Assembly (NCBI GenBank): GCA_024239075.1 | Contig: JANBVI010000079.1 | Location: 118,962 to 182,961 of the forward strand | Reading direction: 5' to 3' | Length of the DNA: 64,000 nucleotides | Origin: Fischerella sp. CENA71 | Lineage (GTDB): Bacteria; Cyanobacteriota; Cyanobacteriia; Cyanobacteriales; Nostocaceae | Shown here: positions 1-64,000 of the stretch, piece by piece | How the letters are laid out: each line of letters opens with the position of its first letter | Numbering within the stretch: position 1 is the stretch's first letter | Notes under the pieces: generated by a model | Seen by the model: the letters and a program-made list of their open reading frames with translations, nothing else | Told to the model about the DNA's origin: nothing | Databases searched by the model: none | Translations under genes and position numbers: made by a program

Positions 1-180
1 AGGGACGCGGGGATGGGGGGATGGGGGGAGATGAGGACGCGGGGAGATGGGGACGCGGGGACGCTGGGAGTATAAATGAAAGATTCTCCGTGTCACCGCG
101 TCAGAATATCTCCGTGTCTTCTCAAGCGTCACCGCGTCAGAATATCTCCGCGTCTTCTGAAAGCGCGTCTTCTCATCTGA
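1..180. repeat. G-rich/C-rich palindromic repeat, copy 1 (in UPF0182 N-terminus)
   Basis: The left arm is repeated GGGGACGCGGGGA-type sequence and the right arm is C-rich complementary sequence (CACCGCGTC, TCTCCGTGTC), so the strand can fold into an imperfect hairpin. Related copies lie at about 19813-19986 inside recO and 34100-34195 between genes. Here the repeat is read as the first ~52 residues of the UPF0182 protein. The left boundary lies outside the window. Confidence 0.75.
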
Positions 181-2798
181 AGCTACACCTACTCTTCCCA
201 ACAGTTCTAGGACTGAGTGCGTTAGCAGGATTTATTCTGATTTATTACACTCAAACGGCTTTTGATTTGTGGTTTGGCAATATCAAACTCTTCACTTTAT
301 CTTGGCAACTACCACCCGCATTACAGTTATTTTTACAACTTTTTAACACCGCAGAAATACGTTTACCGATTGTCAATACAGGTTTGCTGGTGGTTTTGGT
401 GATCGCAATTTTGATTAATCATCAGTTTTTTTTAAAAGCGATCGCCCTATTGATTAGCTTGCTATTAGCGTTTTTACTATCAGCACGTTGGGTGCTGGTT
501 TTGCAGTATTTCCAACCTACAAGTTTTAACAGTACAGACCCTCTTTTTCACAAAGATATTAGTTTTTATATATTCTCTCTACCAATTTGGGAGCTATTAA
601 AATTTTGGTTGCTAGGACTTTTTTTATACAGTCTAGTCTCTGTAACATTAATTTATTTGCGTTCGTCTAATAGCTTGAGTGAGGGTTGGTTTCCAGGCTT
701 TTCTGTACGGCAGCGACTCCATTTAAACGCCTTAACAAGTTTGCTGATGCTGGTAATCGGCTGGCATTATTGGTTGTTGCGCTACGAACTTTTATATTCT
801 AAGCGTGGCTTTAATTTTGGTGCTAGCTACACAGAAGTCAAGGTACAGTTACCAATTTATACTGGACTGAGTTTATTGGCGGTAGCGATCGCATTTTACT
901 TACTGTGGCGAATATATATTTTATCTAGACGGAAAAAAGTCAGATTAAGACCAATTCCCTTCCCCCGCCAACTAGTCTACTTGCTCGTATTGTACCTAGT
1001 AGTAGCAGGGGTTTCTGGCGAAATCTTGCCCACAATTGTACAGCGCTTTTTTGTCCAACCCAATGAATTAGCCCAGGAAAGACCTTATATTGCTCGTACA
1101 ATTGCTTTCACCCGCAAAGCATTTAAATTAGATGCGATCGACGCGGAAACTTTTGATCCACGAGGTCAATTGACAGCAGCTGACTTAAAGGAAAATCAGC
1201 AAACAATTGGTAATATCCGTTTGTGGGATACCCGTCCTTTGTTAGAAACTAATCGTCAGTTGCAACAAATTCGACCGTATTATAAGTTTCCTGGTGCTGA
1301 TATTGACCGCTATACTTTATTGCGAAACCTTCAAAATAAAACAACAGAATATCAACAAACCATTATTGCAGCAAGGGAACTAGATTATGGTGATGTTCCG
1401 CAGCAGGCGCAAACTTGGATAAACCAACATTTAGTTTACACTCACGGTTACGGTTTTACACTTAGTCCAGTAAATCTTGTTGGCCCCGGTGGATTACCCT
1501 ATTACTACGTTAAAGATATTGGTGTTGAAGATACACCTAGTCAAGGAGCTTTACAAATTACCACAGAAGAAATTCGTGTCAGTGTTCCCATTACCCAACC
1601 ACGCATTTATTACGGGGAAATTACTGACACTTACGTGATGACTGGAACAAGAACCCAAGAATTAGATTATCCCAGTGGTAACGAGAATGTCTATAACGTC
1701 TACGATGGGGGGGGCGGAATTTCTATTGGTGCGATGTGGCGGCGGTTGCTGTTTGCTCAATATCTCAAAGATTGGCAAATGCTACTGACGCGCAACTTTA
1801 ATTCTCAAACCAGATTATTATTTCGTCGCAACATTCGAGAAAGGGTACAAGCGATCGCGCCTTTTTTACATTTTGACAGTGATCCCTACTTAGTTGCTGC
1901 GGATGGGGGAGGGACAACTCTTACAGGTAAATCAACAGACCTTTACTGGATAATTGATGCTTACACCACAAGCGATCGCTATCCCTACTCTGATGCTGGG
2001 AAAAATCCATTTAATTACATTCGTAATTCCGTCAAAGTTGTTGTTGATGCCTACAATGGCACAGTAGATTTCTATATTGCTGATCCCACAGATCCAGTCA
2101 TCACAACTCTGGGGAACATTTTTCCTCAGATGCTCAAACCTCTGGAAGCTATGCCAGCTGCACTGCGTAGTCATATTCGTTACCCAGGAGATTTTTTTAG
2201 CATTCAATCAGAACGCCTGCTGACATATCACATGATCGATCCACAGGTGTTTTATAATCGGGAAGATTTATGGGAAATACCGACAGAAATTTATGGGAGC
2301 GAACAGCAATCGGTAGAACCATACTACCTAATCATGAAATTGCCACAAGCACAAACAGAAGAGTTTATTTTACTGTTACCTTTTAAGCCCAACCAACGTG
2401 CAAATTTAATTGCTTGGTTAGCAGCACGTTCTGATGGCGATAACTACGGCAAATTGTTACTATATGAATTTCCTAAACAATTATTAGTCTACGGAACTCA
2501 ACAAATTGAAGCATTAATAAACCAAGATCCGGTAATTTCTCAACAGATTACTCTCTGGAACCGTGAAGGTTCAAAAGTAGTTCAAGGAAATCTTTTAGTT
2601 ATTCCTATTGAGCAATCTCTTTTATATGTTGAACCCTTATATTTGGAAGCAGAACAAAATAGTTTGCCAACATTTGTCGCAGTCATTGTTGCCTACGAAA
2701 ATAAAATTGTGATGGCAGAAACTTTAGAACAAGCATTTGCTGCTATCTTTCAGCCAGAGAAACCAGCTTCACCGACAATTATACGACCTGTGGAGTGA
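21..2798 (+). CDS. UPF0182 family membrane protein
   Basis: Large integral membrane protein of the UPF0182 (COG1615) family, which is widespread in cyanobacteria and actinobacteria and has no proven function. The N-terminal third holds about seven hydrophobic segments, beginning near residue 57 ([15 protein letters not shown]). A long soluble, probably extracytoplasmic, C-terminal part follows with the family's typical stretches rich in Tyr, Pro and Gly (around [14 protein letters not shown]). At 925 residues the length is normal. The first ~52 residues are low-complexity (RGDAGS..., RFSVSPRQ) and encoded by a palindromic repeat, so they are unlikely to belong to the original protein. ATG at 21 is the first start seen, but the frame is open to the window edge, so the true start could lie upstream. 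No operon partner: the next gene, psbA, follows after 353 bp. Confidence 0.85.
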
Positions 2799-3151
2799 GG
2801 GCAGGAAGCAGAAAGATGTGTATGCCTGTGGCGCTTGTTTCCTCTGAGAAAAAGAGAGCGATCGCTTTTGATAATACAAATATACTATAAATCTTAAGTA
2901 AACATCCACAAAGGATTGCAAAGATATTTGACTCATTCGTAAGTATTACTAACAATTTTTTTTAGAATATATAGAGAATATTCTCAAGATTTAATAACTC
3001 TGAATCTCAGCCATTAAAACACTAACTGGTACCAGAATTTGCCAATACGAAATATACAGATTTAACTGCACAAAAAAACTGGAATATTGCGTGTTTAACT
3101 CATTTTCAAAAATTAATTAAGTACATTCTCTTTTCAGAGGAGGCATAAACG
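2799..3151 (+). promoter_or_regulatory. psbA upstream region and ribosome binding site
   Basis: Gap of 353 bp between the UPF0182 gene and the D1-type gene, AT-rich in its second half, with no coding potential seen. A strong Shine-Dalgarno sequence GAGGAGG lies at 3137-3143, eight bases before the ATG at 3152. The promoter must be in this gap, but I cannot place -35/-10 boxes with confidence. One HIP1 octamer lies near 2858. Confidence 0.5.
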
Positions 3152-4222
3152 ATGACGACAATCATTCAACGTCGAAAAGAATTTGATTTTTCCAATCTAT
3201 GGGATCGATTTTGCGCGTGGATTACCAGCACTAACAATCGGGTTTACATTGGCTGGTTTGGGGTGCTGATGATTCCTACTTTGCTTGCTGCTACTATTTG
3301 TTTCATTCTCGCTTTTATTGTTGCCCCTGGTGTAGATATGGAAGGTATTAGAGAGCCAATTAAAGGTTCTTTGATAGATGGCAACAATTTGATTAGCGCT
3401 GGTGTTGTGCCAACTTCTGCTGCGGTTGGCTTGCATTTTTATCCTATTTGGGAAGCTGCTTCCTTAGATGAATGGCTTTATAACGGCGGTCCCTATCAGT
3501 TGATCGTACTGCACTTTTTAATTGGTATTTGGTGCTATTTGGGAAGACTTTGGGAACTAAGCTATCGCCTTGGTATGCGTCCTTGGATTGCCGTTGCTTT
3601 TTCTGCAAATGCCGCCGCCGCAACAGCTGTTTTGCTAGTTTACCCCATTGGTCAAGGTAGCTTTGCTGACGGTTTACCTTTGGGAATTGCAGGGACATTC
3701 CACTTTATGATGGCTGTGCAAGCAAATCATAATATCCTGATGCATCCGTTTCATATGTTGGGGGTTGCTGGAGTCTTTGGTGGCGCATTTTTAAGTGCCT
3801 TGCATGGTTCTTTAGTCACCTCAACCCTGATTCGCAATACCGACGAAAATGAATCTATCAACGCTGGGTATCAACTTGGTCAACAGCAAAGGACTCACAG
3901 CTACTTGGCAGGGCATTATGGTTTTTTAGGTCGCCTGCTCATTCCCCCTTTTGCTAGTCGAAATCACCGCAGTTTTTATTTCCTGCTAGCTGCCTTGCCA
4001 ACAATAGGTATTTGGTTTGCTGCATTAGGTCTTTGTTCTGTAGCTTTTAACTTAAATGGCTTTAACTTCAATCACTCTATCTTGGATAGTGGGGGTGCAG
4101 TGATTCCCACAAATGCTGATATCCTCAATCGAGCTAATCTTGGCATACAAGCAATGCACGCTCCTAATACCCATCATTTCCCACTGATTCTGTCTAGCGG
4201 TACACCAATTTCAGTAAGTTGA
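3152..4222 (+). CDS. psbA: Rogue (sentinel-type) photosystem II D1 protein
   Basis: 356-residue D1 homologue with the five-helix core and long conserved stretches ([41 protein letters not shown]). TyrZ (Y164 = standard Y161), its partner H193 (H190), D173 (D170), the chlorophyll ligand H201 (H198) and the non-haem iron ligand H218 (H215) are kept. Several oxygen-evolving ligands are not: standard E189 is N192, E333 is A337, D342 is I346, and the C-terminal A344 is replaced by Ser within a different tail. H332 is kept (H336). The second D1 ligand to the non-haem iron, H272, aligns with Y276. This fits the 'rogue' or sentinel D1 group, thought to build PSII unable to evolve oxygen, possibly to protect nitrogenase. 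Leu-Gly occupies the place where ChlF (chlorophyll f synthase) is reported to carry Gln-Asp, so ChlF is unlikely. Residue numbers rest on manual alignment. Confidence 0.9.
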
Positions 4223-4356
4223 AAAATTGAAAGTTTCCTTGTAATCCGTCCTTTGCTTAGATTTTACAGGGGCGGTTTTTTTAAGTTAAGCTAAAACCTG
4301 CTTTTTTGGTTTCCGATGCAAGTGCAACCCACCAGTATAATTTGTATAAAAGATAA

Positions 4357-4396
4357 AACCCCAAAGCATAAGCACTTTGAGGGTTAGATTTTATTT
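4357..4396 (+). terminator. Possible psbA terminator
   Basis: Imperfect stem AACCC/GGGTT plus AAAG/CTTT with a small internal loop and an 8-base loop, followed by a T-rich stretch (AGATTTTATTTT). It lies 135 bp beyond the psbA stop on the same strand. Confidence 0.4.
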
Positions 4397-4560
4397 TATA
4401 TTCAAGGTCTTTATATAAGCTGACCTCGTTTTGTTACAAAAAGTAAACTGCTATTTAGATTCTCATCAAATTAGTTAAATTTTGTAATCTTTAATATTTT
4501 CTTAAGCTTTTAAATTTAATATTTTCTTTAGATTGTTCACGATAACCGACACAAATGAAA

Positions 4561-4585
4561 CCCCGGTTGTAAACCGGGGCTTTTG
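4561..4585 (+). terminator. Strong hairpin before the 73-residue gene
   Basis: Perfect 8-bp stem CCCCGGTT/AACCGGGG with loop GTA, then CTTTTG. Flanking A and T tracts extend the pairing. It ends 54 bp before the GTG start at 4639, so it could be a late terminator after psbA or an attenuator for the next gene. The 416-bp gap from 4223 holds nothing else that I recognise. Confidence 0.6.
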
Positions 4586-4638
4586 TCAATGTCAGCTATT
4601 GTAATTTTGCTGTAAGCTGTCGCAATGGGGTAAGTGCT

Positions 4639-4860
4639 GTGAACGCATCAACATTACGTCAACTTTGGTCTTTAATAGAAGACACTCAGACCAATATTCT
4701 TTTAGAAGTCAACGACGCGGAACTAATTCAACAGTTGCTAAGGCGACTGGAAAACCAAAAACTACTCAGTAGTGAAGAGATGAAAGTCATCCGTGCCTAT
4801 ATTAGCTCTAGACTCCCGTTAATTAGGGATTTGGCGATGGTGAGAAGAGGTTGTACTTGA
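4639..4860 (+). CDS. Small conserved cyanobacterial protein, unknown function
   Basis: 73 residues, soluble, largely helical and amphipathic (LRQLWSLIEDTQTNILLEV, then AELIQQLLRRLENQ), with a regular charged pattern that looks like a real folded protein rather than a chance frame. I think similar small proteins occur across Nostocales, but no function is known to me. The start is GTG at 4639; no clear Shine-Dalgarno precedes it. It is transcribed toward the patU-hetZ cluster, ending 300 bp from it convergently. A strong hairpin just upstream may control it. Confidence 0.6.
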   Translation: MNASTLRQLWSLIEDTQTNILLEVNDAELIQQLLRRLENQKLLSSEEMKVIRAYISSRLPLIRDLAMVRRGCT

Positions 4861-5160
4861 GTTGTTGGTTGTTGGTATAAATAAATCTGCGAGAAACCCT
4901 ATCCTTTGGGAATGTCTACCCTGCGGGAAGCTAACGCAACAACGAACGAGTTCGCCTGGTGCTTTATGGTAAGTACCCGTCCACTGCACTGGCTCACCGC
5001 TAGCGCGTATACGCGAACGCAGTTGCACCCAAACGGCGTCTACATGGGGATCTCATATCAATTTATCAATTCTTCAAAAGACGGCTACAGATGATGACGC
5101 AAAGACGCGGAGATTGATCTGTTGCGAGATTATAGAGAATTGGTATCACAACACTACAAT
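4861..5160. repeat. Intergenic repeat-rich gap, no gene
   Basis: 300 bp between convergent genes. It contains short fragments typical of Nostocales dispersed repeats (GCGGGAAGCTAACGC, GCTAGCGCGTATACGCGAACGC, GACGCAAAGACGCGGAG). Two short open frames here are made of repeat sequence and show no sign of being genes. Confidence 0.45.
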
Positions 5161-6432
5161 TTATTTTGTTTGTGGTTCAGAGTTTTCGATAGTGAGCCTT
5201 TTGATATGCTGGTCTAAACTTTGCAACAGGTTATTGAGAGCGTTAAAAGTCTCTAGCTGACTAGAGTTAACATTGCGGTTAACTAAAATTCTCTCTTGTA
5301 ACTCATGCAATTTATAGCTGAGTTGTTGAGATATACTTAAGGCATCACGACTAAGACGGGTTAACTGTTGTTGTTGATAAAACTTTAATGCTGCTCCTCG
5401 CAGTACTTGAAGGGTAGCTTCTTCACCGTACATACCTGGCATAACTCGCAAGCGCAATAATAAACGGTCTTGCTGATGTAGACATTCTCTTTCCACTTGT
5501 TTAGGTTCTGCAAGTGTGCTTATAGGGAGCGAACCAAATCTTTTCAACTCATTCATGACTCCCTGAAAGACTGAGAGAGGTACTTTCTCTAATACAGATT
5601 GCAAAACTCCATTTTCACTCCACAAAATTCTGCCTGTGTAAGGTAGTCTTTCTAAATACAACCGACCAATTCCTCCTGCTAAAACCCTACCTAATAATTC
5701 TTCTAATAATTTTTTTGGTGGTAAGGTTAACAGTATTTCTACAGGAGAGAATTCTGCTGTTATTGGTACTGATAAAATCGGCAAGTTACCACTGGTTAGA
5801 ACATGAGAATTATTTTGTTCTGTTTGTTGTGCTTCTGTTGTATTGGGATTTGTAATAACTACAGGATGCAACTGAAGAGTATTTTTACTTGTACTATTTG
5901 CTTCTGAGTTAGGTAAAGAATTTAATTGCAGGTTGTTATTTTCGGTATAAGTCGGGTTTGAATTTGTTGATGATTGCTGAGTGGATATTGATTGCTGTTC
6001 AGGCTGTTCTTGAGTTGCTGAGTGAGATGTATTTTTATAGTTTAGGTAAGATGAAAGTATTTTGCGGTGAATATCGCCTGTAATCGTTTCAGGTACTAAT
6101 GTACAGTTGATGTAAGACAAGATGCGATGAATGTAATCTAATGCCGCACTATCTTCTTGATTAACCATACCTAACAACAAGCTGTTATCTTCCATTTTCA
6201 ATGGCACAACTTGGTGGTATAAGCAAGCTTCAAAGGACAGAAAACTCTCGATCAGCTGGAATACTTGCTCGCGTTCTATTCCTTGCTTCCATAGTATTTT
6301 TGTATCAGATGACACTTGTTGTTGTTCAGTAAACTCAGTATCGGTTGATTTGCCCTTTGAAGACAACATAGGCTTAGATTGCTTGGTATTTCTATATCCT
6401 ATTCTGCCCCTAAACGTTTTGGCAGTAAACAA
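5161..6432 (-). CDS. patU: PatU-type heterocyst patterning protein
   Basis: 423-residue protein directly downstream of hetZ on the same strand. An N-terminal domain (about residues 50-130, LWKQGIEREQVFQLIESFLSF) and a C-terminal domain (about 230-415, with ILLTLPPKKLLEELLGRVLAGGIGRLYLERL) are joined by a Gln/Ser/Asn-rich linker of ~100 residues. In Anabaena PCC 7120 these parts are described as two genes, patU5 and patU3, beside hetZ; in Nostoc punctiforme as one gene, patU. The single-gene layout here matches the latter. PatU3 works with HetZ in heterocyst patterning. The start is uncertain: the frame opens with TTG at 6432 and the first ATG is at 6369; neither has a good Shine-Dalgarno. The call leans on position and architecture. 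Confidence 0.7.
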   Translation of the reverse strand: MFTAKTFRGRIGYRNTKQSKPMLSSKGKSTDTEFTEQQQVSSDTKILWKQGIEREQVFQLIESFLSFEACLYHQVVPLKMEDNSLLLGMVNQEDSAALDYIHRILSYINCTLVPETITGDIHRKILSSYLNYKNTSHSATQEQPEQQSISTQQSSTNSNPTYTENNNLQLNSLPNSEANSTSKNTLQLHPVVITNPNTTEAQQTEQNNSHVLTSGNLPILSVPITAEFSPVEILLTLPPKKLLEELLGRVLAGGIGRLYLERLPYTGRILWSENGVLQSVLEKVPLSVFQGVMNELKRFGSLPISTLAEPKQVERECLHQQDRLLLRLRVMPGMYGEEATLQVLRGAALKFYQQQQLTRLSRDALSISQQLSYKLHELQERILVNRNVNSSQLETFNALNNLLQSLDQHIKRLTIENSEPQTK

Positions 6433-6637
6433 ATCATAATATTTAGATAAATAAAAGTTAAATTAGCTACAAATCAGCCAAAACTTAATCTGGATTCAAC
6501 ATCGAAAACACTTAACTGTATAAATGGCTAGCAGTTGGTAGTCTTTCTTGCTTATCGTTGGGAGTAACTAACTCTACAGTTGTGTAGTAGTGGGAAACTC
6601 CCTATTGTGCAATTAACAACCAACAATCATGCATATT

Positions 6638-7822
6638 CTAATCTTCGCTTCTCAAGGTCTGAGCTATCAAGTAGACTTTAGTCCATTCACCCATTGCTTG
6701 ATGGGTTTTGAGTTTTAATTTTTTCGCTATCTCTTCTATACTGTTGCCTGCTCGTCGTAGTTCTAGAACCTGTCGCTGAGTTGGGGTCAATTTTTCATGC
6801 AATTGCTGAAGTTGAGTTGGTGTCAGTCCCAGATTATGCTCTTTTAATGATGTTTGTAGCCAAGATTCGACTAGTTCTGGTTTGTCTTTGAGAGCAAACA
6901 CACGCACTGCGTGGTAGCTAACTTTTTCTCGTAACCGATAAATTACATTGATTGGCTTACCTAATTTTCTGGCGATCGCATCTTGGGATTGACCTTGTAA
7001 GTATAGCCGTAACCAATCTACTGCTTCTTGTCCAAGGTTTTCTAGTAAATAACTTTCAAAGTCATTTTGTACTGATTGTCGCAGGGTTTGTTGTTCTTCT
7101 TGTTCTTGTGCTTCTTGATATTCTGCGATCGCTTGGGTGTCTACTAAGTTTACCCGGTTATCGCTGTCATCAGTGAGGATCTCTTCTGAGACTAGTCTCA
7201 CCATATCCCCACCAGGTACTTGAGTTAAGCCACCGCGCTGGGTACGACGTAAATAATTCACAAATCGGTAAACTAGCAGAGGTTGATTACGTACTGGTCG
7301 TAGGCAATATTCCTCTACACTGGCAAATAGCAGGGCGCTGCGTAAGCGGGGATCGGTGGTAAATTCTGAGATAAAAGCCATTTGCTGTTGCATGTAGTTA
7401 TCGCTTTGCAGCAGTTCTTGAATAACTTCTTGCAAGACATCCAAAACTGAGCGTTGGCGATCGCGACTCAGAGCCACCCATGTCTGAATTTTATTGCGTA
7501 ATGTGACTAGACTTCCCAAGCGAGTCAGTAAATTCTTATAAGCAACTTCTCGTCCTTTACCCAAATAACGCTGATTTAAAATCTTCCAGCGATATTCCAT
7601 TGCTTGTTTGAGAATATCTGATTGTTTTGGATCTTCAAATCGCTGTTGATTGCTGCCTAATAGCCAGCGAACAATGCTTTCTTTACTAGCTGTGGGTTGT
7701 TCTGGACACTCAACTTCCAGCCGTTTACGCCAAAACTGTGCTATTTTATCCGCTTCAGAAGCCATAGTGAGATTGCGCCCTCCGAAACCCTGTTTTAAAG
7801 TTTGCTGCATCACAACCTCCAT
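6638..7822 (-). CDS. hetZ: Heterocyst differentiation protein HetZ
   Basis: 394 residues, close to the ~400 of Anabaena HetZ. The protein is helical, with a central region SRDRQRSVLDVLQEVIQELLQSD and two helix-turn-helix-like segments near the C-terminus: QSQDAIARKLGKPINVIYRLREKV and TPTQRQVLELRRAGNSIEEIAKKL, the latter resembling sigma-region-4/LuxR-type helices. HetZ is a DNA-binding regulator acting early in heterocyst differentiation, under HetR. Two starts are possible: ATG 7822 (GAGG six bases upstream) and ATG 7810 (GGAGG five bases upstream, giving MQQTLKQ); I report the longer. PatU follows after 205 bp on the same strand. HetZ also occurs in some non-heterocystous filamentous strains, so it alone does not prove heterocysts. 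Confidence 0.85.
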   Translation of the reverse strand: MEVVMQQTLKQGFGGRNLTMASEADKIAQFWRKRLEVECPEQPTASKESIVRWLLGSNQQRFEDPKQSDILKQAMEYRWKILNQRYLGKGREVAYKNLLTRLGSLVTLRNKIQTWVALSRDRQRSVLDVLQEVIQELLQSDNYMQQQMAFISEFTTDPRLRSALLFASVEEYCLRPVRNQPLLVYRFVNYLRRTQRGGLTQVPGGDMVRLVSEEILTDDSDNRVNLVDTQAIAEYQEAQEQEEQQTLRQSVQNDFESYLLENLGQEAVDWLRLYLQGQSQDAIARKLGKPINVIYRLREKVSYHAVRVFALKDKPELVESWLQTSLKEHNLGLTPTQLQQLHEKLTPTQRQVLELRRAGNSIEEIAKKLKLKTHQAMGEWTKVYLIAQTLRSED

Positions 7823-8598
7823 TTTTTACCTCACTCAACTTTGTGATTGATAGTTGCTCCCAATAGCAAGATGTCCTGATTGAACATCTACGTGCTTCTA
7901 CCTTTATTACGTTTTGCCTCACTGGTTTTATGCAGTTATTTCTGCTTTTTCATAATATTTTCATTTTCATATTCTCGGAAATCCTGCTCTTTTAGCAATT
8001 TCCCCCGTCACTCGAATATTTAATTTTTGTAAACTTAACTTATTTCTCAACTCATACATCATGCTGATAAATGCTTATTTTAAGACTGATATTCCAGCTT
8101 TCTTTAACCTTATTTACCATTAGCAACTATATTTGCTCTAATGCCTAGACGTCATTTTTGCTCATTTAGTTTCATTCTTGTAGAGTATACTCTAGTATTT
8201 TTCAGATATGAGAAATTTTACTTTAGCGAAAAACCACAAAATATGTATTTTTAGCAACAATATATTTAGTAAAAATACATAAACACAGTCAAAGCAGCAT
8301 AAATTGTCGCTCAAAATAATTTGAGAGAAAAAACCATACAAAGTTATTGTCAAAAAGCGATTAAAAGTTTCCTAGTACCCTTTAGGGTACTTTTAATTGA
8401 ATGGTAAAAACTTAAAACTACTGAATGTCTTTATAAAAGTTTTGAACTTTTGTAGCGGTATATAGAACTATTCATTAACCATAAAATTAGTCAACAGTAA
8501 CCAGAACTAGGACTGTGGACTGTTGACTTTAGATGTTGAATTGTAAAAGAACCCCACCGTGTAGCAGTAGAAGTTGCTTTACCTCTATAGTGATTAGA
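7823..8598. promoter_or_regulatory. Long hetZ upstream region with an 18-bp palindrome
   Basis: 776 bp without a gene between hetZ and ccmK4. An exact palindrome AGTACCCTTTAGGGTACT lies at 8374-8391, about 550 bp upstream of hetZ; it could be an operator or a small hairpin. I looked for the GGG-N5-CCC type inverted repeat expected of a HetR site and found none: this palindrome has CCC first and GGG second. The rest is AT-rich. Long leaders are usual for hetZ. The stretch also contains the 3' side of the ccmK4 transcript. Confidence 0.4.
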
Positions 8599-8949
8599 TT
8601 AAAGATTGCTACGTCTGGATACTATGGGATTTTCCACTGCGAGTCTATACTGCTCGACTTCTTCTGTATAGCCTATTGGTAGAACAGCTTCCACGTTTTC
8701 GTGAGGACGAGGGATAATGACCCAGGTTTCTAAAACACCGCCGTAAACGTTTTCTACTGCTTCTACACCAGCAGCGACAGCAGTTTTCACTTCTTGAATA
8801 TCACCTCGCACATTCACAGTAAAGCGAGCACTACCAGCTCTTATATAACCTACGAGGGTGACTCGACCTGCTTTCACCATCGCATCTGCCGCGGCTAACA
8901 CGGCAGGAAAACCCTTAGTTTCAATTGATCCAACTGCCTGTAGTGGCAT
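8599..8949 (-). CDS. ccmK4: Carboxysome shell protein CcmK4
   Basis: Bacterial microcompartment (BMC) domain hexamer subunit, 116 residues. It forms part of the beta-carboxysome shell, where pores pass bicarbonate and RuBP. The BMC fold is clear: [22 protein letters not shown], then the pore loop [11 protein letters not shown], then [17 protein letters not shown]. The pore-loop RAGS and the IIPRPHENV segment are typical of CcmK4 rather than CcmK1/2. It lies 136 bp after ccmK3 on the same strand; the K3-K4 pair is a known satellite locus, separate from ccmKLMNO, thought to tune shell permeability. The start ATG 8949 has GGAGACAACC upstream. Confidence 0.92.
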
Positions 8950-9085
8950 TGGTTGTCTCCTATATCAGTAAAAGTATGTGGCGCTACCAATTAATTGTAC
9001 GAAGGTTCATACATAATTTATAGAGTTAAATCTATCATCTTTATTGTTCCGACTAATAAGTAAACTGGATAATTTGGGAACTTAT

Positions 9086-9403
9086 TCAAAAAATCCGAAA
9101 TGGCTCTGATTTTCTCGTGAAATGTATGGGTAAAACAGATTCTACATTCTCTGGTGGGTTGGGAACAATATAGTGAGTAATTAGCTGACCACCATCACCT
9201 TGAGCCTGATCGCAAGCTTCTATACCTGCTGCAATTGCTCTTTTTACTTCAGCAACTTGTCCTCGCACTGCGACTAAAAACCGAGCGCTTTCTGCTAAAC
9301 CATAGTATACAAGGGTAACTTCAGCAGTTTTGACCATTGCGTCTGCTGCTGCTAATACAGGGGGAAAACCTAAAGTTTCGATTACTCCAACCGCTAATGG
9401 CAT
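9086..9403 (-). CDS. ccmK3: Carboxysome shell protein CcmK3
   Basis: BMC-domain protein of 105 residues ([21 protein letters not shown]...HYIVPNPPENVESVLP). The pore loop reads YYGLAESARF instead of the CcmK1/2-type KIGSG, as expected for CcmK3, which is reported not to form hexamers alone but to mix with CcmK4. The open frame extends five codons further to a TTG, but ATG at 9403 has GGAGAG eight bases upstream and gives the normal MPLAVG N-terminus, so I chose it. First gene of the ccmK3-ccmK4 pair. Its product should act in the carboxysome shell alongside CcmK4. Confidence 0.9.
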   Translation of the reverse strand: MPLAVGVIETLGFPPVLAAADAMVKTAEVTLVYYGLAESARFLVAVRGQVAEVKRAIAAGIEACDQAQGDGGQLITHYIVPNPPENVESVLPIHFTRKSEPFRIF

Positions 9404-9453
9404 GGCTCGACTCTCCAAATGTTTGGGCAGATGTGATATTTATTCTACGATGC

Positions 9454-9488
9454 TGGGGGAGTGTGGGGAGTGTGGGAAGTGTGGGGGG
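9454..9488 (+). repeat. G-rich repeat GGGGAGTGTGGGGAGTGTGGG, copy A
   Basis: Three to four near-perfect direct units of GTGTGGGGA type. A close match lies at 13584-13610 in the same orientation. The two copies bracket the block from the alpha/beta hydrolase to mcdA. Confidence 0.6.
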
Positions 9489-9669
9489 AATTATTTAACA
9501 AGTCTCTTCCCAATGACCAATGACTAACAACAGTAGTAGTTTTCTTATGATATCTTTATGAATTGTAATGAAGTCTACTACTGGAGACTAAAAACTTAAG
9601 CAGATTATTTACTGACTTCCAGTCTCTAGTCTGCGATCGCTTGTAATTTGAGATAAATTGGAGGTTAAG

Positions 9670-10578
9670 ATGATTCAGTCTGAGTCCCTATCAGGGATTG
9701 AAATTGCTCGAATTAGGCAACTTACAGAATCTACCTCCATTACTCTGGCTGAAAGTATCAAACAGATAGCGATCGCCACTCCCTTAAGTTCCCAACCAAT
9801 TCTCACAACTTATGTGCAAAGTGGGACTGGTGGGACGCCATTGCTATTAATTCACGGCTTTGATAGTTCTGTGTTGGAATATCGGCGTCTATTCCCATTA
9901 TTGGCAGAAAAACATCAAACTTGGGCAGTAGATTTGCTAGGTTTTGGGTTTACAAATCGACCCGCAGGTATCAGGTTTAGTACAGCAGAAATCAAAACTC
10001 ATCTTTATCATTTCTGGAAAACCTTGATTGACCAACCGATAATTTTAGTTGGTGCTTCTATGGGCGGTGCTGCGGCTATTGACTTTACACTCACCTATCC
10101 AGATATAGTCAAAAAATTAGTATTAATTGATAGTGCTGGTTTGATAGGTAGTTCACCGTTAGCTAAATATATGTTTCCACCGTTAGATTATTTAGCTGCT
10201 CAATTTTTGCGTCATCCTAAAGTACGTCAAAGTATTAGTCGTGCTGCCTATAAAAATAAAAGCCTTGCTACCATAGATGCTCAATTATGTACAGCTTTAC
10301 ATTTAGAATGTCCCAATTGGCAACAAGCTTTAATTTCTTTTACTAAAAGTGGTGGTTATACTGCTTTTAGATTTAAAAAATTGGGAGAAATTCAAAGCCC
10401 TACACTAATTTTATGGGGTGATTCTGATCGAATTTTAGGTACTAAAGATGCTCAAAGATTTAACAGGGCGATTCCTAAGAGTAATTTAATTTGGATTCAA
10501 GATTGTGGTCATATCCCTCATTTAGAACAACCGCAAGTTACTGCACAGCATATTTTAGAATTTAGTAGTCAAATTTAA
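9670..10578 (+). CDS. Alpha/beta-fold hydrolase
   Basis: 302-residue serine hydrolase of the alpha/beta fold. The oxyanion strand is LLLIHGFDSSVLEYRRLFPLL. The nucleophile elbow is GASMGG, the acid lies in LILWGDSDRIL, and the catalytic His is in DCGHIPHLEQP. Those features give a complete triad. The substrate cannot be read from sequence; related proteins act on esters, epoxides or C-C bonds. ATG at 9670 has GGAGG at 9660-9664, five bases upstream, which decides the start over the TTG at 9658. It is divergent from ccmK3 and convergent with ilvE, so it is probably a single-gene unit. Confidence 0.85.
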   Translation: MIQSESLSGIEIARIRQLTESTSITLAESIKQIAIATPLSSQPILTTYVQSGTGGTPLLLIHGFDSSVLEYRRLFPLLAEKHQTWAVDLLGFGFTNRPAGIRFSTAEIKTHLYHFWKTLIDQPIILVGASMGGAAAIDFTLTYPDIVKKLVLIDSAGLIGSSPLAKYMFPPLDYLAAQFLRHPKVRQSISRAAYKNKSLATIDAQLCTALHLECPNWQQALISFTKSGGYTAFRFKKLGEIQSPTLILWGDSDRILGTKDAQRFNRAIPKSNLIWIQDCGHIPHLEQPQVTAQHILEFSSQI

Positions 10579-10624
10579 GTAAGTAAAAATTGACTGAAAC
10601 TTGCAGATTAATCATGTATTTTAG

Positions 10625-10644
10625 CGCCTACCCAGAGATAGGCG
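10625..10644. terminator. Possible bidirectional terminator
   Basis: Stem CGCCTA/TAGGCG with an 8-base loop between the convergent hydrolase and ilvE genes. No strong T-run follows on either strand, so it is weak. Confidence 0.35.
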
Positions 10645-10697
10645 TAAAAGTAGAAAAAGCCTGATTGCAATGCTTATTATATTGATGGTTTTTTACC

Positions 10698-11612
10698 CTA
10701 TTTCAGAGAAATTGGATATACCCAATCGCGATAATTAGGATCTCTATTTTCTGTAATTGCTGTTAATTTATCTCGGAGTTTTTCAGCAATTGGTCGATGT
10801 TCTGACAAGTAATAATTCTCAATTCTTTTGACTGGTACAATTTTAGCTGCTGTACCACATAAAAATACTTCATCAGCAATAAAAAGCTCAGATTTATCTA
10901 CAGGACGTTCCACTACTGGAATACCAAAATCCTCGGCTAATTTGATCACACTATCTCTTGTAATTCCCTCTAAAATATCCTGTTCAAAGCCAGGGGTAAT
11001 AATTTTGCCATTTCTCACAATAAAAATATTCATACCAGAAGCTTCACTAACTTTCCCCTGGGAATTCATTAAAATTGCTTCGTCAAAACCAGATTCAATT
11101 GCTTCGGTTTTGGCGAGAGAAGAAGTAATGTAAGCTGCGCTAATTTTCCCTCGTAATGGGAAGCTAATATCTTCTTGTCTACACCAGGAACTAATTCGAC
11201 AACTAACTCCTTCAGGTGATAAATAATCTCCTAATTCTAATCCATAAATAGCGAAGCTTTTATCTATATTATGCAACCTGGGAGCAATACCTAAATCAGA
11301 AGTGAAGACAAAGGGACGAATATAGAAAGAATTGGTAGGTTGATTCTTTTGAACGAATTCGACTATACCTGTTTTGATTTTTTCGGCTGAGATATCATAG
11401 TGTAAGAATTTAGCACTTTGACTTAATCTTTGACAGTGACGATCTAATCTAAATAACAAAATTTGTGCGGGATTTTCAGGATCGGGAATACCACGCATTC
11501 CACCAAAAGCGAGAGTTCCATAATGTAAAGCGTGAGTCGCAATGGAAATAGTTGCTTCTTGAAAAGGTACTAATTTATCTTGAAAGTAAGCAAAAGGTAA
11601 GAAATTGTACAT
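10698..11612 (-). CDS. ilvE: Branched-chain amino acid aminotransferase (class IV)
   Basis: PLP fold-type IV aminotransferase of 304 residues (from ATG 11612), carrying out the last step of Leu, Ile and Val synthesis using glutamate. Family landmarks are HALHYGTLAFGGMRG near the N-terminus, RLDRHCQRL, YIRPFVF, the PLP lysine in LRGKISAAY (about K156 of the shortened protein) followed by SSLAKTEAIESGFDEAIL, then EASGMNIFIV and ILEGITRDSV. The frame extends two codons to a TTG; ATG 11612 is preferred, with AGGAAAA upstream. The enzyme is cytosolic. It stands on the minus strand ahead of nothing obviously related, 105 bp after the tautomerase gene. Confidence 0.9.
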   Translation of the reverse strand: MYNFLPFAYFQDKLVPFQEATISIATHALHYGTLAFGGMRGIPDPENPAQILLFRLDRHCQRLSQSAKFLHYDISAEKIKTGIVEFVQKNQPTNSFYIRPFVFTSDLGIAPRLHNIDKSFAIYGLELGDYLSPEGVSCRISSWCRQEDISFPLRGKISAAYITSSLAKTEAIESGFDEAILMNSQGKVSEASGMNIFIVRNGKIITPGFEQDILEGITRDSVIKLAEDFGIPVVERPVDKSELFIADEVFLCGTAAKIVPVKRIENYYLSEHRPIAEKLRDKLTAITENRDPNYRDWVYPISLK

Positions 11613-11717
11613 AAACAAATTTTCCTGTTATTTTCAACTATGCAACCCCAGTTGATCTGGAAAAATACTTAGTCTTAGAGTATACTTGAAAAAATAAGAT
11701 TTTATTGTCAAGTAGAC

Positions 11718-12107
11718 TTACAATTCTACTTTATAATTTAGTTCCAATTCATCTCCTGTTTTTCCTCTGATACCCCAGTTATGTTTTGGGGTTTCTGTAA
11801 TTGTGATTTCTACATCGTTTGCTGTTATTCCAACTTTTTCTAATAAGCTGTCGAACAACATATATATCAGTTTTTTCTTGGTTGCGGTTGTGCGCCCTTC
11901 AAACATACTTATCTCTATAATGAGATATCTATCGGAACGTCCTGATGGATAAATAAAGTCTTCTGGTTCAAGAGGAAAAAAGCGATGAGCGCGTTTATCT
12001 TGGGGGTAGGCTAAAGCATTCACTATAGAAGAATGAATTGCATCAGATATAGCACTGCGATATTGACGAATAAAGCAAGCAGTGCCATATATTTTGATTT
12101 GTGCCAT
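11718..12107 (-). CDS. Tautomerase family protein
   Basis: 129 residues of the tautomerase/MIF superfamily, of the longer type with the stretch DKRAHRFFPLEPEDFIYPSGRSDRYLIIEISMF and the tail ITETPKHNWGIRGKTGDELELNYKVEL. Such proteins are found in many bacteria with unproven substrates. Classical 4-oxalocrotonate tautomerases use an N-terminal proline after Met removal; here residue 2 is Ala, so the usual catalytic base is absent, as in other members of this subgroup. It lies 121 bp after mcdB on the same strand and could be co-transcribed with it. Confidence 0.8.
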   Translation of the reverse strand: MAQIKIYGTACFIRQYRSAISDAIHSSIVNALAYPQDKRAHRFFPLEPEDFIYPSGRSDRYLIIEISMFEGRTTATKKKLIYMLFDSLLEKVGITANDVEITITETPKHNWGIRGKTGDELELNYKVEL

Positions 12108-12228
12108 TGATGTTTTTGTTCTTAACTTAATTAACTTTAATCAAGAGCATCCCAAATGTGTAAATATGTTGTCATGCTGTAGGCACAACCTTAAGTACAA
12201 AGCATTTACAAAATTGGGATGCTTACCT

Positions 12229-12861
12229 TCAATCAAGCAACCACATTTGATTAGAATTATCTGCGGGTTCAGAAGGTACTTGAGGCGGTAGTTTTTCTGG
12301 TGTGGGTGGGCGGTATGATTTTCTATAAGTCAATGCCTTAGGAATTTCTTTTTCTTTTTTAGATTTGTTTAAATTATTAATCTCTTCTGTAAGCTGAGAA
12401 TTAGCTTGTGCAAGTTGTACAGCAGCTTGCTTGGCTTCTTCAAGGTCTTTTGTGAGACGTTCCACTAATTTATCTTTTTCAGATAAGGCTGATTGTAAGT
12501 CACTAATTTCTGTTTGCAGATTTTTTTGATTTTGCTGTGTTTCTTTTAAAGAATTCTGCAACTGCTTGATAGCTGTATTTTTTTCAGATAAAGCTGATTG
12601 TAATTCATTCAGTTGTTGTTGTAATTTTTCTTCATTTTGGCGTGTCTGTTCCAGAGAAGTTTGTAATTGGTTGATGGTAGCTTCTAAATCAGCTTTAGTT
12701 GGAGTTGTGCGTTTATTTTTAGCAGCAGATTCTTCTGTGGTTGGGTCAGTTTCTTCTGGTATTTCTTCAGCAGTAACATCAATTACTGGTTCAATTTCTG
12801 GTGATGATATTTTATGTGCTTCTTCTTGTAATACTTCAGCAACACGTTTTCTACTAGCCAT
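12229..12861 (-). CDS. mcdB: Coiled-coil partner of ParA, probable carboxysome adaptor McdB (type 2)
   Basis: 210 residues: a short basic N-terminus (MASRKRVAEVLQEE), an acidic disordered stretch, a Gln-rich coiled coil covering about residues 60-165 (heptads with ALSEK and QLQ repeats), and a basic Pro-rich tail ending SNQMWLLD with a single Trp five residues from the end. Type 2 McdB proteins are described as having a Gln-rich coiled coil and an invariant C-terminal Trp; McdB binds carboxysomes and stimulates McdA so that carboxysomes spread along the nucleoid. The frame extends to GTG 12885, overlapping mcdA, but ATG 12861 gives a gap of 7 bp after the mcdA stop and a cleaner N-terminus. 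The alternative is a generic ParA accessory protein. Confidence 0.7.
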   Translation of the reverse strand: MASRKRVAEVLQEEAHKISSPEIEPVIDVTAEEIPEETDPTTEESAAKNKRTTPTKADLEATINQLQTSLEQTRQNEEKLQQQLNELQSALSEKNTAIKQLQNSLKETQQNQKNLQTEISDLQSALSEKDKLVERLTKDLEEAKQAAVQLAQANSQLTEEINNLNKSKKEKEIPKALTYRKSYRPPTPEKLPPQVPSEPADNSNQMWLLD

Positions 12862-12868
12862 GATATTT

Positions 12869-13501
12869 CTATTTTCTCCAGTCACGTTGTAATTCTTCAG
12901 CTACGCGGCGGTAGTCTGAATGTGCTTCTTTTGCATTTTTCCCTCGCCATTTAGTAATTGCCACACCCTCTAGTGCTGCTCGTTCGTGAGCTTTGTAAGT
13001 ACGGATAAAGGCATTACAAACTGGAATTCCCAACTGCATGAGTGTATTTTGTGCTTCCAACGCTTCCCCCAAACTCCTCGTGTCTACTTTAGTCAGAAGC
13101 ACACGATGGGCAATTTCAGCAGGAATGACTGCGTCTCTAACTGTATCAATGAGAACAGCTAAATCCATCGGTGCTGGCGGTGTGGGCAAAACTAAATAGT
13201 CTGCGATCGCAACTACCGCTTTTAAGCTTGTAGACTGTAACGCTGGAGGTGTATCGACCACCACTAAATCGTATCCTTCTATCTTACGCAGACGAGCTAA
13301 GTTTTGGGGATCTGTCGCCTGAGATAGATCAAATCCCATACCGTTTTGACTACGCCTATACCACCAACTAGCAGATCCTTGGACATCTGCATCTACCAGA
13401 AGAACTTTTTGTGCTTCTGCAAAAGTTGCAGCTAGGTTGACTGAGGTGGTTGTTTTCCCAACTCCCCCTTTACCGTTGAGGATAGCAATAATTCTAGGCA
13501 C
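12869..13501 (-). CDS. mcdA: ParA-type ATPase, probable carboxysome positioning McdA (type 2)
   Basis: 210-residue single-domain ParA/MinD ATPase. The deviant Walker A box is complete, KGGVGKTTT at residues 11-19 with signature lysine K11. Walker A' is [15 protein letters not shown] and Walker B is [11 protein letters not shown]. Type 2 McdA proteins of beta-cyanobacteria keep the signature lysine, while the Synechococcus elongatus type 1 protein is reported to lack it. The partner gene downstream is a coiled-coil protein with a C-terminal Trp, and ccmK3/ccmK4 lie 3.5-4 kb away, both supporting a carboxysome role over plasmid or chromosome partition. Start is GTG 13501, with AGGTGAAGAG some distance upstream and no close Shine-Dalgarno. 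A chromosomal orphan ParA is the alternative. Confidence 0.75.
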
Positions 13502-13583
13502 AAATTAATTTTACGATGCTCTCTTCACCTGAATATACCGCGTTGTGTGACACGAGAGTAGACTGTTTTGAAAATGGGAATTA

Positions 13584-13610
13584 GGGGAAGTGTGGGGAGT
13601 GTGGGAAGAG
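13584..13610 (+). repeat. G-rich repeat, copy B
   Basis: GGGGAAGTGTGGGGAGTGTG, same orientation as copy A at 9454-9488. It lies between the divergent mcdA and P450 genes, just 16 bp before the P450 start. Confidence 0.6.
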
Positions 13611-13625
13611 AAATTGTCACAATAG

Positions 13626-15038
13626 ATGAGAAAGCTGGATCAAAAAGTAGCTATGACAGTAACTCAAAATTTCCCAGTTAGCCCCAACATATCCCAATTA
13701 CAGCGACGACTGAAATTGCTTTTTCAACCTGTCAAATACGTTGAAGATTTTGCCAAAGTCTATGGAGATAATTTTACTCTGTGGGGTAAGAACAAAAATA
13801 ATCCTCCTCTAATCTACTTCAGTCAACCCGAAGCACTAGAGCAGATTTTTACTGCCAATCCTAGCCATTTTGAAGTAGGCAGAGGAAATCGAGTGTTAAG
13901 ATTTATGTTTGGCGATTACTCTGTACTTTTACAAGATGGCGATCGCCACCTGCGCCAACGTCAACTTTTAGCGCCTCCTTTTCACGGTGATCGGATGCGT
14001 GCTTATGGTGAAACTATCCATGAAATTGCTCAACAAGTAAGTAATAAATGGCAAATTGGTAAACCATTTAATATCCGCGCTTCCATGCAAGAAATCACCT
14101 TGCGCGTGATTTTACGGGTAGTATTTGGTTTGGAAGAAGGACAACGTTTAGAAGAACTCCAGCAATTGGTTTCTGATTTTTTGGAATTTGTTAGCGCTCC
14201 CTTAATGTCAGCTGGTTTCTTTTTTCCGTTTCTGCAAAAAGATTACGGCCCGTGGAGTCCTTGGGCAATAATGGAAAGGCGCAAACAACAAATTGATGAA
14301 ATTATTTATGCTTTAATTCGGCAACGTCGGACTGAATCTGAACAAAATCGCCAAGATATCCTGAGTTTATTGATGTCTGCGCGTGATACTGACGGAAAAG
14401 CGCTGTCAGATGAAGAATTACACGATGAATTGATGACGCTGTTAATTGCAGGTCATGAAACTACAGCTTCGGCTTTGACTTGGGCTTTTTATTGGCTTGA
14501 TTATTTACCAGAAGTACGCTCAAAATTACTGAAAGAATTAGATAGCCTGGGAGATAGTCCAGAACCAAATGCGATCGCCAAACTACCCTATCTCACAGCA
14601 GTCTGTCAAGAAACTTTACGAATTTATCCAATTGTCATGACTGCTTTCTTTCGGGTTGTCAAATCTCCTATTGAAATTATCGGTTATAAATTGCCAGTGG
14701 GTACAGTTATTGTTCCTAGTATTTACATGGCGCATCATCGCGAACAAGTCTACCCACAGCCAAAGCAATTTAAACCAGAACGCTTTTTAGAAAGACAATT
14801 TTCTCCCTATGAATTTTTACCTTTCGGTGGTGGAAATCGTCGCTGCGTAGGTATGGCGTTTGCAATGTATGAAATGAAATTAGTATTAGCAACTATTGTG
14901 TCTCAGTATCAAGTTTCTTTAGTTGATAAACGTCTAGTGCGTCCAGTACGTCGGGGTTTAACTGTAGCTACACCTGCGGGGATGCGGATGATTGCAACGT
15001 CGCGGGTGAAGCGTGTAAACACAGCAGTAGCAGTTTAA
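13626..15038 (+). CDS. Cytochrome P450, CYP110-like
   Basis: 470-residue haem monooxygenase. The I-helix oxygen-activation motif AGHETT is at 275-280, the K-helix ExxR is ETLR at 329-332, KPERF is at 383-387, and the haem-binding loop is FGGGNRRCVG with ligand Cys407. These are complete, so the enzyme should be active. Overall features match the CYP110 family, conserved in Nostocales and reported to act on fatty acids, alkanes or terpenes depending on the member. No redox partner is nearby. ATG 13626 is the first start; ATG 13653 (MTVTQNF) is also possible. It is divergent from mcdA, with a G-rich repeat in the gap. Confidence 0.9.
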   Translation: MRKLDQKVAMTVTQNFPVSPNISQLQRRLKLLFQPVKYVEDFAKVYGDNFTLWGKNKNNPPLIYFSQPEALEQIFTANPSHFEVGRGNRVLRFMFGDYSVLLQDGDRHLRQRQLLAPPFHGDRMRAYGETIHEIAQQVSNKWQIGKPFNIRASMQEITLRVILRVVFGLEEGQRLEELQQLVSDFLEFVSAPLMSAGFFFPFLQKDYGPWSPWAIMERRKQQIDEIIYALIRQRRTESEQNRQDILSLLMSARDTDGKALSDEELHDELMTLLIAGHETTASALTWAFYWLDYLPEVRSKLLKELDSLGDSPEPNAIAKLPYLTAVCQETLRIYPIVMTAFFRVVKSPIEIIGYKLPVGTVIVPSIYMAHHREQVYPQPKQFKPERFLERQFSPYEFLPFGGGNRRCVGMAFAMYEMKLVLATIVSQYQVSLVDKRLVRPVRRGLTVATPAGMRMIATSRVKRVNTAVAV

Positions 15039-15077
15039 GCAATAACGAACCGCAGAGGAAGCAGCGAAAAGTTTGTA

Positions 15078-15099
15078 GAGACGCGATTTATCGCGTCTC
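15078..15099. repeat. Palindrome with 10-bp arms GAGACGCGAT/ATCGCGTCTC
   Basis: Perfect hairpin with a 2-base loop, 40 bp after the P450 stop. Part of a dispersed palindrome family in this window based on TAGAGACG(C/T)G...CGTCTCTA (others near 28417, 45179, 60628 and 63677). Here it may double as a transcription terminator, although no T-run follows. Confidence 0.7.
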
Positions 15100-15253
15100 A
15101 TATTCTGAATGTGTCACAAACATTTTTTTGAATCGGTATAAATTTTGGAAGCTTGTGTTGGTAAAGAAAATTGTGTTGTACTACCAGTTCAATTCCCAGA
15201 AGCAAGTTTTGATCTATTCTGGAGTAGAAATAATCCAAAAAGCGCGGTGAATC

Positions 15254-16717
15254 ATGGTTGTGAAGTTGCAGCGACCAATATTAGTAGGAGGACTAGGACT
15301 ATCCTTCTCCCTCTGGATTTTACAAAGTTGGCACGACTCGATAGTGCAACTGGGAGAATATAGTGTCCTCAGTTTGTTATTGGTTGGGGGTGGTTTGTTG
15401 TTGTTAAAGCAAAATCGCACTAAAAAAGATTCGCATATACTCGATAGTCTACCTGTTGATCGAGAAACTGTAGAAAGTGCGATCGCTAAAACTGAAACTG
15501 TAATTAATCATCTCGCAGGTGAAGCTGAAAATCATCATGCCTTAGCAAAATTGCGAGAAAGCATTCCTCAACTTTATACCGAGTTAGATAGACAGGAAAT
15601 TCATCTAGCTGTGACTGGCGGTAAGTCGGTGGGTAAAACCACCTTAATTCAAGTATTAACATCTAACTGGCGTCCAGGAATTGGACGTAAAATTTGTCTG
15701 CAAGAGATAGCGCCTTTATTTAGAGAAGCAGGCGAAAATTCAGACGCAGCTGCATTAACACAAGCAAAAGCAACTGATCTTATTCTGTTCCTGACAAACG
15801 GTGATTTGACAGATACAGAATTTCAAACTATCCAGCAACTACAAGCAGAAAAACACCGCCTGATGCTGGTTTTCAATAAACAGGATCAGTATTTGGCAGA
15901 TGAACGCGCTAGCATATTGCTGGCTTTAAAACAGCGAATGCAGGAGAACATAGTAGCGATTTCAACTTCTCCTGTTCCTGTGAAAGTCCGTAAGCACAAC
16001 GATGATGGTTCTGTGCAAGAGTGGATGGAACAACCAGCGCCAGAAATTGAACAACTGACACAACAATTAGGTGAAACTTTAGCACAGCAAGGACAGCAGC
16101 TGGTATGGGCGACTACGATGAGAAAAGCGCTATTGCTCAAAGCTGAAGCTAAAAACTGGTTGAATGAGGTAAGATGCGATCGCGCTAACCCAGTGATTGA
16201 ACAATATCAGTGGATTGCTGCTGCTGCTGCTTTTGCTAACCCAGTTCCCGCTTTGGATATTTTGGCGACTGCGGCAATTAATGCCCAAATGATTGTAGAT
16301 TTAGGTAATATTTATCAGCAAAAATTCTCCCTCGAACAAGCAAAAACCGTAGCCGGGGAAATGGGTAGCTTGATGCTAAAACTCGGTTTAGTTGAACTTT
16401 CTAGTAAAGTTATTGGTACAGTTCTCAAGAGTCACGCTGTCACCTACGTTGCTGGTGGTGCAGTTCAAGGCGTCAGTGCAGCCTATCTCACGCGGTTGGC
16501 TGGACTTAGCTTGATAGAATATTTCCAACAACAAGAAATAGCAGTAAATTCAGCCAATGGATTTAATGTTGAGATACTAGGACAAACTTTGCAAAAAGTA
16601 TTTCAGCAGAACCAACAAATGGGATTTTTGCAAGGGTTTGTGAAGCAAGGCGTCAAGCGTTTGTTACCAGAAGTTGCTGAGGGTGAACTTGTTGCTGCTG
16701 AGAAAGCGGTGGGGTAA
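15254..16717 (+). CDS. Membrane-associated GTPase-like protein with DUF697 domain
   Basis: 487 residues. Two hydrophobic segments at about 9-25 and 37-52 anchor the N-terminus. A P-loop follows, TGGKSVGKTT at 121-130, and the G4 motif NKQD at 208-211, so this is an Era-like GTPase domain. The C-terminal part (about 310-450, AAAAFANPVPALDILATAAINAQMIVDLGNIY) is a DUF697 (YcjF-type) domain, which is often membrane-associated. No function is proven for these proteins in cyanobacteria. An open frame upstream at 15145-15363 overlaps it in another frame and looks spurious. Confidence 0.8.
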   Translation: MVVKLQRPILVGGLGLSFSLWILQSWHDSIVQLGEYSVLSLLLVGGGLLLLKQNRTKKDSHILDSLPVDRETVESAIAKTETVINHLAGEAENHHALAKLRESIPQLYTELDRQEIHLAVTGGKSVGKTTLIQVLTSNWRPGIGRKICLQEIAPLFREAGENSDAAALTQAKATDLILFLTNGDLTDTEFQTIQQLQAEKHRLMLVFNKQDQYLADERASILLALKQRMQENIVAISTSPVPVKVRKHNDDGSVQEWMEQPAPEIEQLTQQLGETLAQQGQQLVWATTMRKALLLKAEAKNWLNEVRCDRANPVIEQYQWIAAAAAFANPVPALDILATAAINAQMIVDLGNIYQQKFSLEQAKTVAGEMGSLMLKLGLVELSSKVIGTVLKSHAVTYVAGGAVQGVSAAYLTRLAGLSLIEYFQQQEIAVNSANGFNVEILGQTLQKVFQQNQQMGFLQGFVKQGVKRLLPEVAEGELVAAEKAVG

Positions 16718-16742
16718 TTTCACCAGAAGTTAACAGCTTACA

Positions 16743-16991
16743 TTAGAAACCATCCATATCAACATCACAGTAAGCGGCTACTAATTCAGGAGTAGTCGCT
16801 GCTTGTTTATCAATCAGTTCCATGAGAGCATTGTTGCAAAGTTCCGCAATCTCTGGATATTTATTGGCATACCATTCAAGTGATGTCACAACAGAAGGAT
16901 CACTAATATCAATACCGAGTTTCACCAATTCTTCGGTTTCTCTTACAGCAAGTTTAAAAATTGCTTCTAAATCAATGAAGGGTTCAAGCAT
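16743..16991 (-). CDS. Small unknown acidic protein
   Basis: 82 residues, acidic, helical (MLEPFIDLEAIFKLAVRETEELVKLGIDISDPSVV). I do not recognise the family. ATG 16991 has GGAG nine bases upstream, which I prefer to the TTG ten codons earlier. It ends 25 bp after the end of the convergent GTPase gene and its start is 140 bp from the divergent DNA methyltransferase, so it could be linked to that gene, but nothing in the protein looks like a nuclease or a vsr-type partner. Confidence 0.6.
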   Translation of the reverse strand: MLEPFIDLEAIFKLAVRETEELVKLGIDISDPSVVTSLEWYANKYPEIAELCNNALMELIDKQAATTPELVAAYCDVDMDGF

Positions 16992-17131
16992 ATTACATTT
17001 CTCCACAATAATATCTTTCAACTGCTTTCTAATCCATTACCTGAAAATATTAAGTTAAGAATTTATAGAAGTGCTTCACAAATTTTCATTTTACCTAGCT
17101 ACTTTTAATTAATTTAAACATTGATGAATAA

Positions 17132-18277
17132 ATGAGCGATCGCCCTTCTGTTTTCTCCTTTTTTGCGGGTTCTGGTTTTCTAGATTTAGGTTTTGAAAAT
17201 AGCGGTTTTAATATTGTTTATGTTAATGAAATTAATTCTTCCTTTATGGAAGCATACCGCTATGCACGCTCTTGTTTGAATCTACCATTAGCAGAATATG
17301 GTTATCATTGTGGGGAAGAAGCAGATGTTGCTAAACTCACTGAAGATTCACAATCTCTACGCTTACAGCAATTAGTAAAAGACTGCCGCAAATCTACTAA
17401 TATTATTGGCTTTATTGGTGGCCCTCCATGCCCAGATTTTTCTATAGGTGGTAAAAATAGGGGCTATGTAGGCGATAACGGTAAACTTTCAGCCTTTTAT
17501 GTTGAATTAATTTGCCAACAACAACCAGAATTTTTCTTGTTTGAAAATGTTAAGGGTTTGTTGAAGACTAAAAAACATTGTTTATTCTATGAATCATTGA
17601 AGAATAAATTAAAACAATTTGGATATGTATTAACAGAGCGTTTGATTAATTCTTTTGAATACAGAGTACCCCAAGATAGAGATAGAATAATCATGATTGG
17701 TTTTCATAGCAAGCTTATTATTGACATGGGAATCTCTATCTCTAAAATTAATTTTCCTTGGAACAAATATTCTGTATTTACTAAAGAAAAAGTTTTTGCC
17801 TATCCTTGGATAAAATGTGAACCATTTCGAGAGAATTCTATCTCACCTTGTCCTAATAATATCCCCAAAGAATTAACAGTCGAATATTGGTTTGAGAAAA
17901 ACAATGTTGTTTATCATCCCAACGCTCAACATTATTTTCAACCAAGAGCAGGAATCAAAAAAATTGCTACGATTGACGAAGGAGATAATTCCAAAAAATC
18001 GTATAAACGTCTGCACCGATGGCGTTATTCTCCTACTGCTTGCTATGGCAATAATGAAGTACATTTACATCCTTATAAAATACGGCGAATATCTGTGGCT
18101 GAAGCTTTAGCGATACAATCTTTACCTGCTAGTTTTGTACTTCCAGAAAGTATGTCATTAACTAATATGTTTAAAACTATTGGTAATGGTGTACCTTACT
18201 TAGCATCGAAAGCCTTAGCTCAAACTATCTTGGAATTTTTAGGACCTTCACAAGACCATTACAATTGTCAACAGTAG
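17132..18277 (+). CDS. DNA (cytosine-5-)-methyltransferase
   Basis: 381 residues with the C5-methyltransferase motifs in order: I, FSFFAGSGFLDLGFENSGF (SAM binding); IV, GGPPCPDFS with catalytic Cys100; VI, FLFENVKGL (ENV, 138-140); VIII, VPQDRDRIIMIGF; and X, TIGNGVPYLAS. The target-recognition region lies between VIII and X; its specificity cannot be read. The motifs are intact, so it should be active. No restriction endonuclease gene is visible on either side, so it looks like an orphan methyltransferase, or one whose nuclease lies elsewhere or is unrecognised. It is flanked by the unknown 82-residue gene (divergent) and deoC. Confidence 0.88.
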   Translation: MSDRPSVFSFFAGSGFLDLGFENSGFNIVYVNEINSSFMEAYRYARSCLNLPLAEYGYHCGEEADVAKLTEDSQSLRLQQLVKDCRKSTNIIGFIGGPPCPDFSIGGKNRGYVGDNGKLSAFYVELICQQQPEFFLFENVKGLLKTKKHCLFYESLKNKLKQFGYVLTERLINSFEYRVPQDRDRIIMIGFHSKLIIDMGISISKINFPWNKYSVFTKEKVFAYPWIKCEPFRENSISPCPNNIPKELTVEYWFEKNNVVYHPNAQHYFQPRAGIKKIATIDEGDNSKKSYKRLHRWRYSPTACYGNNEVHLHPYKIRRISVAEALAIQSLPASFVLPESMSLTNMFKTIGNGVPYLASKALAQTILEFLGPSQDHYNCQQ

Positions 18278-18420
18278 AAATGTAATTAATTGTGTCTCTA
18301 CTATAGTTTTGACAAAGCAGTACTGGTTTTTCGGCAAAATGCTAAGAATTGTAGATTTATTTATTAAAATAGTCTTAAAGTTTTATAAATCTTTTAGAAC
18401 TAATTACTGGTAATAAAGCA

Positions 18421-19110
18421 ATGGCAGCAGAATATCCAGATCATGATATTGATATTGCGCCATATATAGATCACACTCTGCTGATACCCACAGCTACGAC
18501 AGAGCATATTGAACAATGGTGTGAAGAAGCACAAAGGTTTAACTTTGCAGCGGTTTGTGTCTACCCCTGCTATGTACGCCTAGCGGGCGAATTACTCCAT
18601 AATAAAACGCCGAAAATCTGTACCGTAATAGGGTTTCCTACTGGAGCGACGACTTCAGCAGTGAAATTGTATGAAGCTCAAGAAGCGGTGGAAAATGGTG
18701 CTACTGAATTAGACGTAGTAATCAATTTGAGTTGGTTAAAAGCTGGTAAAAGTGATGAAGTGCATCGAGAAATTGCTGAGATTTGCGAAGAAACAGGGCA
18801 AGTAGTCAAGGTAATAATAGAAACCAACCTACTGACGGATGCCGAGAAAAGGCTAGCTACGGAAATATGTATGGATGCAGGAGCAGCTTTCATCAAAACC
18901 TGTACAGGTTGGAATGGAGGTGTAACAGTGGCTGATGTGCGTCTGATTAAAGAGGTAGCACGGGAAAGAGTTGGAATTAAAGCTTCGGGTGGTATTCGTA
19001 CCATTGACCAAGCCTTAGACCTAATTTTAGCGGGTGCTACGAGATTAGGAACATCTTATAGTGTCGATTTACTAAAACAGCGCGATACCCTGGAAAAGAG
19101 TAGTCATTAG
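18421..19110 (+). CDS. deoC: Deoxyribose-phosphate aldolase
   Basis: 229-residue class I aldolase that cleaves 2-deoxyribose-5-phosphate to glyceraldehyde-3-phosphate and acetaldehyde in deoxynucleoside catabolism. Active-site residues are present: Schiff-base Lys159 in [10 protein letters not shown], Lys187 in [10 protein letters not shown], and the Asp in [10 protein letters not shown] (about D98). YIDHTLL near the N-terminus is also typical. The last codons and the stop lie inside a heptamer repeat (TAGTCATTAG), so the C-terminal Ser-Ser-His may be repeat-derived. recO follows after 114 bp on the same strand. Confidence 0.92.
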
Positions 19111-19158
19111 TCATTGGTCATTGGTCATTAGTCATTGGTCATTAGTCAATGGTCATTG
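19102..19158 (+). repeat. Heptamer repeat (GTCATTA/GTCATTG)
   Basis: About eight units of GTCATTA/G in tandem with small variations, starting inside the deoC stop region. A second run (GGACAAA, GACAAAT) continues to about 19226 and includes the recO ATG. These are short tandemly repeated repetitive sequences common in heterocystous cyanobacteria. Confidence 0.8.
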
Positions 19159-19224
19159 ATTAAGAGTTACTAGTTGTTACAAATGACAAGGGACAAAGGA
19201 CAAAGGACAAATAACAAATGACAA

Positions 19225-20229
19225 ATGAGTAAGACATATAAAGCAACTGGTATTAATCTTAAAACTCAGGCTTTTGGTGAATCGGATCGACTTGTGACAG
19301 TTTTGACACAAGAATTTGGGCTGATTCGTGCGATCGCTCCTGGTTCTCGCAAACACAACTCTAGCTTGGGTGGTAGGAGTGCAATGTTTGTAGTTAATGA
19401 ATTATTGATTGCCAAGGGGCGATCGCTCGATAAAATTACACAAGCACAAACTATAAAATCTTACCCACGTCTAGCTCAGGATCTGGTAAAATTAGTATCC
19501 AGCCAATACTTAGCCGAAATTGCACTCTGTCAGGCATTAAGTGAACAACCCCAAGTAGAATTATATGATTTACTAAATGAACATCTCGAACGCATAGAGA
19601 ATTTACCTAACACAGATACATCTGGTGTTGTAGCCTATCTAACACATGGTGTATTTCAGCTTTTAGCTTTGGCGGGATTGACGCCACAAGTACAAATTTG
19701 TTGTTTAACTGGACGCACTTTGAAACCAGATTTTCAAGATCCCAACTCGCGAGTCGGATTTAGTGTAAGTGCTGGTGGAACTGTTTGTTTAGCTGCTTGG
19801 GAACGCCTGAAGAAGGACACGGAGACATGGGGACATGGAGACATGGGGACGCGGGGACGCGGGGACACGGAGAGTACTGTTGATAGATTCTCCGCCTCCC
19901 CGCGTCCTAAACTCTGTGCGTCCTCACAAGCGTCACCACCTCCCAAACTCTCCGCGTCTGCAAAAGTTGCGTCTTCCTCCCAAGCCTACGAAACTATCAC
20001 CCATCGCCAAGAAATACCAACCCTTTCTAAGCGTTTGGATGCTGAAGAATTGACCATACTCCAGCAGCTGTCGCAATCAGAGATAATGCTAAATGCAGCC
20101 GAAAAAAATAGCTGGTTATCTGTTGAGCAAATTTTGCGTCAGTATGCTCAGTATCATTTTGGTCGTCCTATTCGCTCTGCTGCCTTGATTGACTCTTATT
20201 TTGCTGCTAACCATGATGCAATCGTCTGA
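19225..20229 (+). CDS. recO: DNA repair protein RecO, with in-frame repeat insertion
   Basis: 334-residue RecO, which helps RecR load RecA onto SSB-coated single-stranded DNA. The N-terminal OB fold ([39 protein letters not shown]) and the helical domain ([23 protein letters not shown]) are intact, as is the C-terminal part ([21 protein letters not shown]). The zinc-finger region is reduced to CCLTGR and VCLAAWE. Residues ~197-254 ([34 protein letters not shown]) are a palindromic repeat inserted in frame, which explains the length above the usual ~270-290. The gene overlaps the next (MFS) by 14-17 bp, suggesting co-transcription. The ATG lies in a repeat and has no clear Shine-Dalgarno. Confidence 0.9.
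19813..19986. repeat. G-rich/C-rich palindromic repeat, copy 2 (in recO)
   Basis: Left arm ACGGAGACATGGGGAC and GGGGACGCGGGGAC units, centre GAGTACTGTTGATAGATTC, right arm CTCCGCCTCCCCGCGTCC and CTCTCCGCGTCT. It is a whole number of codons with no stop, so recO stays open. The translated product aligns with the UPF0182 N-terminus (copy 1): [16 protein letters not shown] against [16 protein letters not shown], the same reading frame in both. Confidence 0.85.
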
Positions 20230-21823
20230 TTTGGATAAAAAAATCCTGCCACTATCACCAAGCCATGTTAAAAAACACAATACAACATCAACCCCTAGAT
20301 CACAAAATCACCTGAGTGTGGTTCGCGATACCACATCGAGTCCTAGTCAAATTCATCGCCAAGAAATGTCTGCAAAAGACGTTTCTCAAGACGATCACAA
20401 TAAAAACTGTACATCGTCAGTAGCCAAAACCCATGTACCAGGGGAAAGCAACTTTCATCAACCAAATGCAGCTGTGTCTCAAAAGCCAGATGGGGAAAAT
20501 AAACCTATAGACACAGAACCAACTTCCAAAGATACCCAAGAATATGGATTTTGGCCAGTATTGAAAAACCCTAATTTTTTAGCTCTTTGGGGTGGTCAAG
20601 TCTTTTGTCAACTAGCAGATAAAGTATATCTAGTGCTGATGATCGCCTTGATTAATACTCATTTTCAGACAGGCGCTCAAACTATTAGCGCTTGGGTGTC
20701 AGCATTGATGATGACTTTTACCATACCTGCTGTGTTGTTTGGTTCCCTAGCTGGTGCGTTTGTAGACCGTTGGTCAAAAAAGATGGTACTGGTAGGAACA
20801 AATATTTGGCGCGGTATCCTCGTTTTGGTTATTCCCTCCCTACTGTGGTTAACTCAGGATTGGCAACCGATCGCTATGTTACCTGTAGGTTTTGTGATTA
20901 TTCTGGGGATTACTTTTTTAGTCTCCACACTCACACAGTTTTTTGCACCAGCTGAACAAGCAGCAATTCCTTTAGTGGTAAAACAGAAGGATCTACTCTC
21001 AGCTAATTCTCTTTACACCACAACAATGATGGCATCGGTGATTGTTGGTTTTGCTATTGGTGAACCACTTTTAGCAGCAGCTGATCAGTTGTGGTTACTT
21101 CTTGGTGGTAGTGACGGACTTGGGAAAGAAATAGTTGTCGGTGGTAGTTATGCGATCGCTGGACTCATCTTACTACTACTAGTAACTAACGAAAAACCCC
21201 ACGCACCCACACAGGAATCTCCCCACATTTTTGCCGATCTGCGGGATGGTTTACGTTATCTAGGAAAAAATCATCGCCTTCGCAACGCTTTAATTCAATT
21301 AATTATCTTATTTTCTGTATTTGCAGCCTTAACAGTCCTAGCTGTCCGTATGGCAGAAGTAATTCCTAACTTAAAACCACAACAATTTGGCTTTTTACTA
21401 GCATCTGGTGGTGTTGGAATAGCTCTGGGAGCAGTACTTTTAGGTCAATTTGGGCAACGCTTCTCTTATACTCAGTTAAGTCTAATTGGCTGTGTTGGGA
21501 TGGTTGCGTCCTTAATTGGTTTATCGATATTTACACAACAGCTATGGGCTGTCTTGTCTTTAGTAATGTCTTTGGGTATTTTTGGGGCGTTAGTGGGTAT
21601 ACCCATGCAAACAGCTATTCAAACAGAAACGCCTATAGAAATGCGTGGTAAAGTTTTTGGTCTACAAAATAATGTCATCAATATAGCCCTAACTTTGCCT
21701 TTAGCATTAGCAGGTGTAGCAGAAACTTTTGTTGGTTTGCAAGCTGTGTTTTTAGGATTAGCAGCGATCGTTTTCTTAGGTGGTTTATTAAACTGGTATA
21801 TTTCACTCTCTAATGAGGATTAA
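20213..21823 (+). CDS. MFS permease
   Basis: About 536-residue major facilitator superfamily transporter. A hydrophilic N-terminal tail of ~115 residues (Ser/Thr/Asn/Gln-rich) precedes [29 protein letters not shown], which begins the first helix. About 12 hydrophobic segments follow, with the loop motif [18 protein letters not shown] after helix 2. The layout resembles MFS_3/EntS-like drug or siderophore exporters, but the substrate is not readable. Starts ATG 20213 or 20216 overlap the end of recO; a TTG further up (20189) is less likely. This recO-MFS order is one I associate with cyanobacteria. Confidence 0.85.
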
Positions 21824-22142
21824 CGCTTTTGTGTTATGCTTAAATGCATAATAAAATCTTGGATATTAGCAAAAAAGATCATGTCTACATCAGCTAGGCG
21901 CAGTTTTAGCGTCTAGTTAACTTGTATTCATTTTATATCTCAAAAGCGACTCATAAACAAAATAAATAAATCCAAGGGTTTTTTGATAAAAAACATAAAA
22001 CTTTGTGTGTTAAGTGGGTGCTAGCTGTGATTTATGATAAATCAACAAGCCAAAAAAAAAGTAAAATCACAAACAGCAGCAGAATAATGGTAAAAAACTG
22101 ATCAATGAAACCCGCTTTTCTCATAAATTAATAAATTAAAGA
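21824..22142. other. Intergenic gap with one weak hairpin
   Basis: 319 bp, AT-rich. It contains an 8-bp stem CTAGGCGC/GCGTCTAG with one G-T pair at 21894-21916, not followed by a T-run. The start of the downstream glycosyltransferase has no obvious Shine-Dalgarno (AATTAAAGA before the ATG). No gene seen. Confidence 0.4.
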
Positions 22143-23291
22143 ATGCGTATAGCTTGGATTGGAAAAAAATCGCCCTTTTGTGGCAATGTTACCTACAGTC
22201 GAGAGATTACGAATGCTTTACTAGAGCAGGGACACCAAGTTAGCTTCCTGCATTTCGCTCAAGAAGAGTCCAAGCCCGACAACTGGCCAAACTGTCCAGA
22301 AGTCCCTTTGCCCTTCATTTATAAGTCCCAGGTTTACACTATTCCCACTTTCAAAGCGACTAAAGTTTTAACTCAATCGCTGCGACGGATTAAGCCCGAC
22401 ATTGTTCATGCTTCTCTCACCTTATCTCCCCTAGACTTTGTTTTGCCAGAAATTTGTGAGGAGCTAAACTTACCATTAGTTGCGACTTTCCACACACCCT
22501 TTGCAGGTAAAGGAGCAAAGCTGGTATCAGGAACCCAACTATTGGCTTATCAACTCTACGCGCCCTTTTTAGGCAATTACCATCGTGTAATTGTATTTTC
22601 CCAAATTCAGCGCGAATTATTAGCACGCATGGGTGTGCCGTCAAAAAATATTGTTGTCATACCCAATGGCGTGGATGTTAATAAATACTCTCCTGGTATT
22701 TCTCAAGTTAAAGCAGAATTTGATGCCGATCGCTTGTTTGTTTACCAAGGACGATTAGCTCCAGAAAAAAACGTTGAAGCTCTACTGCGTGCTTGGAAGC
22801 AATCAGAAATGGCACCAACAAGCAAGTTACTGATAGTTGGGGATGGCCCCCTCAAGTCTTCTTTAGAACCTTTTTATAACTCCGAGAATGGCATTCACTG
22901 GTTAGGATTTGTTGCTGATGAAGAGCGGCGCATCGATATTCTACGGAGTGCAGATGTATATATTTTACCTTCATTAGTAGAAGGTTTATCTTTATCTTTA
23001 TTAGAAGCAATGGCTTGTGGAGTTGCTTGTTTAGCCACTGATGTTGGAGCTGATGGAGAAGTCTTAGAAAAGGGAGCAGGTGTAATTATTAACCCTAAAT
23101 CAGTGCGATCGCAACTGAAAACCTTACTACCATTATTCCAAGATCACCCTGAGCTAACAACTTTGCTGGGGCTAAAAGCCAGAAAACGAGTGTTAGAACG
23201 CTACACCCTTAGCGGTAATATTGCTCAGTTAGAGCTGTTATATGAAGAAGTTGTTCAACAACAAAGCCTACAACTAAGCCGAGGAGCTTGA
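22143..23291 (+). CDS. Glycosyltransferase family 4 protein
   Basis: 382-residue GT-B fold glycosyltransferase. The N-terminal half begins MRIAWIGKKSPFCGNVTYSREI, with the acceptor-side motif TFHTPF. The C-terminal donor domain has VIPNGVDVNKYSP, YQGRLAPEKNVEALLRAW, LLIVGDGPL and the GT4 EX7E motif in SLVEGLSLSLLEAMACG. It transfers a sugar from a nucleotide-sugar to an unknown acceptor. From memory, the N-terminus resembles cyanobacterial digalactosyldiacylglycerol synthase (DgdA), which would place it in thylakoid galactolipid synthesis, but I cannot check this. There is no signal peptide; it is probably cytosolic or peripheral to the membrane. recR is convergent, with a heptamer repeat between. 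Confidence 0.82.
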   Translation: MRIAWIGKKSPFCGNVTYSREITNALLEQGHQVSFLHFAQEESKPDNWPNCPEVPLPFIYKSQVYTIPTFKATKVLTQSLRRIKPDIVHASLTLSPLDFVLPEICEELNLPLVATFHTPFAGKGAKLVSGTQLLAYQLYAPFLGNYHRVIVFSQIQRELLARMGVPSKNIVVIPNGVDVNKYSPGISQVKAEFDADRLFVYQGRLAPEKNVEALLRAWKQSEMAPTSKLLIVGDGPLKSSLEPFYNSENGIHWLGFVADEERRIDILRSADVYILPSLVEGLSLSLLEAMACGVACLATDVGADGEVLEKGAGVIINPKSVRSQLKTLLPLFQDHPELTTLLGLKARKRVLERYTLSGNIAQLELLYEEVVQQQSLQLSRGA

Positions 23292-23323
23292 GCGAATCAG
23301 TTATCAGTGAATAGTTAGAAAAC

Positions 23324-23365
23324 TGATAACTGATAACTGATAACTGATAACTGATAACTGATAAC
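23324..23365 (+). repeat. Tandem heptamer TGATAAC x6
   Basis: Six perfect units between the convergent GT4 and recR genes. The same heptamer recurs four times at 32540-32567 upstream of tatA's 3' end. Nostocales-type short tandem repeat. Confidence 0.9.
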
Positions 23366-23374
23366 TAAATAAAC

Positions 23375-23971
23375 CTAATCCAACTCTCGTCGTCCTTCCA
23401 AAGCTCGCGCTAGCGTCACCTCGTCAGCATACTCTAAATCACCACCTACTGGTAAACCAAAGGCAATCCGTGTCACCTTGGTAAATGGCTTGAGTAATTG
23501 ACCGACATATAGTGTCGTCGTCTCTCCTTCTACACTCGGACTAATTGCTAAAATGACTTCTTTGGGTTTTTGTTGACTGACTCGCCGCACCAAAGGTTGA
23601 ACTGTTAACTGTTCTGGTCCGATACCATCAATCGGCGAAATGACTCCACCCAAGACATGATATTTACCTTTGTACTCTCTAGTTTTTTCTAAAGCAATTA
23701 CATCACGAGAGTCTGCCACTATACAAATAGTAGTGTTGTCCCGACTAGGATTACGGCAGATTTCACAAACAGGTTCAGCTGAAAGGTGAAAACACTCTTT
23801 ACACAAGCCAATTTGCTTTTTGGCTTCAATTAATGCTTGTGCTAAAGCTTCTACTTCTGCTTCTGGACGTTTCAAAATGTGCAACGCTAGTCTTTGGGCA
23901 GTTTTTGGTCCCACTCCAGGTAAGCGTTGCAATTGTTCTATTAGGCGTGCTAGAGGACGTGCGTAAACCGT
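23375..23971 (-). CDS. recR: Recombination protein RecR, start codon apparently ACG
   Basis: RecR, partner of RecO in gap repair. It has a helix-hairpin-helix ([18 protein letters not shown]), a C4 zinc finger ([17 protein letters not shown]), a Toprim domain ([17 protein letters not shown]) and the C-terminal [27 protein letters not shown]. The N-terminal helix expected in RecR ([13 protein letters not shown]) is encoded upstream of the first standard start (TTG 23932, which would begin MQRLPG). That coding begins at ACG (23971-23969), eight bases after GGAG, and an in-frame TAG lies nine codons further up with no ATG, GTG or TTG between. Either ACG (a mutated ATG) is used, or translation starts late at TTG, or there is a sequence error. 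About 199 residues with ACG, the usual RecR length. Confidence 0.85.
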
Positions 23972-24117
23972 AGTTCTATCTCCAGTATGTTCGTACTATA
24001 ACTATAATGGCATTCTGAAAAATTTTTGCGGAAATTTCCATCGAAATCAGGAAATCTCGCAGATGGGCGTGTAGCTTTAACTATAAGCACGCAGAGATAA
24101 TAAAGAGGAGATTGATT

Positions 24118-24588
24118 ATGGCAGCTCAGGTTTGTGAGAGACTAATCTTTAATGGCGAAATAATCCCAATGACATTTCGTCAACAATTGCTTGAGCAAAA
24201 GCCTAGAGTGATGAAGTTAAATGATCAAGATATAAATATAGATAATGACAGCCCCTTAACATTCTCAACGACTTGCTGGCGGTTCCACATCGGAACTTGG
24301 GAAATCAAAAATGGTCAATTATATCTTGTAGATGTATTTGGCTTTTATAAAATGCTTGGCAAAGCTCCAATTCCTGCCAATTGGTTCACTGGGGTGATCA
24401 AAATTCCTCAAGGGAAACTGCTTCGTTATGTTCACATGGGCTTTGGTTCCGTGTATGAACAAGAGATTCATGTAGAAATTAAGAACGGAAAAGTCATTGA
24501 GTCTCGTGCTACTGATAACTTACAACTCAGTTGCAGTAGCCTTGATGAGTGTGAGAACTTGTATGATCATGGTGACAATGGATGGTAA
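24118..24588 (+). CDS. Unknown soluble protein
   Basis: 156 residues, no signal peptide or membrane segment. I do not recognise it. It is rich in aromatic residues and beta-prone (CWRFHIGTWEIKNGQLYLVDVFGFYKMLG; YVHMGFGSVYEQEIHVEIKNGKV). ATG 24118 has GAGGAG eight bases upstream, which is strong and decides against the TTG at 24112. It stands alone between recR and the minus-strand membrane protein. The clear ribosome binding site and regular composition argue that it is real. Confidence 0.7.
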   Translation: MAAQVCERLIFNGEIIPMTFRQQLLEQKPRVMKLNDQDINIDNDSPLTFSTTCWRFHIGTWEIKNGQLYLVDVFGFYKMLGKAPIPANWFTGVIKIPQGKLLRYVHMGFGSVYEQEIHVEIKNGKVIESRATDNLQLSCSSLDECENLYDHGDNGW

Positions 24589-24678
24589 TAAGTTTGTGCA
24601 TTGTACACCAAAATCTGCACTGAGTTTACACAGTGCAGATTCAATAGCTGGTTGGAACTATATGATCTCAGCAGACAC

Positions 24679-25077
24679 TTAACGTCGAACTTGGTTAGAA
24701 ATATCTTTACCTGCGTCTACTGCGTTATCTTTTGCTTGATTGGCGGTTTTCTTAGCGCCTTGTACATAACCTGAGCCAAAATCTCTAAAAGCTTCGGCTG
24801 AATCTTCTCCAATTCTCTTCAGTCTTTCACCAGGATTACCTTTTACTTCCTCAGCTTCTTTTTGCCATTCGCCTGTTGTTCTTGGTCTTTGGGTATCATT
24901 TAGATGGGCGCGATCGCGAACTTCCTTACCCAAAGCTTTATTATCACCAGGAGTGATGTAGGTATTGGTTGTCAGCAAGAGAACACCAAGCATCACAACA
25001 GCCAAAAAACGCTTAACTTGGAGTCCCTTCAACAAAGAACTGACACGAGCGATCGCATTAGAAATCAAATTGGTCAT
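24679..25077 (-). CDS. Small membrane-anchored protein of cyanobacterial type
   Basis: 132 residues: an N-terminal amphipathic stretch, one transmembrane segment (about 24-42, FLAVVMLGVLLLTTNTYI), then a charged hydrophilic tail ending in a helical Lys/Ala/Asp-rich part (YVQGAKKTANQAKDNAVDAGKDI), which recalls LEA- or ColE1-type helices. I have seen similar single-TM cyanobacterial proteins annotated as uncharacterised. The tail probably faces the periplasm or lumen. No operon partner is evident. Confidence 0.7.
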   Translation of the reverse strand: MTNLISNAIARVSSLLKGLQVKRFLAVVMLGVLLLTTNTYITPGDNKALGKEVRDRAHLNDTQRPRTTGEWQKEAEEVKGNPGERLKRIGEDSAEAFRDFGSGYVQGAKKTANQAKDNAVDAGKDISNQVRR

Positions 25078-25609
25078 GAGTATACTCCGTAAGTTAATTT
25101 TACATAATTTTGAGATAGCTACAATTAGCTCACTTCACTCCAAAGTCAGCTAATACTGTTAGAAACTGAACTTAGCTTCTAAGTGCAATTAGCTAAGACA
25201 TTGGAACTATAGGTTGGTGTTGAATTCTAATTAAAACCAACCTATAACCTATTTGCGAACCAAGAGAGTTTTTTGAACACAAATATAAGACTAACTTTCA
25301 AAAAATAATTATCCCTCTAACGAAAGTCAGAGCTTGGTTATAAAAAATTATGGTTGTTCCAATTCTTATGAATACGTGGTTTTTCCCGGTATTTGCCACT
25401 AAATAAAATCTCTGGGGAATAAGAAATGAAATTTGCAACCTCCTTACGGTAAGTTTACAGCGACTGTTTAACCTTACCTTTGATATCATATCGTCAGCTT
25501 AAAGATATCATTGAATTCCTTACAGACGTGTCGACGCTCGTAAGAGCGGCTTCAAGGTAAGAGTATAATCGCGTCTCTAATGACTAATGACAAATGACGA
25601 ATCCTATTT
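25078..25609. other. Intergenic gap, no gene
   Basis: 532 bp. A 63-codon open frame at 25298-25489 shows no Shine-Dalgarno and odd composition, so I do not call it. There is a fragment of the palindrome family near 25525-25580 (GACGTGTCGACGCTCG ... ATCGCGTCTCTAA) and an ACAAATGACGAAT heptamer-like tail. The promoters for the two flanking genes are not identifiable. Confidence 0.45.
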
Positions 25610-26473
25610 TTACTCTGTAGATACAACAAAGTTATACTTTACTAATTCTTCTTTTCCAGCTTTACTCATGGCAAAATTGACAAACTCTTGCACAGGTTTT
25701 GCAGGTGATTTTTTGAACATAATTCCAATTGGTCTGACCATTTGATATTTATTATTTTGGATATTTTTAATGCTAGGTTCCACACCATTCAGGCTGAGGC
25801 GGTTTACTGGTAAGTTGTTAGAAATTGCATAGGCTAAAGAAAAAACACCAATACTATAAGGTATATTTTGAATAGCTGCAATTAATTCGTCTTCATTACG
25901 CAGAACTACTGCTTCTAAGGAAATTTTTAGGTTTTGACCAAGATAATATTTACGCAATAAATTCTTAGCGGGTTCGTTTTCTGCTCTATCTAAAACAACA
26001 ATCTTAGCATCAGAACCGCCTAAGTCTTTCCAGTTTTTTATCTGACCACTATATATTCCTTTTAGTTGCTCTGTAGTCACATTCATTATATTTGTGACGC
26101 TAGGATGAGTGGCAACTAAAAGAGCATCTTTTGCTAACAAGTAATATTCTAGTTTGTCTTCTTTTTCCTCTGGCTTCAATTCCCGACTCAGAGTTCCAAT
26201 GTCTAACAATCCGTCTTTAACTCCTGCAATACTTACTTCTGATTTAGTAGGTGTAAGGATGGAGACTTTGGTAGTAGGATTTTTTGCTTCGTAAGCATTA
26301 ACTAACACTTTTAATGCTGGATAAACGCTACTGTAACCAGAGATTTTAATTTCTTGCTCTGGTTGATTGGATATGGCAAAATTAGAGATATTTCCATTAG
26401 TATTAATAGTACAGCTAAAAATTGCTATAAGCATTGCTGTTATTATGATTAAAAAGATTTTTTTATTTTTCAT
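25610..26473 (-). CDS. Phosphate-type substrate-binding lipoprotein (PstS-like)
   Basis: 287-residue periplasmic binding protein of the PBP-like/PstS family. A lipobox occurs at IAIFSC (Cys21), after a hydrophobic signal helix, so it should be a lipoprotein. The fold begins IKISGYSSVYPALKVLVNAYE, and later has DIGTLSRELKPEE, LLVATHPS, LKGIYSGQIKNWKDLGG and IGVFSLAYA, typical of PstS-like proteins (SxxxxP, GxxNW). The ligand is probably phosphate or a similar anion, but the binding residues are not certain. No ABC permease or ATPase is adjacent, so it may serve another system or a sensory role. Confidence 0.8.
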   Translation of the reverse strand: MKNKKIFLIIITAMLIAIFSCTINTNGNISNFAISNQPEQEIKISGYSSVYPALKVLVNAYEAKNPTTKVSILTPTKSEVSIAGVKDGLLDIGTLSRELKPEEKEDKLEYYLLAKDALLVATHPSVTNIMNVTTEQLKGIYSGQIKNWKDLGGSDAKIVVLDRAENEPAKNLLRKYYLGQNLKISLEAVVLRNEDELIAAIQNIPYSIGVFSLAYAISNNLPVNRLSLNGVEPSIKNIQNNKYQMVRPIGIMFKKSPAKPVQEFVNFAMSKAGKEELVKYNFVVSTE

Positions 26474-26642
26474 GTCTTGTTTCCTTTATTAATAAAATCA
26501 AATTCTAACTATACCGATAAAATAAGAAAATTAAAGTAACAAAAATAATGAATTGAGCGATTAAGTTTGTAGTGAGGACTAAAATACTCACTACAAACAG
26601 AAAATGAGAATTTGATATGAAACCTGCATTTGTCTTAAGCTT

Positions 26643-27413
26643 ATGAATCAATTATTAACAGCAAACGAAGTTCGCCAACTTTGCCGCCATGGAAAATATC
26701 AAGCTCCAACTCCTGGACTTGCATCTGGATACGTGCAGGCTAATTTAGTCATCTTACCTAAGTCTGTTGCTTTTGACTTTATGTTGTTCTGTCATCGCAA
26801 CCCCAAACCTTGTCCTTTATTGGATGTCACGGAAGTTGGAAATCCTGAACCCCGCATGATTGCGCCTGGTGCTGATATTAGATCAGATTTACCTCGTTAC
26901 CATGTGTTTCGTAATGGTGAACTAGTAGAAGAAGTTACAGATATCAAAGAATTGTGGCGTGATGATTTTGTCAGTTTTTTGATTGGTTGTTCGTTTTCCT
27001 TTGAAGCGGCCCTGTTGAGTGCGGGTGTACCTGTGAGACATATTGAGGAAGGCAAAAATGTACCGATGTATAAAACTAGTCTGAATTGTATGTCAGCTGG
27101 GGTATTTTCTGGGCCTTTAGTAGTTTCCATGCGTCCTTTGTCGCCTGCTGATGCTATTCGTGCGGTAAACATTACTAGTCGTTTTCCAAAATCACATGGT
27201 GCGCCAGTACATTTAGGCGATCCGAGTGCGATCGCGATCGCAGATATCAATTCTCCTGATTTTGGTGATCCTGTTACCATTCGAGAAGGCGAAATTCCTG
27301 TATTCTGGGCTTGTGGTGTGACAACGCAAACAGCAATAGTTCAAGCGAAACCAGAGATCGCAATCACTCATGCTCCTGGACATATGTTTATCACCGATAT
27401 GAAAGATGAATGA
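26643..27413 (+). CDS. DUF1445 protein (hydro-lyase/D-glutamate cyclase N-terminal part)
   Basis: 256-residue protein of the DUF1445 family. Landmarks are PTPGLASGYVQANLVILPK, FCHRNPKPCPLLDVTEVGNPEP, FLIGCSFSFEAALL and the C-terminal FWACGVTTQ...HAPGHMFITD. In vertebrate D-glutamate cyclase (DGLUCY), which converts D-glutamate to 5-oxo-D-proline, a DUF1445 domain is fused to a DUF4392 domain; here the DUF4392 gene follows with an 8-bp overlap. The two products probably work together, although the bacterial reaction is unproven and other DUF1445 members are annotated as putative hydro-lyases. Confidence 0.85.
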   Translation: MNQLLTANEVRQLCRHGKYQAPTPGLASGYVQANLVILPKSVAFDFMLFCHRNPKPCPLLDVTEVGNPEPRMIAPGADIRSDLPRYHVFRNGELVEEVTDIKELWRDDFVSFLIGCSFSFEAALLSAGVPVRHIEEGKNVPMYKTSLNCMSAGVFSGPLVVSMRPLSPADAIRAVNITSRFPKSHGAPVHLGDPSAIAIADINSPDFGDPVTIREGEIPVFWACGVTTQTAIVQAKPEIAITHAPGHMFITDMKDE

Positions 27414-28374
27414 ATCTTCTATAAAAATGGGAGAAAGGCTAAAGATTAAAGAAAAAGAAATCATCAATAAAATTGCTCAACTAGAATCTATTTGTGGGCA
27501 AGATGTTGGTAGAGGAATTCAACCTCTAGTGGAAGCAACTAGGGGAGGACTACTCAAAACCGCTCGTTCGATCGCAGAACATCCAAAACCTCACGTAGCA
27601 ATTCTTACAGGTTTTTTTCTTCCTTATGGTAATCCTCCTGCACCCGAAACGGATGGCCCAATTGGCTGTGCATTGTTAGCAGCAGGATTAATGAGAGTGG
27701 GTATATCCGTAAGAATTGTCACTGACTCTCTTTGTTTTCGTACCATCAAAATAGCAGTGCAAGCAGCTGGAGTTACTGCTGAAATTCCCTTTGATATTGT
27801 GCCAGTAGAGGCGACAAAAAATCAGCAAGCGGTTTCTTCACTGCTGAACTTGTGGGAATCTTTAGAAACACCTGTTTCTCATCTTATTTCTATCGAAAGA
27901 CCAGGCCCTAGTTATGATGGTATTGTCCGCAACATGCGAGGACAAGATATCACAGCTTATACAGCACCTCTACACCTTCTATTTGCATCAAAAAACATCA
28001 TTACAGTGGGGATTGGGGATGGTGGAAATGAGTTAGGAATGGGCAATATTCCTAAAGATGTGATTCGTCAACATATTCGGCATGGTGAAAAAATAGCTTG
28101 TATTGTTAATTGTGATTATTTAATAGTTTGTGGTGTGTCTAATTGGGGAGCAACTGGTTTATTAACTGCTTTATCTTTACTTCGTGCTGATTGGAAATTT
28201 GCAATTAATTCTGGGTTAAATTCAGAAACCGAGTTTTATATTTTGGAATCAATTGTTAAGTATGGCCCTGCAATTGACGGTATTAAAGGAGTTCCTAGCC
28301 TTTCTGTTGATAATTTACCTTTTGAATATCATGCCCATATTATGAAAATTGTGACTCAATTAATGAATGATTAG
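27406..28374 (+). CDS. DUF4392 protein (D-glutamate cyclase C-terminal part)
   Basis: 322 residues, matching the DUF4392 half of D-glutamate cyclase. The segments GIQPLVEATRGGLLKTA, VAILTGFFLPYGNPPAPETDGPIGCALLAAGL, IERPGPSYDGIVRNMRG and TVGIGDGGNELGMGNI form a nucleotide- or acid-binding-like fold. The start ATG 27406 overlaps the DUF1445 stop by 8 bp, so the two are translationally coupled; ATG 27427 is an alternative. No signal peptide, so cytosolic. Together the two genes should produce the equivalent of the fused eukaryotic enzyme. Confidence 0.85.
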   Translation: MNESSIKMGERLKIKEKEIINKIAQLESICGQDVGRGIQPLVEATRGGLLKTARSIAEHPKPHVAILTGFFLPYGNPPAPETDGPIGCALLAAGLMRVGISVRIVTDSLCFRTIKIAVQAAGVTAEIPFDIVPVEATKNQQAVSSLLNLWESLETPVSHLISIERPGPSYDGIVRNMRGQDITAYTAPLHLLFASKNIITVGIGDGGNELGMGNIPKDVIRQHIRHGEKIACIVNCDYLIVCGVSNWGATGLLTALSLLRADWKFAINSGLNSETEFYILESIVKYGPAIDGIKGVPSLSVDNLPFEYHAHIMKIVTQLMND

Positions 28375-28380
28375 ACGCGA

Positions 28381-28461
28381 TTATACTCTTACGAGTCATT
28401 TGTCATTGGTCAATGGTAGAGACGCGATTATACTCTTGCGAGCGTCTACGCGTCTCTACAA
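28381..28461. repeat. Palindromic repeat cluster after the DUF4392 gene
   Basis: Two related units: one ends ATTATACTCTTACGAG, the other GTAGAGACGCGATTATACTCTTGCGAGCG with TACGCGTCTCTAC nearby, so parts can pair. A heptamer stretch (GTCATTGGTCAATGG) separates them. Same family as the palindromes at 15078 and 45179. Confidence 0.6.
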
Positions 28462-28503
28462 TAATCATAATTTTTAATTGTTTTGTCCCCAATCCCCATC
28501 ACC

Positions 28504-29364
28504 TTAACTTTTGATTTTTTCCCACTCTGCTAATATCCTTTCTCCTTCGCGACAAAGTATTTCATGAAATTGACCGTTACTAGCTAATAATCCACCCCAT
28601 TGATTAATATCTCCAGTGTTGTATTGTAATGGTCTGCCATCGAAGTGAGTGAACTGACCACCTGCTTCTGTTAAGATTAATTCGGGTGCAGCCATGTCCC
28701 AATCTTTGGGTGCAGATTTGCCAGAAAGAGAAATATAAATATCTGCCTGTTGTTCTACAATAGTTGAAATTTTGCAGCCGACACTACCGACAGCTTTTTG
28801 ATTTTGGCAAGGTAAATTTTGTAGCAAATATTCTAGTCTGTCGTTGCGATGGGAACGACTGACAACTAGGGTTAAATCTTCGATGCGTTCTCGTGATGAT
28901 ACTTTTAAAGGGGTAGTTTGGCGATCGCGATTTTCTACAAATGCTCCGCCTCCTTTAGTCGCATAGTATAATTTTTCTTGCTCTGGAACTACTACCACTG
29001 CTAACATTGGGCGATGTTCCTGCACTAGGGCAAGGTGAATGGCATACTCGCCAGTCTTTTCGATAAAATCTCTTGTACCATCCAAAGGATCAATGATCCA
29101 TGACCATTGAGAATTTGAGTGCTTGGTTTGTTGCTTTTTATAAGTTTCTTCACTAATATAGGCAAAATCTTCATTCCCCAAAGCTGCTTGCAACTTTTCC
29201 AAAATGAAGTGATTGACAGCTAAATCAGCAGCAGTAACAGGATCACTATCTTTATACTGTACGTCTAAATTTTTGTGAGTTCCATGGTAGTAAGTCCGCA
29301 GTATATCTGCTGCATCCCAACCAACAGAACGAGTGAGTTCAAGTATTTGTTTTAAGTCTGGCAT
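28504..29364 (-). CDS. cysQ: 3'(2'),5'-bisphosphate nucleotidase / inositol monophosphatase family
   Basis: 286-residue lithium-sensitive Mg2+ phosphatase. Family motifs: SEE in YISEETYKK, WIIDPLDGTRDFIE (metal-binding DPLDGT), and WDMAAPELILTEAGGQF near the C-terminus (WDxAA). The length and the RDFIE sequence favour CysQ-type, which hydrolyses 3'-phosphoadenosine-5'-phosphate produced in sulfate assimilation, over inositol monophosphatase. Cytosolic. It lies 50 bp downstream of a PfkB sugar kinase gene on the same strand, so the two could be one transcript, though no shared pathway is obvious. Confidence 0.85.
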   Translation of the reverse strand: MPDLKQILELTRSVGWDAADILRTYYHGTHKNLDVQYKDSDPVTAADLAVNHFILEKLQAALGNEDFAYISEETYKKQQTKHSNSQWSWIIDPLDGTRDFIEKTGEYAIHLALVQEHRPMLAVVVVPEQEKLYYATKGGGAFVENRDRQTTPLKVSSRERIEDLTLVVSRSHRNDRLEYLLQNLPCQNQKAVGSVGCKISTIVEQQADIYISLSGKSAPKDWDMAAPELILTEAGGQFTHFDGRPLQYNTGDINQWGGLLASNGQFHEILCREGERILAEWEKIKS

Positions 29365-29414
29365 TAATTTTGTCCTATATTCTTTGGGGGTTTGACATTC
29401 TCCCCTAAACCATA

Positions 29415-30284
29415 TTATTGAAAAGATTCCATCCAGCGACGTGTGCCAAAAAATTGACAGGAAAAAGCAGCTATTTTCGCTGCTGATGCTAGTGCATCAG
29501 GAAAATTTTCTCGCAATAGGTAATGACAAAAAGCACCGTGGAAAATATCTCCAGCCCCCAGTGTATCAACAGCAGCAGTTTTTGGCACGTCTATCAAACC
29601 ACTTACACCTGTTTCCTGTATAAGATACTGAATTGGTTTTTCACCGTGGGTAATGGCGATGTGAGGAATACCAAGTTGAAGCAGATAGTTAAAGACTTCC
29701 TCCTCAGTCTGACAATTGGGAGGATGAAAATTAGCAGAACAAATGGCGTAATCTACAAAAGGTAAAAGTTTGTCAAAACCAGGTTTCCAACTACCACCAT
29801 CTACGACAACAGGAATATTGTTAGCTTTTGCTATTTGAGCTATTTCTATTCCGACTGTCATTTGATGTCCGTCAATGAGGACAATATCAACATTTTGTAA
29901 AATATCTGCTGGGATAGCTTGGCTATTAGCTTGAGTTTTGACAGCATTGATCGAAACTACCGCCCGTTCGCCACTAGCTTGCGTAACAATAATAGAAGAA
30001 ACTGGCGGTGGATTAGTTGTTGTGGAATCAAGATCAGTGATTTCTACTTGATATTTTTGTAAGTCTCCACGAATCAAATGTGTCATCGGGTGACAACCTA
30101 CTATACCCAACACTTTAGATTGATTTCCCAAATAGCTAAAAGCAACAGCAGCATTGGTAGCAGGGCCACCTGCGGCAACAGTATAATCAGCAGCAACTAT
30201 TTTTTGATTATTTTGAGGGGGAGATTGAGCAAGGTAAATTAGATCGAGGGTTATTAAACCTACAAATAAGGCATAATTGGTCAT
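29415..30284 (-). CDS. PfkB-family carbohydrate kinase
   Basis: 289 residues of the ribokinase/PfkB fold. The N-terminal substrate motif is VAAGGPATNAAVAFSYLG and the C-terminal anion-hole motif is DTLGAGDIFHGAFCHYLL, with catalytic Asp in GAGD, so the kinase should be active on a sugar or nucleoside. The specific substrate cannot be read. The start at ATG 30284 lies in a heptamer-like stretch (AAATGACCAATTATG). It is divergent from rsmI, 74 bp away, and upstream of cysQ on the same strand. Confidence 0.82.
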   Translation of the reverse strand: MTNYALFVGLITLDLIYLAQSPPQNNQKIVAADYTVAAGGPATNAAVAFSYLGNQSKVLGIVGCHPMTHLIRGDLQKYQVEITDLDSTTTNPPPVSSIIVTQASGERAVVSINAVKTQANSQAIPADILQNVDIVLIDGHQMTVGIEIAQIAKANNIPVVVDGGSWKPGFDKLLPFVDYAICSANFHPPNCQTEEEVFNYLLQLGIPHIAITHGEKPIQYLIQETGVSGLIDVPKTAAVDTLGAGDIFHGAFCHYLLRENFPDALASAAKIAAFSCQFFGTRRWMESFQ

Positions 30285-30358
30285 TTGTCATTTGTTATTA
30301 GTTGTTTGTTCCAACCAAGCATCAACCATCAACCATCAATCATCAACAAAGTTTTTTC

Positions 30359-31210
30359 ATGCAAACTGATCCAAAACCAGGAATACTCTACATCGTCGCT
30401 ACACCGATTGGCAATTTGGAAGATATGACTTTTCGGGGAGTGCGAATTTTACAAATGGTGGATCTGATTGCGGCTGAAGATACACGCCATACGGGAAAGT
30501 TGCTACAGCATTTTCAAATTAAGACACCACAAATTAGTTACCACGAACATAATCGTAATAGCCGTATTCCAGAATTATTACAGCATTTGGGTGAGGGTAA
30601 AGCGATCGCTTTGGTGACAGATGCGGGTATGCCAAGTATTTCTGATCCTGGGTTTGAATTAGTTAAAGCCTGTATTGACGCTCAAATCTCTGTAGTACCA
30701 ATTCCCGGTGCAAATGCTGCTATTACGGCATTGAGCGCAGCAGGATTACCAACAGATAAGTTTGTGTTTGAAGGATTTTTACCAGCGAAAACTCAAGGGC
30801 GACGAGAGCATTTAGAATTTTTGAAGACAGAACCCCGCACTTTAATTTTCTATGAATCTCCCCATCGGTTACTAGATACTTTACAAGATTTAGCAGATAT
30901 TTTTGGCAGCGATCGCCAAATCGTTTTAGCGCGGGAGTTAACTAAATTGTATGAGGAATTCTGGCGGGGAACCCTAGCCCAGGCCCTTTCTAATTATGAT
31001 GAAAAGGAACCTCAAGGAGAATACACTTTAGTTGTAGCAGGAAACCCAGCCACCGAACTGGTGCTATCGGAAGTAGAATTAAAAGCTGAATTAACAAAAC
31101 TCATTGTACAGGGAATGTCGCGATCGCAAGCTAGCCGAGAGTTAGCAAAAGCAACTTCCCTACCCCGCCGTCAACTTTATCAACTAGCTCTTGCTATAGA
31201 GATTAATTAG
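30359..31210 (+). CDS. rsmI: 16S rRNA (cytidine-1402-2'-O)-methyltransferase
   Basis: 283 residues from ATG 30359. The family's opening is present, GILYIVATPIGNLEDMTFRGVRIL, followed by AAEDTRHTGKLLQHF, VTDAGMPSISDPG (SAM-binding), PIPGANAAITALSAAGL and FEGFLPAKTQGRR, and a long C-terminal helix segment. It methylates the ribose of C1402 in 16S rRNA. The open frame runs on to 30302 through repeat-like sequence (ATCAACCATCAACC), which is not part of the protein. The next gene downstream, rpsU, also concerns the 30S subunit. Confidence 0.92.
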   Translation: MQTDPKPGILYIVATPIGNLEDMTFRGVRILQMVDLIAAEDTRHTGKLLQHFQIKTPQISYHEHNRNSRIPELLQHLGEGKAIALVTDAGMPSISDPGFELVKACIDAQISVVPIPGANAAITALSAAGLPTDKFVFEGFLPAKTQGRREHLEFLKTEPRTLIFYESPHRLLDTLQDLADIFGSDRQIVLARELTKLYEEFWRGTLAQALSNYDEKEPQGEYTLVVAGNPATELVLSEVELKAELTKLIVQGMSRSQASRELAKATSLPRRQLYQLALAIEIN

Positions 31211-31353
31211 GGAACGGGGAAGGGGAAAAAGTCAAAAGTCAAAATTTAAAAATTTCTTAATTATGCCCAATGTCCCATGCCCAATCCCCAATCCCCAATT
31301 CCCAATAGCCATTACAATGGGATAAATATTGATAATGAGAATGAGGACAAAGA

Positions 31354-31533
31354 ATGACCCAGGTGGTTTTAGGAGAGAATGAAGGAATAGAGTCAGCTCT
31401 GCGGCGCTTTAAGCGCCAGGTTTCCAAAGCTGGCATTTTGGCTGATGTAAAATATCATCGGCATTTTGAAACACCTTTAGAAAAACGCAAACGCAAAGCA
31501 GTAGCTGCTAGACGTAAGCGGCGTTTTAAATAA
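31354..31533 (+). CDS. rpsU: 30S ribosomal protein S21
   Basis: 59-residue, very basic small-subunit protein: [20 protein letters not shown], then a Lys/Arg-rich end ([19 protein letters not shown]). The length and the N-terminal VVLGENE plus RRFKR pattern are diagnostic of bS21. Start ATG 31354 is preceded by GAGGACAAAGA. rsmI ends 143 bp upstream on the same strand, with a repeat-like gap of CCAATCCC units. Confidence 0.93.
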
Positions 31534-31624
31534 AAAATCGGCACTGACGTTGCTTGACAAGATTAATGTTAAAACAGCTACAGAGCCTCCGTTATCATTT
31601 TGAAAAAAAATAAGCAAGAAAAAT

Positions 31625-31643
31625 CACCCCTGAAATAGGGGTG
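31625..31643 (+). terminator. Hairpin after rpsU
   Basis: Perfect 7-bp stem CACCCCT/AGGGGTG with loop GAAAT, 92 bp after the rpsU stop. No T-run follows, so it may be an mRNA 3' structure or a weak terminator. The rest of the gap to 31832 shows no gene. Confidence 0.45.
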
Positions 31644-31832
31644 TAAAGTATATAGACTTGCCAAGTTACGGAGCGCGCCGAGTGTCCGATCGCGGTTAGA
31701 TGGAGCAAGCTAATTGCTGCCCATCAACCCAATCATCAAACAAGACAACAAAAGACTGTGTAAGGGCTAGTATTTAGCACAGCCTCATATTTTAAGAACT
31801 CAATTTAAGAAGAAATATTCCCTTATTACCTA

Positions 31833-32486
31833 TTACTTAACATGATCAGGCTCAGGATAGACAAGCCCATTGCTGTTACAACGGTTCATCGCTTTTTCTA
31901 CTCCTTGTTTGAGGCATAATTCTACGCATTCACAGACAAAGTTTAATACCTCAGAAACAAACTTAGTTTCATTTGTGGAAAACTTTCCTAATACATAAGA
32001 CACAGTGTTTTCTTCATCGCCGTTAGTACCATTTTTAGGTCTACCAATACCGATACGTAGGCGAGGAAAATTTTGTGTTCCCAAATGTGCGATCGCACTC
32101 TTCATTCCGTTATGTCCGCCAGCAGAACCAGACAACCGCAGACGAGTTTTCCCAAGAGGTAAATCCATCTCATCATAAATAACTAACACAGACTCAGGCG
32201 GTAACTTGTACCAACTCGTGACAGCTTGTATAGCCTGTCCAGAACGATTCATATAAGTGAGTGGCTTCAGCAAGCGGATTTTGTCTTTTGTTGGTGCGAT
32301 ACCTTCACCGTACTCACCTTGAAACTTGCGATTTTCAGCCAGAGGAATCTGCCAAGAACGGGATAGAACATCTAAAGCGGCAAAACCAATATTATGGCGT
32401 GTTTGATCATACTTTGGCTCTGGATTCCCCAACCCAACAATTAATTGGGGAATCACCAAAGTTGTTTTGGCAGTAGCTTCTGTCAT
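31833..32486 (-). CDS. pth: Peptidyl-tRNA hydrolase
   Basis: 217 residues from ATG 32486. It releases peptidyl groups from stalled peptidyl-tRNA. Landmarks are LIVGLGNPEPKYDQTRHNIGF (catalytic His in RHNIGF), TYMNRSGQAI, VIYDEMDLPLGKTRLRLSGSAGGHNGMKSAI (catalytic Asp in YDEMD, His in GGHNG) and RLRIGIGRPKNG. The frame reaches TTG 32498 but ATG 32486 is preferred. It is 86 bp downstream of tatA on the same strand; the C-terminal tail of ~30 residues after the core is a little longer than in E. coli. Confidence 0.93.
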   Translation of the reverse strand: MTEATAKTTLVIPQLIVGLGNPEPKYDQTRHNIGFAALDVLSRSWQIPLAENRKFQGEYGEGIAPTKDKIRLLKPLTYMNRSGQAIQAVTSWYKLPPESVLVIYDEMDLPLGKTRLRLSGSAGGHNGMKSAIAHLGTQNFPRLRIGIGRPKNGTNGDEENTVSYVLGKFSTNETKFVSEVLNFVCECVELCLKQGVEKAMNRCNSNGLVYPEPDHVK

Positions 32487-32539
32487 TGGGAATATCAAGT
32501 ATGAAGTGTAAAATGAGCAAACAGTAAACAGTTATTAAC

Positions 32540-32567
32540 TGATAACTGATAACTGATAACTGATAAC
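32540..32567 (+). repeat. Tandem heptamer TGATAAC x4
   Basis: Four perfect units between pth and tatA, the same heptamer as at 23324-23365. Confidence 0.9.
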
Positions 32568-32572
32568 TGGCT

Positions 32573-32821
32573 TTACGCTTCTTCCTTTTTAGGCGCTTCT
32601 AATTGCTTTGGTTCGAGTTCAGCAGTAGTTTTGACGGCTGCTTCTATCTGAGCGGCTTCTTTTTGAAACTCATTTTGAAATTCCTTAGAAGCGTCTTGGA
32701 AACCGCGAATCGCTTTTCCCATACTCCGACCAATTTCTGGCAATTTCTTTGGACCAAATATTAACAGCGCCACAACCATAATTACAGCCATTTCCGGTAA
32801 ACCAATACCAAATACGTTCAT
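32573..32821 (-). CDS. tatA: Twin-arginine translocase subunit TatA/E
   Basis: 82-residue component of the twin-arginine translocation channel, which exports folded proteins across thylakoid and plasma membranes. A single N-terminal transmembrane helix (GLPEMAVIMVVALLIFGPKKLPEIGRSMGKAIRGFQ) carries the FGPKKLPE hinge, followed by an amphipathic helix and a Glu/Lys-rich tail, exactly as in TatA. The ATG at 32821 has AGGAG upstream (GTAAGT not used). It is followed by pth on the same strand. Confidence 0.93.
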   Translation of the reverse strand: MNVFGIGLPEMAVIMVVALLIFGPKKLPEIGRSMGKAIRGFQDASKEFQNEFQKEAAQIEAAVKTTAELEPKQLEAPKKEEA

Positions 32822-32886
32822 TTGTGCTTTCTCCTGTAAGTTGAAGAACCCAAAGTCCTACAAATTTAGTTTAAGTGGAGCCAATT

Positions 32887-32934
32887 CAAAATCCAAAATC
32901 CAAAATCTAAAATCCAAAATCTAAAATCCAAAAT
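32887..32934. repeat. Heptamer repeat CAAAATC/TAAAATC
   Basis: Seven units of AAAATC preceded by C or T, just upstream of tatA (on its 5' side). The same type occurs at 60971-61000. Confidence 0.85.
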
Positions 32935-32960
32935 TGTCTGACTCCGTGTAGCGTTGACAA

Positions 32961-32981
32961 AAAAACCCGGACTAACCGGGT
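32961..32981 (-). terminator. Rho-independent terminator of psbH
   Basis: On the minus strand, the stem ACCCGG/CCGGGT with loop TTAGT is followed by TTTTTTT. It lies 42 bp after the psbH stop on the same strand. A clear intrinsic terminator. Confidence 0.8.
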
Positions 32982-33022
32982 ACGGAAGCGTAAAGCTTAT
33001 GTATCAGTTAATAGACAAAGCT

Positions 33023-33211
33023 CTACCAACCGACTCTGACATCTTGGATAATAATTGACTTGTTATAAAGTTGCAGAATAATCAGCAGAAACACGAAAAA
33101 CAGGCCCATAAAAACAGCCATCACAGGAGTAGTACCCCAACCTGGGGCAACTTTACCGTATTCAGAGTTCAAGGGTCTGAGGATATCTCCTAACCGCGTC
33201 CGTTGTGCCAT
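33023..33211 (-). CDS. psbH: Photosystem II reaction centre protein H
   Basis: 62-residue single-TM protein ([34 protein letters not shown] and a helix [14 protein letters not shown]). It sits near CP47 and is needed for stable PSII assembly. The [11 protein letters not shown] segment before the helix is diagnostic. The ATG 33211 follows GGTGAGAT. It is divergent from psbN, 85 bp apart, the standard cyanobacterial and plastid arrangement; a strong terminator closes the gene. Confidence 0.95.
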
Positions 33212-33296
33212 ATCTCACCTTAAGATAGTTGCCAAAGCATTTTTTAATCTTCTGTAATATTCTATAAGAATAGCACTCATAATCCATCCCTAAATT

Positions 33297-33428
33297 ATGG
33301 AACCCGCAACAGTTCTTAGCATTTCCGTTGGTGCAGTTGTGATCGTCATCACAGCTCTATCTATTTACACTGCTTTTGGGCCTCCCTCTAAGCAGTTGAG
33401 CGACCCGTTTGAGGATCATGAAGATTAG
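33297..33428 (+). CDS. psbN: Protein PsbN
   Basis: 43-residue single-TM protein (MEPATVLSISVGAVVIVITA, then AFGPPSKQLSDPFEDHED). PsbN is needed for PSII assembly rather than being a stable subunit. It reads opposite to psbH, the classic arrangement. The C-terminal PSKQLSDPFEDHED is diagnostic. Confidence 0.95.
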   Translation: MEPATVLSISVGAVVIVITALSIYTAFGPPSKQLSDPFEDHED

Positions 33429-33440
33429 ACAGAGAATATA

Positions 33441-33462
33441 GGCTAGGGGTAAAATCCTAGCC
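33441..33462 (+). terminator. Hairpin after psbN
   Basis: Perfect 7-bp stem GGCTAGG/CCTAGCC with 8-base loop GGTAAAAT, 13 bp after the psbN stop. There is no T-run after it, so termination efficiency is doubtful. Confidence 0.5.
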
Positions 33463-33565
33463 GCGATCGCCAACCTCATCCCAAATAAGAATCAATCTAC
33501 CGACTGATCTATAGCATCAGCATTTTATACCATTTGACATACTAAGTACTGAAGAATTATATTTT

Positions 33566-33994
33566 TTATTCTTGCAATTGTTGTGCTAAAAGTTTTTCCA
33601 AAAGATTCAATAAACTATCAACATCCTGACCAATTTGTTGAAAACAATTTGGTGGTGCTGGTTGTGGTTCAAAATGAATCAGCTTGATTTGATCTTTACC
33701 AATACCAACCATCACAACTTCAACTTCTGGTTGATAATGTTCTATAATTCCAAGAACTTCCTGAAGCCTATTTTCAACATTATCATTTAATTTTTCTATC
33801 GCTTCTTTGGGACAATAAACAAAATGCGGTTGAGGTTGCAAATCAATACCGATAGTACCCTGACTGTTACCATTTTCTAACCATAAACCCCAAGCCAGCG
33901 CGCCTAATTCTTGCTGATGTGCTTTCACAAATTGATCTAATTGGCGACGCCATTTATTATCAGGTGATTCTGGTTGGGTAGTAGCGAAGATCAT
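33566..33994 (-). CDS. Conserved cyanobacterial protein, possible carboxysome chaperone CcmS
   Basis: 142 residues from ATG 33994 (MIFATTQPES), the likely start; the frame extends upstream to 34105 through non-conserved sequence. It is soluble, with a helical N-terminus (RRQLDQFVKAHQQELGALAWGLWLENG), strands (TIGIDLQPQPHFVYCPKEAIEKLN) and a helical C-terminus. I know this as a conserved cyanobacterial family, and I think it has been named CcmS, an assembly chaperone that binds CcmK1 in beta-carboxysomes, but this is from memory. The neighbours (psbN, an ABC exporter) give no help. If right, it is the third carboxysome-related locus in the window. Confidence 0.6.
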   Translation of the reverse strand: MIFATTQPESPDNKWRRQLDQFVKAHQQELGALAWGLWLENGNSQGTIGIDLQPQPHFVYCPKEAIEKLNDNVENRLQEVLGIIEHYQPEVEVVMVGIGKDQIKLIHFEPQPAPPNCFQQIGQDVDSLLNLLEKLLAQQLQE

Positions 33995-34099
33995 ATTAAT
34001 TCTGGATTTTGGATTTGGATTTTGAATTCTCAAAAAACATAATCTCACCCACAAGCACAAAAGTGCAAAGTTTTTTGACTTCTTGCAGAAGTCAGAGCA

Positions 34100-34195
34100 A
34101 AGCAAAAAGGGAAGGGAGACAAAGGGGACAAGGGAGACACGGGGAAACGGAGAATATTTTTGATTGATTCACCGCGTCTCCCACTCTCAGTTCTC
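34100..34195. repeat. G-rich/C-rich palindromic repeat, copy 3 (intergenic)
   Basis: GGGAGACAAAGGGGACAAGG, ACACGGGGAAACGGAGAATA, then TTGATTGATTC, then CACCGCGTCTCCCACTCTCA. Same arms and centre as copies 1 and 2, here between the CcmS-like gene and the ABC exporter. It lies on a non-coding stretch. Confidence 0.8.
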
Positions 34196-34215
34196 CCTTG
34201 TCTGTTCCCGATCCC

Positions 34216-36036
34216 CTATCTTAAACCCGACTGCACACGCCAGAGACTTGCATACACTCCGTTTTGTTCTAGCAGTTGTTCATGGGTTCCAGATTCAACA
34301 AACTGTCCATATTCCATAACGTAAATACGATCAGCATTGCGGATAGTAGAGAGACGGTGAGCGATCGCAATCGTTGTTCGATTAACAGTAATTCGTTCTA
34401 GCGATTTTTGAATTGCTGCTTCTGTTTCATTATCTACTGCCGAGGTGGCTTCATCTAATATGAGAATCGGTGGATTTTTTAATACAGCACGAGCGATCGC
34501 AATTCGTTGGCGTTGTCCACCAGATAACTTTTGCCCTCGTTCCCCGACAATTGTCTCATAACCTTGGGGTAATTGCATAATAAAATCGTGCGCTTCTGCG
34601 ATCTTCGCCGCCGTGATAATTTCTTGTTGGGTGGCGTCAAAAGTTCCGTAGGCGATATTTTCGGCGACAGTACCATGAAATAAAAACACATCTTGACTCA
34701 CCAAACCCATACAACGGCGTAAGTCTCGTAATTGCAGATTTTGGATATCAATTCCATCGAGAGTGATTGTTCCAGATTGCACCTCGTAGAAGCGGAGTAA
34801 TAATTTTACGAGAGTACTTTTACCAGAACCAGTCGAACCAACAATGGCGATCGTTTTACCTGCGGGAATGTCTAGCGATAAATTTTTAATTACCGCTTGG
34901 CGATCTTGATAGTTAAAAGTGACATCTTGAAATTTTACTTCCCCACGCACATGTTCAACAGGTAAAGATATATCTCCTGGATGGATTGCGATCGGCGTAT
35001 CTAATAAATTCATGACACGATTTGTAGAAGCCATTGCTCGTTGATATTGGTCAAAAGTATCGCCTAATCTCGTTAAAGGCCACAATAATCGTTGAATCAA
35101 AAATACTAAAACACTATATGTACCGACAGAAATTTTGCCATTAACTGCTGCCAATCCACCATAAAACAGTAATGCGGTAAATCCTCCTAAAATCAACATC
35201 CGAATTAAAGGAATATAAGCAGCAGAAAGTTGAATAGCTTTGGAATTACTACGACGATAAGCTTCACTTTCTAAACCTAAACGGGAGATTTCATAATCTT
35301 CAGCCGTGAAACTTTTAATAGTAGTAATACCAGTTAAATTATTAGCCAAGCGAGAATTTAATAAACCTACCTTTTCTCGCACATCAGCATAGCGGGGTGC
35401 TAATACATTCTGATAAGCAAATGTTCCCCAAAGGATAAAAGGAATAGGTAACATTGCCATCCATGCTACACCTGGAGCCAAAATAAAGAAAGCCCCACCA
35501 ATAATTAATACTGTCACCACTACCTGGATAATGTCATTAGCGCCGACATCCAAAAAGCGTTCAAGTTGGTTGATATCATCACTCAGAATAGACATCAAAC
35601 CACCAGTGCTGCGTTCTTCAAAATATGCTAATTCTAAATCTTGTAAATGCTCATAAGCATCAAGACGCAAATCATGCTGAACATTTTGTGCTAAATTGCG
35701 CCAAAATCTTTCGTAAGCGTACTCCAATACCGATTCTAAAATCCAAATAATCACAGTTAAGGCAGAAAGAATTAAAAATTGTCCAAAGATATCTCTGACT
35801 CCCAACTGTGCAATGATAGAATCTTGCTGCTTGACTACCACATCTACCGCAATACCGATTAACGCTGGTGGTGCTAAGTCAAAAAGTTTATTTAGGATAG
35901 AACAAATAGTAGCCCACCAAATTTGTTTGCGATACTTGTGTCCGTAGTTCAGCAGGCGTTTGAGGGGATGAGCTGAACCCCGGCGTTTTCTATCCACCCG
36001 ACGAGATTTTATTACTGTAGTCACAGCCCTGTGCAA
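34216..36036 (-). CDS. ABC exporter, fused permease and ATPase
   Basis: 606-residue half-transporter of the MsbA/ABCB type. Six transmembrane segments lie in residues ~35-320 ([29 protein letters not shown] and so on). The nucleotide-binding domain has Walker [12 protein letters not shown]-loop VSQDVFLF, signature [14 protein letters not shown], Walker [13 protein letters not shown] and H-loop AHRLSTI, all complete. It should work as a homodimer exporting lipid, peptide or drug; substrate unknown. No C39 peptidase domain, so it is not HetC-like. The start is unclear: TTG 36036 or GTG 36024, neither with a strong Shine-Dalgarno. Confidence 0.88.
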
Positions 36037-36137
36037 TTGTGTAAGGAAACCGATACTACCACGTTTGCCAGGATGGCGGCGTCAGCATTCAGCTGTAAAA
36101 ACATAACTATAGATACAACACACAAAGGAGATGAAAT

Positions 36138-36980
36138 TTGAAAAATCAGCAATTAGGTAGTTGGCAAAATACAGTAGCAGGGGTTGCAATAGCAATACTT
36201 GTGATCTTGAGTCTAAACTCTTTTATCATTATTAATCCAGGTGAAGCAGGAGTTCTGAGTATACTAGGTAAAGCGAGAGATGGAGCCTTAATAGAAGGTA
36301 TTCATTTCAAACCGCCATTTATATCTAAAGTAGATGTATACGATGTGACGGTACAAAAATATGAAATACCAGCTCAAAGTGCTACCAAAGATTTACAAGA
36401 ACTAACCGCAAAATTTGCGATCAATTTTCTTATAGATCCGCAACAAGTAGTTGAAATTAGAAGAAAACAGGGAAGCTTAGAAAATATTGTTGCCAAAATC
36501 ATTGCTCCTCAAACTCAGGAATCATTCAAAATCGCAGCTGCAAGGAGAACAGTAGAAGAGTCGATCACCAAAAGAAATGAACTTAAGGATGATTTTGACA
36601 CAGCATTAGGTCAACGCTTAGAAAAATATGGAATAATAGTTTTGGATACTAGCGTCATTGACTTGACTTTTTCCCCAGAGTTTGCTAAAGCCGTAGAGGA
36701 AAAACAAATTGCTGAACAAAGAGCACAAAGAGCAGTTTACATAGCAAAAGAAGCTGAACAAGAAGCACAAGCAGAAATTAATCGTGCCAAAGGGAAATCA
36801 GAAGCTCAAAGACTTTTGGCAGAAACCTTAAAAGCTCCAGGAGGACAACTAGTTCTGCAAAAAGAAGCAATTGAAGCATGGAAAAATGGCGGTGCTCAAA
36901 TGCCAAAAGTTCTCGTCATGGGTAAAGACTCACAAAGTAGTGTTCCCTTTCTCTTCAATGTGAGTAACATACAGGATTAG
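36138..36980 (+). CDS. Prohibitin/SPFH family membrane protein
   Basis: 280 residues. An N-terminal hydrophobic anchor (VAGVAIAILVILSLNSFIII) is followed by an SPFH/Band 7 domain (PGEAGVLSILGKARDGALIEGIHFKPPFISKVDVYDVTVQKYE) and a coiled-coil region rich in Ala, Glu and Lys (EEKQIAEQRAQRAVYIAKEAEQEAQAEINRAKGKSEAQRLLAETL). Prohibitins form large ring or cage complexes in the membrane and are linked to proteases such as FtsH. The start is TTG at 36138, supported by AGGAG at 36126-36130, seven bases upstream. DUF1824 follows 54 bp later on the same strand. Confidence 0.88.
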   Translation: MKNQQLGSWQNTVAGVAIAILVILSLNSFIIINPGEAGVLSILGKARDGALIEGIHFKPPFISKVDVYDVTVQKYEIPAQSATKDLQELTAKFAINFLIDPQQVVEIRRKQGSLENIVAKIIAPQTQESFKIAAARRTVEESITKRNELKDDFDTALGQRLEKYGIIVLDTSVIDLTFSPEFAKAVEEKQIAEQRAQRAVYIAKEAEQEAQAEINRAKGKSEAQRLLAETLKAPGGQLVLQKEAIEAWKNGGAQMPKVLVMGKDSQSSVPFLFNVSNIQD

Positions 36981-37034
36981 ACCTAAATTGTTCTTGAACA
37001 AAAGCGCACATCAACACAGATAATAAACCGAGAT

Positions 37035-37451
37035 ATGTCAAGCACAAATCAAACCAACTTTACAATTGCTGAAGCTAAAAAAGTTCTGAATAAATTCAAC
37101 TGTGTAGACATAGCACCAAAAATTAAACCATCAGAAAAGCCTGTAATCAGAGAAGCTTTACTTTTTCTGGCAAAATTATCTGATTACCAAATTTTAGGGA
37201 TTTGTGCGGACACTGAAGAGGAAGGAATGCTCGCAATGAAAACTTATTCCCTTGCTTTGGGGTATGAGCCACCAAGTAATTTACCCAAAATTGATGGGCC
37301 TGTATACATTAAATTAAATGGTAAAAATGGCGTGTGTCACATAGATTCTTATTTTGGACATCATCGCGGTGTGTTGGTATCTTGCCAATGTTACTCTTCA
37401 GAGGGAATTAATGAGATGTATGGTCATTTACCCTTAGATTTATTTGTTTAA
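37035..37451 (+). CDS. DUF1824 family protein
   Basis: 138 residues of a cyanobacterial family of unknown function. Diagnostic segments are FTIAEAKKVLNKFNCVDIAPKI and LFLAKLSDYQILGICADTEEEGMLAMKTYSLALGYEPP, followed by GPVYIKLNGKNGVCHIDSYFGHHRGVLVSCQ. A mixed alpha/beta fold with no signal peptide. It lies just after a prohibitin gene, possibly co-transcribed. No role is proven. Confidence 0.8.
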   Translation: MSSTNQTNFTIAEAKKVLNKFNCVDIAPKIKPSEKPVIREALLFLAKLSDYQILGICADTEEEGMLAMKTYSLALGYEPPSNLPKIDGPVYIKLNGKNGVCHIDSYFGHHRGVLVSCQCYSSEGINEMYGHLPLDLFV

Positions 37452-37540
37452 ATAAATAGATTGTCAGCTTTCGACAAAATTTTTTTGTGTCTTAGTGTCT
37501 TAGTGGTTGAAGTCAAAATTTTCTTAACCACCCTACTCTA

Positions 37541-37660
37541 AGAGAAGCCGCTTTGCGTCTACGGGTACTCTACGAGAAACCGCTTACGCGTCTACGCCAC
37601 CTTGCCAAGTTCCCTCCGGGACGCTACGCGAACGTAACGGGAACCGCCAAGACGGCAAGT
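37541..37660. repeat. Dispersed Nostocales-type repeat upstream of the ABC-F gene
   Basis: Runs of GAAGCCGCTTTGCGTCTACG, GAAACCGCTTACGCGTCTAC and CGCTACGCGAACGTAACGGG, with small inverted segments. Related CGTCT/GCGAAC fragments occur at 52381-52425 and 4990-5030. Some of it is read through by an artificial extension of the ABC-F frame. Confidence 0.6.
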
Positions 37661-37706
37661 GGACTCACTAAGACACCAAGACACCAAGTTAGTTACACAA
37701 AAATTT

Positions 37707-39656
37707 ATGAGTTTAATCACACTACAATCAGTTAAAAAAGATTTTGGCATTAAAGAAATTCTCAAAGATGCCAATTTTAGTTTAGATGCTAATGATAAGG
37801 TCGGTTTAATTGGTACAAATGGTTCTGGTAAATCAACTCTCTTAAAAATGATTGCTGGTTTAGAACCAATTGATGAAGGTCAAATTTTAGTTAATTCTGG
37901 TGCGAAGATTATTTATTTACCCCAACAGCCAGATTTAGATGATAATCATACTGTTTTAGAGCAGGTTTTTGCTGATAGTGGCGAAAATATGGCTTTGGTG
38001 CGTGAGTATGAAGAAATATCTGATAAACTGGCTCATTATCCAGAAAATAATCAACTAATGTCCCGGCTTTCGGTGGTGATGCAACGTATGGATGCAACTG
38101 GTGCTTGGGAGTTGGAAACTAATGCGAAGATTATTCTTTCTAAATTAGGAATTACAGATTTTGATGCGATTGTTGGAACTTTATCTGGAGGCTATCGTAA
38201 ACGTATTGCTTTAGCTACAGCTTTGCTATCAGAACCAGATTTGTTACTGATGGATGAACCGACAAACCATCTGGATGCAAATTCGGTGGAGTGGTTGCAA
38301 AGTTATTTGAATCGCTATCGCGGCGCACTTTTATTAATCACTCACGATCGCTACTTTTTAGATCGTGTCACTAATAGAATTATAGAAATAGACAGAGGTG
38401 ATATTTACACCTATTCTGGCAATTATTCATACTACTTGGAAAAGAAAGCTGATGCTGAAGAAAGTGCTGTTAGCAGTCAGCGTAAGTTTCAAGGAGTATT
38501 GCGTCGGGAGTTGGAATGGTTAAAGAGGGGGCCAAAAGCCAGAAGTACCAAGCAAAAAGCCAGAATAGACCGGATTACAGACATGCAAGCGACGGAGTTT
38601 AAACAAGCTCAGGGTAAAGTTGATATTGCTACAGCTAGCCGTCGGATTGGCAAAAAAGTTATTGAAGTGAATAATATCTCGAAAGGTTATGGCGATGCCT
38701 TCGGCAACCCCTTCGGTGTACGCACTTTAATTAAAGATTTTACCTACGAATTTAGTCCTGAAGATCGGATTGGGATTATTGGCGGTAATGGTGCGGGTAA
38801 ATCTACTTTAATGGATATAATTACCGGACGGGTAGAGCCAGATACAGGTAGTGTAGATATTGGAACGACAATTCACATTGGCTATTTTGATCAGCATTCT
38901 GAAGAATTACTCACTGCTTTAAATGAAAATCAGCGCGTGATTGATTACATCAAAGAAGAAGGAGAACACGTCAAAATAGCTGACGGAACAACAATCAGTG
39001 CTTCCCAGATGTTAGAGCGATTTTTGTTTCCGGGAAACCAGCAGTATGCACCGATTTATAAACTTTCTGGTGGAGAAAAGCGGCGGTTGTTTTTGTTGCG
39101 TGTGCTGATGAGTGCGCCGAATGTTTTGATTTTAGATGAACCGACTAATGATTTAGATGTGCAAACTTTGGCGGTACTGGAAGAATATCTAGAAGATTTT
39201 AACGGTTGTGTAATTGTAGTCTCTCACGATCGCTATTTTCTAGATCGGACTGTAGATACTATCTTTGCTTTGGAAGAAGGTGGTAATATCCGCCAGTATC
39301 CTGGTAACTACTCAGTTTATCTCGATTACAAAAAAGCCGAAGAAGAAAAGCAACAAGCAACTGTTAATACAAAGGAAAAGCCAAAAAATCAACAGACACA
39401 ACCAACAGAGACTCAACCCAAAGAAACAGCCAAGAAAAAGCGTTTATCAACTTGGGAAAGACGGGAGTTTGAACAGTTGGAAGATAAAATTGCTCAATTA
39501 GAAACTGAGAAAGCAGAAGCAGAAAAAGCTATGGCGAATGTTCCCGCAGGAAATTATACGCAGGTGCAAAAGTTGTATGAACAGGTGGAAGCACTCAAGC
39601 AAGCAATTGATCAGGCGACAGAGCGGTGGTTAGAATTGGCGGAGATTGAGTCTTAG
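37707..39656 (+). CDS. ABC-F family ATPase (Uup/EttA type)
   Basis: 649 residues, two nucleotide-binding domains and no membrane segments. Domain 1: Walker A GTNGSGKSTLL, signature LSGGYRKRIALA, Walker B LLLMDEPTNHLD. Domain 2: Walker A GGNGAGKSTLM, signature LSGGEKRRLFLL, Walker B VLILDEPTNDLD. Between them lies the ABC-F linker (RRELEWLKRGPKARSTKQKARIDR). The C-terminus has a Lys/Glu-rich coiled coil of the Uup type. ABC-F proteins act on ribosomes, or in Uup's case on branched DNA; the C-terminal extension favours Uup-like. ATG 37707 (MSLITLQ) is preferred to GTG 37659, which lies in repeat sequence. Confidence 0.88.
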   Translation: MSLITLQSVKKDFGIKEILKDANFSLDANDKVGLIGTNGSGKSTLLKMIAGLEPIDEGQILVNSGAKIIYLPQQPDLDDNHTVLEQVFADSGENMALVREYEEISDKLAHYPENNQLMSRLSVVMQRMDATGAWELETNAKIILSKLGITDFDAIVGTLSGGYRKRIALATALLSEPDLLLMDEPTNHLDANSVEWLQSYLNRYRGALLLITHDRYFLDRVTNRIIEIDRGDIYTYSGNYSYYLEKKADAEESAVSSQRKFQGVLRRELEWLKRGPKARSTKQKARIDRITDMQATEFKQAQGKVDIATASRRIGKKVIEVNNISKGYGDAFGNPFGVRTLIKDFTYEFSPEDRIGIIGGNGAGKSTLMDIITGRVEPDTGSVDIGTTIHIGYFDQHSEELLTALNENQRVIDYIKEEGEHVKIADGTTISASQMLERFLFPGNQQYAPIYKLSGGEKRRLFLLRVLMSAPNVLILDEPTNDLDVQTLAVLEEYLEDFNGCVIVVSHDRYFLDRTVDTIFALEEGGNIRQYPGNYSVYLDYKKAEEEKQQATVNTKEKPKNQQTQPTETQPKETAKKKRLSTWERREFEQLEDKIAQLETEKAEAEKAMANVPAGNYTQVQKLYEQVEALKQAIDQATERWLELAEIES

Positions 39657-39760
39657 TAGAGCTTTGCGTAAAATTGTAATGTTTATTAAACGCAGAGGAA
39701 CGCAAAGTCAACGCTGAGGGACGCAGAGTTGTTTCAAAGAGGATTGGGTTAATTTTTGGA

Positions 39761-39844
39761 AGTTGATGCATTCGCAATGTAAGCCGATGCATTAACGATG
39801 TAAGTCGATACAATCGTAATGCAAGGCGCTGCATTAACAAGATT
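39761..39844. repeat. Degenerate 21-bp tandem repeat, four units
   Basis: Units begin AGTTGATGCATT, AGCCGATGCATT, AGTCGATACAAT and AGGCGCTGCATT, each 21 bp long, between the ABC-F and TenA-like genes. The remaining gap also has two AACGCAGAGGAACGC-type repeats near 39686. No gene. Confidence 0.65.
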
Positions 39845-39946
39845 TACTTTGCGATTTATAGTATTGCCATAGCAATTTTATACTTTTTACATCAGACACA
39901 ATCTTTCAATTAATATTAATTGTGTACTGATTAAACAAAATCTCAA

Positions 39947-40570
39947 ATGTCAATCACCTGCAACAAACTATTACTAACTCATTCTCAAATTTGGCACGCT
40001 GCCACCATACATCCTTTCCTACAACAATGTCACTTAGGTACAATCAAATCTGAGCAATTTAATACGTGGTTAGTACAAGATTATTTGTTTGTTGTTGAAT
40101 TTACGCGGATGTTAGGAAGAGTATTAGCCAGCGCTCCTCTGCATCATTTTGATGTGATACTTGGTGGATTAGCAGCACTTCAAGACGAATTGACTTGGTT
40201 TAAACAAAAAGCCGCACAAAGACAACTACATTTAGATACAAAAAAACAACCAACATGTCAAGAATACTGTGAATATATGCATAGTCTTGGAACCAAACCT
40301 TACCCAGTACAAGCAACTGCATTTTGGGCAATTGAATTAGCCTACAATCAAGGTTGGCAATTGCCTGGTGAAATGCCTATACCTTACAATGAATTTGCCA
40401 ACAGATGGGGAAATCCTGGTTTTATGGAATATGTAAAAATTTTGGAACAACAAGCTGATGAAGTATTAGAAACTGCTGATGATGATATTCAACAGCAAGC
40501 CGAAGAAGCTTTTGTAAAAGTGGCAAAATTTGAACATAATTTTTGGCAAATGGCTTTTAATGCAGGTTAA
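39947..40570 (+). CDS. TenA-like protein, probably TenA_E type
   Basis: 207-residue protein of the TenA/thiaminase-II fold, a helical bundle. Conserved points are the Asp in WLVQDYLFVVEF (matches D44 of B. subtilis TenA) and the catalytic-region Glu in KFEHNFWQMAF (matches E205). The nucleophilic Cys of classic TenA (around C135, in a PC-x-W-x-Y context) is missing: the corresponding sequence is YPVQATAFWAIELAY. That places it in the Cys-lacking TenA_E group, which is thought to salvage thiamin breakdown products. No thiamin riboswitch was found upstream. Confidence 0.8.
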   Translation: MSITCNKLLLTHSQIWHAATIHPFLQQCHLGTIKSEQFNTWLVQDYLFVVEFTRMLGRVLASAPLHHFDVILGGLAALQDELTWFKQKAAQRQLHLDTKKQPTCQEYCEYMHSLGTKPYPVQATAFWAIELAYNQGWQLPGEMPIPYNEFANRWGNPGFMEYVKILEQQADEVLETADDDIQQQAEEAFVKVAKFEHNFWQMAFNAG

Positions 40571-40636
40571 GTTGTTTGTCATTGGTTATAGTTGGGTTTA
40601 TTTCCATTCACTGACTTAAGTAACTTTTCAAATTTT

Positions 40637-41392
40637 TCATGATTGTTTTTCAAATATCATTAGATGCTGCTGCGGTAATAGGTTTTTAGTTTCACGCCAC
40701 GTTAAACCAACAGCTTGCATTTCTTTTTTCACCTGTTTTTGAGTCATTTTATGCAAGCCTTTAATCATAATAAAAGGATTTTCACCTCGGTATTCAACTA
40801 ACACCACCCTACCGCCTGGTTTTAATGCTTTGACAATTGCTTGCATCACTTCTTGGGGATAAGCAAATTCGTGATATGCATCTACCATCAATGCTAAGTC
40901 AATACTTGTATTTGGTAAGTTGGGATTAGTAAGAGTTGCCAATATTGGTTCAACGTTGGTAACATTTAGCTCTTGCTTGAAAAAGTTAATAATATCCAGC
41001 ATTTCTGGCTGAATATCTACAGCTAGAACTTTTCCCTGTGGTACTTTGGGAGCGATACGAAAACTCAAGTAACCAGTACCCGCGCCAATATCTGCTACTA
41101 CGTCCGTTGATTTGAGGTTAAGAGCGTCTACGATTTTACTTGGCTTTTCTTCTGTTTCACGGCTGGGACGTTCTAGCCAAGCTGCACCCGTATGTCCCAT
41201 GACTTTAGCTATTTCTCTACCCATGTAGTATTTGCCGATACCATCTTGGTTATGAGTTTTTCGTTGTTCGTAAACGGGAGAAGAGTTTGTAGCTGCAATT
41301 GTTGTGTGGGTTGGGGAAATGAAGGAAGTACAGATAATTACTGAAATAAAAAGTATTGAGGCAATAAAATTATACTTTTTTGAATAATGCAT
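40637..41392 (-). CDS. Class I SAM methyltransferase with a signal peptide
   Basis: 251 residues. An N-terminal signal-like helix (FIASILFISVIICTSFISP) and an AxA-type site (TTIAATN) precede a Rossmann methyltransferase domain: motif I VVADIGAGTGYLSFRIA, the acidic loop VLAVDIQPEMLD, and motif post-II DLALMVDAYHEFAYP, then ALKPGGRVVLVEYRG. The methyltransferase motifs are intact, but a periplasmic location would be odd because SAM is cytosolic, so the enzyme may be anchored facing in, or have another role. Similar exported methyltransferases are often annotated in cyanobacteria. Substrate unknown. Confidence 0.82.
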   Translation of the reverse strand: MHYSKKYNFIASILFISVIICTSFISPTHTTIAATNSSPVYEQRKTHNQDGIGKYYMGREIAKVMGHTGAAWLERPSRETEEKPSKIVDALNLKSTDVVADIGAGTGYLSFRIAPKVPQGKVLAVDIQPEMLDIINFFKQELNVTNVEPILATLTNPNLPNTSIDLALMVDAYHEFAYPQEVMQAIVKALKPGGRVVLVEYRGENPFIMIKGLHKMTQKQVKKEMQAVGLTWRETKNLLPQQHLMIFEKQS

Positions 41393-41484
41393 AGGTTATA
41401 AATTCCACTCTATCAAGCTAGTTTTGAGTGTTTGTAGTAAGCACTTTAGTGCTTAAAAATTCAGGACAAACGCCTTTACAGTTT

Positions 41485-44400
41485 TCAGTTTTGTTCACAA
41501 AGGTGGCGATCGCTCTTTGTTACTGTTGTATTAGTCTGCAAATAATTCTGCACCAAGGCACAGCCATACGATAATACATCTTGATTGAGAATTTGCTGTA
41601 AGTTCCACACCATAAGTGTGTTGTCATCACCTGTTGAAGCCAAAATTTTCCCATCACGACTGATAGCTAGTCCTCGAATTGCAGCAGTATGTCCTGTGAG
41701 AGTTGCGATTTCTGTACCATCAACTCGCCAAAGTTTGATAGTAGTATCCACGCTTCCAGATGCTACTATTCGACTGTCGGGACTGAAGGCGACTCCCCAA
41801 ATTGCGGCGGTGTGACCTTTAAGAGTTCTGAGTAATTTGCCATCAACTGTCCACAATTTGACGGTATTGTCTCCACTTCCAGAGGCTATCATTTTCCCAT
41901 CAGGGCTAATAGCAAGTCTCCATACAGGTGCGGTATGACCTTTAAGAGTTCTGTGCAATTTGCCATCAAGTGTCCACAACTTTACGGTTTCATCGCTACT
42001 GGCTGAAGCTAAAAGCCGACTGTCTGGACTAAATCTAAGTTGCCAAATTTCTGCTTGATGTCCTTTGAGGATATTGGGTGAAAGCTGAAAGTCTTGCCAA
42101 GATGCTTGGCGATCGCGCAACCATAACCTAATAGTTTTATCACTATTTGCCATGGCGATCGCTTGATCGTTAGGACTCAAGGTTGTGGCAAAAAGTTTAC
42201 CGTTGGGATTTTTGTAAGTAGTAACGAAAGAACTATTTGGCTGCCAAATTTTTACTGTATCATCTTCCGAGCCGAGAACAACAAATTTGCCATCGTGACT
42301 GAATGAAACCGTAGAAATTGGACGCTTAGATTCAGAAAAAGTTTGGAGTAATTTACCTTGGGGACTCCAAAGTTTCGCTGTGTTGTCGTGACCTGCTGTG
42401 GCGATCGCTCCACTGTCAGGACTGATCGCAATTGACCAAATTCCAGCACTGTGAGCAACAATTCTCTTTTGGAATGGATTGTGAGTCTGCCACAATCTGA
42501 CAATGTTTTCCGCACCAGCTGAGGCGATAAAACTACCGTCAGGGCTAAACTTCACTCCCCATACCGACGCGCTGTGTCCTTTTAGCGTTCTCAGTTCTGT
42601 GCCATTAATATCCCAAAGTTTAATTGTTTTGTCGAGGCTGGCGGAGGCTATAGTTTGACCATCCGGACTAAAAGCAACTTGCCAAGTCGCTGCACTATGA
42701 CCTGGAAGAGTTTTCCACAAGTTATAGTTACCATCTGTGCTGTCTTTTCGCCAAAGTTTGACGGTTGTGTCTTCACTCGACGAAGCTATAGTTTGACCAT
42801 CTGGGCTAAAAGCAACTGCGGAAACCCAGCCTGTATGATTTAAAAGGGTTTGTAGCGGCTTGGCTTGATTCCAACTCGTACCATCTTGTTTCCACAACTT
42901 TATTGCTTTGTTCAGAGTCGCAGCAGCTAAAACCCGGCCATCAGGACTAAATGCTACACCCCGAAAACCGACATTATCACCTGTAAAAGTGTTGAGCAAG
43001 GAACCGTCATTCCCCCACAATTTCACCGTTTTGTCAAGACTAGCCGATGCAATAGTTTGACCATCCCGGCTCAAGGCAAGTCCCCAGACCGCAGCATTAT
43101 GAGCAACGAAACTATTAAATAGATGATATGCGCCGTTTTTAGGATCTCGCTGCCAAAGTTTAATGACTCCATCATCACTCGCTGAGACAAGCATTCGACC
43201 ATCAAAGCTAAAATCTAATACTCTTATGGGTGCTTGATGCTCTTTGAGTGTAGCGACTTCTGTTCCATCACGACGCCATAACTTAATTGTTTTATCTATA
43301 CCTGCGGATGCAATTAAGGAACTATCAGGACTAATAGCTACTGTAAGAATCGCAGATGTATGTCCAGAAAAACGATTGTATTCATCTGCTCCATAAACTG
43401 CTTGCCGTAATACATGTTTGACTTGAGGCTCTATATTTGTATTAGTTTCTTTCAGCTTTTGGAGTTTGTGTGTAGCTTTGATTGCTTCTACAAGTGCATC
43501 CAATTTCCGATTTGAAGCAAATAATCCCTCAGAAGAAGATACCAGGGCTGCAATTTCACTCATCCTTGCTTGATGTTCGCTGTTGACTGCTTGGCGGTAC
43601 AAAATAAAAGTTCCTACTCCCAATCCGCTAGAGATGAGCAACGCTATAGCCACTGTCACCAGTAAAAATCTTTGTAATCTAGCGGTTTTTCTTTCTTGTA
43701 CTAGTCGTGCTTCTACTTCTTTTGCTCGTGCAACTTCCCATAAAATTTGAATTTCTTGCTGTTCAGCTTCGTGACTGGCGGCTAAAAATTGATAATCAAC
43801 ATCGCTTAAACTTTTGCCTTGGCTCCATTGTTGAGCATCTTGCAACGCTCGTCCCCGCAATAGACGCGATTGATCTTCGTACTTCGATGCTACCCATGCA
43901 TTTAATGCTTGGGAATAGGGACGCAAAGCATCTAACTGCTTTGCTACCCATTGCGTATTGAAGACACTGCGGTAGATGGGATTTTTGATTTTTAAATCAC
44001 CATCACGCTTTTCGACCAATCCAGATAATAATAGTTCTGTCTGTTCTTGGCTGTCATCAGTTGGTACGGGTGCTTGCAATATCAATTGATAGAGTCCTAA
44101 CAAACGTCCTGTTCGTTCTTCTTTGAAGAATAAACGATCGCGAATGGTACGCAAATGTTCGGGTTCATCTTGTGATTCCCAATTATAGATGATGTGCGAT
44201 CGCACTAATTGTTCTACCCACGATGCTTCTGTACCTGGAGCCAGGTTGATCATTCCTGTAGCATGTTCACAAGCCTGTTGAAAGACTAGGCGACAAAGTT
44301 TTTGAGTCAAAAACGGTTGTCCCTTTGTCCAGTAGATGATCTCCCGCAGCACTGTTTCTGGCTGACTAACTGATTTCTTTAACCCCTTGAGCAATGGTTT

Positions 44401-45036
44401 GGCTTCATCTAGTTGAAAGCCGTATAATTCTATTGCTTTACCAATATTAAAAGGTGTTCGACGTTTGTCTGTGATCAAATCAGATGGACTAGCGACACCA
44501 AATATCGCAAATCCCAGACGTTCAAACTCTGAATTGTGCGATCGCAGATTATAACAATGACGTATCCAGACGAAAAAGTCGTTGATTGGGAAACTTAAAC
44601 TTAACAGACTATCAATCTCATCAATAAAAATAAAAATACCTTTTTTTTGTACATTTGGCAGCAACACCTCTTCTACAAATTGATGCAGTCGTTGTATTAA
44701 AGAAAATTCTGCTTGTTGTTTCCACCAATCTTGAAAGTTAATTTGCTGTACTAAATTTAACTCATAAAACAAGCTGATAATAATGCCTTTGTACCATTGT
44801 ACAGATGTTGTTTCCTCGCTGCCCAATCGGGATAAATCCAGATAAACACAGGTATAACCTTCTTGTTCTAGACGATGGCTGGTTCGCTGTAGTAGAGATG
44901 ACTTGCCCATTTGGCGAGAGTTTAACACGTAACAAAAATCACCTGCTTTTAGCCCCGCGTAAAGTTGTTTGTCTGCTTGACGGATGACATAGGTGGGATC
45001 GTTACCTTGCAGACTCCCACCAACTTGGTATCTCAT
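41485..45036 (-). CDS. AAA-like ATPase with 14 WD40 repeats
   Basis: 1183 residues. N-terminal AAA-like domain (residues ~1-340): Walker A RQMGKSSLLQR, Walker B IFIFIDEIDSLLS, sensor-like ASPSDLITDKRRTPFNIG. A helical region and one transmembrane segment (about 449-471, FLLVTVAIALLISSGLGVGTF) follow, then 14 WD40 repeats, two seven-bladed propellers, mostly ending in KLW. This STAND-type layout (ATPase, linker, repeat sensor) is common in filamentous cyanobacteria and resembles apoptosis- or defence-like signalling proteins, but the function is unknown. The repeat identity suggests recent duplication of blades. The neighbouring gene upstream has the same kind of ATPase domain. Confidence 0.88.
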   Translation of the reverse strand: MRYQVGGSLQGNDPTYVIRQADKQLYAGLKAGDFCYVLNSRQMGKSSLLQRTSHRLEQEGYTCVYLDLSRLGSEETTSVQWYKGIIISLFYELNLVQQINFQDWWKQQAEFSLIQRLHQFVEEVLLPNVQKKGIFIFIDEIDSLLSLSFPINDFFVWIRHCYNLRSHNSEFERLGFAIFGVASPSDLITDKRRTPFNIGKAIELYGFQLDEAKPLLKGLKKSVSQPETVLREIIYWTKGQPFLTQKLCRLVFQQACEHATGMINLAPGTEASWVEQLVRSHIIYNWESQDEPEHLRTIRDRLFFKEERTGRLLGLYQLILQAPVPTDDSQEQTELLLSGLVEKRDGDLKIKNPIYRSVFNTQWVAKQLDALRPYSQALNAWVASKYEDQSRLLRGRALQDAQQWSQGKSLSDVDYQFLAASHEAEQQEIQILWEVARAKEVEARLVQERKTARLQRFLLVTVAIALLISSGLGVGTFILYRQAVNSEHQARMSEIAALVSSSEGLFASNRKLDALVEAIKATHKLQKLKETNTNIEPQVKHVLRQAVYGADEYNRFSGHTSAILTVAISPDSSLIASAGIDKTIKLWRRDGTEVATLKEHQAPIRVLDFSFDGRMLVSASDDGVIKLWQRDPKNGAYHLFNSFVAHNAAVWGLALSRDGQTIASASLDKTVKLWGNDGSLLNTFTGDNVGFRGVAFSPDGRVLAAATLNKAIKLWKQDGTSWNQAKPLQTLLNHTGWVSAVAFSPDGQTIASSSEDTTVKLWRKDSTDGNYNLWKTLPGHSAATWQVAFSPDGQTIASASLDKTIKLWDINGTELRTLKGHSASVWGVKFSPDGSFIASAGAENIVRLWQTHNPFQKRIVAHSAGIWSIAISPDSGAIATAGHDNTAKLWSPQGKLLQTFSESKRPISTVSFSHDGKFVVLGSEDDTVKIWQPNSSFVTTYKNPNGKLFATTLSPNDQAIAMANSDKTIRLWLRDRQASWQDFQLSPNILKGHQAEIWQLRFSPDSRLLASASSDETVKLWTLDGKLHRTLKGHTAPVWRLAISPDGKMIASGSGDNTVKLWTVDGKLLRTLKGHTAAIWGVAFSPDSRIVASGSVDTTIKLWRVDGTEIATLTGHTAAIRGLAISRDGKILASTGDDNTLMVWNLQQILNQDVLSYGCALVQNYLQTNTTVTKSDRHLCEQN

Positions 45037-45136
45037 GGAATGTCGTGTTTATCAAAAACGAAATGAATATTTTAAATTAAGTAAGTTAATAAGTAAGTCG
45101 ATAGGAATAAATAGAACGCGAGTTACCAATGACAAA

Positions 45137-45279
45137 TCAATACGGTTCGGTTAAGAATTTTTCGTCATGCTTTGGGATGTAGAGACGTGCCAATAGCGCT
45201 ATAGCGCATGGCTTCGCTAAGGCACGTCTCTACAGGGTATTAGATGTCTAATCGATTTGTCTTATCCGAACCGTATTGA
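45137..45279. mobile_element. 143-bp MITE-like palindromic element
   Basis: Terminal inverted repeats TCAATACGGTTCGGTTAAG and CTTATCCGAACCGTATTGA match at 18 of 19 positions. Inside is a perfect 13-bp stem GTAGAGACGTGCC/GGCACGTCTCTAC. No coding frame. It lies between the two AAA-like genes. I see no clear target duplication. A related half (CCGTATTTAA with CACGTCTCTA) occurs near 60645-60690. Confidence 0.65.
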
Positions 45280-45331
45280 ATGACAAATGACCAATGACGA
45301 TCCCCGACTTACTTATTAACGAAAATATTGA

Positions 45332-46738
45332 TTAACTAATTACAGAGAGTTGCTTTTCAAAGTAAGCGCGGTAGAGTTCACAACGTGGTTTAATGCGATC
45401 GCCTTCGTAGCTGATCACTCCCAAGTTATCAAGCTTGCAAATCTCAACAGAATCAAGAGAAGTACTTTGCCTACCCGCTAAAATTTTAGTGTATGTGTCC
45501 ATCAATCTGGGTTGCTCTCGTAGGATTGTCCAATTTCGCCACAAATGATGACGATAGATACCACCGTTAGCGATCGCCTCCTGTATCATCTGTTCCAGAG
45601 TCATTTTTTGAGAGCAAAGATTATACAGAGAAATCTGAACTAGGGCTGGATGTCCCCCTATCAGTGACATCAACCGCGTCACTTCGTTACCATAATTCCA
45701 GTTTAGTCCATGCCTTTTAGCTAACTCTCTTACCTGTTCCTCAGTAAATTCTGGTAAACGTAAGGGTAATCCAATATTGAATGGGGAACGGTTAATATCC
45801 AAAGAGACATACACTTCTGTCGAGTAAACTACCACTAGTCTTAGTTTTTGCCAGATGGGATCTCTGCGTCCTTCCTCTTGCCATGAACGCAACAAAGTGA
45901 AAAACTCTTGGGCTATTTCTAGATGTTCAAAAAAGCGATCTACTTGCTCTAATACGATAAGTACAGGACGTTTGATTTGCTTGAGCAAATAGTTCTTAAA
46001 GTAGAAACTACAACTTATTTTCCTACCCATGTCTTCATCCCAGTAGGTATCTATATCTGGACTAATACCTAATTCTTTTGCTACTCGCCAGCAAAAAAAA
46101 CGGAAAAAGTGGCTTGAATTAATCATGCACAGCGAATCGATTTGATGGCAATCCAATTTGACTGTGTGATATCGCTGCTTTTGTGCGAAAGCAAGCAACC
46201 GGAGTACTAGAGAACTTTTACCCATATTTTTTGGAGAGCGAATCCTGATTACACACCCTGGTTGGGTAATTTCCTGATAGGCTAGTTTCTCAATTGGTGG
46301 ACGTTCAATATATAAGGGAGAATCTAGGGGAACTGGGCCATCTGGATATGACCAACTATATTCAGAATTGCCATACAGTTCTTTGATCGATGGCAATTCA
46401 AATGCAGATATGTCTTCCTTGTCTAAATTTGTTATTAATCCTGAAAAACTGTCAGTGTTATTCAGTTCACTCAAGATGGTGTAATCTTCCCGATGTAACT
46501 CCAGATTAAAGGCATTAAAGCAGAGTTTGAGGGTTTTGCGATCCACACTTGCATTCGACGACCACAACCGAGTCAACGTTTTAGTAGAAATTTTAATGCG
46601 ATCGCTTAACTGTTCTAAACTAAACCGATTACCATTATTTTCTGCTATTTCTACTCTTGAAATCGCTGCTTGCAGGCGCTTCAATCCCACGGAGGTTAGC
46701 ATAACTCCCCGTCTGCGTGTAGCTTTAGATCTTTCCAT
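45332..46738 (-). CDS. HTH and AAA-like ATPase protein
   Basis: 468 residues. An N-terminal segment (RRGVMLTSVGLKRLQAAISR, NGNRFSLEQLSDRIKISTKTLTRLW) is a predicted helix-turn-helix domain of a type I recall in Nostoc signalling proteins. It is followed by an AAA-like domain beginning PLYIERPPIE with Walker A RSPKNMGKSSLVLRLL. Walker B is unusual: VLIVLEQVDRFFEH has LEQVD where the partner gene has IDEID, so hydrolysis may be weak. The C-terminus has a helical, winged-helix-like part (VTRLMSLIGGHPALVQISLYNLCS). It has no WD40 repeats. The gene is 295 bp upstream of the larger WD40 protein on the same strand, and the two may cooperate. Confidence 0.78.
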   Translation of the reverse strand: MERSKATRRRGVMLTSVGLKRLQAAISRVEIAENNGNRFSLEQLSDRIKISTKTLTRLWSSNASVDRKTLKLCFNAFNLELHREDYTILSELNNTDSFSGLITNLDKEDISAFELPSIKELYGNSEYSWSYPDGPVPLDSPLYIERPPIEKLAYQEITQPGCVIRIRSPKNMGKSSLVLRLLAFAQKQRYHTVKLDCHQIDSLCMINSSHFFRFFCWRVAKELGISPDIDTYWDEDMGRKISCSFYFKNYLLKQIKRPVLIVLEQVDRFFEHLEIAQEFFTLLRSWQEEGRRDPIWQKLRLVVVYSTEVYVSLDINRSPFNIGLPLRLPEFTEEQVRELAKRHGLNWNYGNEVTRLMSLIGGHPALVQISLYNLCSQKMTLEQMIQEAIANGGIYRHHLWRNWTILREQPRLMDTYTKILAGRQSTSLDSVEICKLDNLGVISYEGDRIKPRCELYRAYFEKQLSVIS

Positions 46739-47524
46739 GCGCTAACTAGACAACCCTATACTTGATTAATTTTTGATAGAAAAAATCTCTAGCCTTGATT
46801 TTTCAGCCTTTCGTCAACAAGGGAATTTCAATAACAAACACAAAATTATCTTACACTCGCAGTTATAGCAGCACAATCTACGTACACAATTTTTTGTATA
46901 AACTCATACAAATTAGATTGATGTAGATTCCTGTGGTCAAAAAAGCGCTAAATTGCTTTGTAATCCTACAAATGTACATAGTGGCTGGATGTGCTGTGCG
47001 ATCGCACAATAGATGATTTTGTTCAAAATTTAAGATTTGCATCACTTTTATTTATCAAAAGAATAAACAGTTGATACCAATATATTGTAACTGTATTAGC
47101 CATCTATTAAGCGTTTAAATTTAATACTTTCAAGCCTAAATGAGTTTGCTCAAAAATTTATTCTTTTTAAATCAGGTATATAATTTGACCATTATGGTTA
47201 TTTGTTTTTTGACTTCTTAAGATATATTTACCCCCGGTACTCTTTATAGATACGATTTGATTAATATATACTTAGTTAGGCATATAAAAGTAAATTTTCC
47301 TAATTCATTGGCATAAATATTACTTGTGCAATTATTTTTATTTATCTGTACAATAACCGTCCGTCTAAATTTCTTAACTATTTCCTTAGATTTTCCTCAG
47401 ATCCCCAATTTTTCTAAAAAGTTGGGTATCGATGTTCTCCAAAAAATAACGCTGATCAATACAGAAGTGCGATCGCTTTTTGTGTGAAAGTTTTTGAGCA
47501 GATGCGTCAAATTATCGTGTCGTT
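46739..47524. other. Long AT-rich gap, no gene
   Basis: Most of a 1035-bp gap between the divergent AAA-like gene and the amylase. It is AT-rich and no open frame here looks coding. Two HIP1-like octamers are present, and no clear promoter. The 21-bp tandem array (listed separately) follows. Confidence 0.45.
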
Positions 47525-47664
47525 ACGACAGCTTGTTGTGATCTAACGACAGCTTGTTGTGATCTAACGACCGCTTGTTGTGATCTAACGACCGTTTGTT
47601 GTGATCTAACGACCGTTTGTTGTGATCTAACGACAGCTTGTTGTGATCTAACGACCGCTTGTTG
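47525..47664. repeat. 21-bp tandem array upstream of the amylase gene
   Basis: Six full units and a 14-base partial unit. Each unit starts ACGAC(A/C)G(C/T)TTG and ends TTGTGATCTA; only two positions vary. Period 21 is two helical turns, so each unit would present the same face to a binding protein. On the minus strand it would read as a 7-residue repeat (SLDHNKR/L), which I do not think is a gene. Related 20-bp pair at 49807-49846. Confidence 0.85.
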
Positions 47665-47773
47665 GAGAATAGCGATCGCACTCTGCAATTACACCAAATT
47701 TTTCTACCACAGGTGTGAGACACAATTAACCCAGTATCTGCAACGATCGCGATGTAGACAAAGAGGGTAACAC

Positions 47774-49234
47774 ATGGAAATTTGCACACCAGACTGGGTT
47801 AAACATGCTGTTTTCTATCAAATTTTTCCTGATCGCTTTGCTAGAAGCAAGCAACCACGCAAGCGATTGTTACGTAATGCGAGTTGGGAAGATTGGGATG
47901 CGATACCTACACTCCAAGGTTACAAGGGAGGGGATCTGTGGGGTGTGCTGGAACAGTTAGATTACATTCAGGATTTGGGAATTAATGCTATTTACTTTAC
48001 GCCGATTTTCCAATCTGCAAGTAATCACCGTTATCATACCCACGATTATTATCAAGTTGATCCAATGTTGGGCGGTAATCCGGCTTTTAGGGAATTGCTA
48101 GACGCAGCCCATGCCCGCAATATTAAAGTTGTTTTAGATGGAGTGTTTAATCATTCCAGTCGTGGTTTTTTCTTTTTCCATGATATTTTGGAGAACGGCC
48201 CCCATTCGCCTTGGGTGGATTGGTTCAAAATTGAAGGCTGGCCTCTTTCTCCCTACAACGGCGAATTTCCCGCGAACTATGTAGGTTGGGCTGACAATCG
48301 GGCGCTACCAGTATTTAACCACGACAACCCAGAAGTACGCGAGTATATTATGGAAATTGCCGAGTTTTGGATTAAATTTGGCATTGATGGTTGGCGGTTA
48401 GATGTACCGTTTGAAATAAAAACTCCTGGTTTTTGGCAAGAGTTTCGCGATCGCGTCAAAGCAATTAATCCGGAAGCTTATATTGTGGGTGAAGTTTGGG
48501 GAGATTCCCGCGAATGGTTGGATGGTACACAGTTCGACGGCGTGATGAATTATTTATTTGCTGCACCAACAATTGCATTTACCGCAGGCGATCGCGTCGA
48601 TATGGAACAAGTACAAGATCGTTCCTATCATCCTTACCCACCGTTATTTGCGGCTGAATATGCTACCAAAATGCAGGAACTGCTACAACTTTACCCCTGG
48701 GAAATTCAACTTACCCAATTAAACTTGCTAGCAAGTCATGATACCGCTAGGTTGATTTCTATTGCTGGAGGCGATATTCCCAGCGTGGAACTGGCTACTC
48801 TACTATTACTAACTTTTCCTGGTGCTAGTAGTATCTATTATGGGGATGAAGTGGGTTTACCAGGTCGTCTTGATCCCGATTCTCGGCGTGGTTTTCCTCT
48901 GGAAGCAAACTGGAACCAAGAAATTCTCGATACCCACCGCCAATTAATTGCTCTGCGCCATGCTTATCCCTGCTTGCGTACAGGTAGCTATCAAGTATTA
49001 CACGCTCATGGTCAGATTTATGTATTTGCCCGTAGTTTAAATCAGGAAGAAATCATAGTAGGAGTCAATGCTGGTACTGCATCGGCAAAAGCAAATATAG
49101 ATATTAACTTGCATAGCCAACCCAACAAGCTTTTATATGGTAATGCTGAAATCGAGTGGCACAATCAGGGAGAAACGAAACAATTAAGTTTAAATCTTCC
49201 TCCCCGCAGTGGTTGTATTTTGGGTATGGGTTAG
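47774..49234 (+). CDS. GH13 glycoside hydrolase (alpha-amylase/neopullulanase type)
   Basis: 486 residues, no signal peptide, so intracellular glycogen or maltodextrin metabolism is likely. The GH13 regions are present: region I VVLDGVFNHSS; region II DGWRLDVPFE, with the nucleophile Asp; region III VGEVWGDS, with the acid/base Glu; and region IV LLASHDTARL, with the third Asp. The domain B portion is short. The N-terminus VFYQIFPDRFARS matches cyclomaltodextrinase/neopullulanase-type enzymes. Start ATG 47774 has GAGG seven bases upstream. A 21-bp tandem array lies 110-250 bp upstream and could be regulatory. Confidence 0.9.
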   Translation: MEICTPDWVKHAVFYQIFPDRFARSKQPRKRLLRNASWEDWDAIPTLQGYKGGDLWGVLEQLDYIQDLGINAIYFTPIFQSASNHRYHTHDYYQVDPMLGGNPAFRELLDAAHARNIKVVLDGVFNHSSRGFFFFHDILENGPHSPWVDWFKIEGWPLSPYNGEFPANYVGWADNRALPVFNHDNPEVREYIMEIAEFWIKFGIDGWRLDVPFEIKTPGFWQEFRDRVKAINPEAYIVGEVWGDSREWLDGTQFDGVMNYLFAAPTIAFTAGDRVDMEQVQDRSYHPYPPLFAAEYATKMQELLQLYPWEIQLTQLNLLASHDTARLISIAGGDIPSVELATLLLLTFPGASSIYYGDEVGLPGRLDPDSRRGFPLEANWNQEILDTHRQLIALRHAYPCLRTGSYQVLHAHGQIYVFARSLNQEEIIVGVNAGTASAKANIDINLHSQPNKLLYGNAEIEWHNQGETKQLSLNLPPRSGCILGMG

Positions 49235-49266
49235 AATAATTCTCTTTGAGATTAATTTTGCTATCA

Positions 49267-49288
49267 GCCTGCGATTTAAACCGCAGGC
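49267..49288. terminator. Terminator between convergent genes
   Basis: Perfect 7-bp stem GCCTGCG/CGCAGGC with an 8-base loop, 33 bp after the amylase stop and 18 bp from the fasciclin stop. It can serve both directions, though T-runs are short. Confidence 0.6.
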
Positions 49289-49305
49289 AATCTTATCTCA
49301 ACTTC

Positions 49306-49725
49306 CTACTCCGCAACAACTAGTGCAGGCATCAAAACTTGATCAATAATATGGATGACGCCATTGTCAGCTAAAATATCTGTTTTGAGAACATTGGCGT
49401 TATTTACCTGGAATTTACCATCAACCGATGCGATCGCCACTACCGATCCTTCTACTGTCTGTGCTTCATCAATTTGCGCCAAATCATCGGATCTAACATC
49501 CCCAAAAGCGATATGATAAGCAACAATCCTCTTCAATTTTGCAGTATTTACTAGTAAAGCATCTAATATTCCTTCTGGTAGATTAGCAAAAGCATCATCA
49601 GTGGGTGCAAACAGCGTATAAGGGCCTTCACTTTTAAAAGTTTCTAATAATCCACTAGCTTCAACAGCTTTGATTAGGGTATTGAAATCACCGATGTTAA
49701 CAGCAGTCTCTACAATATCAGCCAT
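49306..49725 (-). CDS. Fasciclin-domain protein
   Basis: 139 residues, one FAS1 domain: TLIKAVEASGLLETFKSEGPYTLFAPTDDAFANLPEG (the H1 motif) and VLKTDILADNGVIHIIDQVLMP (the H2 motif) are both clear. FAS1 domains mediate adhesion or binding. There is no signal peptide, so it may be cytosolic or leave the cell by another route. The same small FAS1 proteins occur in many cyanobacteria. Confidence 0.9.
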   Translation of the reverse strand: MADIVETAVNIGDFNTLIKAVEASGLLETFKSEGPYTLFAPTDDAFANLPEGILDALLVNTAKLKRIVAYHIAFGDVRSDDLAQIDEAQTVEGSVVAIASVDGKFQVNNANVLKTDILADNGVIHIIDQVLMPALVVAE

Positions 49726-49806
49726 AAAGTTTTTACTTCGTTGAGATTGTTTTATACATCACTTATAGAGTGGGTAAATAGCTGTCAACCTCTATCAACG
49801 GACATG

Positions 49807-49846
49807 TAGTTAGATCAAAATAACGGTAGTTAGATCAAAATAGCGA
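49807..49846. repeat. Pair of 20-bp direct repeats TAGTTAGATCAAAATA(A/G)CG(G/A)
   Basis: Two units in tandem upstream of the fasciclin gene (its 5' side). They share GTTAGATCA with the reverse complement of the 21-bp array at 47525, suggesting one diverged family. The rest of the 308-bp gap to 50033 holds no gene. Confidence 0.6.
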
Positions 49847-50033
49847 TCGCATCAATTCCTGTAGTTGCTCAATCAACAGAAGCGCTATATTCAAGATATT
49901 ATGAGATTTTGGCTAGAAATTGAATAAGCTATCAATAAAAAGAAGCACAACGCACTATTTTCAGTAATTGGCTCACTAAAAAAAGATATAGTTAATATTT
50001 GTTGAATCTTGAGAAACTTTGTAAGCAATATCT

Positions 50034-50711
50034 ATGACAGCAGTATCATCCATTTTTCTAGCTGGGGCAAGTCGAGGCGTGGGGCGAGAAATAGCCCAAA
50101 GCTTAATCTCACAAAAATCTCAAGTAAAAGCACTCTTAAGAACTGATGCAACTCGTGATCAACTAGAAGCACTAGGAATAAAAGTGGTTCTAGGAGATGC
50201 GATGAATGTTGAGGATGTCGAACGTGCAATGCTGGGAGATGAACCCATTGATGCTGTGATCACAACGATTGGTGGTTTAGCTAAAGATAACAGTAGAGCA
50301 GATTATATCGGAAATAAACATCTCATTGATGTGGCACTCAAAGCAGGAGTCAAAAAGTTTATTTTGGTAACTTCTATTGGTAGTGGTAATAGTGTTGTGG
50401 CTTTATCTCCACAAATCTTAGAAGCATTACAGCCAGTTTTAATTGACAAGGAAAAAGCCGAACAATATTTAATTGCCAGTGGGCTTAATTATACTATTAT
50501 TCGCCCTGGTGGATTGCAGTCTGAACCTGCAACTGGAAATGGAGTCTTAACCGAAAATCCTGCTATTGCTGGTATGATTAATCGCGCAGATGTAGCACAG
50601 TTAGTTTGCCGTTGTTTAAATTCTGATACTGCTAACAATAAAGTTTTATCAGCAATAGATGCAAATATGTTGTTTGGAAAACCAGAGTTTGAAAAATTTA
50701 ATCTGGATTGA
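50034..50711 (+). CDS. NAD(P)-binding SDR/NmrA-like protein
   Basis: 225 residues of the atypical short-chain dehydrogenase group. Dinucleotide motif IFLAGASRGVGREIAQSL near the N-terminus (GASxGVG), VVLGDAMNVEDVERAM, AVITTIGG, FILVTSIGSGNS, and YTIIRPGGLQSEP. Similar to plastid and cyanobacterial Ycf39/NmrA-like and Tic62-like proteins. The catalytic Tyr/Lys pair is not obvious, so it may be a structural or sensing protein rather than an enzyme. It is in a row with the hydrolase gene 61 bp downstream. Confidence 0.8.
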   Translation: MTAVSSIFLAGASRGVGREIAQSLISQKSQVKALLRTDATRDQLEALGIKVVLGDAMNVEDVERAMLGDEPIDAVITTIGGLAKDNSRADYIGNKHLIDVALKAGVKKFILVTSIGSGNSVVALSPQILEALQPVLIDKEKAEQYLIASGLNYTIIRPGGLQSEPATGNGVLTENPAIAGMINRADVAQLVCRCLNSDTANNKVLSAIDANMLFGKPEFEKFNLD

Positions 50712-50772
50712 TTTGAGAAAATTCTACTTGGCAGTTATGATTTGATGTTAGTACCGTAAGATACTATGTGAC

Positions 50773-51756
50773 ATGACTGTCCGTGCTTTCTTTCAAACAG
50801 CAAAAGTCGAAAGTGCAAAGCCTCCTTACGATACGATTTATCTTAAAATCTTGTATCCAGCACAAATGTCAGGCAGCCATACAGAAAATAACCTGGGAAT
50901 TGTGCCTGCCGATCGCCAAAAAGCCCCCTTTCCAGTGGTGATTTTTTTTAACGGGTTTAACTGTGAAGCCCATATATATCAATGGTTAGCAGTAAAACTG
51001 GTTGAACGTGGACTGGTGGTGGTTACATTTAACTGGATTGCAGAAAATCTTCCAGGATTAGTAACTATGACTCCTGGAGTGGATATCACTGCGGGTAAAC
51101 CTAGAATTTATGGTACTGTTCCCACTGCTTCTGCTTTACCGACATTGCTAGCAAAACTTGAACAGTTGCAAGCAGAAGGAATCCTAGCTGGGATGCTTGA
51201 CTTAGAACGGGTGATTTTGGGTGGACACTCAGCAGGTGGGAGAGTGGCGATCGAAAATGCTAACCCTAGTTTTTTCCCACAGTTAGCAGCATCTTTTGCT
51301 TATGCTGCCCATTCTATGGGAGGGACAATTATGGGGTACGAACCAGGTACGATTTTGCCATTACCGGATTCTCTACCGATGTTATTGATTGGGGGAACTC
51401 GTGACGGAGTAATTGCAAATAGTAGCGATCGCTATGGGATTACTTCAGGTGATGCAACCACTGCTGTAATGCGTACATTTCAAGAAGCAATTGCTGGGGG
51501 ACGAAATGATAGCTATTTGGTGTTTCTAGAGGGAGCAAATCATTTTGTCATTGCTGATCCTTTCGACTTCACCACAGGTAGAGCATTTCTTGACTTTCCA
51601 ACTACTCAAAGTCCAGAAGCATTGCGGTTATTAATGGCGGATATCATTGGTTTATTTATTGATGCCCATGTTCGCCATCAAACAGAAGCATTTCATAAAT
51701 TAAATCCATTATTGAATAATTCTAATACTTTGATTCAATCATGGCAAAGTAAATAG
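50773..51756 (+). CDS. Alpha/beta hydrolase (chlorophyllase/dienelactone-like)
   Basis: 327 residues, cytosolic. The nucleophile elbow is ILGGHSAGGRVA, the acid is in LLIGGTRDGVIAN, and the His is in LEGANHFVIADPFD. The N-terminal half has PFPVVIFFNGFNCEAHIYQWLAVKLVERGLVVVTFNWI, typical of PAF-acetylhydrolase or chlorophyllase-like folds. Substrate unknown. The gene follows the SDR gene after 61 bp, so the pair may be an operon. Confidence 0.8.
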   Translation: MTVRAFFQTAKVESAKPPYDTIYLKILYPAQMSGSHTENNLGIVPADRQKAPFPVVIFFNGFNCEAHIYQWLAVKLVERGLVVVTFNWIAENLPGLVTMTPGVDITAGKPRIYGTVPTASALPTLLAKLEQLQAEGILAGMLDLERVILGGHSAGGRVAIENANPSFFPQLAASFAYAAHSMGGTIMGYEPGTILPLPDSLPMLLIGGTRDGVIANSSDRYGITSGDATTAVMRTFQEAIAGGRNDSYLVFLEGANHFVIADPFDFTTGRAFLDFPTTQSPEALRLLMADIIGLFIDAHVRHQTEAFHKLNPLLNNSNTLIQSWQSK

Positions 51757-51828
51757 TTAAATCAATTGAGGATTATAAAATTTTTTTGTATATTTTCTTT
51801 GAGTAATGATTTAAAACTGGATTAACAT

Positions 51829-52269
51829 CTACTCTCCAGATACTTGACATAATACAGTTCTTTTACGCGGCCCATCTAATTCAAAAAATAAAACTGACTG
51901 ATAAGTTCCCAATCCTAATTTTCCATCAACAATAGGGATGAGTTCACTATTATTCAGCATCATTGCCATTAGATGAGAATGAGCATTCATTGGTTCATCT
52001 GGTGGAATGTTTTTTCTCAGATGCAAATCATTATGTAAGTAGCGGTCTGATTCTGGTGCTATCTTTTGTAAAAATACTTTGATATCTGCTAGTAATCTCT
52101 CTTCATATTCATTGATAGCTAAAGCAGTTGTCGTATGACGAGAAAATACTAAGACTTGACCATTTTGAATTGAAGTTGAAGAAATCAAAGCCTCAATTTG
52201 ATGAGTAATATTATGAATATTAATTCCCAGAGTCGTTTCTACTTCAATAAATTTACTAATAATTGGCAT
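51829..52269 (-). CDS. YjbQ family protein (secondary thiamine-phosphate synthase)
   Basis: 146 residues of UPF0047. The diagnostic stretches are HTTTALAINEYEERLLADI, RYLHNDLHLRKN, MNAHSHLMAMML and LGTYQSVLFFELDGPRKRTV. YjbQ is reported to have some thiamine-phosphate synthase activity, hence the NCBI name, but its real role is not settled. It is soluble. No thiamin gene adjoins it. Confidence 0.9.
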   Translation of the reverse strand: MPIISKFIEVETTLGINIHNITHQIEALISSTSIQNGQVLVFSRHTTTALAINEYEERLLADIKVFLQKIAPESDRYLHNDLHLRKNIPPDEPMNAHSHLMAMMLNNSELIPIVDGKLGLGTYQSVLFFELDGPRKRTVLCQVSGE

Positions 52270-52320
52270 TTCTTATAAATTTTTAGAATCAACAATTAAT
52301 CTTCACACTATATATAGTTA

Positions 52321-52440
52321 ACCACAAAGGCTCCAAGGCTCCAAGAAAATCATTCTTTGTGTCTATCCTTACGGGTAGGCGCGTAAGCGACTTCTGCAAG
52401 TAGCCGCTCCGCGTCTATGTGTCTTTGTGTTTAATTACCC
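52321..52440. repeat. Dispersed repeat with palindromic parts
   Basis: CCACAAAGGCTCCAAGGCTCCAAG, then TTACGGGTAGGCGCGTAAGC, then GCCGCTCCGCGTCTATGTGT. Similar fragments to the repeat at 37541-37660. Lies between the YjbQ and aminotransferase genes. Confidence 0.5.
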
Positions 52441-52445
52441 AAACT

Positions 52446-53633
52446 TTAAGTCTTAACAATCTTTTTTAAACCTCTAACTAATCTTTCTATCCCTTCTTTT
52501 GCTGTTTCTTGTTGCAATGCACCGTAAGCAACACGCAGGTAACATCCGTTATTCATACCAAAAGTAGTTCCAGGGATGACTGCAATTTGATACTCCTGAA
52601 TTAATCTTTTAACTAATTCAAAAGTATCTATGTCGGTATTAACTTTGAGAAAGAAGTAGAAAGCACCTTCAGCGTGAGCAATTTTGCATAATCCTTCTAA
52701 AGTTTGGAGAGAATCAATTACCAATTCTCGCACTAGAGCGATCGCTTGAATATTATTTCTCAAATAATCTGGTTTTGTCTGCAAAGCACCCAAGGCTGCA
52801 TATTGGGAAATCACAGGCGGACAAATCAAATTTGTATCTTGGACTTTTTTCACAGCGACAAGTAGGTGTTTAGGGATCACCATATAACCGATACGCCAGC
52901 TAGCAAAACCATAAGCTTTGGAAAGACTATATAGAGAAATAGTATATTCACTACTATCAGGAAATGCAGCCGGAGAAGTATGTTTAACTCCTTTATAAGT
53001 AAAGTATTCATAGGTTTCATCGCTGATGTGATAGATACCGCGATCGCGACAAATTTGATTTACTTCTTGCAAGGCTGCTTGGCTATATACAACTCCTGTC
53101 GGATTATTAGGGGAAATTGTCACTACAGCTTTTGTTTTTGAAGTGATAGCTTTAGCGATCGCATCGGGACGTAGTTGATAATTTTCATCGGTTTCTACTA
53201 ATACTGGATGACAACCCGCCATGGTAATTGCCATTTCATGATTGAAATAGTAGGGAGTATTCAGAATTATTTCATCCCCTAGATTAGTAATAGCAAGAAT
53301 GGCATTCATAAATGCCATGTTGCTACCAGCAGTCACAACAATACAATTGTCTGTATTAATTTTGATACTATTAAAAGCTTGTAATTTGGCTGCAATTACT
53401 GTTAGTAAAGGGGGAATCCCTTCTACAGCTTTGTAGAGATGATTAGTTGGTTCCGCTAAAAATTTTGCTAAAAATTCGGTAGCTTCTGCTGGTGGCGTGT
53501 AAGCAACAACACCTTGTCCCAAAGAAATTGTTCCGGGATTGTTGTTAATCAATTCGCCTACCACAGGTATAATAGGCGACTGCACTGCCTCCATCCGAGA
53601 GGTAAATTTGTGCTTGATAATAGCTTGATTCAT
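52446..53633 (-). CDS. PLP-dependent aminotransferase (class I)
   Basis: 395 residues. The class I/II aminotransferase motifs are all present: SLGQGVVAYTPP near the N-terminus, PNNPTGVVYS, the ISDETYEYF Asp-Tyr pair, and the PLP lysine in SLYSLSKAYGFASWRIGY. The C-terminal FGMNNGCYLRVAYG has the substrate-carboxylate Arg. Many such enzymes are aspartate or aromatic aminotransferases, but this one could act on another amino acid such as kynurenine or methionine-derived keto acids. Start ATG 53633. No operon partner is evident. Confidence 0.87.
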   Translation of the reverse strand: MNQAIIKHKFTSRMEAVQSPIIPVVGELINNNPGTISLGQGVVAYTPPAEATEFLAKFLAEPTNHLYKAVEGIPPLLTVIAAKLQAFNSIKINTDNCIVVTAGSNMAFMNAILAITNLGDEIILNTPYYFNHEMAITMAGCHPVLVETDENYQLRPDAIAKAITSKTKAVVTISPNNPTGVVYSQAALQEVNQICRDRGIYHISDETYEYFTYKGVKHTSPAAFPDSSEYTISLYSLSKAYGFASWRIGYMVIPKHLLVAVKKVQDTNLICPPVISQYAALGALQTKPDYLRNNIQAIALVRELVIDSLQTLEGLCKIAHAEGAFYFFLKVNTDIDTFELVKRLIQEYQIAVIPGTTFGMNNGCYLRVAYGALQQETAKEGIERLVRGLKKIVKT

Positions 53634-53970
53634 TGAATGCGATCGCTACATTACATAAATTTGAAAAGTGCAATTAATATAGTTCAATTCATCTTCATCA
53701 TATGTCATTATTAGTAGGTTCATAGTTATGTTGGTTTTTGTGCATGAAAGGTGGCTGCGGAGGTCAAACTTTTAGTAAGTGCCTTTCTGCCGTATCTAAC
53801 ATAATTTATCTATGCTTCTAACTTAATATTTGCGAAGATTACTTATGGCTGGGCGATCGCAACACAAAAATTTAGTCCCACCACTCGGCTTATCTCTCTA
53901 TATCAAAGGGTTAGTGGTGTAACTAAATATAAGTTCTCTCATTCTGGAGGGACGATTTAGTAAGTGATCG
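53634..53970. other. Intergenic gap, no gene
   Basis: 337 bp with no coding frame of note. One HIP1 octamer straddles the start at 53639 and another is near 53855. A small stem CCACTCGG...GTTAGTGG is imperfect. Nothing else recognised. Confidence 0.4.
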
Positions 53971-54174
53971 TTACCAGTCTTGCGAACGCCCTAGTATAGA
54001 GCGATCATCGTCTGGAATTCGCGTTGGTACACCCAAGTGTTTGCGAGCTTCTTGTTCTGCTAGATTTCGATCTTTTTGGTTGTTAAACTGCCCTTCTTCC
54101 AGTAGATATTTGCTGCGTGCTGCCTTGTCACGAGGAGGGACAGAGCCGTTTTTCCATTTGTACTTAAAACTCAT
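53971..54174 (-). CDS. Small hydrophilic protein
   Basis: 67 residues from ATG 54174: MSFKYKWKNGSVPPRDKAAR, then a charged helix (KDRNLAEQEARKHLGVPTRI) and an acidic end (PDDDRSILGRSQDW). Soluble, highly charged and without recognisable domains. The composition and the Pro/Arg pattern look coding, but the upstream ribosome site is weak, so it is a moderate call. Neighbour of two other small genes. Confidence 0.5.
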   Translation of the reverse strand: MSFKYKWKNGSVPPRDKAARSKYLLEEGQFNNQKDRNLAEQEARKHLGVPTRIPDDDRSILGRSQDW

Positions 54175-54344
54175 GAGCAGGCAATGCCTCAATTTTTATT
54201 CAGGTTTAATTTCATCGATGACTAAGACCACCGTTCCTAGTACTGGCTTTTCCCTTGCACCATATCTGGTATAGGGGTAAACCTTTTATGGTATGGCCAG
54301 CAACAGTTTAGGCTCAAGCGAAGCAAGTTTAATGAGTGAGATAT

Positions 54345-54533
54345 TCAGTCTTGGATAATCAAAATTTTTTGCTCCAAATAATGCTGAAGCAAACGATCAC
54401 TCTTGATAAATTGCCGTATTTCAGTTAACTGTTCGCTGCTAACTTCAGTTACTCCAGGAACAAAACGTATTCCTAAAATAAATATCTGAGGTGGGAGATA
54501 TTTTCCTGTTAGTTTATAATTTACTTTTGCCAC
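54345..54533 (-). CDS. Small unknown protein, possibly the tail of a broken gene
   Basis: 62 residues from GTG 54533: VNYKLTGKYLPPQIFILGIR, then FVPGVTEVSSEQLTEIRQFI, then KSDRLLQHYLEQKIL. The frame stays open 54 codon positions' worth of sense upstream to an in-frame TGA near 54589, reading IFTLRVCFRKNGEF just before GTG, so the true N-terminus may lie further up, fused or frameshifted to the RRM start. I do not recognise the protein. Confidence 0.5.
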   Translation of the reverse strand: MAKVNYKLTGKYLPPQIFILGIRFVPGVTEVSSEQLTEIRQFIKSDRLLQHYLEQKILIIQD

Positions 54534-54634
54534 AAACTCACCATTTTTTCTAAAGCAAACGCGGAGTGTGAAAATATCTGTTTGAGGTCATCTTCTTGAA
54601 CCTCTTCAGAGATACTACCGACATAGATTGACAT
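54521..54634 (-). pseudogene. Truncated RRM RNA-binding protein start
   Basis: Minus-strand ORF of 37 residues from ATG 54634, with GGAG six bases upstream. It reads MSIYVGSISEEVQEDDLKQI, the typical N-terminus of cyanobacterial glycine-rich RRM proteins (Rbp), and then leaves the family after KQIF. The rest of the RRM (RNP-1 and the glycine-rich tail) is missing. A -1 shift at ATATTTTC would join it to the downstream 62-residue frame, whose sequence is also not RRM-like. I read it as a relic or a chimera. Confidence 0.6.
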
Positions 54635-54899
54635 AAGAATCTCCAACATCTAATTGGGTGTAGAGATTTAGATTCGGAGAGGTGCTAATTGTGGTCAATC
54701 ACATAGCCGAACATAATTCTCGATGCTTTAACCCTAACATAGAATATTGATTTACGCTTATGAGATTCTACATTCAGCCTTTTACCTATTTCACTAACAG
54801 ACGAATGTAGCTCTCATTTATCCTATGCTATGGGCTGGCATTTCTTGATAACAGCCAAGAAAGAAAAGAACACAGATAAATAGCGCCATTTTAACGATT

Positions 54900-56096
54900 T
54901 TATCTTAGTAAAGCCTTAACCATATCTGTCTCTTCCCACGGCACATTTCCTAAATCCGTCCTACCAACATGACCATAGACGGCTAGTTTGCGATAAAATC
55001 CGCCTTTGGCGATCGCACTCAACAACCGTAAATTAAATTTCTTGATAATTCCCGCCAATCGAAAATCAAAATTCTTTTCCAGAAGTACCGTAATTTCTTC
55101 ATCAGAAATCTTACCTGTACCAAAAGTTTCTACCTGAATGCTAACAGGTCTAGCCAATCCCATTGAATAAGTCAGCTGCACTTCACATTCTTCAGCCAGA
55201 CCTGCTGCAACAACATTTTTCGCTGCATAACGTGCTGCATAAGCACCAACTCTATCTATCCGGGTGGGATCTTTACCACTTAAAGCAGCACCACTGTGGC
55301 GAGAATATTCTCCGTAGGTATCAATCGCATTCTTTCTTCCAGTTAACCCCGAATGTACAGATGGGCCACCAATAGCAAAAGGTTGATCAAAGTCAATAAA
55401 GATTCTCGTCTTTTGATCAGGCTGAAATTGGGCTTTTGCAAAGACATGATCAATAATCATCTCTTTAACTTCTTGCTGGAGTGTCTTCTCATCAGCAATA
55501 TTTGAACTAGACTTTTTACTAGCCAGAATAGAGATACTGTGGATTCTATAGGGTTTGCGATCGCGATATTCAATCCCGACTTGAGTTTTACCATCCGGTG
55601 CAATATAAGGAAGTATTTTCTCGTGTCGTACAGTAGTTAATCGCCTAGCTAATTGGTGCGCCAACCATATCGGAAGTGGGATCAAAGCAGGAGTTTGATT
55701 ACAAGCAAAACCAAATACTGTCACCTGATCCGTAGCTGGAATCAACTCAATTTCATCATCTGATAATTTCTTCGCATCCCAATAACGGTAGTTGTTAGAC
55801 TGCAATTCCTTAACACTAGTGATAATACTGCAAGTTTTCGCATTAAAGTCAGGTTCATCATAACCAACTTGCTCAATTACCTTTCTAGCAATTTTCGTAA
55901 AATCTACAACTGCATCCGATTCAAATCTCGCAGCAATAAATACCAGCGCCGTTGCTACCGCACATTCTGCAATTACATGAGAATAAGGATCTTTTTGCAG
56001 GAACTTATCAACAATTGCATCACTGATTTGATCGCAAAGTTTATCCGGATGTCCCTCCGTGACAGATTCTGAACTAAACATAAAGTCTTTTTTCAT
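54900..56096 (-). CDS. metK: Divergent S-adenosylmethionine synthetase
   Basis: 398 residues, clearly MetK: SSESVTEGHPDKLCDQISDAI at the N-terminus, then SGKDPTRIDRVGAYAARYAAKNVVAAGLAEECEVQLTY. Several normally invariant spots are altered. The G-G/A-GDQG-type motif is PATDQVTVFGFACNQT (120-134). GGPxGDxGLTGRK is GGPSVHSGLTGRK (243-255), losing the Gly-Asp pair. The DTYGG segment is DTYGEYSRH and GGGAFSGKDP is SGAALSGKDP. It may still synthesise SAM or a variant, or have a dedicated role. It is likely a second paralogue beside a standard metK elsewhere; no biosynthetic cluster is adjacent. Confidence 0.88.
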   Translation of the reverse strand: MKKDFMFSSESVTEGHPDKLCDQISDAIVDKFLQKDPYSHVIAECAVATALVFIAARFESDAVVDFTKIARKVIEQVGYDEPDFNAKTCSIITSVKELQSNNYRYWDAKKLSDDEIELIPATDQVTVFGFACNQTPALIPLPIWLAHQLARRLTTVRHEKILPYIAPDGKTQVGIEYRDRKPYRIHSISILASKKSSSNIADEKTLQQEVKEMIIDHVFAKAQFQPDQKTRIFIDFDQPFAIGGPSVHSGLTGRKNAIDTYGEYSRHSGAALSGKDPTRIDRVGAYAARYAAKNVVAAGLAEECEVQLTYSMGLARPVSIQVETFGTGKISDEEITVLLEKNFDFRLAGIIKKFNLRLLSAIAKGGFYRKLAVYGHVGRTDLGNVPWEETDMVKALLR

Positions 56097-56136
56097 ATTT
56101 TTTCATATATTTAATTTTGTTCTTAATTCACAACCA

Positions 56137-56184
56137 AAACTCTGCGTTCCTCTGCGCTTCCCTTTGCGTCCCTCTGCGTTTCAA
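56137..56184. repeat. Repeat with CTCTGCGTTCCTCTGCG units
   Basis: Direct near-repeats CTCTGCGTT(CC) and CCTTTGCGTCCCTCTGCGTTTC. The reverse complement (AACGCAGAGGAACGC) recurs at 39686-39727 and 59739-59779, giving a dispersed family. Confidence 0.65.
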
Positions 56185-56288
56185 ATTAATCATAAATTCT
56201 GACGCCAAACCAGACTCAAGGAATTAACCTTAAAAGTAAAGGTACGGTCATGCCGTACCTCTACTAAATCACTTGTTGATTATCCGAA

Positions 56289-59200
56289 TTAAGAGACAAC
56301 AACAGCAATAGTTTGTAACTCAACTTCTTGTTGTTCTGCTGCTTCCAGTTGCCGAGTCACAGTAGAGTCATCTTTACTACCAGAAAGCAGACGAGGGGAG
56401 TTGTGATCTCCTCGCAAATATCTAGTCGCTATTTCCTTTCTACCCTCATTAAACAGGAATGGTAATACAGCACTACTACCGATCACCGCAGTATCAACAA
56501 GGTTGATCGGCGAGATTTGCAGCAGACCTTTCAGTCCAGGTGCGATCGCAGCTACAATCTGGAGAGCTAAAGAGCCACCTATCGCTATATTTAAGTATTT
56601 GTTCGGCGGCAATTTTTCCTTGCTGAAGATTGTATGAGTCTGGGAACGACAGGTAAAGGTATGCAACAGTTGAGCCATTGTCAAACTCATGAACCCGATG
56701 GTGCTGGCTTGCGGGCCGAAACCATAACGGCTGATTCCATACCAGTAGGCTGCTAAGGTGCTAGCAGACAATGCTGCTGATTCCAGTAGGATTCTACCAA
56801 AGTCTGAATTTTTAATGATTGGTTCGTTGGGATCGCGGGGTGGTGTGAGCAACACATCCGGTTCCGGTGCTTCCATTGCCAAAGCGAGAGCTGGGAAGAT
56901 GTCTGATACCAAGTTCACCCATAATAGTTGTATAGCTGTCAGGGGATGACCAATACCAGCTGTGGTTGCTGCTAACATTACCATGATTTCGCTAGCGTTG
57001 GTGGACAGCAGGTAATGGACAGATTTGCGGATGTTGTTGTAGATTGTCCGTCCGTGGCTGACAGCAATAATCATGGTTTCCAGATTATCGTCTTCCAGGA
57101 TGACATCTGCAACTTCACGGGCAACATCTGTACCAGTATGTCCCATAGCAATCCCAACATCAGCAGCTTTCAACGCTGGAGCGTCGTTAATACCATCGCC
57201 TGTCATTGCCACTACTTTGCCACTACTCTGCAATGCTTGCACAACTTGCAATTTGTTGGCAGGGCTGATTCTGGCAAAAACATGGACGCGGTGCAAGAGT
57301 CCTTTCATTACCTCTGGTTCGAGGTTGTTCAGGTGGGTCGAATCGAGAATTTGCAGTTGTTCACCTTTGCTCAGATTCAGTTCTTTACCAATCGCGTAAG
57401 CTGTTGGGCTTTGATCGCCAGTAATCATCACTGTATCGATCCCCGCTTGATGGAAATCTCCCATCAATCCTTGGACGCCATTTCTGATGGGATCGATCAT
57501 ACCGACCAATCCCAACCAGATTAAGTCGTGAGTATGGATCTTTTCGGTTTCATCAAGTTGATAAGCAACTCCCAATACCCGCAGCGCCTTACCAGCCATA
57601 TCATCGTTGTCGTTTTCAATGGCTTGTCTGTCTGCTTCGGTGAGGGGAACTTTTTCGCCGTTCTTGATTTGCCAACTGCACAAACTCAAAACTTCCGACG
57701 GACTACCTTTAACGGCGATTAGCTTTTGCTGTTCGTCTGGGGTGGCGTGCAGTGTCGCCATGTAATTGCGTTCTTGGGAACGGTGATTGATCTTCAGTCG
57801 CGGATAATTGGCTCGCAGACTGGGGACATCCACTCCTCCTTTAATCGCAACATCGATCAGAGCATTTTCAGTCGCAGAACCTCTGACGGTGTACTCATCG
57901 CCTTCTTTTTCAACTTCGCTTTCGTTGCACAGCGTTAGGACATGAATCAACTTTAAGAGCTGTTCGTTTTCATAGGGATTAACCGCTTCGTTGCCTAAAA
58001 GCAATTGGTCAGCAGATGCTTGGATACATTTGTTATCTGTACATAGTTCTACAACTGTCATCCGGTTAGCAGTAATCGTTCCAGTTTTATCCATACAGAT
58101 TGTCTGCACGGAACCAAGAGTTTCTACCGCATCCAAACGCCGAATGAGGACGTTGTGTTTCCTCATGTTCGCGATCCCCAAAGCCAGAGTTGTAGTTGCT
58201 ACTGTGGGTAAACCTTCGGGAACTGCTGCGACTGCTAGAGAAATTGATGACTTGAGCATTTGCAGCAAACTATTACCACGCAGGATGCCGATACCAAAGA
58301 ATAAGGCACAAACAGCGCCCGATACCATCACTAGTTGGCTCCCGGCTCGGTCTAGCTGTTTCTCCATCGGCGTTTCGGGCAATGTGGCCTCACTGACCAT
58401 CATTTGGATATTGCCCATCTCTGTGTATTTACCTGTGGCAACTACTACCGCTGTTCCTTGTCCACCAGTAACTAGCGTTCCCATGTAAACCATGTTGGTG
58501 CGATCGCCCAAGGCAATATTTTTACCAACTAGAGTCTGAGCCGATTTAGTCACGGGCATACTCTCACCAGTCAGTGCCGACTCATCTATACTGAGGCGAC
58601 GTGCTTCTAAGAGTCTGGCATCTGCTGGTACATAACTACCGGGTTTGAGAATCAGAATATCCCCGATGACGATTTCTTGAGCGCTAATTTCTAGAATGTT
58701 GCGATCGCGAAGTACAAAGGCTGTGGGATTAACTAGATTCTTCAGGGAGCGAATCACCTTTTCGGAATTGCTTTCTGTGGCATAACCAATGGCAGCATTG
58801 ATCACGACAACCCCCATAATTACCACAGCATCAACCAGTCCCCCGGTAGCAACTGAAACACCAGCCGCTACAGCTAAAAGTCCTACGGGTAACGATTTAA
58901 ACTGGTCAATAAACATACTTAACCCGGAGCGGGGATCGGCTTCCGGTAAAGCATTGGGCCCGTATTTTTTCAGCTTTTTCTGTGCTTTCTTGGTTGTTAA
59001 TCCTGATTCTTGGGAAGTTTTTAACTCCGTAATGATTGCATCAGTTTCTTTCAGATGCCAAGTAGCTATTTCTTGTTGATGAGTATTAGCTGTCAGCTGA
59101 TTGGATTTTTTGTTGCTTGCAGGTAATTTTTTCGCCTTTTTCTGAAATCGGTTGATTTTTTTTGTTGCCCCGACTATGGAGTGCTGACTTTGTTTAGCAT

Positions 59201-59468
59201 ACTCTATAACCAGGCGTTCAATCTGTGCAGCAAGCGCTAAAACACTATGTTCTGGTTGGTAGAGTACCAGAACATTACCACTAGAGGGATTGGCACTTAC
59301 TTTTGTAATGCCCTGCACCTCTGACAACTTCAACTCTAGGTATTTCTTGAAAGCTTCTGAGCCTTGCAAGCCATTGATCTTATACCTAGCCCTCCCCTTC
59401 ACAGCAGTATGCAATGCACGCACAAAAGCATCCCGACTGCGACGGGAGATGTTGCAGTGATTGTTCAT
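56289..59468 (-). CDS. P-type cation-transporting ATPase
   Basis: 1059 residues, P2-like (Ca2+ or similar) ATPase. TGES at 300-303, PEGLP at 417-421, phosphorylation motif DKTGT at 460-464 and MTGDGINDAPALKAADVGIAMG are all present, so the pump is intact. The residues around PEGLP and the C-terminal transmembrane block match the Ca2+/Mn2+-type group. The first ~130 residues form an HMA-like ferredoxin fold (YKINGLQGSEAFKKYLELKLSEVQGITKVSANPSSGNVLV) that lacks the usual CxxC metal site, so it is probably regulatory. The ion is unknown. Confidence 0.88.
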   Translation of the reverse strand: MNNHCNISRRSRDAFVRALHTAVKGRARYKINGLQGSEAFKKYLELKLSEVQGITKVSANPSSGNVLVLYQPEHSVLALAAQIERLVIEYAKQSQHSIVGATKKINRFQKKAKKLPASNKKSNQLTANTHQQEIATWHLKETDAIITELKTSQESGLTTKKAQKKLKKYGPNALPEADPRSGLSMFIDQFKSLPVGLLAVAAGVSVATGGLVDAVVIMGVVVINAAIGYATESNSEKVIRSLKNLVNPTAFVLRDRNILEISAQEIVIGDILILKPGSYVPADARLLEARRLSIDESALTGESMPVTKSAQTLVGKNIALGDRTNMVYMGTLVTGGQGTAVVVATGKYTEMGNIQMMVSEATLPETPMEKQLDRAGSQLVMVSGAVCALFFGIGILRGNSLLQMLKSSISLAVAAVPEGLPTVATTTLALGIANMRKHNVLIRRLDAVETLGSVQTICMDKTGTITANRMTVVELCTDNKCIQASADQLLLGNEAVNPYENEQLLKLIHVLTLCNESEVEKEGDEYTVRGSATENALIDVAIKGGVDVPSLRANYPRLKINHRSQERNYMATLHATPDEQQKLIAVKGSPSEVLSLCSWQIKNGEKVPLTEADRQAIENDNDDMAGKALRVLGVAYQLDETEKIHTHDLIWLGLVGMIDPIRNGVQGLMGDFHQAGIDTVMITGDQSPTAYAIGKELNLSKGEQLQILDSTHLNNLEPEVMKGLLHRVHVFARISPANKLQVVQALQSSGKVVAMTGDGINDAPALKAADVGIAMGHTGTDVAREVADVILEDDNLETMIIAVSHGRTIYNNIRKSVHYLLSTNASEIMVMLAATTAGIGHPLTAIQLLWVNLVSDIFPALALAMEAPEPDVLLTPPRDPNEPIIKNSDFGRILLESAALSASTLAAYWYGISRYGFGPQASTIGFMSLTMAQLLHTFTCRSQTHTIFSKEKLPPNKYLNIAIGGSLALQIVAAIAPGLKGLLQISPINLVDTAVIGSSAVLPFLFNEGRKEIATRYLRGDHNSPRLLSGSKDDSTVTRQLEAAEQQEVELQTIAVVVS

Positions 59469-59788
59469 TTCTTCATTCAGTTGTGAGAAAAACTATTTCA
59501 CTTAGAATTTTCTATTGTAGTTTTTATTCTAGTCTTAACTTAGTTTTAATGCAAAAATTTTAACTAACTTTATTGATTCTGAAACTCAATAAAGCTAGAA
59601 AGTGCTATATTGCGATATTTATTTTGTAAATAAAGATTAATCTCAACTAATCCTCTGTGCCTGGTTGGAAATATGGATCATTTATATGCTGGGATTTTTG
59701 TGTTTTGGTACACAATTTTCCGAAAATAAATGTTTTTAAACGCAGAGGAACGCTGAGGAGTCGCTGAGTAACGCGGAGTGTTTGTGAA
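59469..59788. other. Intergenic gap with a dispersed repeat
   Basis: 320 bp. AAACGCAGAGGAACGCTGAG and CGCTGAGTAACGCGGAG lie near 59739-59779, part of the family also at 39686 and 56137. The open frame 59647-59850 on the minus strand is not supported. Confidence 0.5.
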
Positions 59789-60598
59789 TTAATTTGTTGT
59801 CTTTGGTTGTTGAAATTTGTAGATGTCTTTAATGGTTTGTACCCAACCATCGGCTAATGATTCCCAGATGCGATCGCCTTTTGCTTTTGTTGCTGTGCTT
59901 GGATCTCCGATAACGCCACTTTGGGATAAGTCTTGTGTTGCCCAAGCAAATGGTAGCTTTCCTTCCATGCTCAAAACGCTATCTTTAGGTAGATTTTGCG
60001 GATACTCAGTAACTGCGTTTGCCATTTTTACTTGTTCGGGTAAAATTGCTAACATTAAAGAAGTTTCTGCATCTCCGGCGTGAATCCCTAATTCTAGTTC
60101 TTTGGGTGTGAGTAATTCTTTGGCTATATTTGGTACTCGCCAAGTAAATAAAGGAAAGATACAAAAGTCATCATATTTTACATGTAAATCCCTGGCGACT
60201 AGTTCTAGAATTTGCGGTTGTCCACCATGAGAATTCATAAATACTAATTTCCGAAAACCTGCTCGATAAATACTTTCGCCAATTTCCATTAGTAAAGAAA
60301 TTAATGTTTGGGAACTTAGGGTAATAGTACCGGAGAAATGCCAATGTTCGTTTGATTTTCCATAATAAATATTAGGTAAGGCGTAGGCTGGAATTTCGGC
60401 ATCTAACTTAGATAATGCTTTGCCTAAAACGGCTATACTAATTGCAGAATCAACAATTAATGGTAAGTGCAAACCATGTTGTTCAATTGCACCAATGGGT
60501 TGAATGATGACAACATTTTGTTTGTTTGGCATGTTTTCAATTTCTTGCCAAGTCAGATAGGGAAAAAATCTGGATGGGGGAATGAAAGAATGTAACAT
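59789..60598 (-). CDS. Creatininase family protein
   Basis: 269 residues. The creatininase signature is clear: VVIIQPIGAIEQHGLHLPLIVD with the metal-binding Glu-Gln-His, then NIYYGKSNEHWHFSGTI, FMNSHGGQPQILE and GIHAGDAETSLMLAI. The metal ligands (Glu, His, Asp, His, Glu) all have candidates. Family members hydrolyse creatinine, mycofactocin precursor peptides or formylated pyrimidine intermediates, and the substrate is unclear here. No signal peptide; cytosolic. Start ATG 60598. Confidence 0.88.
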   Translation of the reverse strand: MLHSFIPPSRFFPYLTWQEIENMPNKQNVVIIQPIGAIEQHGLHLPLIVDSAISIAVLGKALSKLDAEIPAYALPNIYYGKSNEHWHFSGTITLSSQTLISLLMEIGESIYRAGFRKLVFMNSHGGQPQILELVARDLHVKYDDFCIFPLFTWRVPNIAKELLTPKELELGIHAGDAETSLMLAILPEQVKMANAVTEYPQNLPKDSVLSMEGKLPFAWATQDLSQSGVIGDPSTATKAKGDRIWESLADGWVQTIKDIYKFQQPKTTN

Positions 60599-60812
60599 AA
60601 ATTGGTCATTGGTTATTTGTCATTGGTAGAGACGCGCTATGGCACGTCTCTAAAAAGGATTATGGGCTGAAGTGAACCGTATTTAATTATCCACTGTTGT
60701 AGGGAAACGTTATTTCCATTAGTCTCAGGAAAGTTTCTACCTTCAGATACTCATCATTCACGGGTAAAAATTTGTTAAATCGAAGAGATGATGACATAAA
60801 TCAAAAAATTAT
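60599..60812. repeat. Gap holding palindrome fragments upstream of the creatininase gene
   Basis: Includes a TAGAGACGCGCTATGGCACGTCTCTA palindrome (60628-60653; shortened here as TAGAGACG...CGTCTCTA), and a GTGAACCGTATTTAA segment related to the ends of the element at 45137. Heptamer-like GGTCATTGGTTATTTGTCATTGG lies next to the start. Confidence 0.5.
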
Positions 60813-60962
60813 TAGACCTCTTGCATAAATCCTCAAAACCCCGTTCTAGGTTAATGTTGCTTAGTGTCTTGGTCTCACCAAGATACTAAGACACTGAGAA
60901 GACTTGTTTTTTTGGGTTACACCTTAAATGGAGGTGTTTTAAATATTCATGCAAGAGGTCTA
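60813..60962. mobile_element. 150-bp MITE-like element with TA flanks
   Basis: The ends are GACCTCTTGCAT (60815-60826) and ATGCAAGAGGTC (60949-60960), perfect inverted repeats, each flanked by TA (60813-60814 and 60961-60962). TA duplication is the habit of Tc1/mariner-IS630 transposases. No coding frame. Inside is another hairpin (CTTAGTGTCTTGG ... CCAAGATACTAAGACAC). Just before uvsE (start 61003). Confidence 0.6.
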
Positions 60963-60970
60963 TTAGTCAA

Positions 60971-61000
60971 TCCAAAATCCAAAATCCAAAATCCAAAATC
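60971..61000. repeat. Heptamer repeat TCCAAAA x4
   Basis: Four units of CCAAAAT directly before the uvsE start. Same class as 32887-32934. Confidence 0.85.
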
Positions 61001-61002
61001 GA

Positions 61003-61956
61003 ATGACCCCAGTTGAGTTAGACAATTTCCAAGTTGTACAGCCCAAACCTAAAGATACCCCGCCGTATTTAGGATTGGTTTGCATCACCTTTTCTAAACA
61101 GGTGCGCTTTCGGACGATTACGCGCACTCGGTATTTACAACTAAGTGAGGAACAACGCGTTAGTACCCTCAAAGAATTATATCGAGATAACTTACAGCGT
61201 CTGGATGGGGCATTAACTTTTTGTCAACAGTATAATATTCGACTTTATCGCATGTCTTCTGGTTTATTCCCGTTGAGTGATTGGGAGGATGAAGTCGGAG
61301 CTGGTGTACTTGAAGAAATGAGTGGTGATTTAAGTAAAATTGGACAACGGGCAAATCAACTGGGGATCAGAATGGTGCTGCACCCTGATCAATATGTGGT
61401 GTTAAGTTCTGATTCGCCGCAAGTAGTGACAACAAGTATTAAAATTTTAGAACGACATGCTAGAACACTAGATTTGTTGGGCTTACCTCGTTCTTCTTGG
61501 TCGTTGATGAATATTCACGGTGGGAAATCTCAACGAGTCGAACAGTTAGTAGAAGTAATTTCCCTGCTACCAGAAAATATCAAAAGTCGCTTGACTTTGG
61601 AAAATGATGAGTATGCTTATAGTGCTAGCGAAATTTTAGAGGTTTGCCAACGTGCTGGTGTGCCATTGGTATTCGATGCTCATCATCATATCTGTCACGA
61701 GAATTTAGATAGTTATGATCATCCCAGTGTGACAGAAATGTTTTATGCTGCTCAACAAACTTGGACTAACCCTGAGTGGCAATTAGTTCATATTTCTAAT
61801 GGTGAAGAAGCTTTTAATGACAGAAAGCATAGTGATTTAATTACTGCTATGCCGAGTGTTTATCACCAAGCACCTTGGATTGAAGTAGAAGCGAAGCACA
61901 AAGAAGAAGCGATCGCCTATTTGCGTTCTTGGTGGCTGTTGGAGAATAATTTTTAA
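61003..61956 (+). CDS. uvsE: UV DNA damage endonuclease UvsE
   Basis: 317 residues, TIM-barrel UV-damage endonuclease that nicks DNA 5' of cyclobutane dimers and 6-4 photoproducts. Diagnostic points: LGLVCITFSKQVRFRTITRT at the N-terminus, FCQQYNIRLYRMSSGLFPLSD, MVLHPDQYVVLSS with the metal-binding His, NIHGGKSQRVEQL, LENDEYAYS, and DAHHHICHEN with metal ligands. All catalytic segments are in place. The start ATG 61003 is preceded by CAAAATCG heptamer units, with no clear Shine-Dalgarno. Hsp70-like protein follows 54 bp downstream on the same strand. Confidence 0.92.
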   Translation: MTPVELDNFQVVQPKPKDTPPYLGLVCITFSKQVRFRTITRTRYLQLSEEQRVSTLKELYRDNLQRLDGALTFCQQYNIRLYRMSSGLFPLSDWEDEVGAGVLEEMSGDLSKIGQRANQLGIRMVLHPDQYVVLSSDSPQVVTTSIKILERHARTLDLLGLPRSSWSLMNIHGGKSQRVEQLVEVISLLPENIKSRLTLENDEYAYSASEILEVCQRAGVPLVFDAHHHICHENLDSYDHPSVTEMFYAAQQTWTNPEWQLVHISNGEEAFNDRKHSDLITAMPSVYHQAPWIEVEAKHKEEAIAYLRSWWLLENNF

Positions 61957-62010
61957 TAAAAGAGAAGTAGCTATTTGCGTCTTGGCAACAAAAGCGCAAA
62001 ATTACTAGAT

Positions 62011-63609
62011 ATGGCGATCGCAATCGATTTTGGTACAAGCAACACAGTTATCACTCGTTGGAATCCTGTTACCCAAGAGTCAGAAACTCTTAATCTACCT
62101 GGTTTATCAGTTCAACAAAGTCTGAATCCGCCACTCATCCCCAGTTTACTTTATGTGGAAGATGCTGCGAAAGGGCAAGTTTTGGTCGGGCAACAAGTGC
62201 GCGATCGCGGTTTAGACTTGAAAAATGACCCCCGCTTTTTCCGTACTTTCAAACGCGGTATCGGTACAGATATCCAAGGTTTCTTACCGGAATTAGATGG
62301 ACAAATAGTTACTTTTGAACAAGTGGGACAATGGTTCCTCAACCAGGTGATTACCCAATTAGAACCGATGCAAGGGGGATTAGAATCACTGGTATTAACC
62401 GTACCTGTAGATAGTTTTGAAGCTTATCGTTACTGGTTGGGCAAAGTTTGTCAAGCACTACCAGTAGAACAGGTGCGGATGCTCGATGAACCAACAGCCG
62501 CCGCTTTAGGTTATGGTATGGCAGACCAAGAAATTCTCTTGGTAATTGACTTTGGTGGTGGTACGTTAGATTTATCCTTGGTGCAGTTGAATCAAAATAC
62601 CAAAGTCGCGAATAAGCCGATTGGGTTTTTACTCAAGTTTGGCAATAAATCTTTAGCAGAAGACTCCAAACAAAAGGTGAAAACCGCTCGTGTCTTGGCG
62701 AAAGCTGGACAAAATTTAGGTGGTTCGGATTTAGACAATTGGATAGTTGATCATTTTGCCACAACTCAAGGTTTATCAGTCAGTCCTTTGACAATGCGAC
62801 TGGCGGAAAAGGTAAAAATTCAACTCTCAACTCAAACCCAAGCAAGTGAAGTTTATTTCAACGATGAAACCTTTGAAAGTTATGAGTTGGAATTAAATCG
62901 GGATACGTTGGAAGGTATCCTCAGAGAACATTCGTTTTTTGAACGACTTGATGAATCGATGACTCACCTACTACAACAAGCACGACGCCAAGGTATTGAA
63001 GTCGGGGATATTAACGCTGTGCTGTTAGTTGGTGGAACAGTACAAATACCAGCAGTACAGACATGGGTGAAGCAATATTTTGCACCAGACAAAATTCGGT
63101 GCGATCGCCCGTTTGAAGCTATTGCTCAAGGTGCTTTGCAAATCACTCAAGGCGTCGAAATCAAAGACTTTCTTTACCACAGTTACGGTATTCGTTACTG
63201 GGATCGGCGTAATAATAAACACAGTTGGCATCCAATTATTAAAGAGGGACAACCTTATCCGATGACTCAACCAGTACAGCTAGTTTTGGGTGCTTCTGTA
63301 GAGAATCAGCCTAGCATTGAGTTAATCATGGGCGAACTGGGGACAGACACAGGTGCAACAGAAGTTTATTTTGATGGCGATCGCATGATTACCCATCGTC
63401 TTGATAGTGGTGTGACGACTGTCAAACCCCTCAATGATCGAGATGGGGCGAGGACAATTGCGAATCTGACACCACTAGGATTTCCCGGAAGCGATCGCAT
63501 TAAAATCCTATTTTTAGTTGATGAACAACGATTTTTACGAATCACCGTTGAGGATTTACTCACAAATGAAACTCTGTTGGAAAATCAACTCGTAGCACAA
63601 TTGAGTTAG
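62011..63609 (+). CDS. Hsp70-like protein
   Basis: 532 residues from ATG 62011 (MAIAIDFGTSNTVITRWN); the open frame reaches TTG 61975 but ATG is preferred. The actin/Hsp70 ATPase is clear: phosphate 1 IAIDFGTSNT, connect 1 DEPTAAALGYGM, phosphate 2 LLVIDFGGGTLDLSL, adenosine-site VLLVGGTVQIP. The C-terminal third (from about residue 400) differs from DnaK and lacks the EEVD-like tail, so this is one of the cyanobacterial Hsp70-family variants with unknown clients. It lies 54 bp after uvsE and could share a transcript with it. Confidence 0.85.
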   Translation: MAIAIDFGTSNTVITRWNPVTQESETLNLPGLSVQQSLNPPLIPSLLYVEDAAKGQVLVGQQVRDRGLDLKNDPRFFRTFKRGIGTDIQGFLPELDGQIVTFEQVGQWFLNQVITQLEPMQGGLESLVLTVPVDSFEAYRYWLGKVCQALPVEQVRMLDEPTAAALGYGMADQEILLVIDFGGGTLDLSLVQLNQNTKVANKPIGFLLKFGNKSLAEDSKQKVKTARVLAKAGQNLGGSDLDNWIVDHFATTQGLSVSPLTMRLAEKVKIQLSTQTQASEVYFNDETFESYELELNRDTLEGILREHSFFERLDESMTHLLQQARRQGIEVGDINAVLLVGGTVQIPAVQTWVKQYFAPDKIRCDRPFEAIAQGALQITQGVEIKDFLYHSYGIRYWDRRNNKHSWHPIIKEGQPYPMTQPVQLVLGASVENQPSIELIMGELGTDTGATEVYFDGDRMITHRLDSGVTTVKPLNDRDGARTIANLTPLGFPGSDRIKILFLVDEQRFLRITVEDLLTNETLLENQLVAQLS

Positions 63610-64000
63610 TGGTTCGTAGGGGCGATCACAATAGGTTCAAATCAGGGAATTGCTGAATTGTGGTATGAATTCGGATGTAGAGACGCGATACATCGGGTCT
63701 CTACAAAGATTTTGGCATTACGCAGAATCATCTTCAGTAGAGTGTTTATCTTGTCCCTCACTCGCATAATTGCATATTTTAGTTTTAAGCAATTTACCAA
63801 ACATCGTATTAATGACAAACGCAAAGGAATCTATAAAAATCAAATCCAAAACACGGTTGATCATTGATCTTCCTGGAACTTAATCGTGTATAAAGTCATA
63901 TTTGAGGTTGATAGCACACAACTGTATACTGTCTACCTCTATATAAATCTCCAAGTTCTTACAGAAATTCTCCAGATAAAAATTTGTGATTTAGGACTGA
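63610..64000. other. Terminal gap, palindrome, no gene
   Basis: 391 bp after the Hsp70-like gene. A perfect 8-bp stem GTAGAGAC/GTCTCTAC at 63677-63704 belongs to the GAGACGCG family. No gene is supported in either direction; two ~60-codon open frames overlap the palindrome. Confidence 0.5.

Follow-up and report, generated by a model that had tools for sequence, protein, structure and literature searches.

The DNA analysed here, a 64,000-nt stretch of a contig of Fischerella sp. CENA71 (the window), raises the question of why one G-rich/C-rich palindrome should be read in the same frame inside two unrelated proteins, and of what kind of element it is. The sequence-only reading had recognized three related copies, and all three are indeed present and strongly self-complementary (Table 1). 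Translation also bears out that the copies in the UPF0182 gene and in recO share their reading frame. The element does not, as had been thought, form the N-terminus of the UPF0182 protein. The gene starts about 240 bp upstream of the window (near L166:1711), the protein begins MNRLFRVIALL..., the insert is internal and a single Pfam match spans it. RNA folding of positions 1-200 of the window gave -87.9 kcal/mol. The third copy lies between two ORFs as claimed but is different in kind, because its loop, GATTGATTCACC, has a stop in the frame used by the copies within genes. A further copy is situated about 290-355 bp before the window, at L166 ~1601-1666 (C79:118608-118673), between a hemA-like ORF (named from its sequence) and the UPF0182 gene. 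An Rfam scan of the window returned no match except the psbN 5' UTR family (RF04353) at 33110-33170.

Table 1. Palindromic elements in the window and the genes that carry them.
Feature	Position (nt)	Strand	Remarks
Palindromic element in UPF0182	1..178 (right end approximate)	+	Core model match ~46-112; starts a few bases before the window
UPF0182 (PF03699) gene	3..2798	+	5' end outside the window; insert after ~80 residues
recO	19225..20229	+	In-frame insert in a linker that is variable among relatives
Palindromic element in recO	19813..19986	+	Core model match ~19850-19916
Intergenic copy	34105..34206	+	Stop-bearing loop subtype; core model match ~34130-34195

The search for further copies recommended in the sequence-only reading uncovered a large family. 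When the recO copy was compared with its own 7.47-Mb genome by blastn, at least 58 matches including itself were obtained (40 of 197 candidates scored). A covariance model built from 27 copies, with 150 of 4,729 candidates scored, produced 150 hits with E <= 1.1e-5. Once 13 overlapping matches are removed, these represent at least 137 distinct loci in this genome, which belongs to the Fischerella/Westiellopsis group. Genome-wide there are 286 occurrences of a 17-base core pattern and none of the same pattern read backwards, used as a control; the abundance of the family is far above chance. No description of it was recognized in the openly licensed PMC papers searched, which is weak evidence of absence.

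Each copy has a G-rich arm built from 8-nt repeats, then a short loop and finally a C-rich arm complementary to the first, the usual form being [GGGGACRC]n - GGRGAAT-loop-ATTCTCC - [CCGCGTCW]n with GGGGACRC as the G-rich unit and CCGCGTCA or CCGCGTCT as units of the C-rich arm. Lengths range from 66 to 299 nt with a median of 111 nt, the bounds being taken from purine/pyrimidine content. Three kinds of loop deserve mention, TTTTTGATAGATTCTCC, ACAGATGAAATACTCTCC and a subtype, seen in 16 copies, that contains GATTGATTC or GATTGGATTC. The ends frequently resemble GAAGAgGACaCGG...CCGCGTCTTCT, with GAAGA-GAC and GTC-TTC recurring, and they are not separately defined since the whole element is a palindrome. 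CGTC is repeated along the right arm and is not a terminal tag. As the unit is 8 nt long, perfect arms encode one cyclic octapeptide in every frame, and the frames can be distinguished only by the loop, the ends and imperfections of the arms. The arms thus yield the low-complexity peptide that had been expected; the loop does not. Runs of GGGGATT/GGGGATC border many non-genic copies, and a second repeat of the CTACAACGGAGG...CCTCCGCAACG type is found within or beside the element at L148, L102, L009 and L156, resulting in nested repeats.

A copy was counted as genic if the frame was open across the element and coding was indicated on both sides, as judged by codon usage learned from 173 long ORFs. 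This test places 56 of the 137 copies in frame within genes, a status derived from our own codon-usage scores and open frames. An early fixed-window screen (47 of 129 in genes) had missed recO and UPF0182 and was replaced by one that gave 51 of 129 and then the present count. A looser test adds six copies, all in frame +2, and even the resulting share of 62/137 stays below the coding share of the window (0.80). Copies that break a gene would count among the others and may be contained in the remaining 75. Fifty-two of the 56 stretches of host sequence have a Pfam match at E <= 1e-5, 51 of them passing a curated cut-off, and in 13 of the 56 a single domain match runs over the element. The hosts identified in this way include recO, two recJ-like genes, recG, tilS, a purL-like and an aspartokinase-like gene, coxB, rsmB, a cobB-like gene, gamma-glutamyltranspeptidase, two P-type ATPases and several histidine kinases with the element in or near the HATPase domain. 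Among the latter, the insert resides in or near HATPase_c in paralogues L154, L119, L159, L168, L118, L112 and L094, in some of them at about the same loop. It was noticed post hoc that four of the 56 hosts are recombination genes, i.e. recO, L047 and L017 (both recJ-like) and L107 (recG), which is reminiscent of the repair genes among the intragenic hosts of REPs reported in parts of PMC3733652.

The orientation of the genic copies is strongly biased, with 47 one way and nine the other (P = 2.6e-7), and so is their frame. Called with a single 30-nt anchor (separate 5' and 3' anchors were noisy, since octamers shift them by 8 nt, and were dropped), 53 of the 56 use the palindrome-symmetric frame, 46 in +2 and seven in -0; taking as reference the frames that are open in the other copies, P is 3.6e-15. 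Frame +2 is used by 46 of the 47 copies in the major orientation and its palindrome partner -0 by seven of the nine in the minor one. Two of the three exceptions (L162 and L029) show the same motif by eye and have an indel near the anchor, leaving L127 as a true exception.

Comparison with relatives reveals both empty and shared sites. Thirteen in-gene sites were compared with up to four congeners. The insert in the P-type ATPase gene L137 is absent from three of four (G001-G003) and that in coxB (L155) from G004, while L033 has an empty site in G001 and G002 and L162 in G001. A further site, in the acyl-CoA dehydrogenase gene L120, is empty in G002. The element of L010 is common to all five genomes. 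In other cases the residue in question is occupied by a different repeat, of Gly-Gly-Gln type: four congeners have it for L042, three for L047 and two for L162. At the purL-like site of L103, two congeners (L427 and L428) hold AATCCAAA-type repeats instead of the palindrome. Where empty sites are clearest, some 10-15 host bases seem to have been replaced, not duplicated, and no target-site duplication is visible at these few places. Gap lengths at 20 further sites in four congeners could be measured in 53 of 80 cells, with at most 15 nt extra in 12; they are rough because the trimmed flanks can contain other repeats, and the values for L148 are unreliable. Two loops have been inverted in place with the frame kept: between L052 and L329 a 23-base loop is exactly reverse-complemented with arms that are not inverted, and the loop of L049 is likewise inverted relative to L432, L433 and L430 of congeners, again with the arms unchanged in direction.

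The two host genes in the window were compared with their counterparts in relatives, as suggested in the sequence-only reading. RecO is present in all 60 genomes searched, its linker varies in all 29 relatives aligned, and the insert is clearly shared only by G004; the linker of G024 has a similar but different insert. The UPF0182 insert is absent from G005, G008, G009, G010 and G020. It is present in four congeners and, in shorter form, in G011 of another genus, and is therefore not recent. An AlphaFold model of RecO with the insert, made from 21 sequences, is poor (mean pLDDT 55.4, pTM 0.50). Residues 205-265, comprising most of the insert, have pLDDT below 50 and no secondary structure, and residues 1-56 also fall below 50, with one helix. 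The model hints that the insert may be disordered.

The inserted peptide is only weakly constrained, judging from codon changes. Across 873 codons of 12 shared inserts, differences at codon positions 1/2/3 number 170/176/211, with 299 nonsynonymous and 105 synonymous changes; the 25 pairs are pooled and all share our own sequence, and poor repeat alignments inflate the nonsynonymous counts somewhat. In the flanks (2,358 codons) the corresponding differences are 125/76/308, with 177 nonsynonymous and 282 synonymous changes.

The reading that we favour and consider likely is that of a dispersed, probably non-autonomous family of mobile palindromes which is tolerated in genes and subject there to a filter on the added peptide beside stop avoidance. 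Copies would land all over the genome, presumably by transposition, and within genes those would survive that sit in a tolerant position and, with a net length divisible by three, do not close the gene. Retention of the palindrome-centred frame (GAG AAT ... TTC TCC) would be due, most likely, to the peptide filter together with avoidance of stops. Such a filter is proposed because the palindrome frame yields the least basic peptide: acidic minus basic residues round the loop of genic copies amount to +0.55 in +2, -0.63 in -0 and -1.1 to -2.4 in the other four frames, a correlation across six frames. The 81 other copies likewise have their least basic peptide in +2 (+0.34), but their -0 (-1.02) is more basic than +0 (-0.71) and hence third. 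Hydropathy did not separate the frames. After insertion the peptide, which is probably translated, drifts under little constraint while the arms gain and lose units; the loop can flip in place without a change of phase, and other G-rich repeat families can take the same site. No transposase was identified when a partner was sought via Y1_Tnp; genome-wide this family has two matches, one of them lying some 0.8 kb away from a copy (C27:428307 and C27:429432).

With regard to the cause of the frame bias, the peptide filter is our first choice. Its main rival, which we regard as possible if rather unlikely, holds that insertion itself fixes both frame and orientation, the element entering a preferred purine-rich target (Glu/Lys codons) in one codon phase. 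The left end of many in-gene copies does read, by eye, Lys/Glu/Gln-Glu-Asp, the left arm consists of four octamers in 28 of the 56 genic copies as against a mode of two (23/81) in the others, and the phase of the loop is almost constant even though arm length varies. However, GAAGA-GAC also terminates several non-genic copies and so seems to belong to the element, not to the target, and the handful of readable empty sites have no target word in common.

It is improbable, in our view, that the inserts are selected for a function as a regulatory mRNA hairpin, a G-quadruplex or a useful peptide. The predicted hairpins are strong and the arms contain G-runs. Furthermore, the coding flanks of the 75 copies called non-genic under the looser test are co-oriented along the element in 21 cases, against it in 10, convergent in 18, divergent in four and unclear in 22, and the excess of convergent over divergent flanks resembles the lean described for REPs in parts of PMC3733652. 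Against a function speak the almost equal changes of inserted codons at the three positions and the fact that several of the sites are empty or filled with other repeats in congeners. We are similarly doubtful about the idea of a loop-diversifying system, in which a pool of invertible, unit-variable palindromes repeatedly fills the same protein loops in a frame readable both ways; if it were true, sister species would have, at one and the same residue, loops of different length, sequence and orientation.

Stop avoidance alone, as opposed to its share in the favoured reading, is very improbable. It would mean that a single frame is open and only that frame survives, much as the sequence-only reading had it in proposing that a repeat persists if it can remain open in one frame. 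Consistent with this, the stop-bearing GATTGATTC loop subtype (the GATTG subtype) is found in 0/56 genic and 16/81 other copies (P = 1.8e-4); of these 16, 14 are closed and two open in +2, but 10 are open in +1. Frame +0, too, is mostly closed, being open in only 12 of the 81 other copies. In the same 81, however, +1, +2, -0, -1 and -2 are open in 39, 40, 36, 19 and 21, respectively, yet +1 is used by at most one of the 56 genic copies. Openness is thus no predictor of the bias, since the counts for +1 and -0 come close to that for +2. A choice of two or more open frames on the gene strand exists in 29 genic copies, and 27 of them take the palindrome frame where 13.3 would be expected (P = 5e-9), and stop avoidance was rejected as the sole cause. 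Least probable of all is that in-place loop inversion selects the frame, on the grounds that only the palindrome-symmetric frame is open in either loop orientation: the palindrome frame was kept in both inversions observed, but upon inversion in silico the used frame is still open in 49 of 56 genic copies and, among the 75 others, +2 in 29/36 and +1 in 24/38, a difference too small to account for the bias, and flip tolerance was rejected as its main cause.

In-frame palindromes are best known from Rickettsia, and intragenic REPs from several other bacteria. The Rickettsia palindromic elements (RPE) and their Wolbachia counterparts are described, in parts of PMC2229807 and PMC10969869, as palindromes of about 105-150 bp that are tolerated in frame in unrelated conserved genes as well as in intergenic positions. 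The resemblance to RPE seen in the sequence-only reading holds for the apparent way of working, with a genome-wide family of comparably long palindromes, in-frame insertion into unrelated conserved genes, a strong preferred frame and empty sites in congeners. The elements themselves probably form a separate, cyanobacterial family. It belongs to another phylum, its arms are built from a variable number of 8-nt tandem G-rich units, and its loops are inverted in place and its sites held by other repeat families in congeners.

Other known repeats are less similar. The GTAG/CGTC-tagged REPs, reported in parts of PMC3733652 also from Anabaena and Nostoc (GTAG type), are likewise dispersed palindromes, some of them intragenic, including in DNA-repair genes, and are often found between convergent or co-oriented genes; unlike the present element, they measure 20-40 bp and carry a terminal tag, whereas no terminal GTAG/CGTC tag has been established here. 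The heptamer repeats of Nostoc and Xanthomonas (GGGNATC) are, according to parts of PMC4692102, quadruplex-forming, arranged as inverted pairs in Xanthomonas and lean away from divergent genes. Tandem G-rich units and the GGGGATT/GGGGATC runs by many non-genic copies recall them, but here the unit has 8 nt, surrounds a conserved loop and is found in many genes. Cyanobacterial MITEs (Nezha; MITEb and MITEe of Anabaena PCC 7120) are presented in parts of PMC10969869 as small inverted-repeat elements, some encoding ORFs; compared by description only, they differ in that no terminal duplication was found here. In the mitochondria of Nematomorpha, inverted repeats lie as coding palindromes in translated genes, and their arms encode conserved host residues (parts of PMC6649704) as opposed to the added, weakly constrained insert seen here.

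Here dozens of copies stand in frame in the genes of a free-living cyanobacterium, sequenced congeners provide sites that are empty or replaced, and stops do not account for the bias in frame. Such a set constitutes a natural experiment on the tolerance of selfish DNA inside proteins, and stretches of repeat-derived peptide in cyanobacterial proteins should be excluded from functional inference.

The covariance model detected the family in 18 of the 60 genomes searched, our own included, most strongly in the five genomes of this genus and in G005; the other 42 gave no match at E <= 1e-4 under stricter filters. In congener G004, 14 of 29 copies (the best 30 loci less one duplicate) are in frame, 10 in +2, three in -0 and one in -1, and some are orthologous to copies in our genome. 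In G005 the number is seven of 25 (the best 30 loci less five duplicates), called automatically as two in +2, two in -0 and three in +1; the latter were judged by eye to have the same phase with a shorter loop. Four records of a plasmid collection match the family as well. The copy on Trichormus variabilis plasmid C lies in frame within an annotated response regulator, and that of Allocoleopsis PCC 7113 is in frame within a DEAD/DEAH helicase adjoining cas3.
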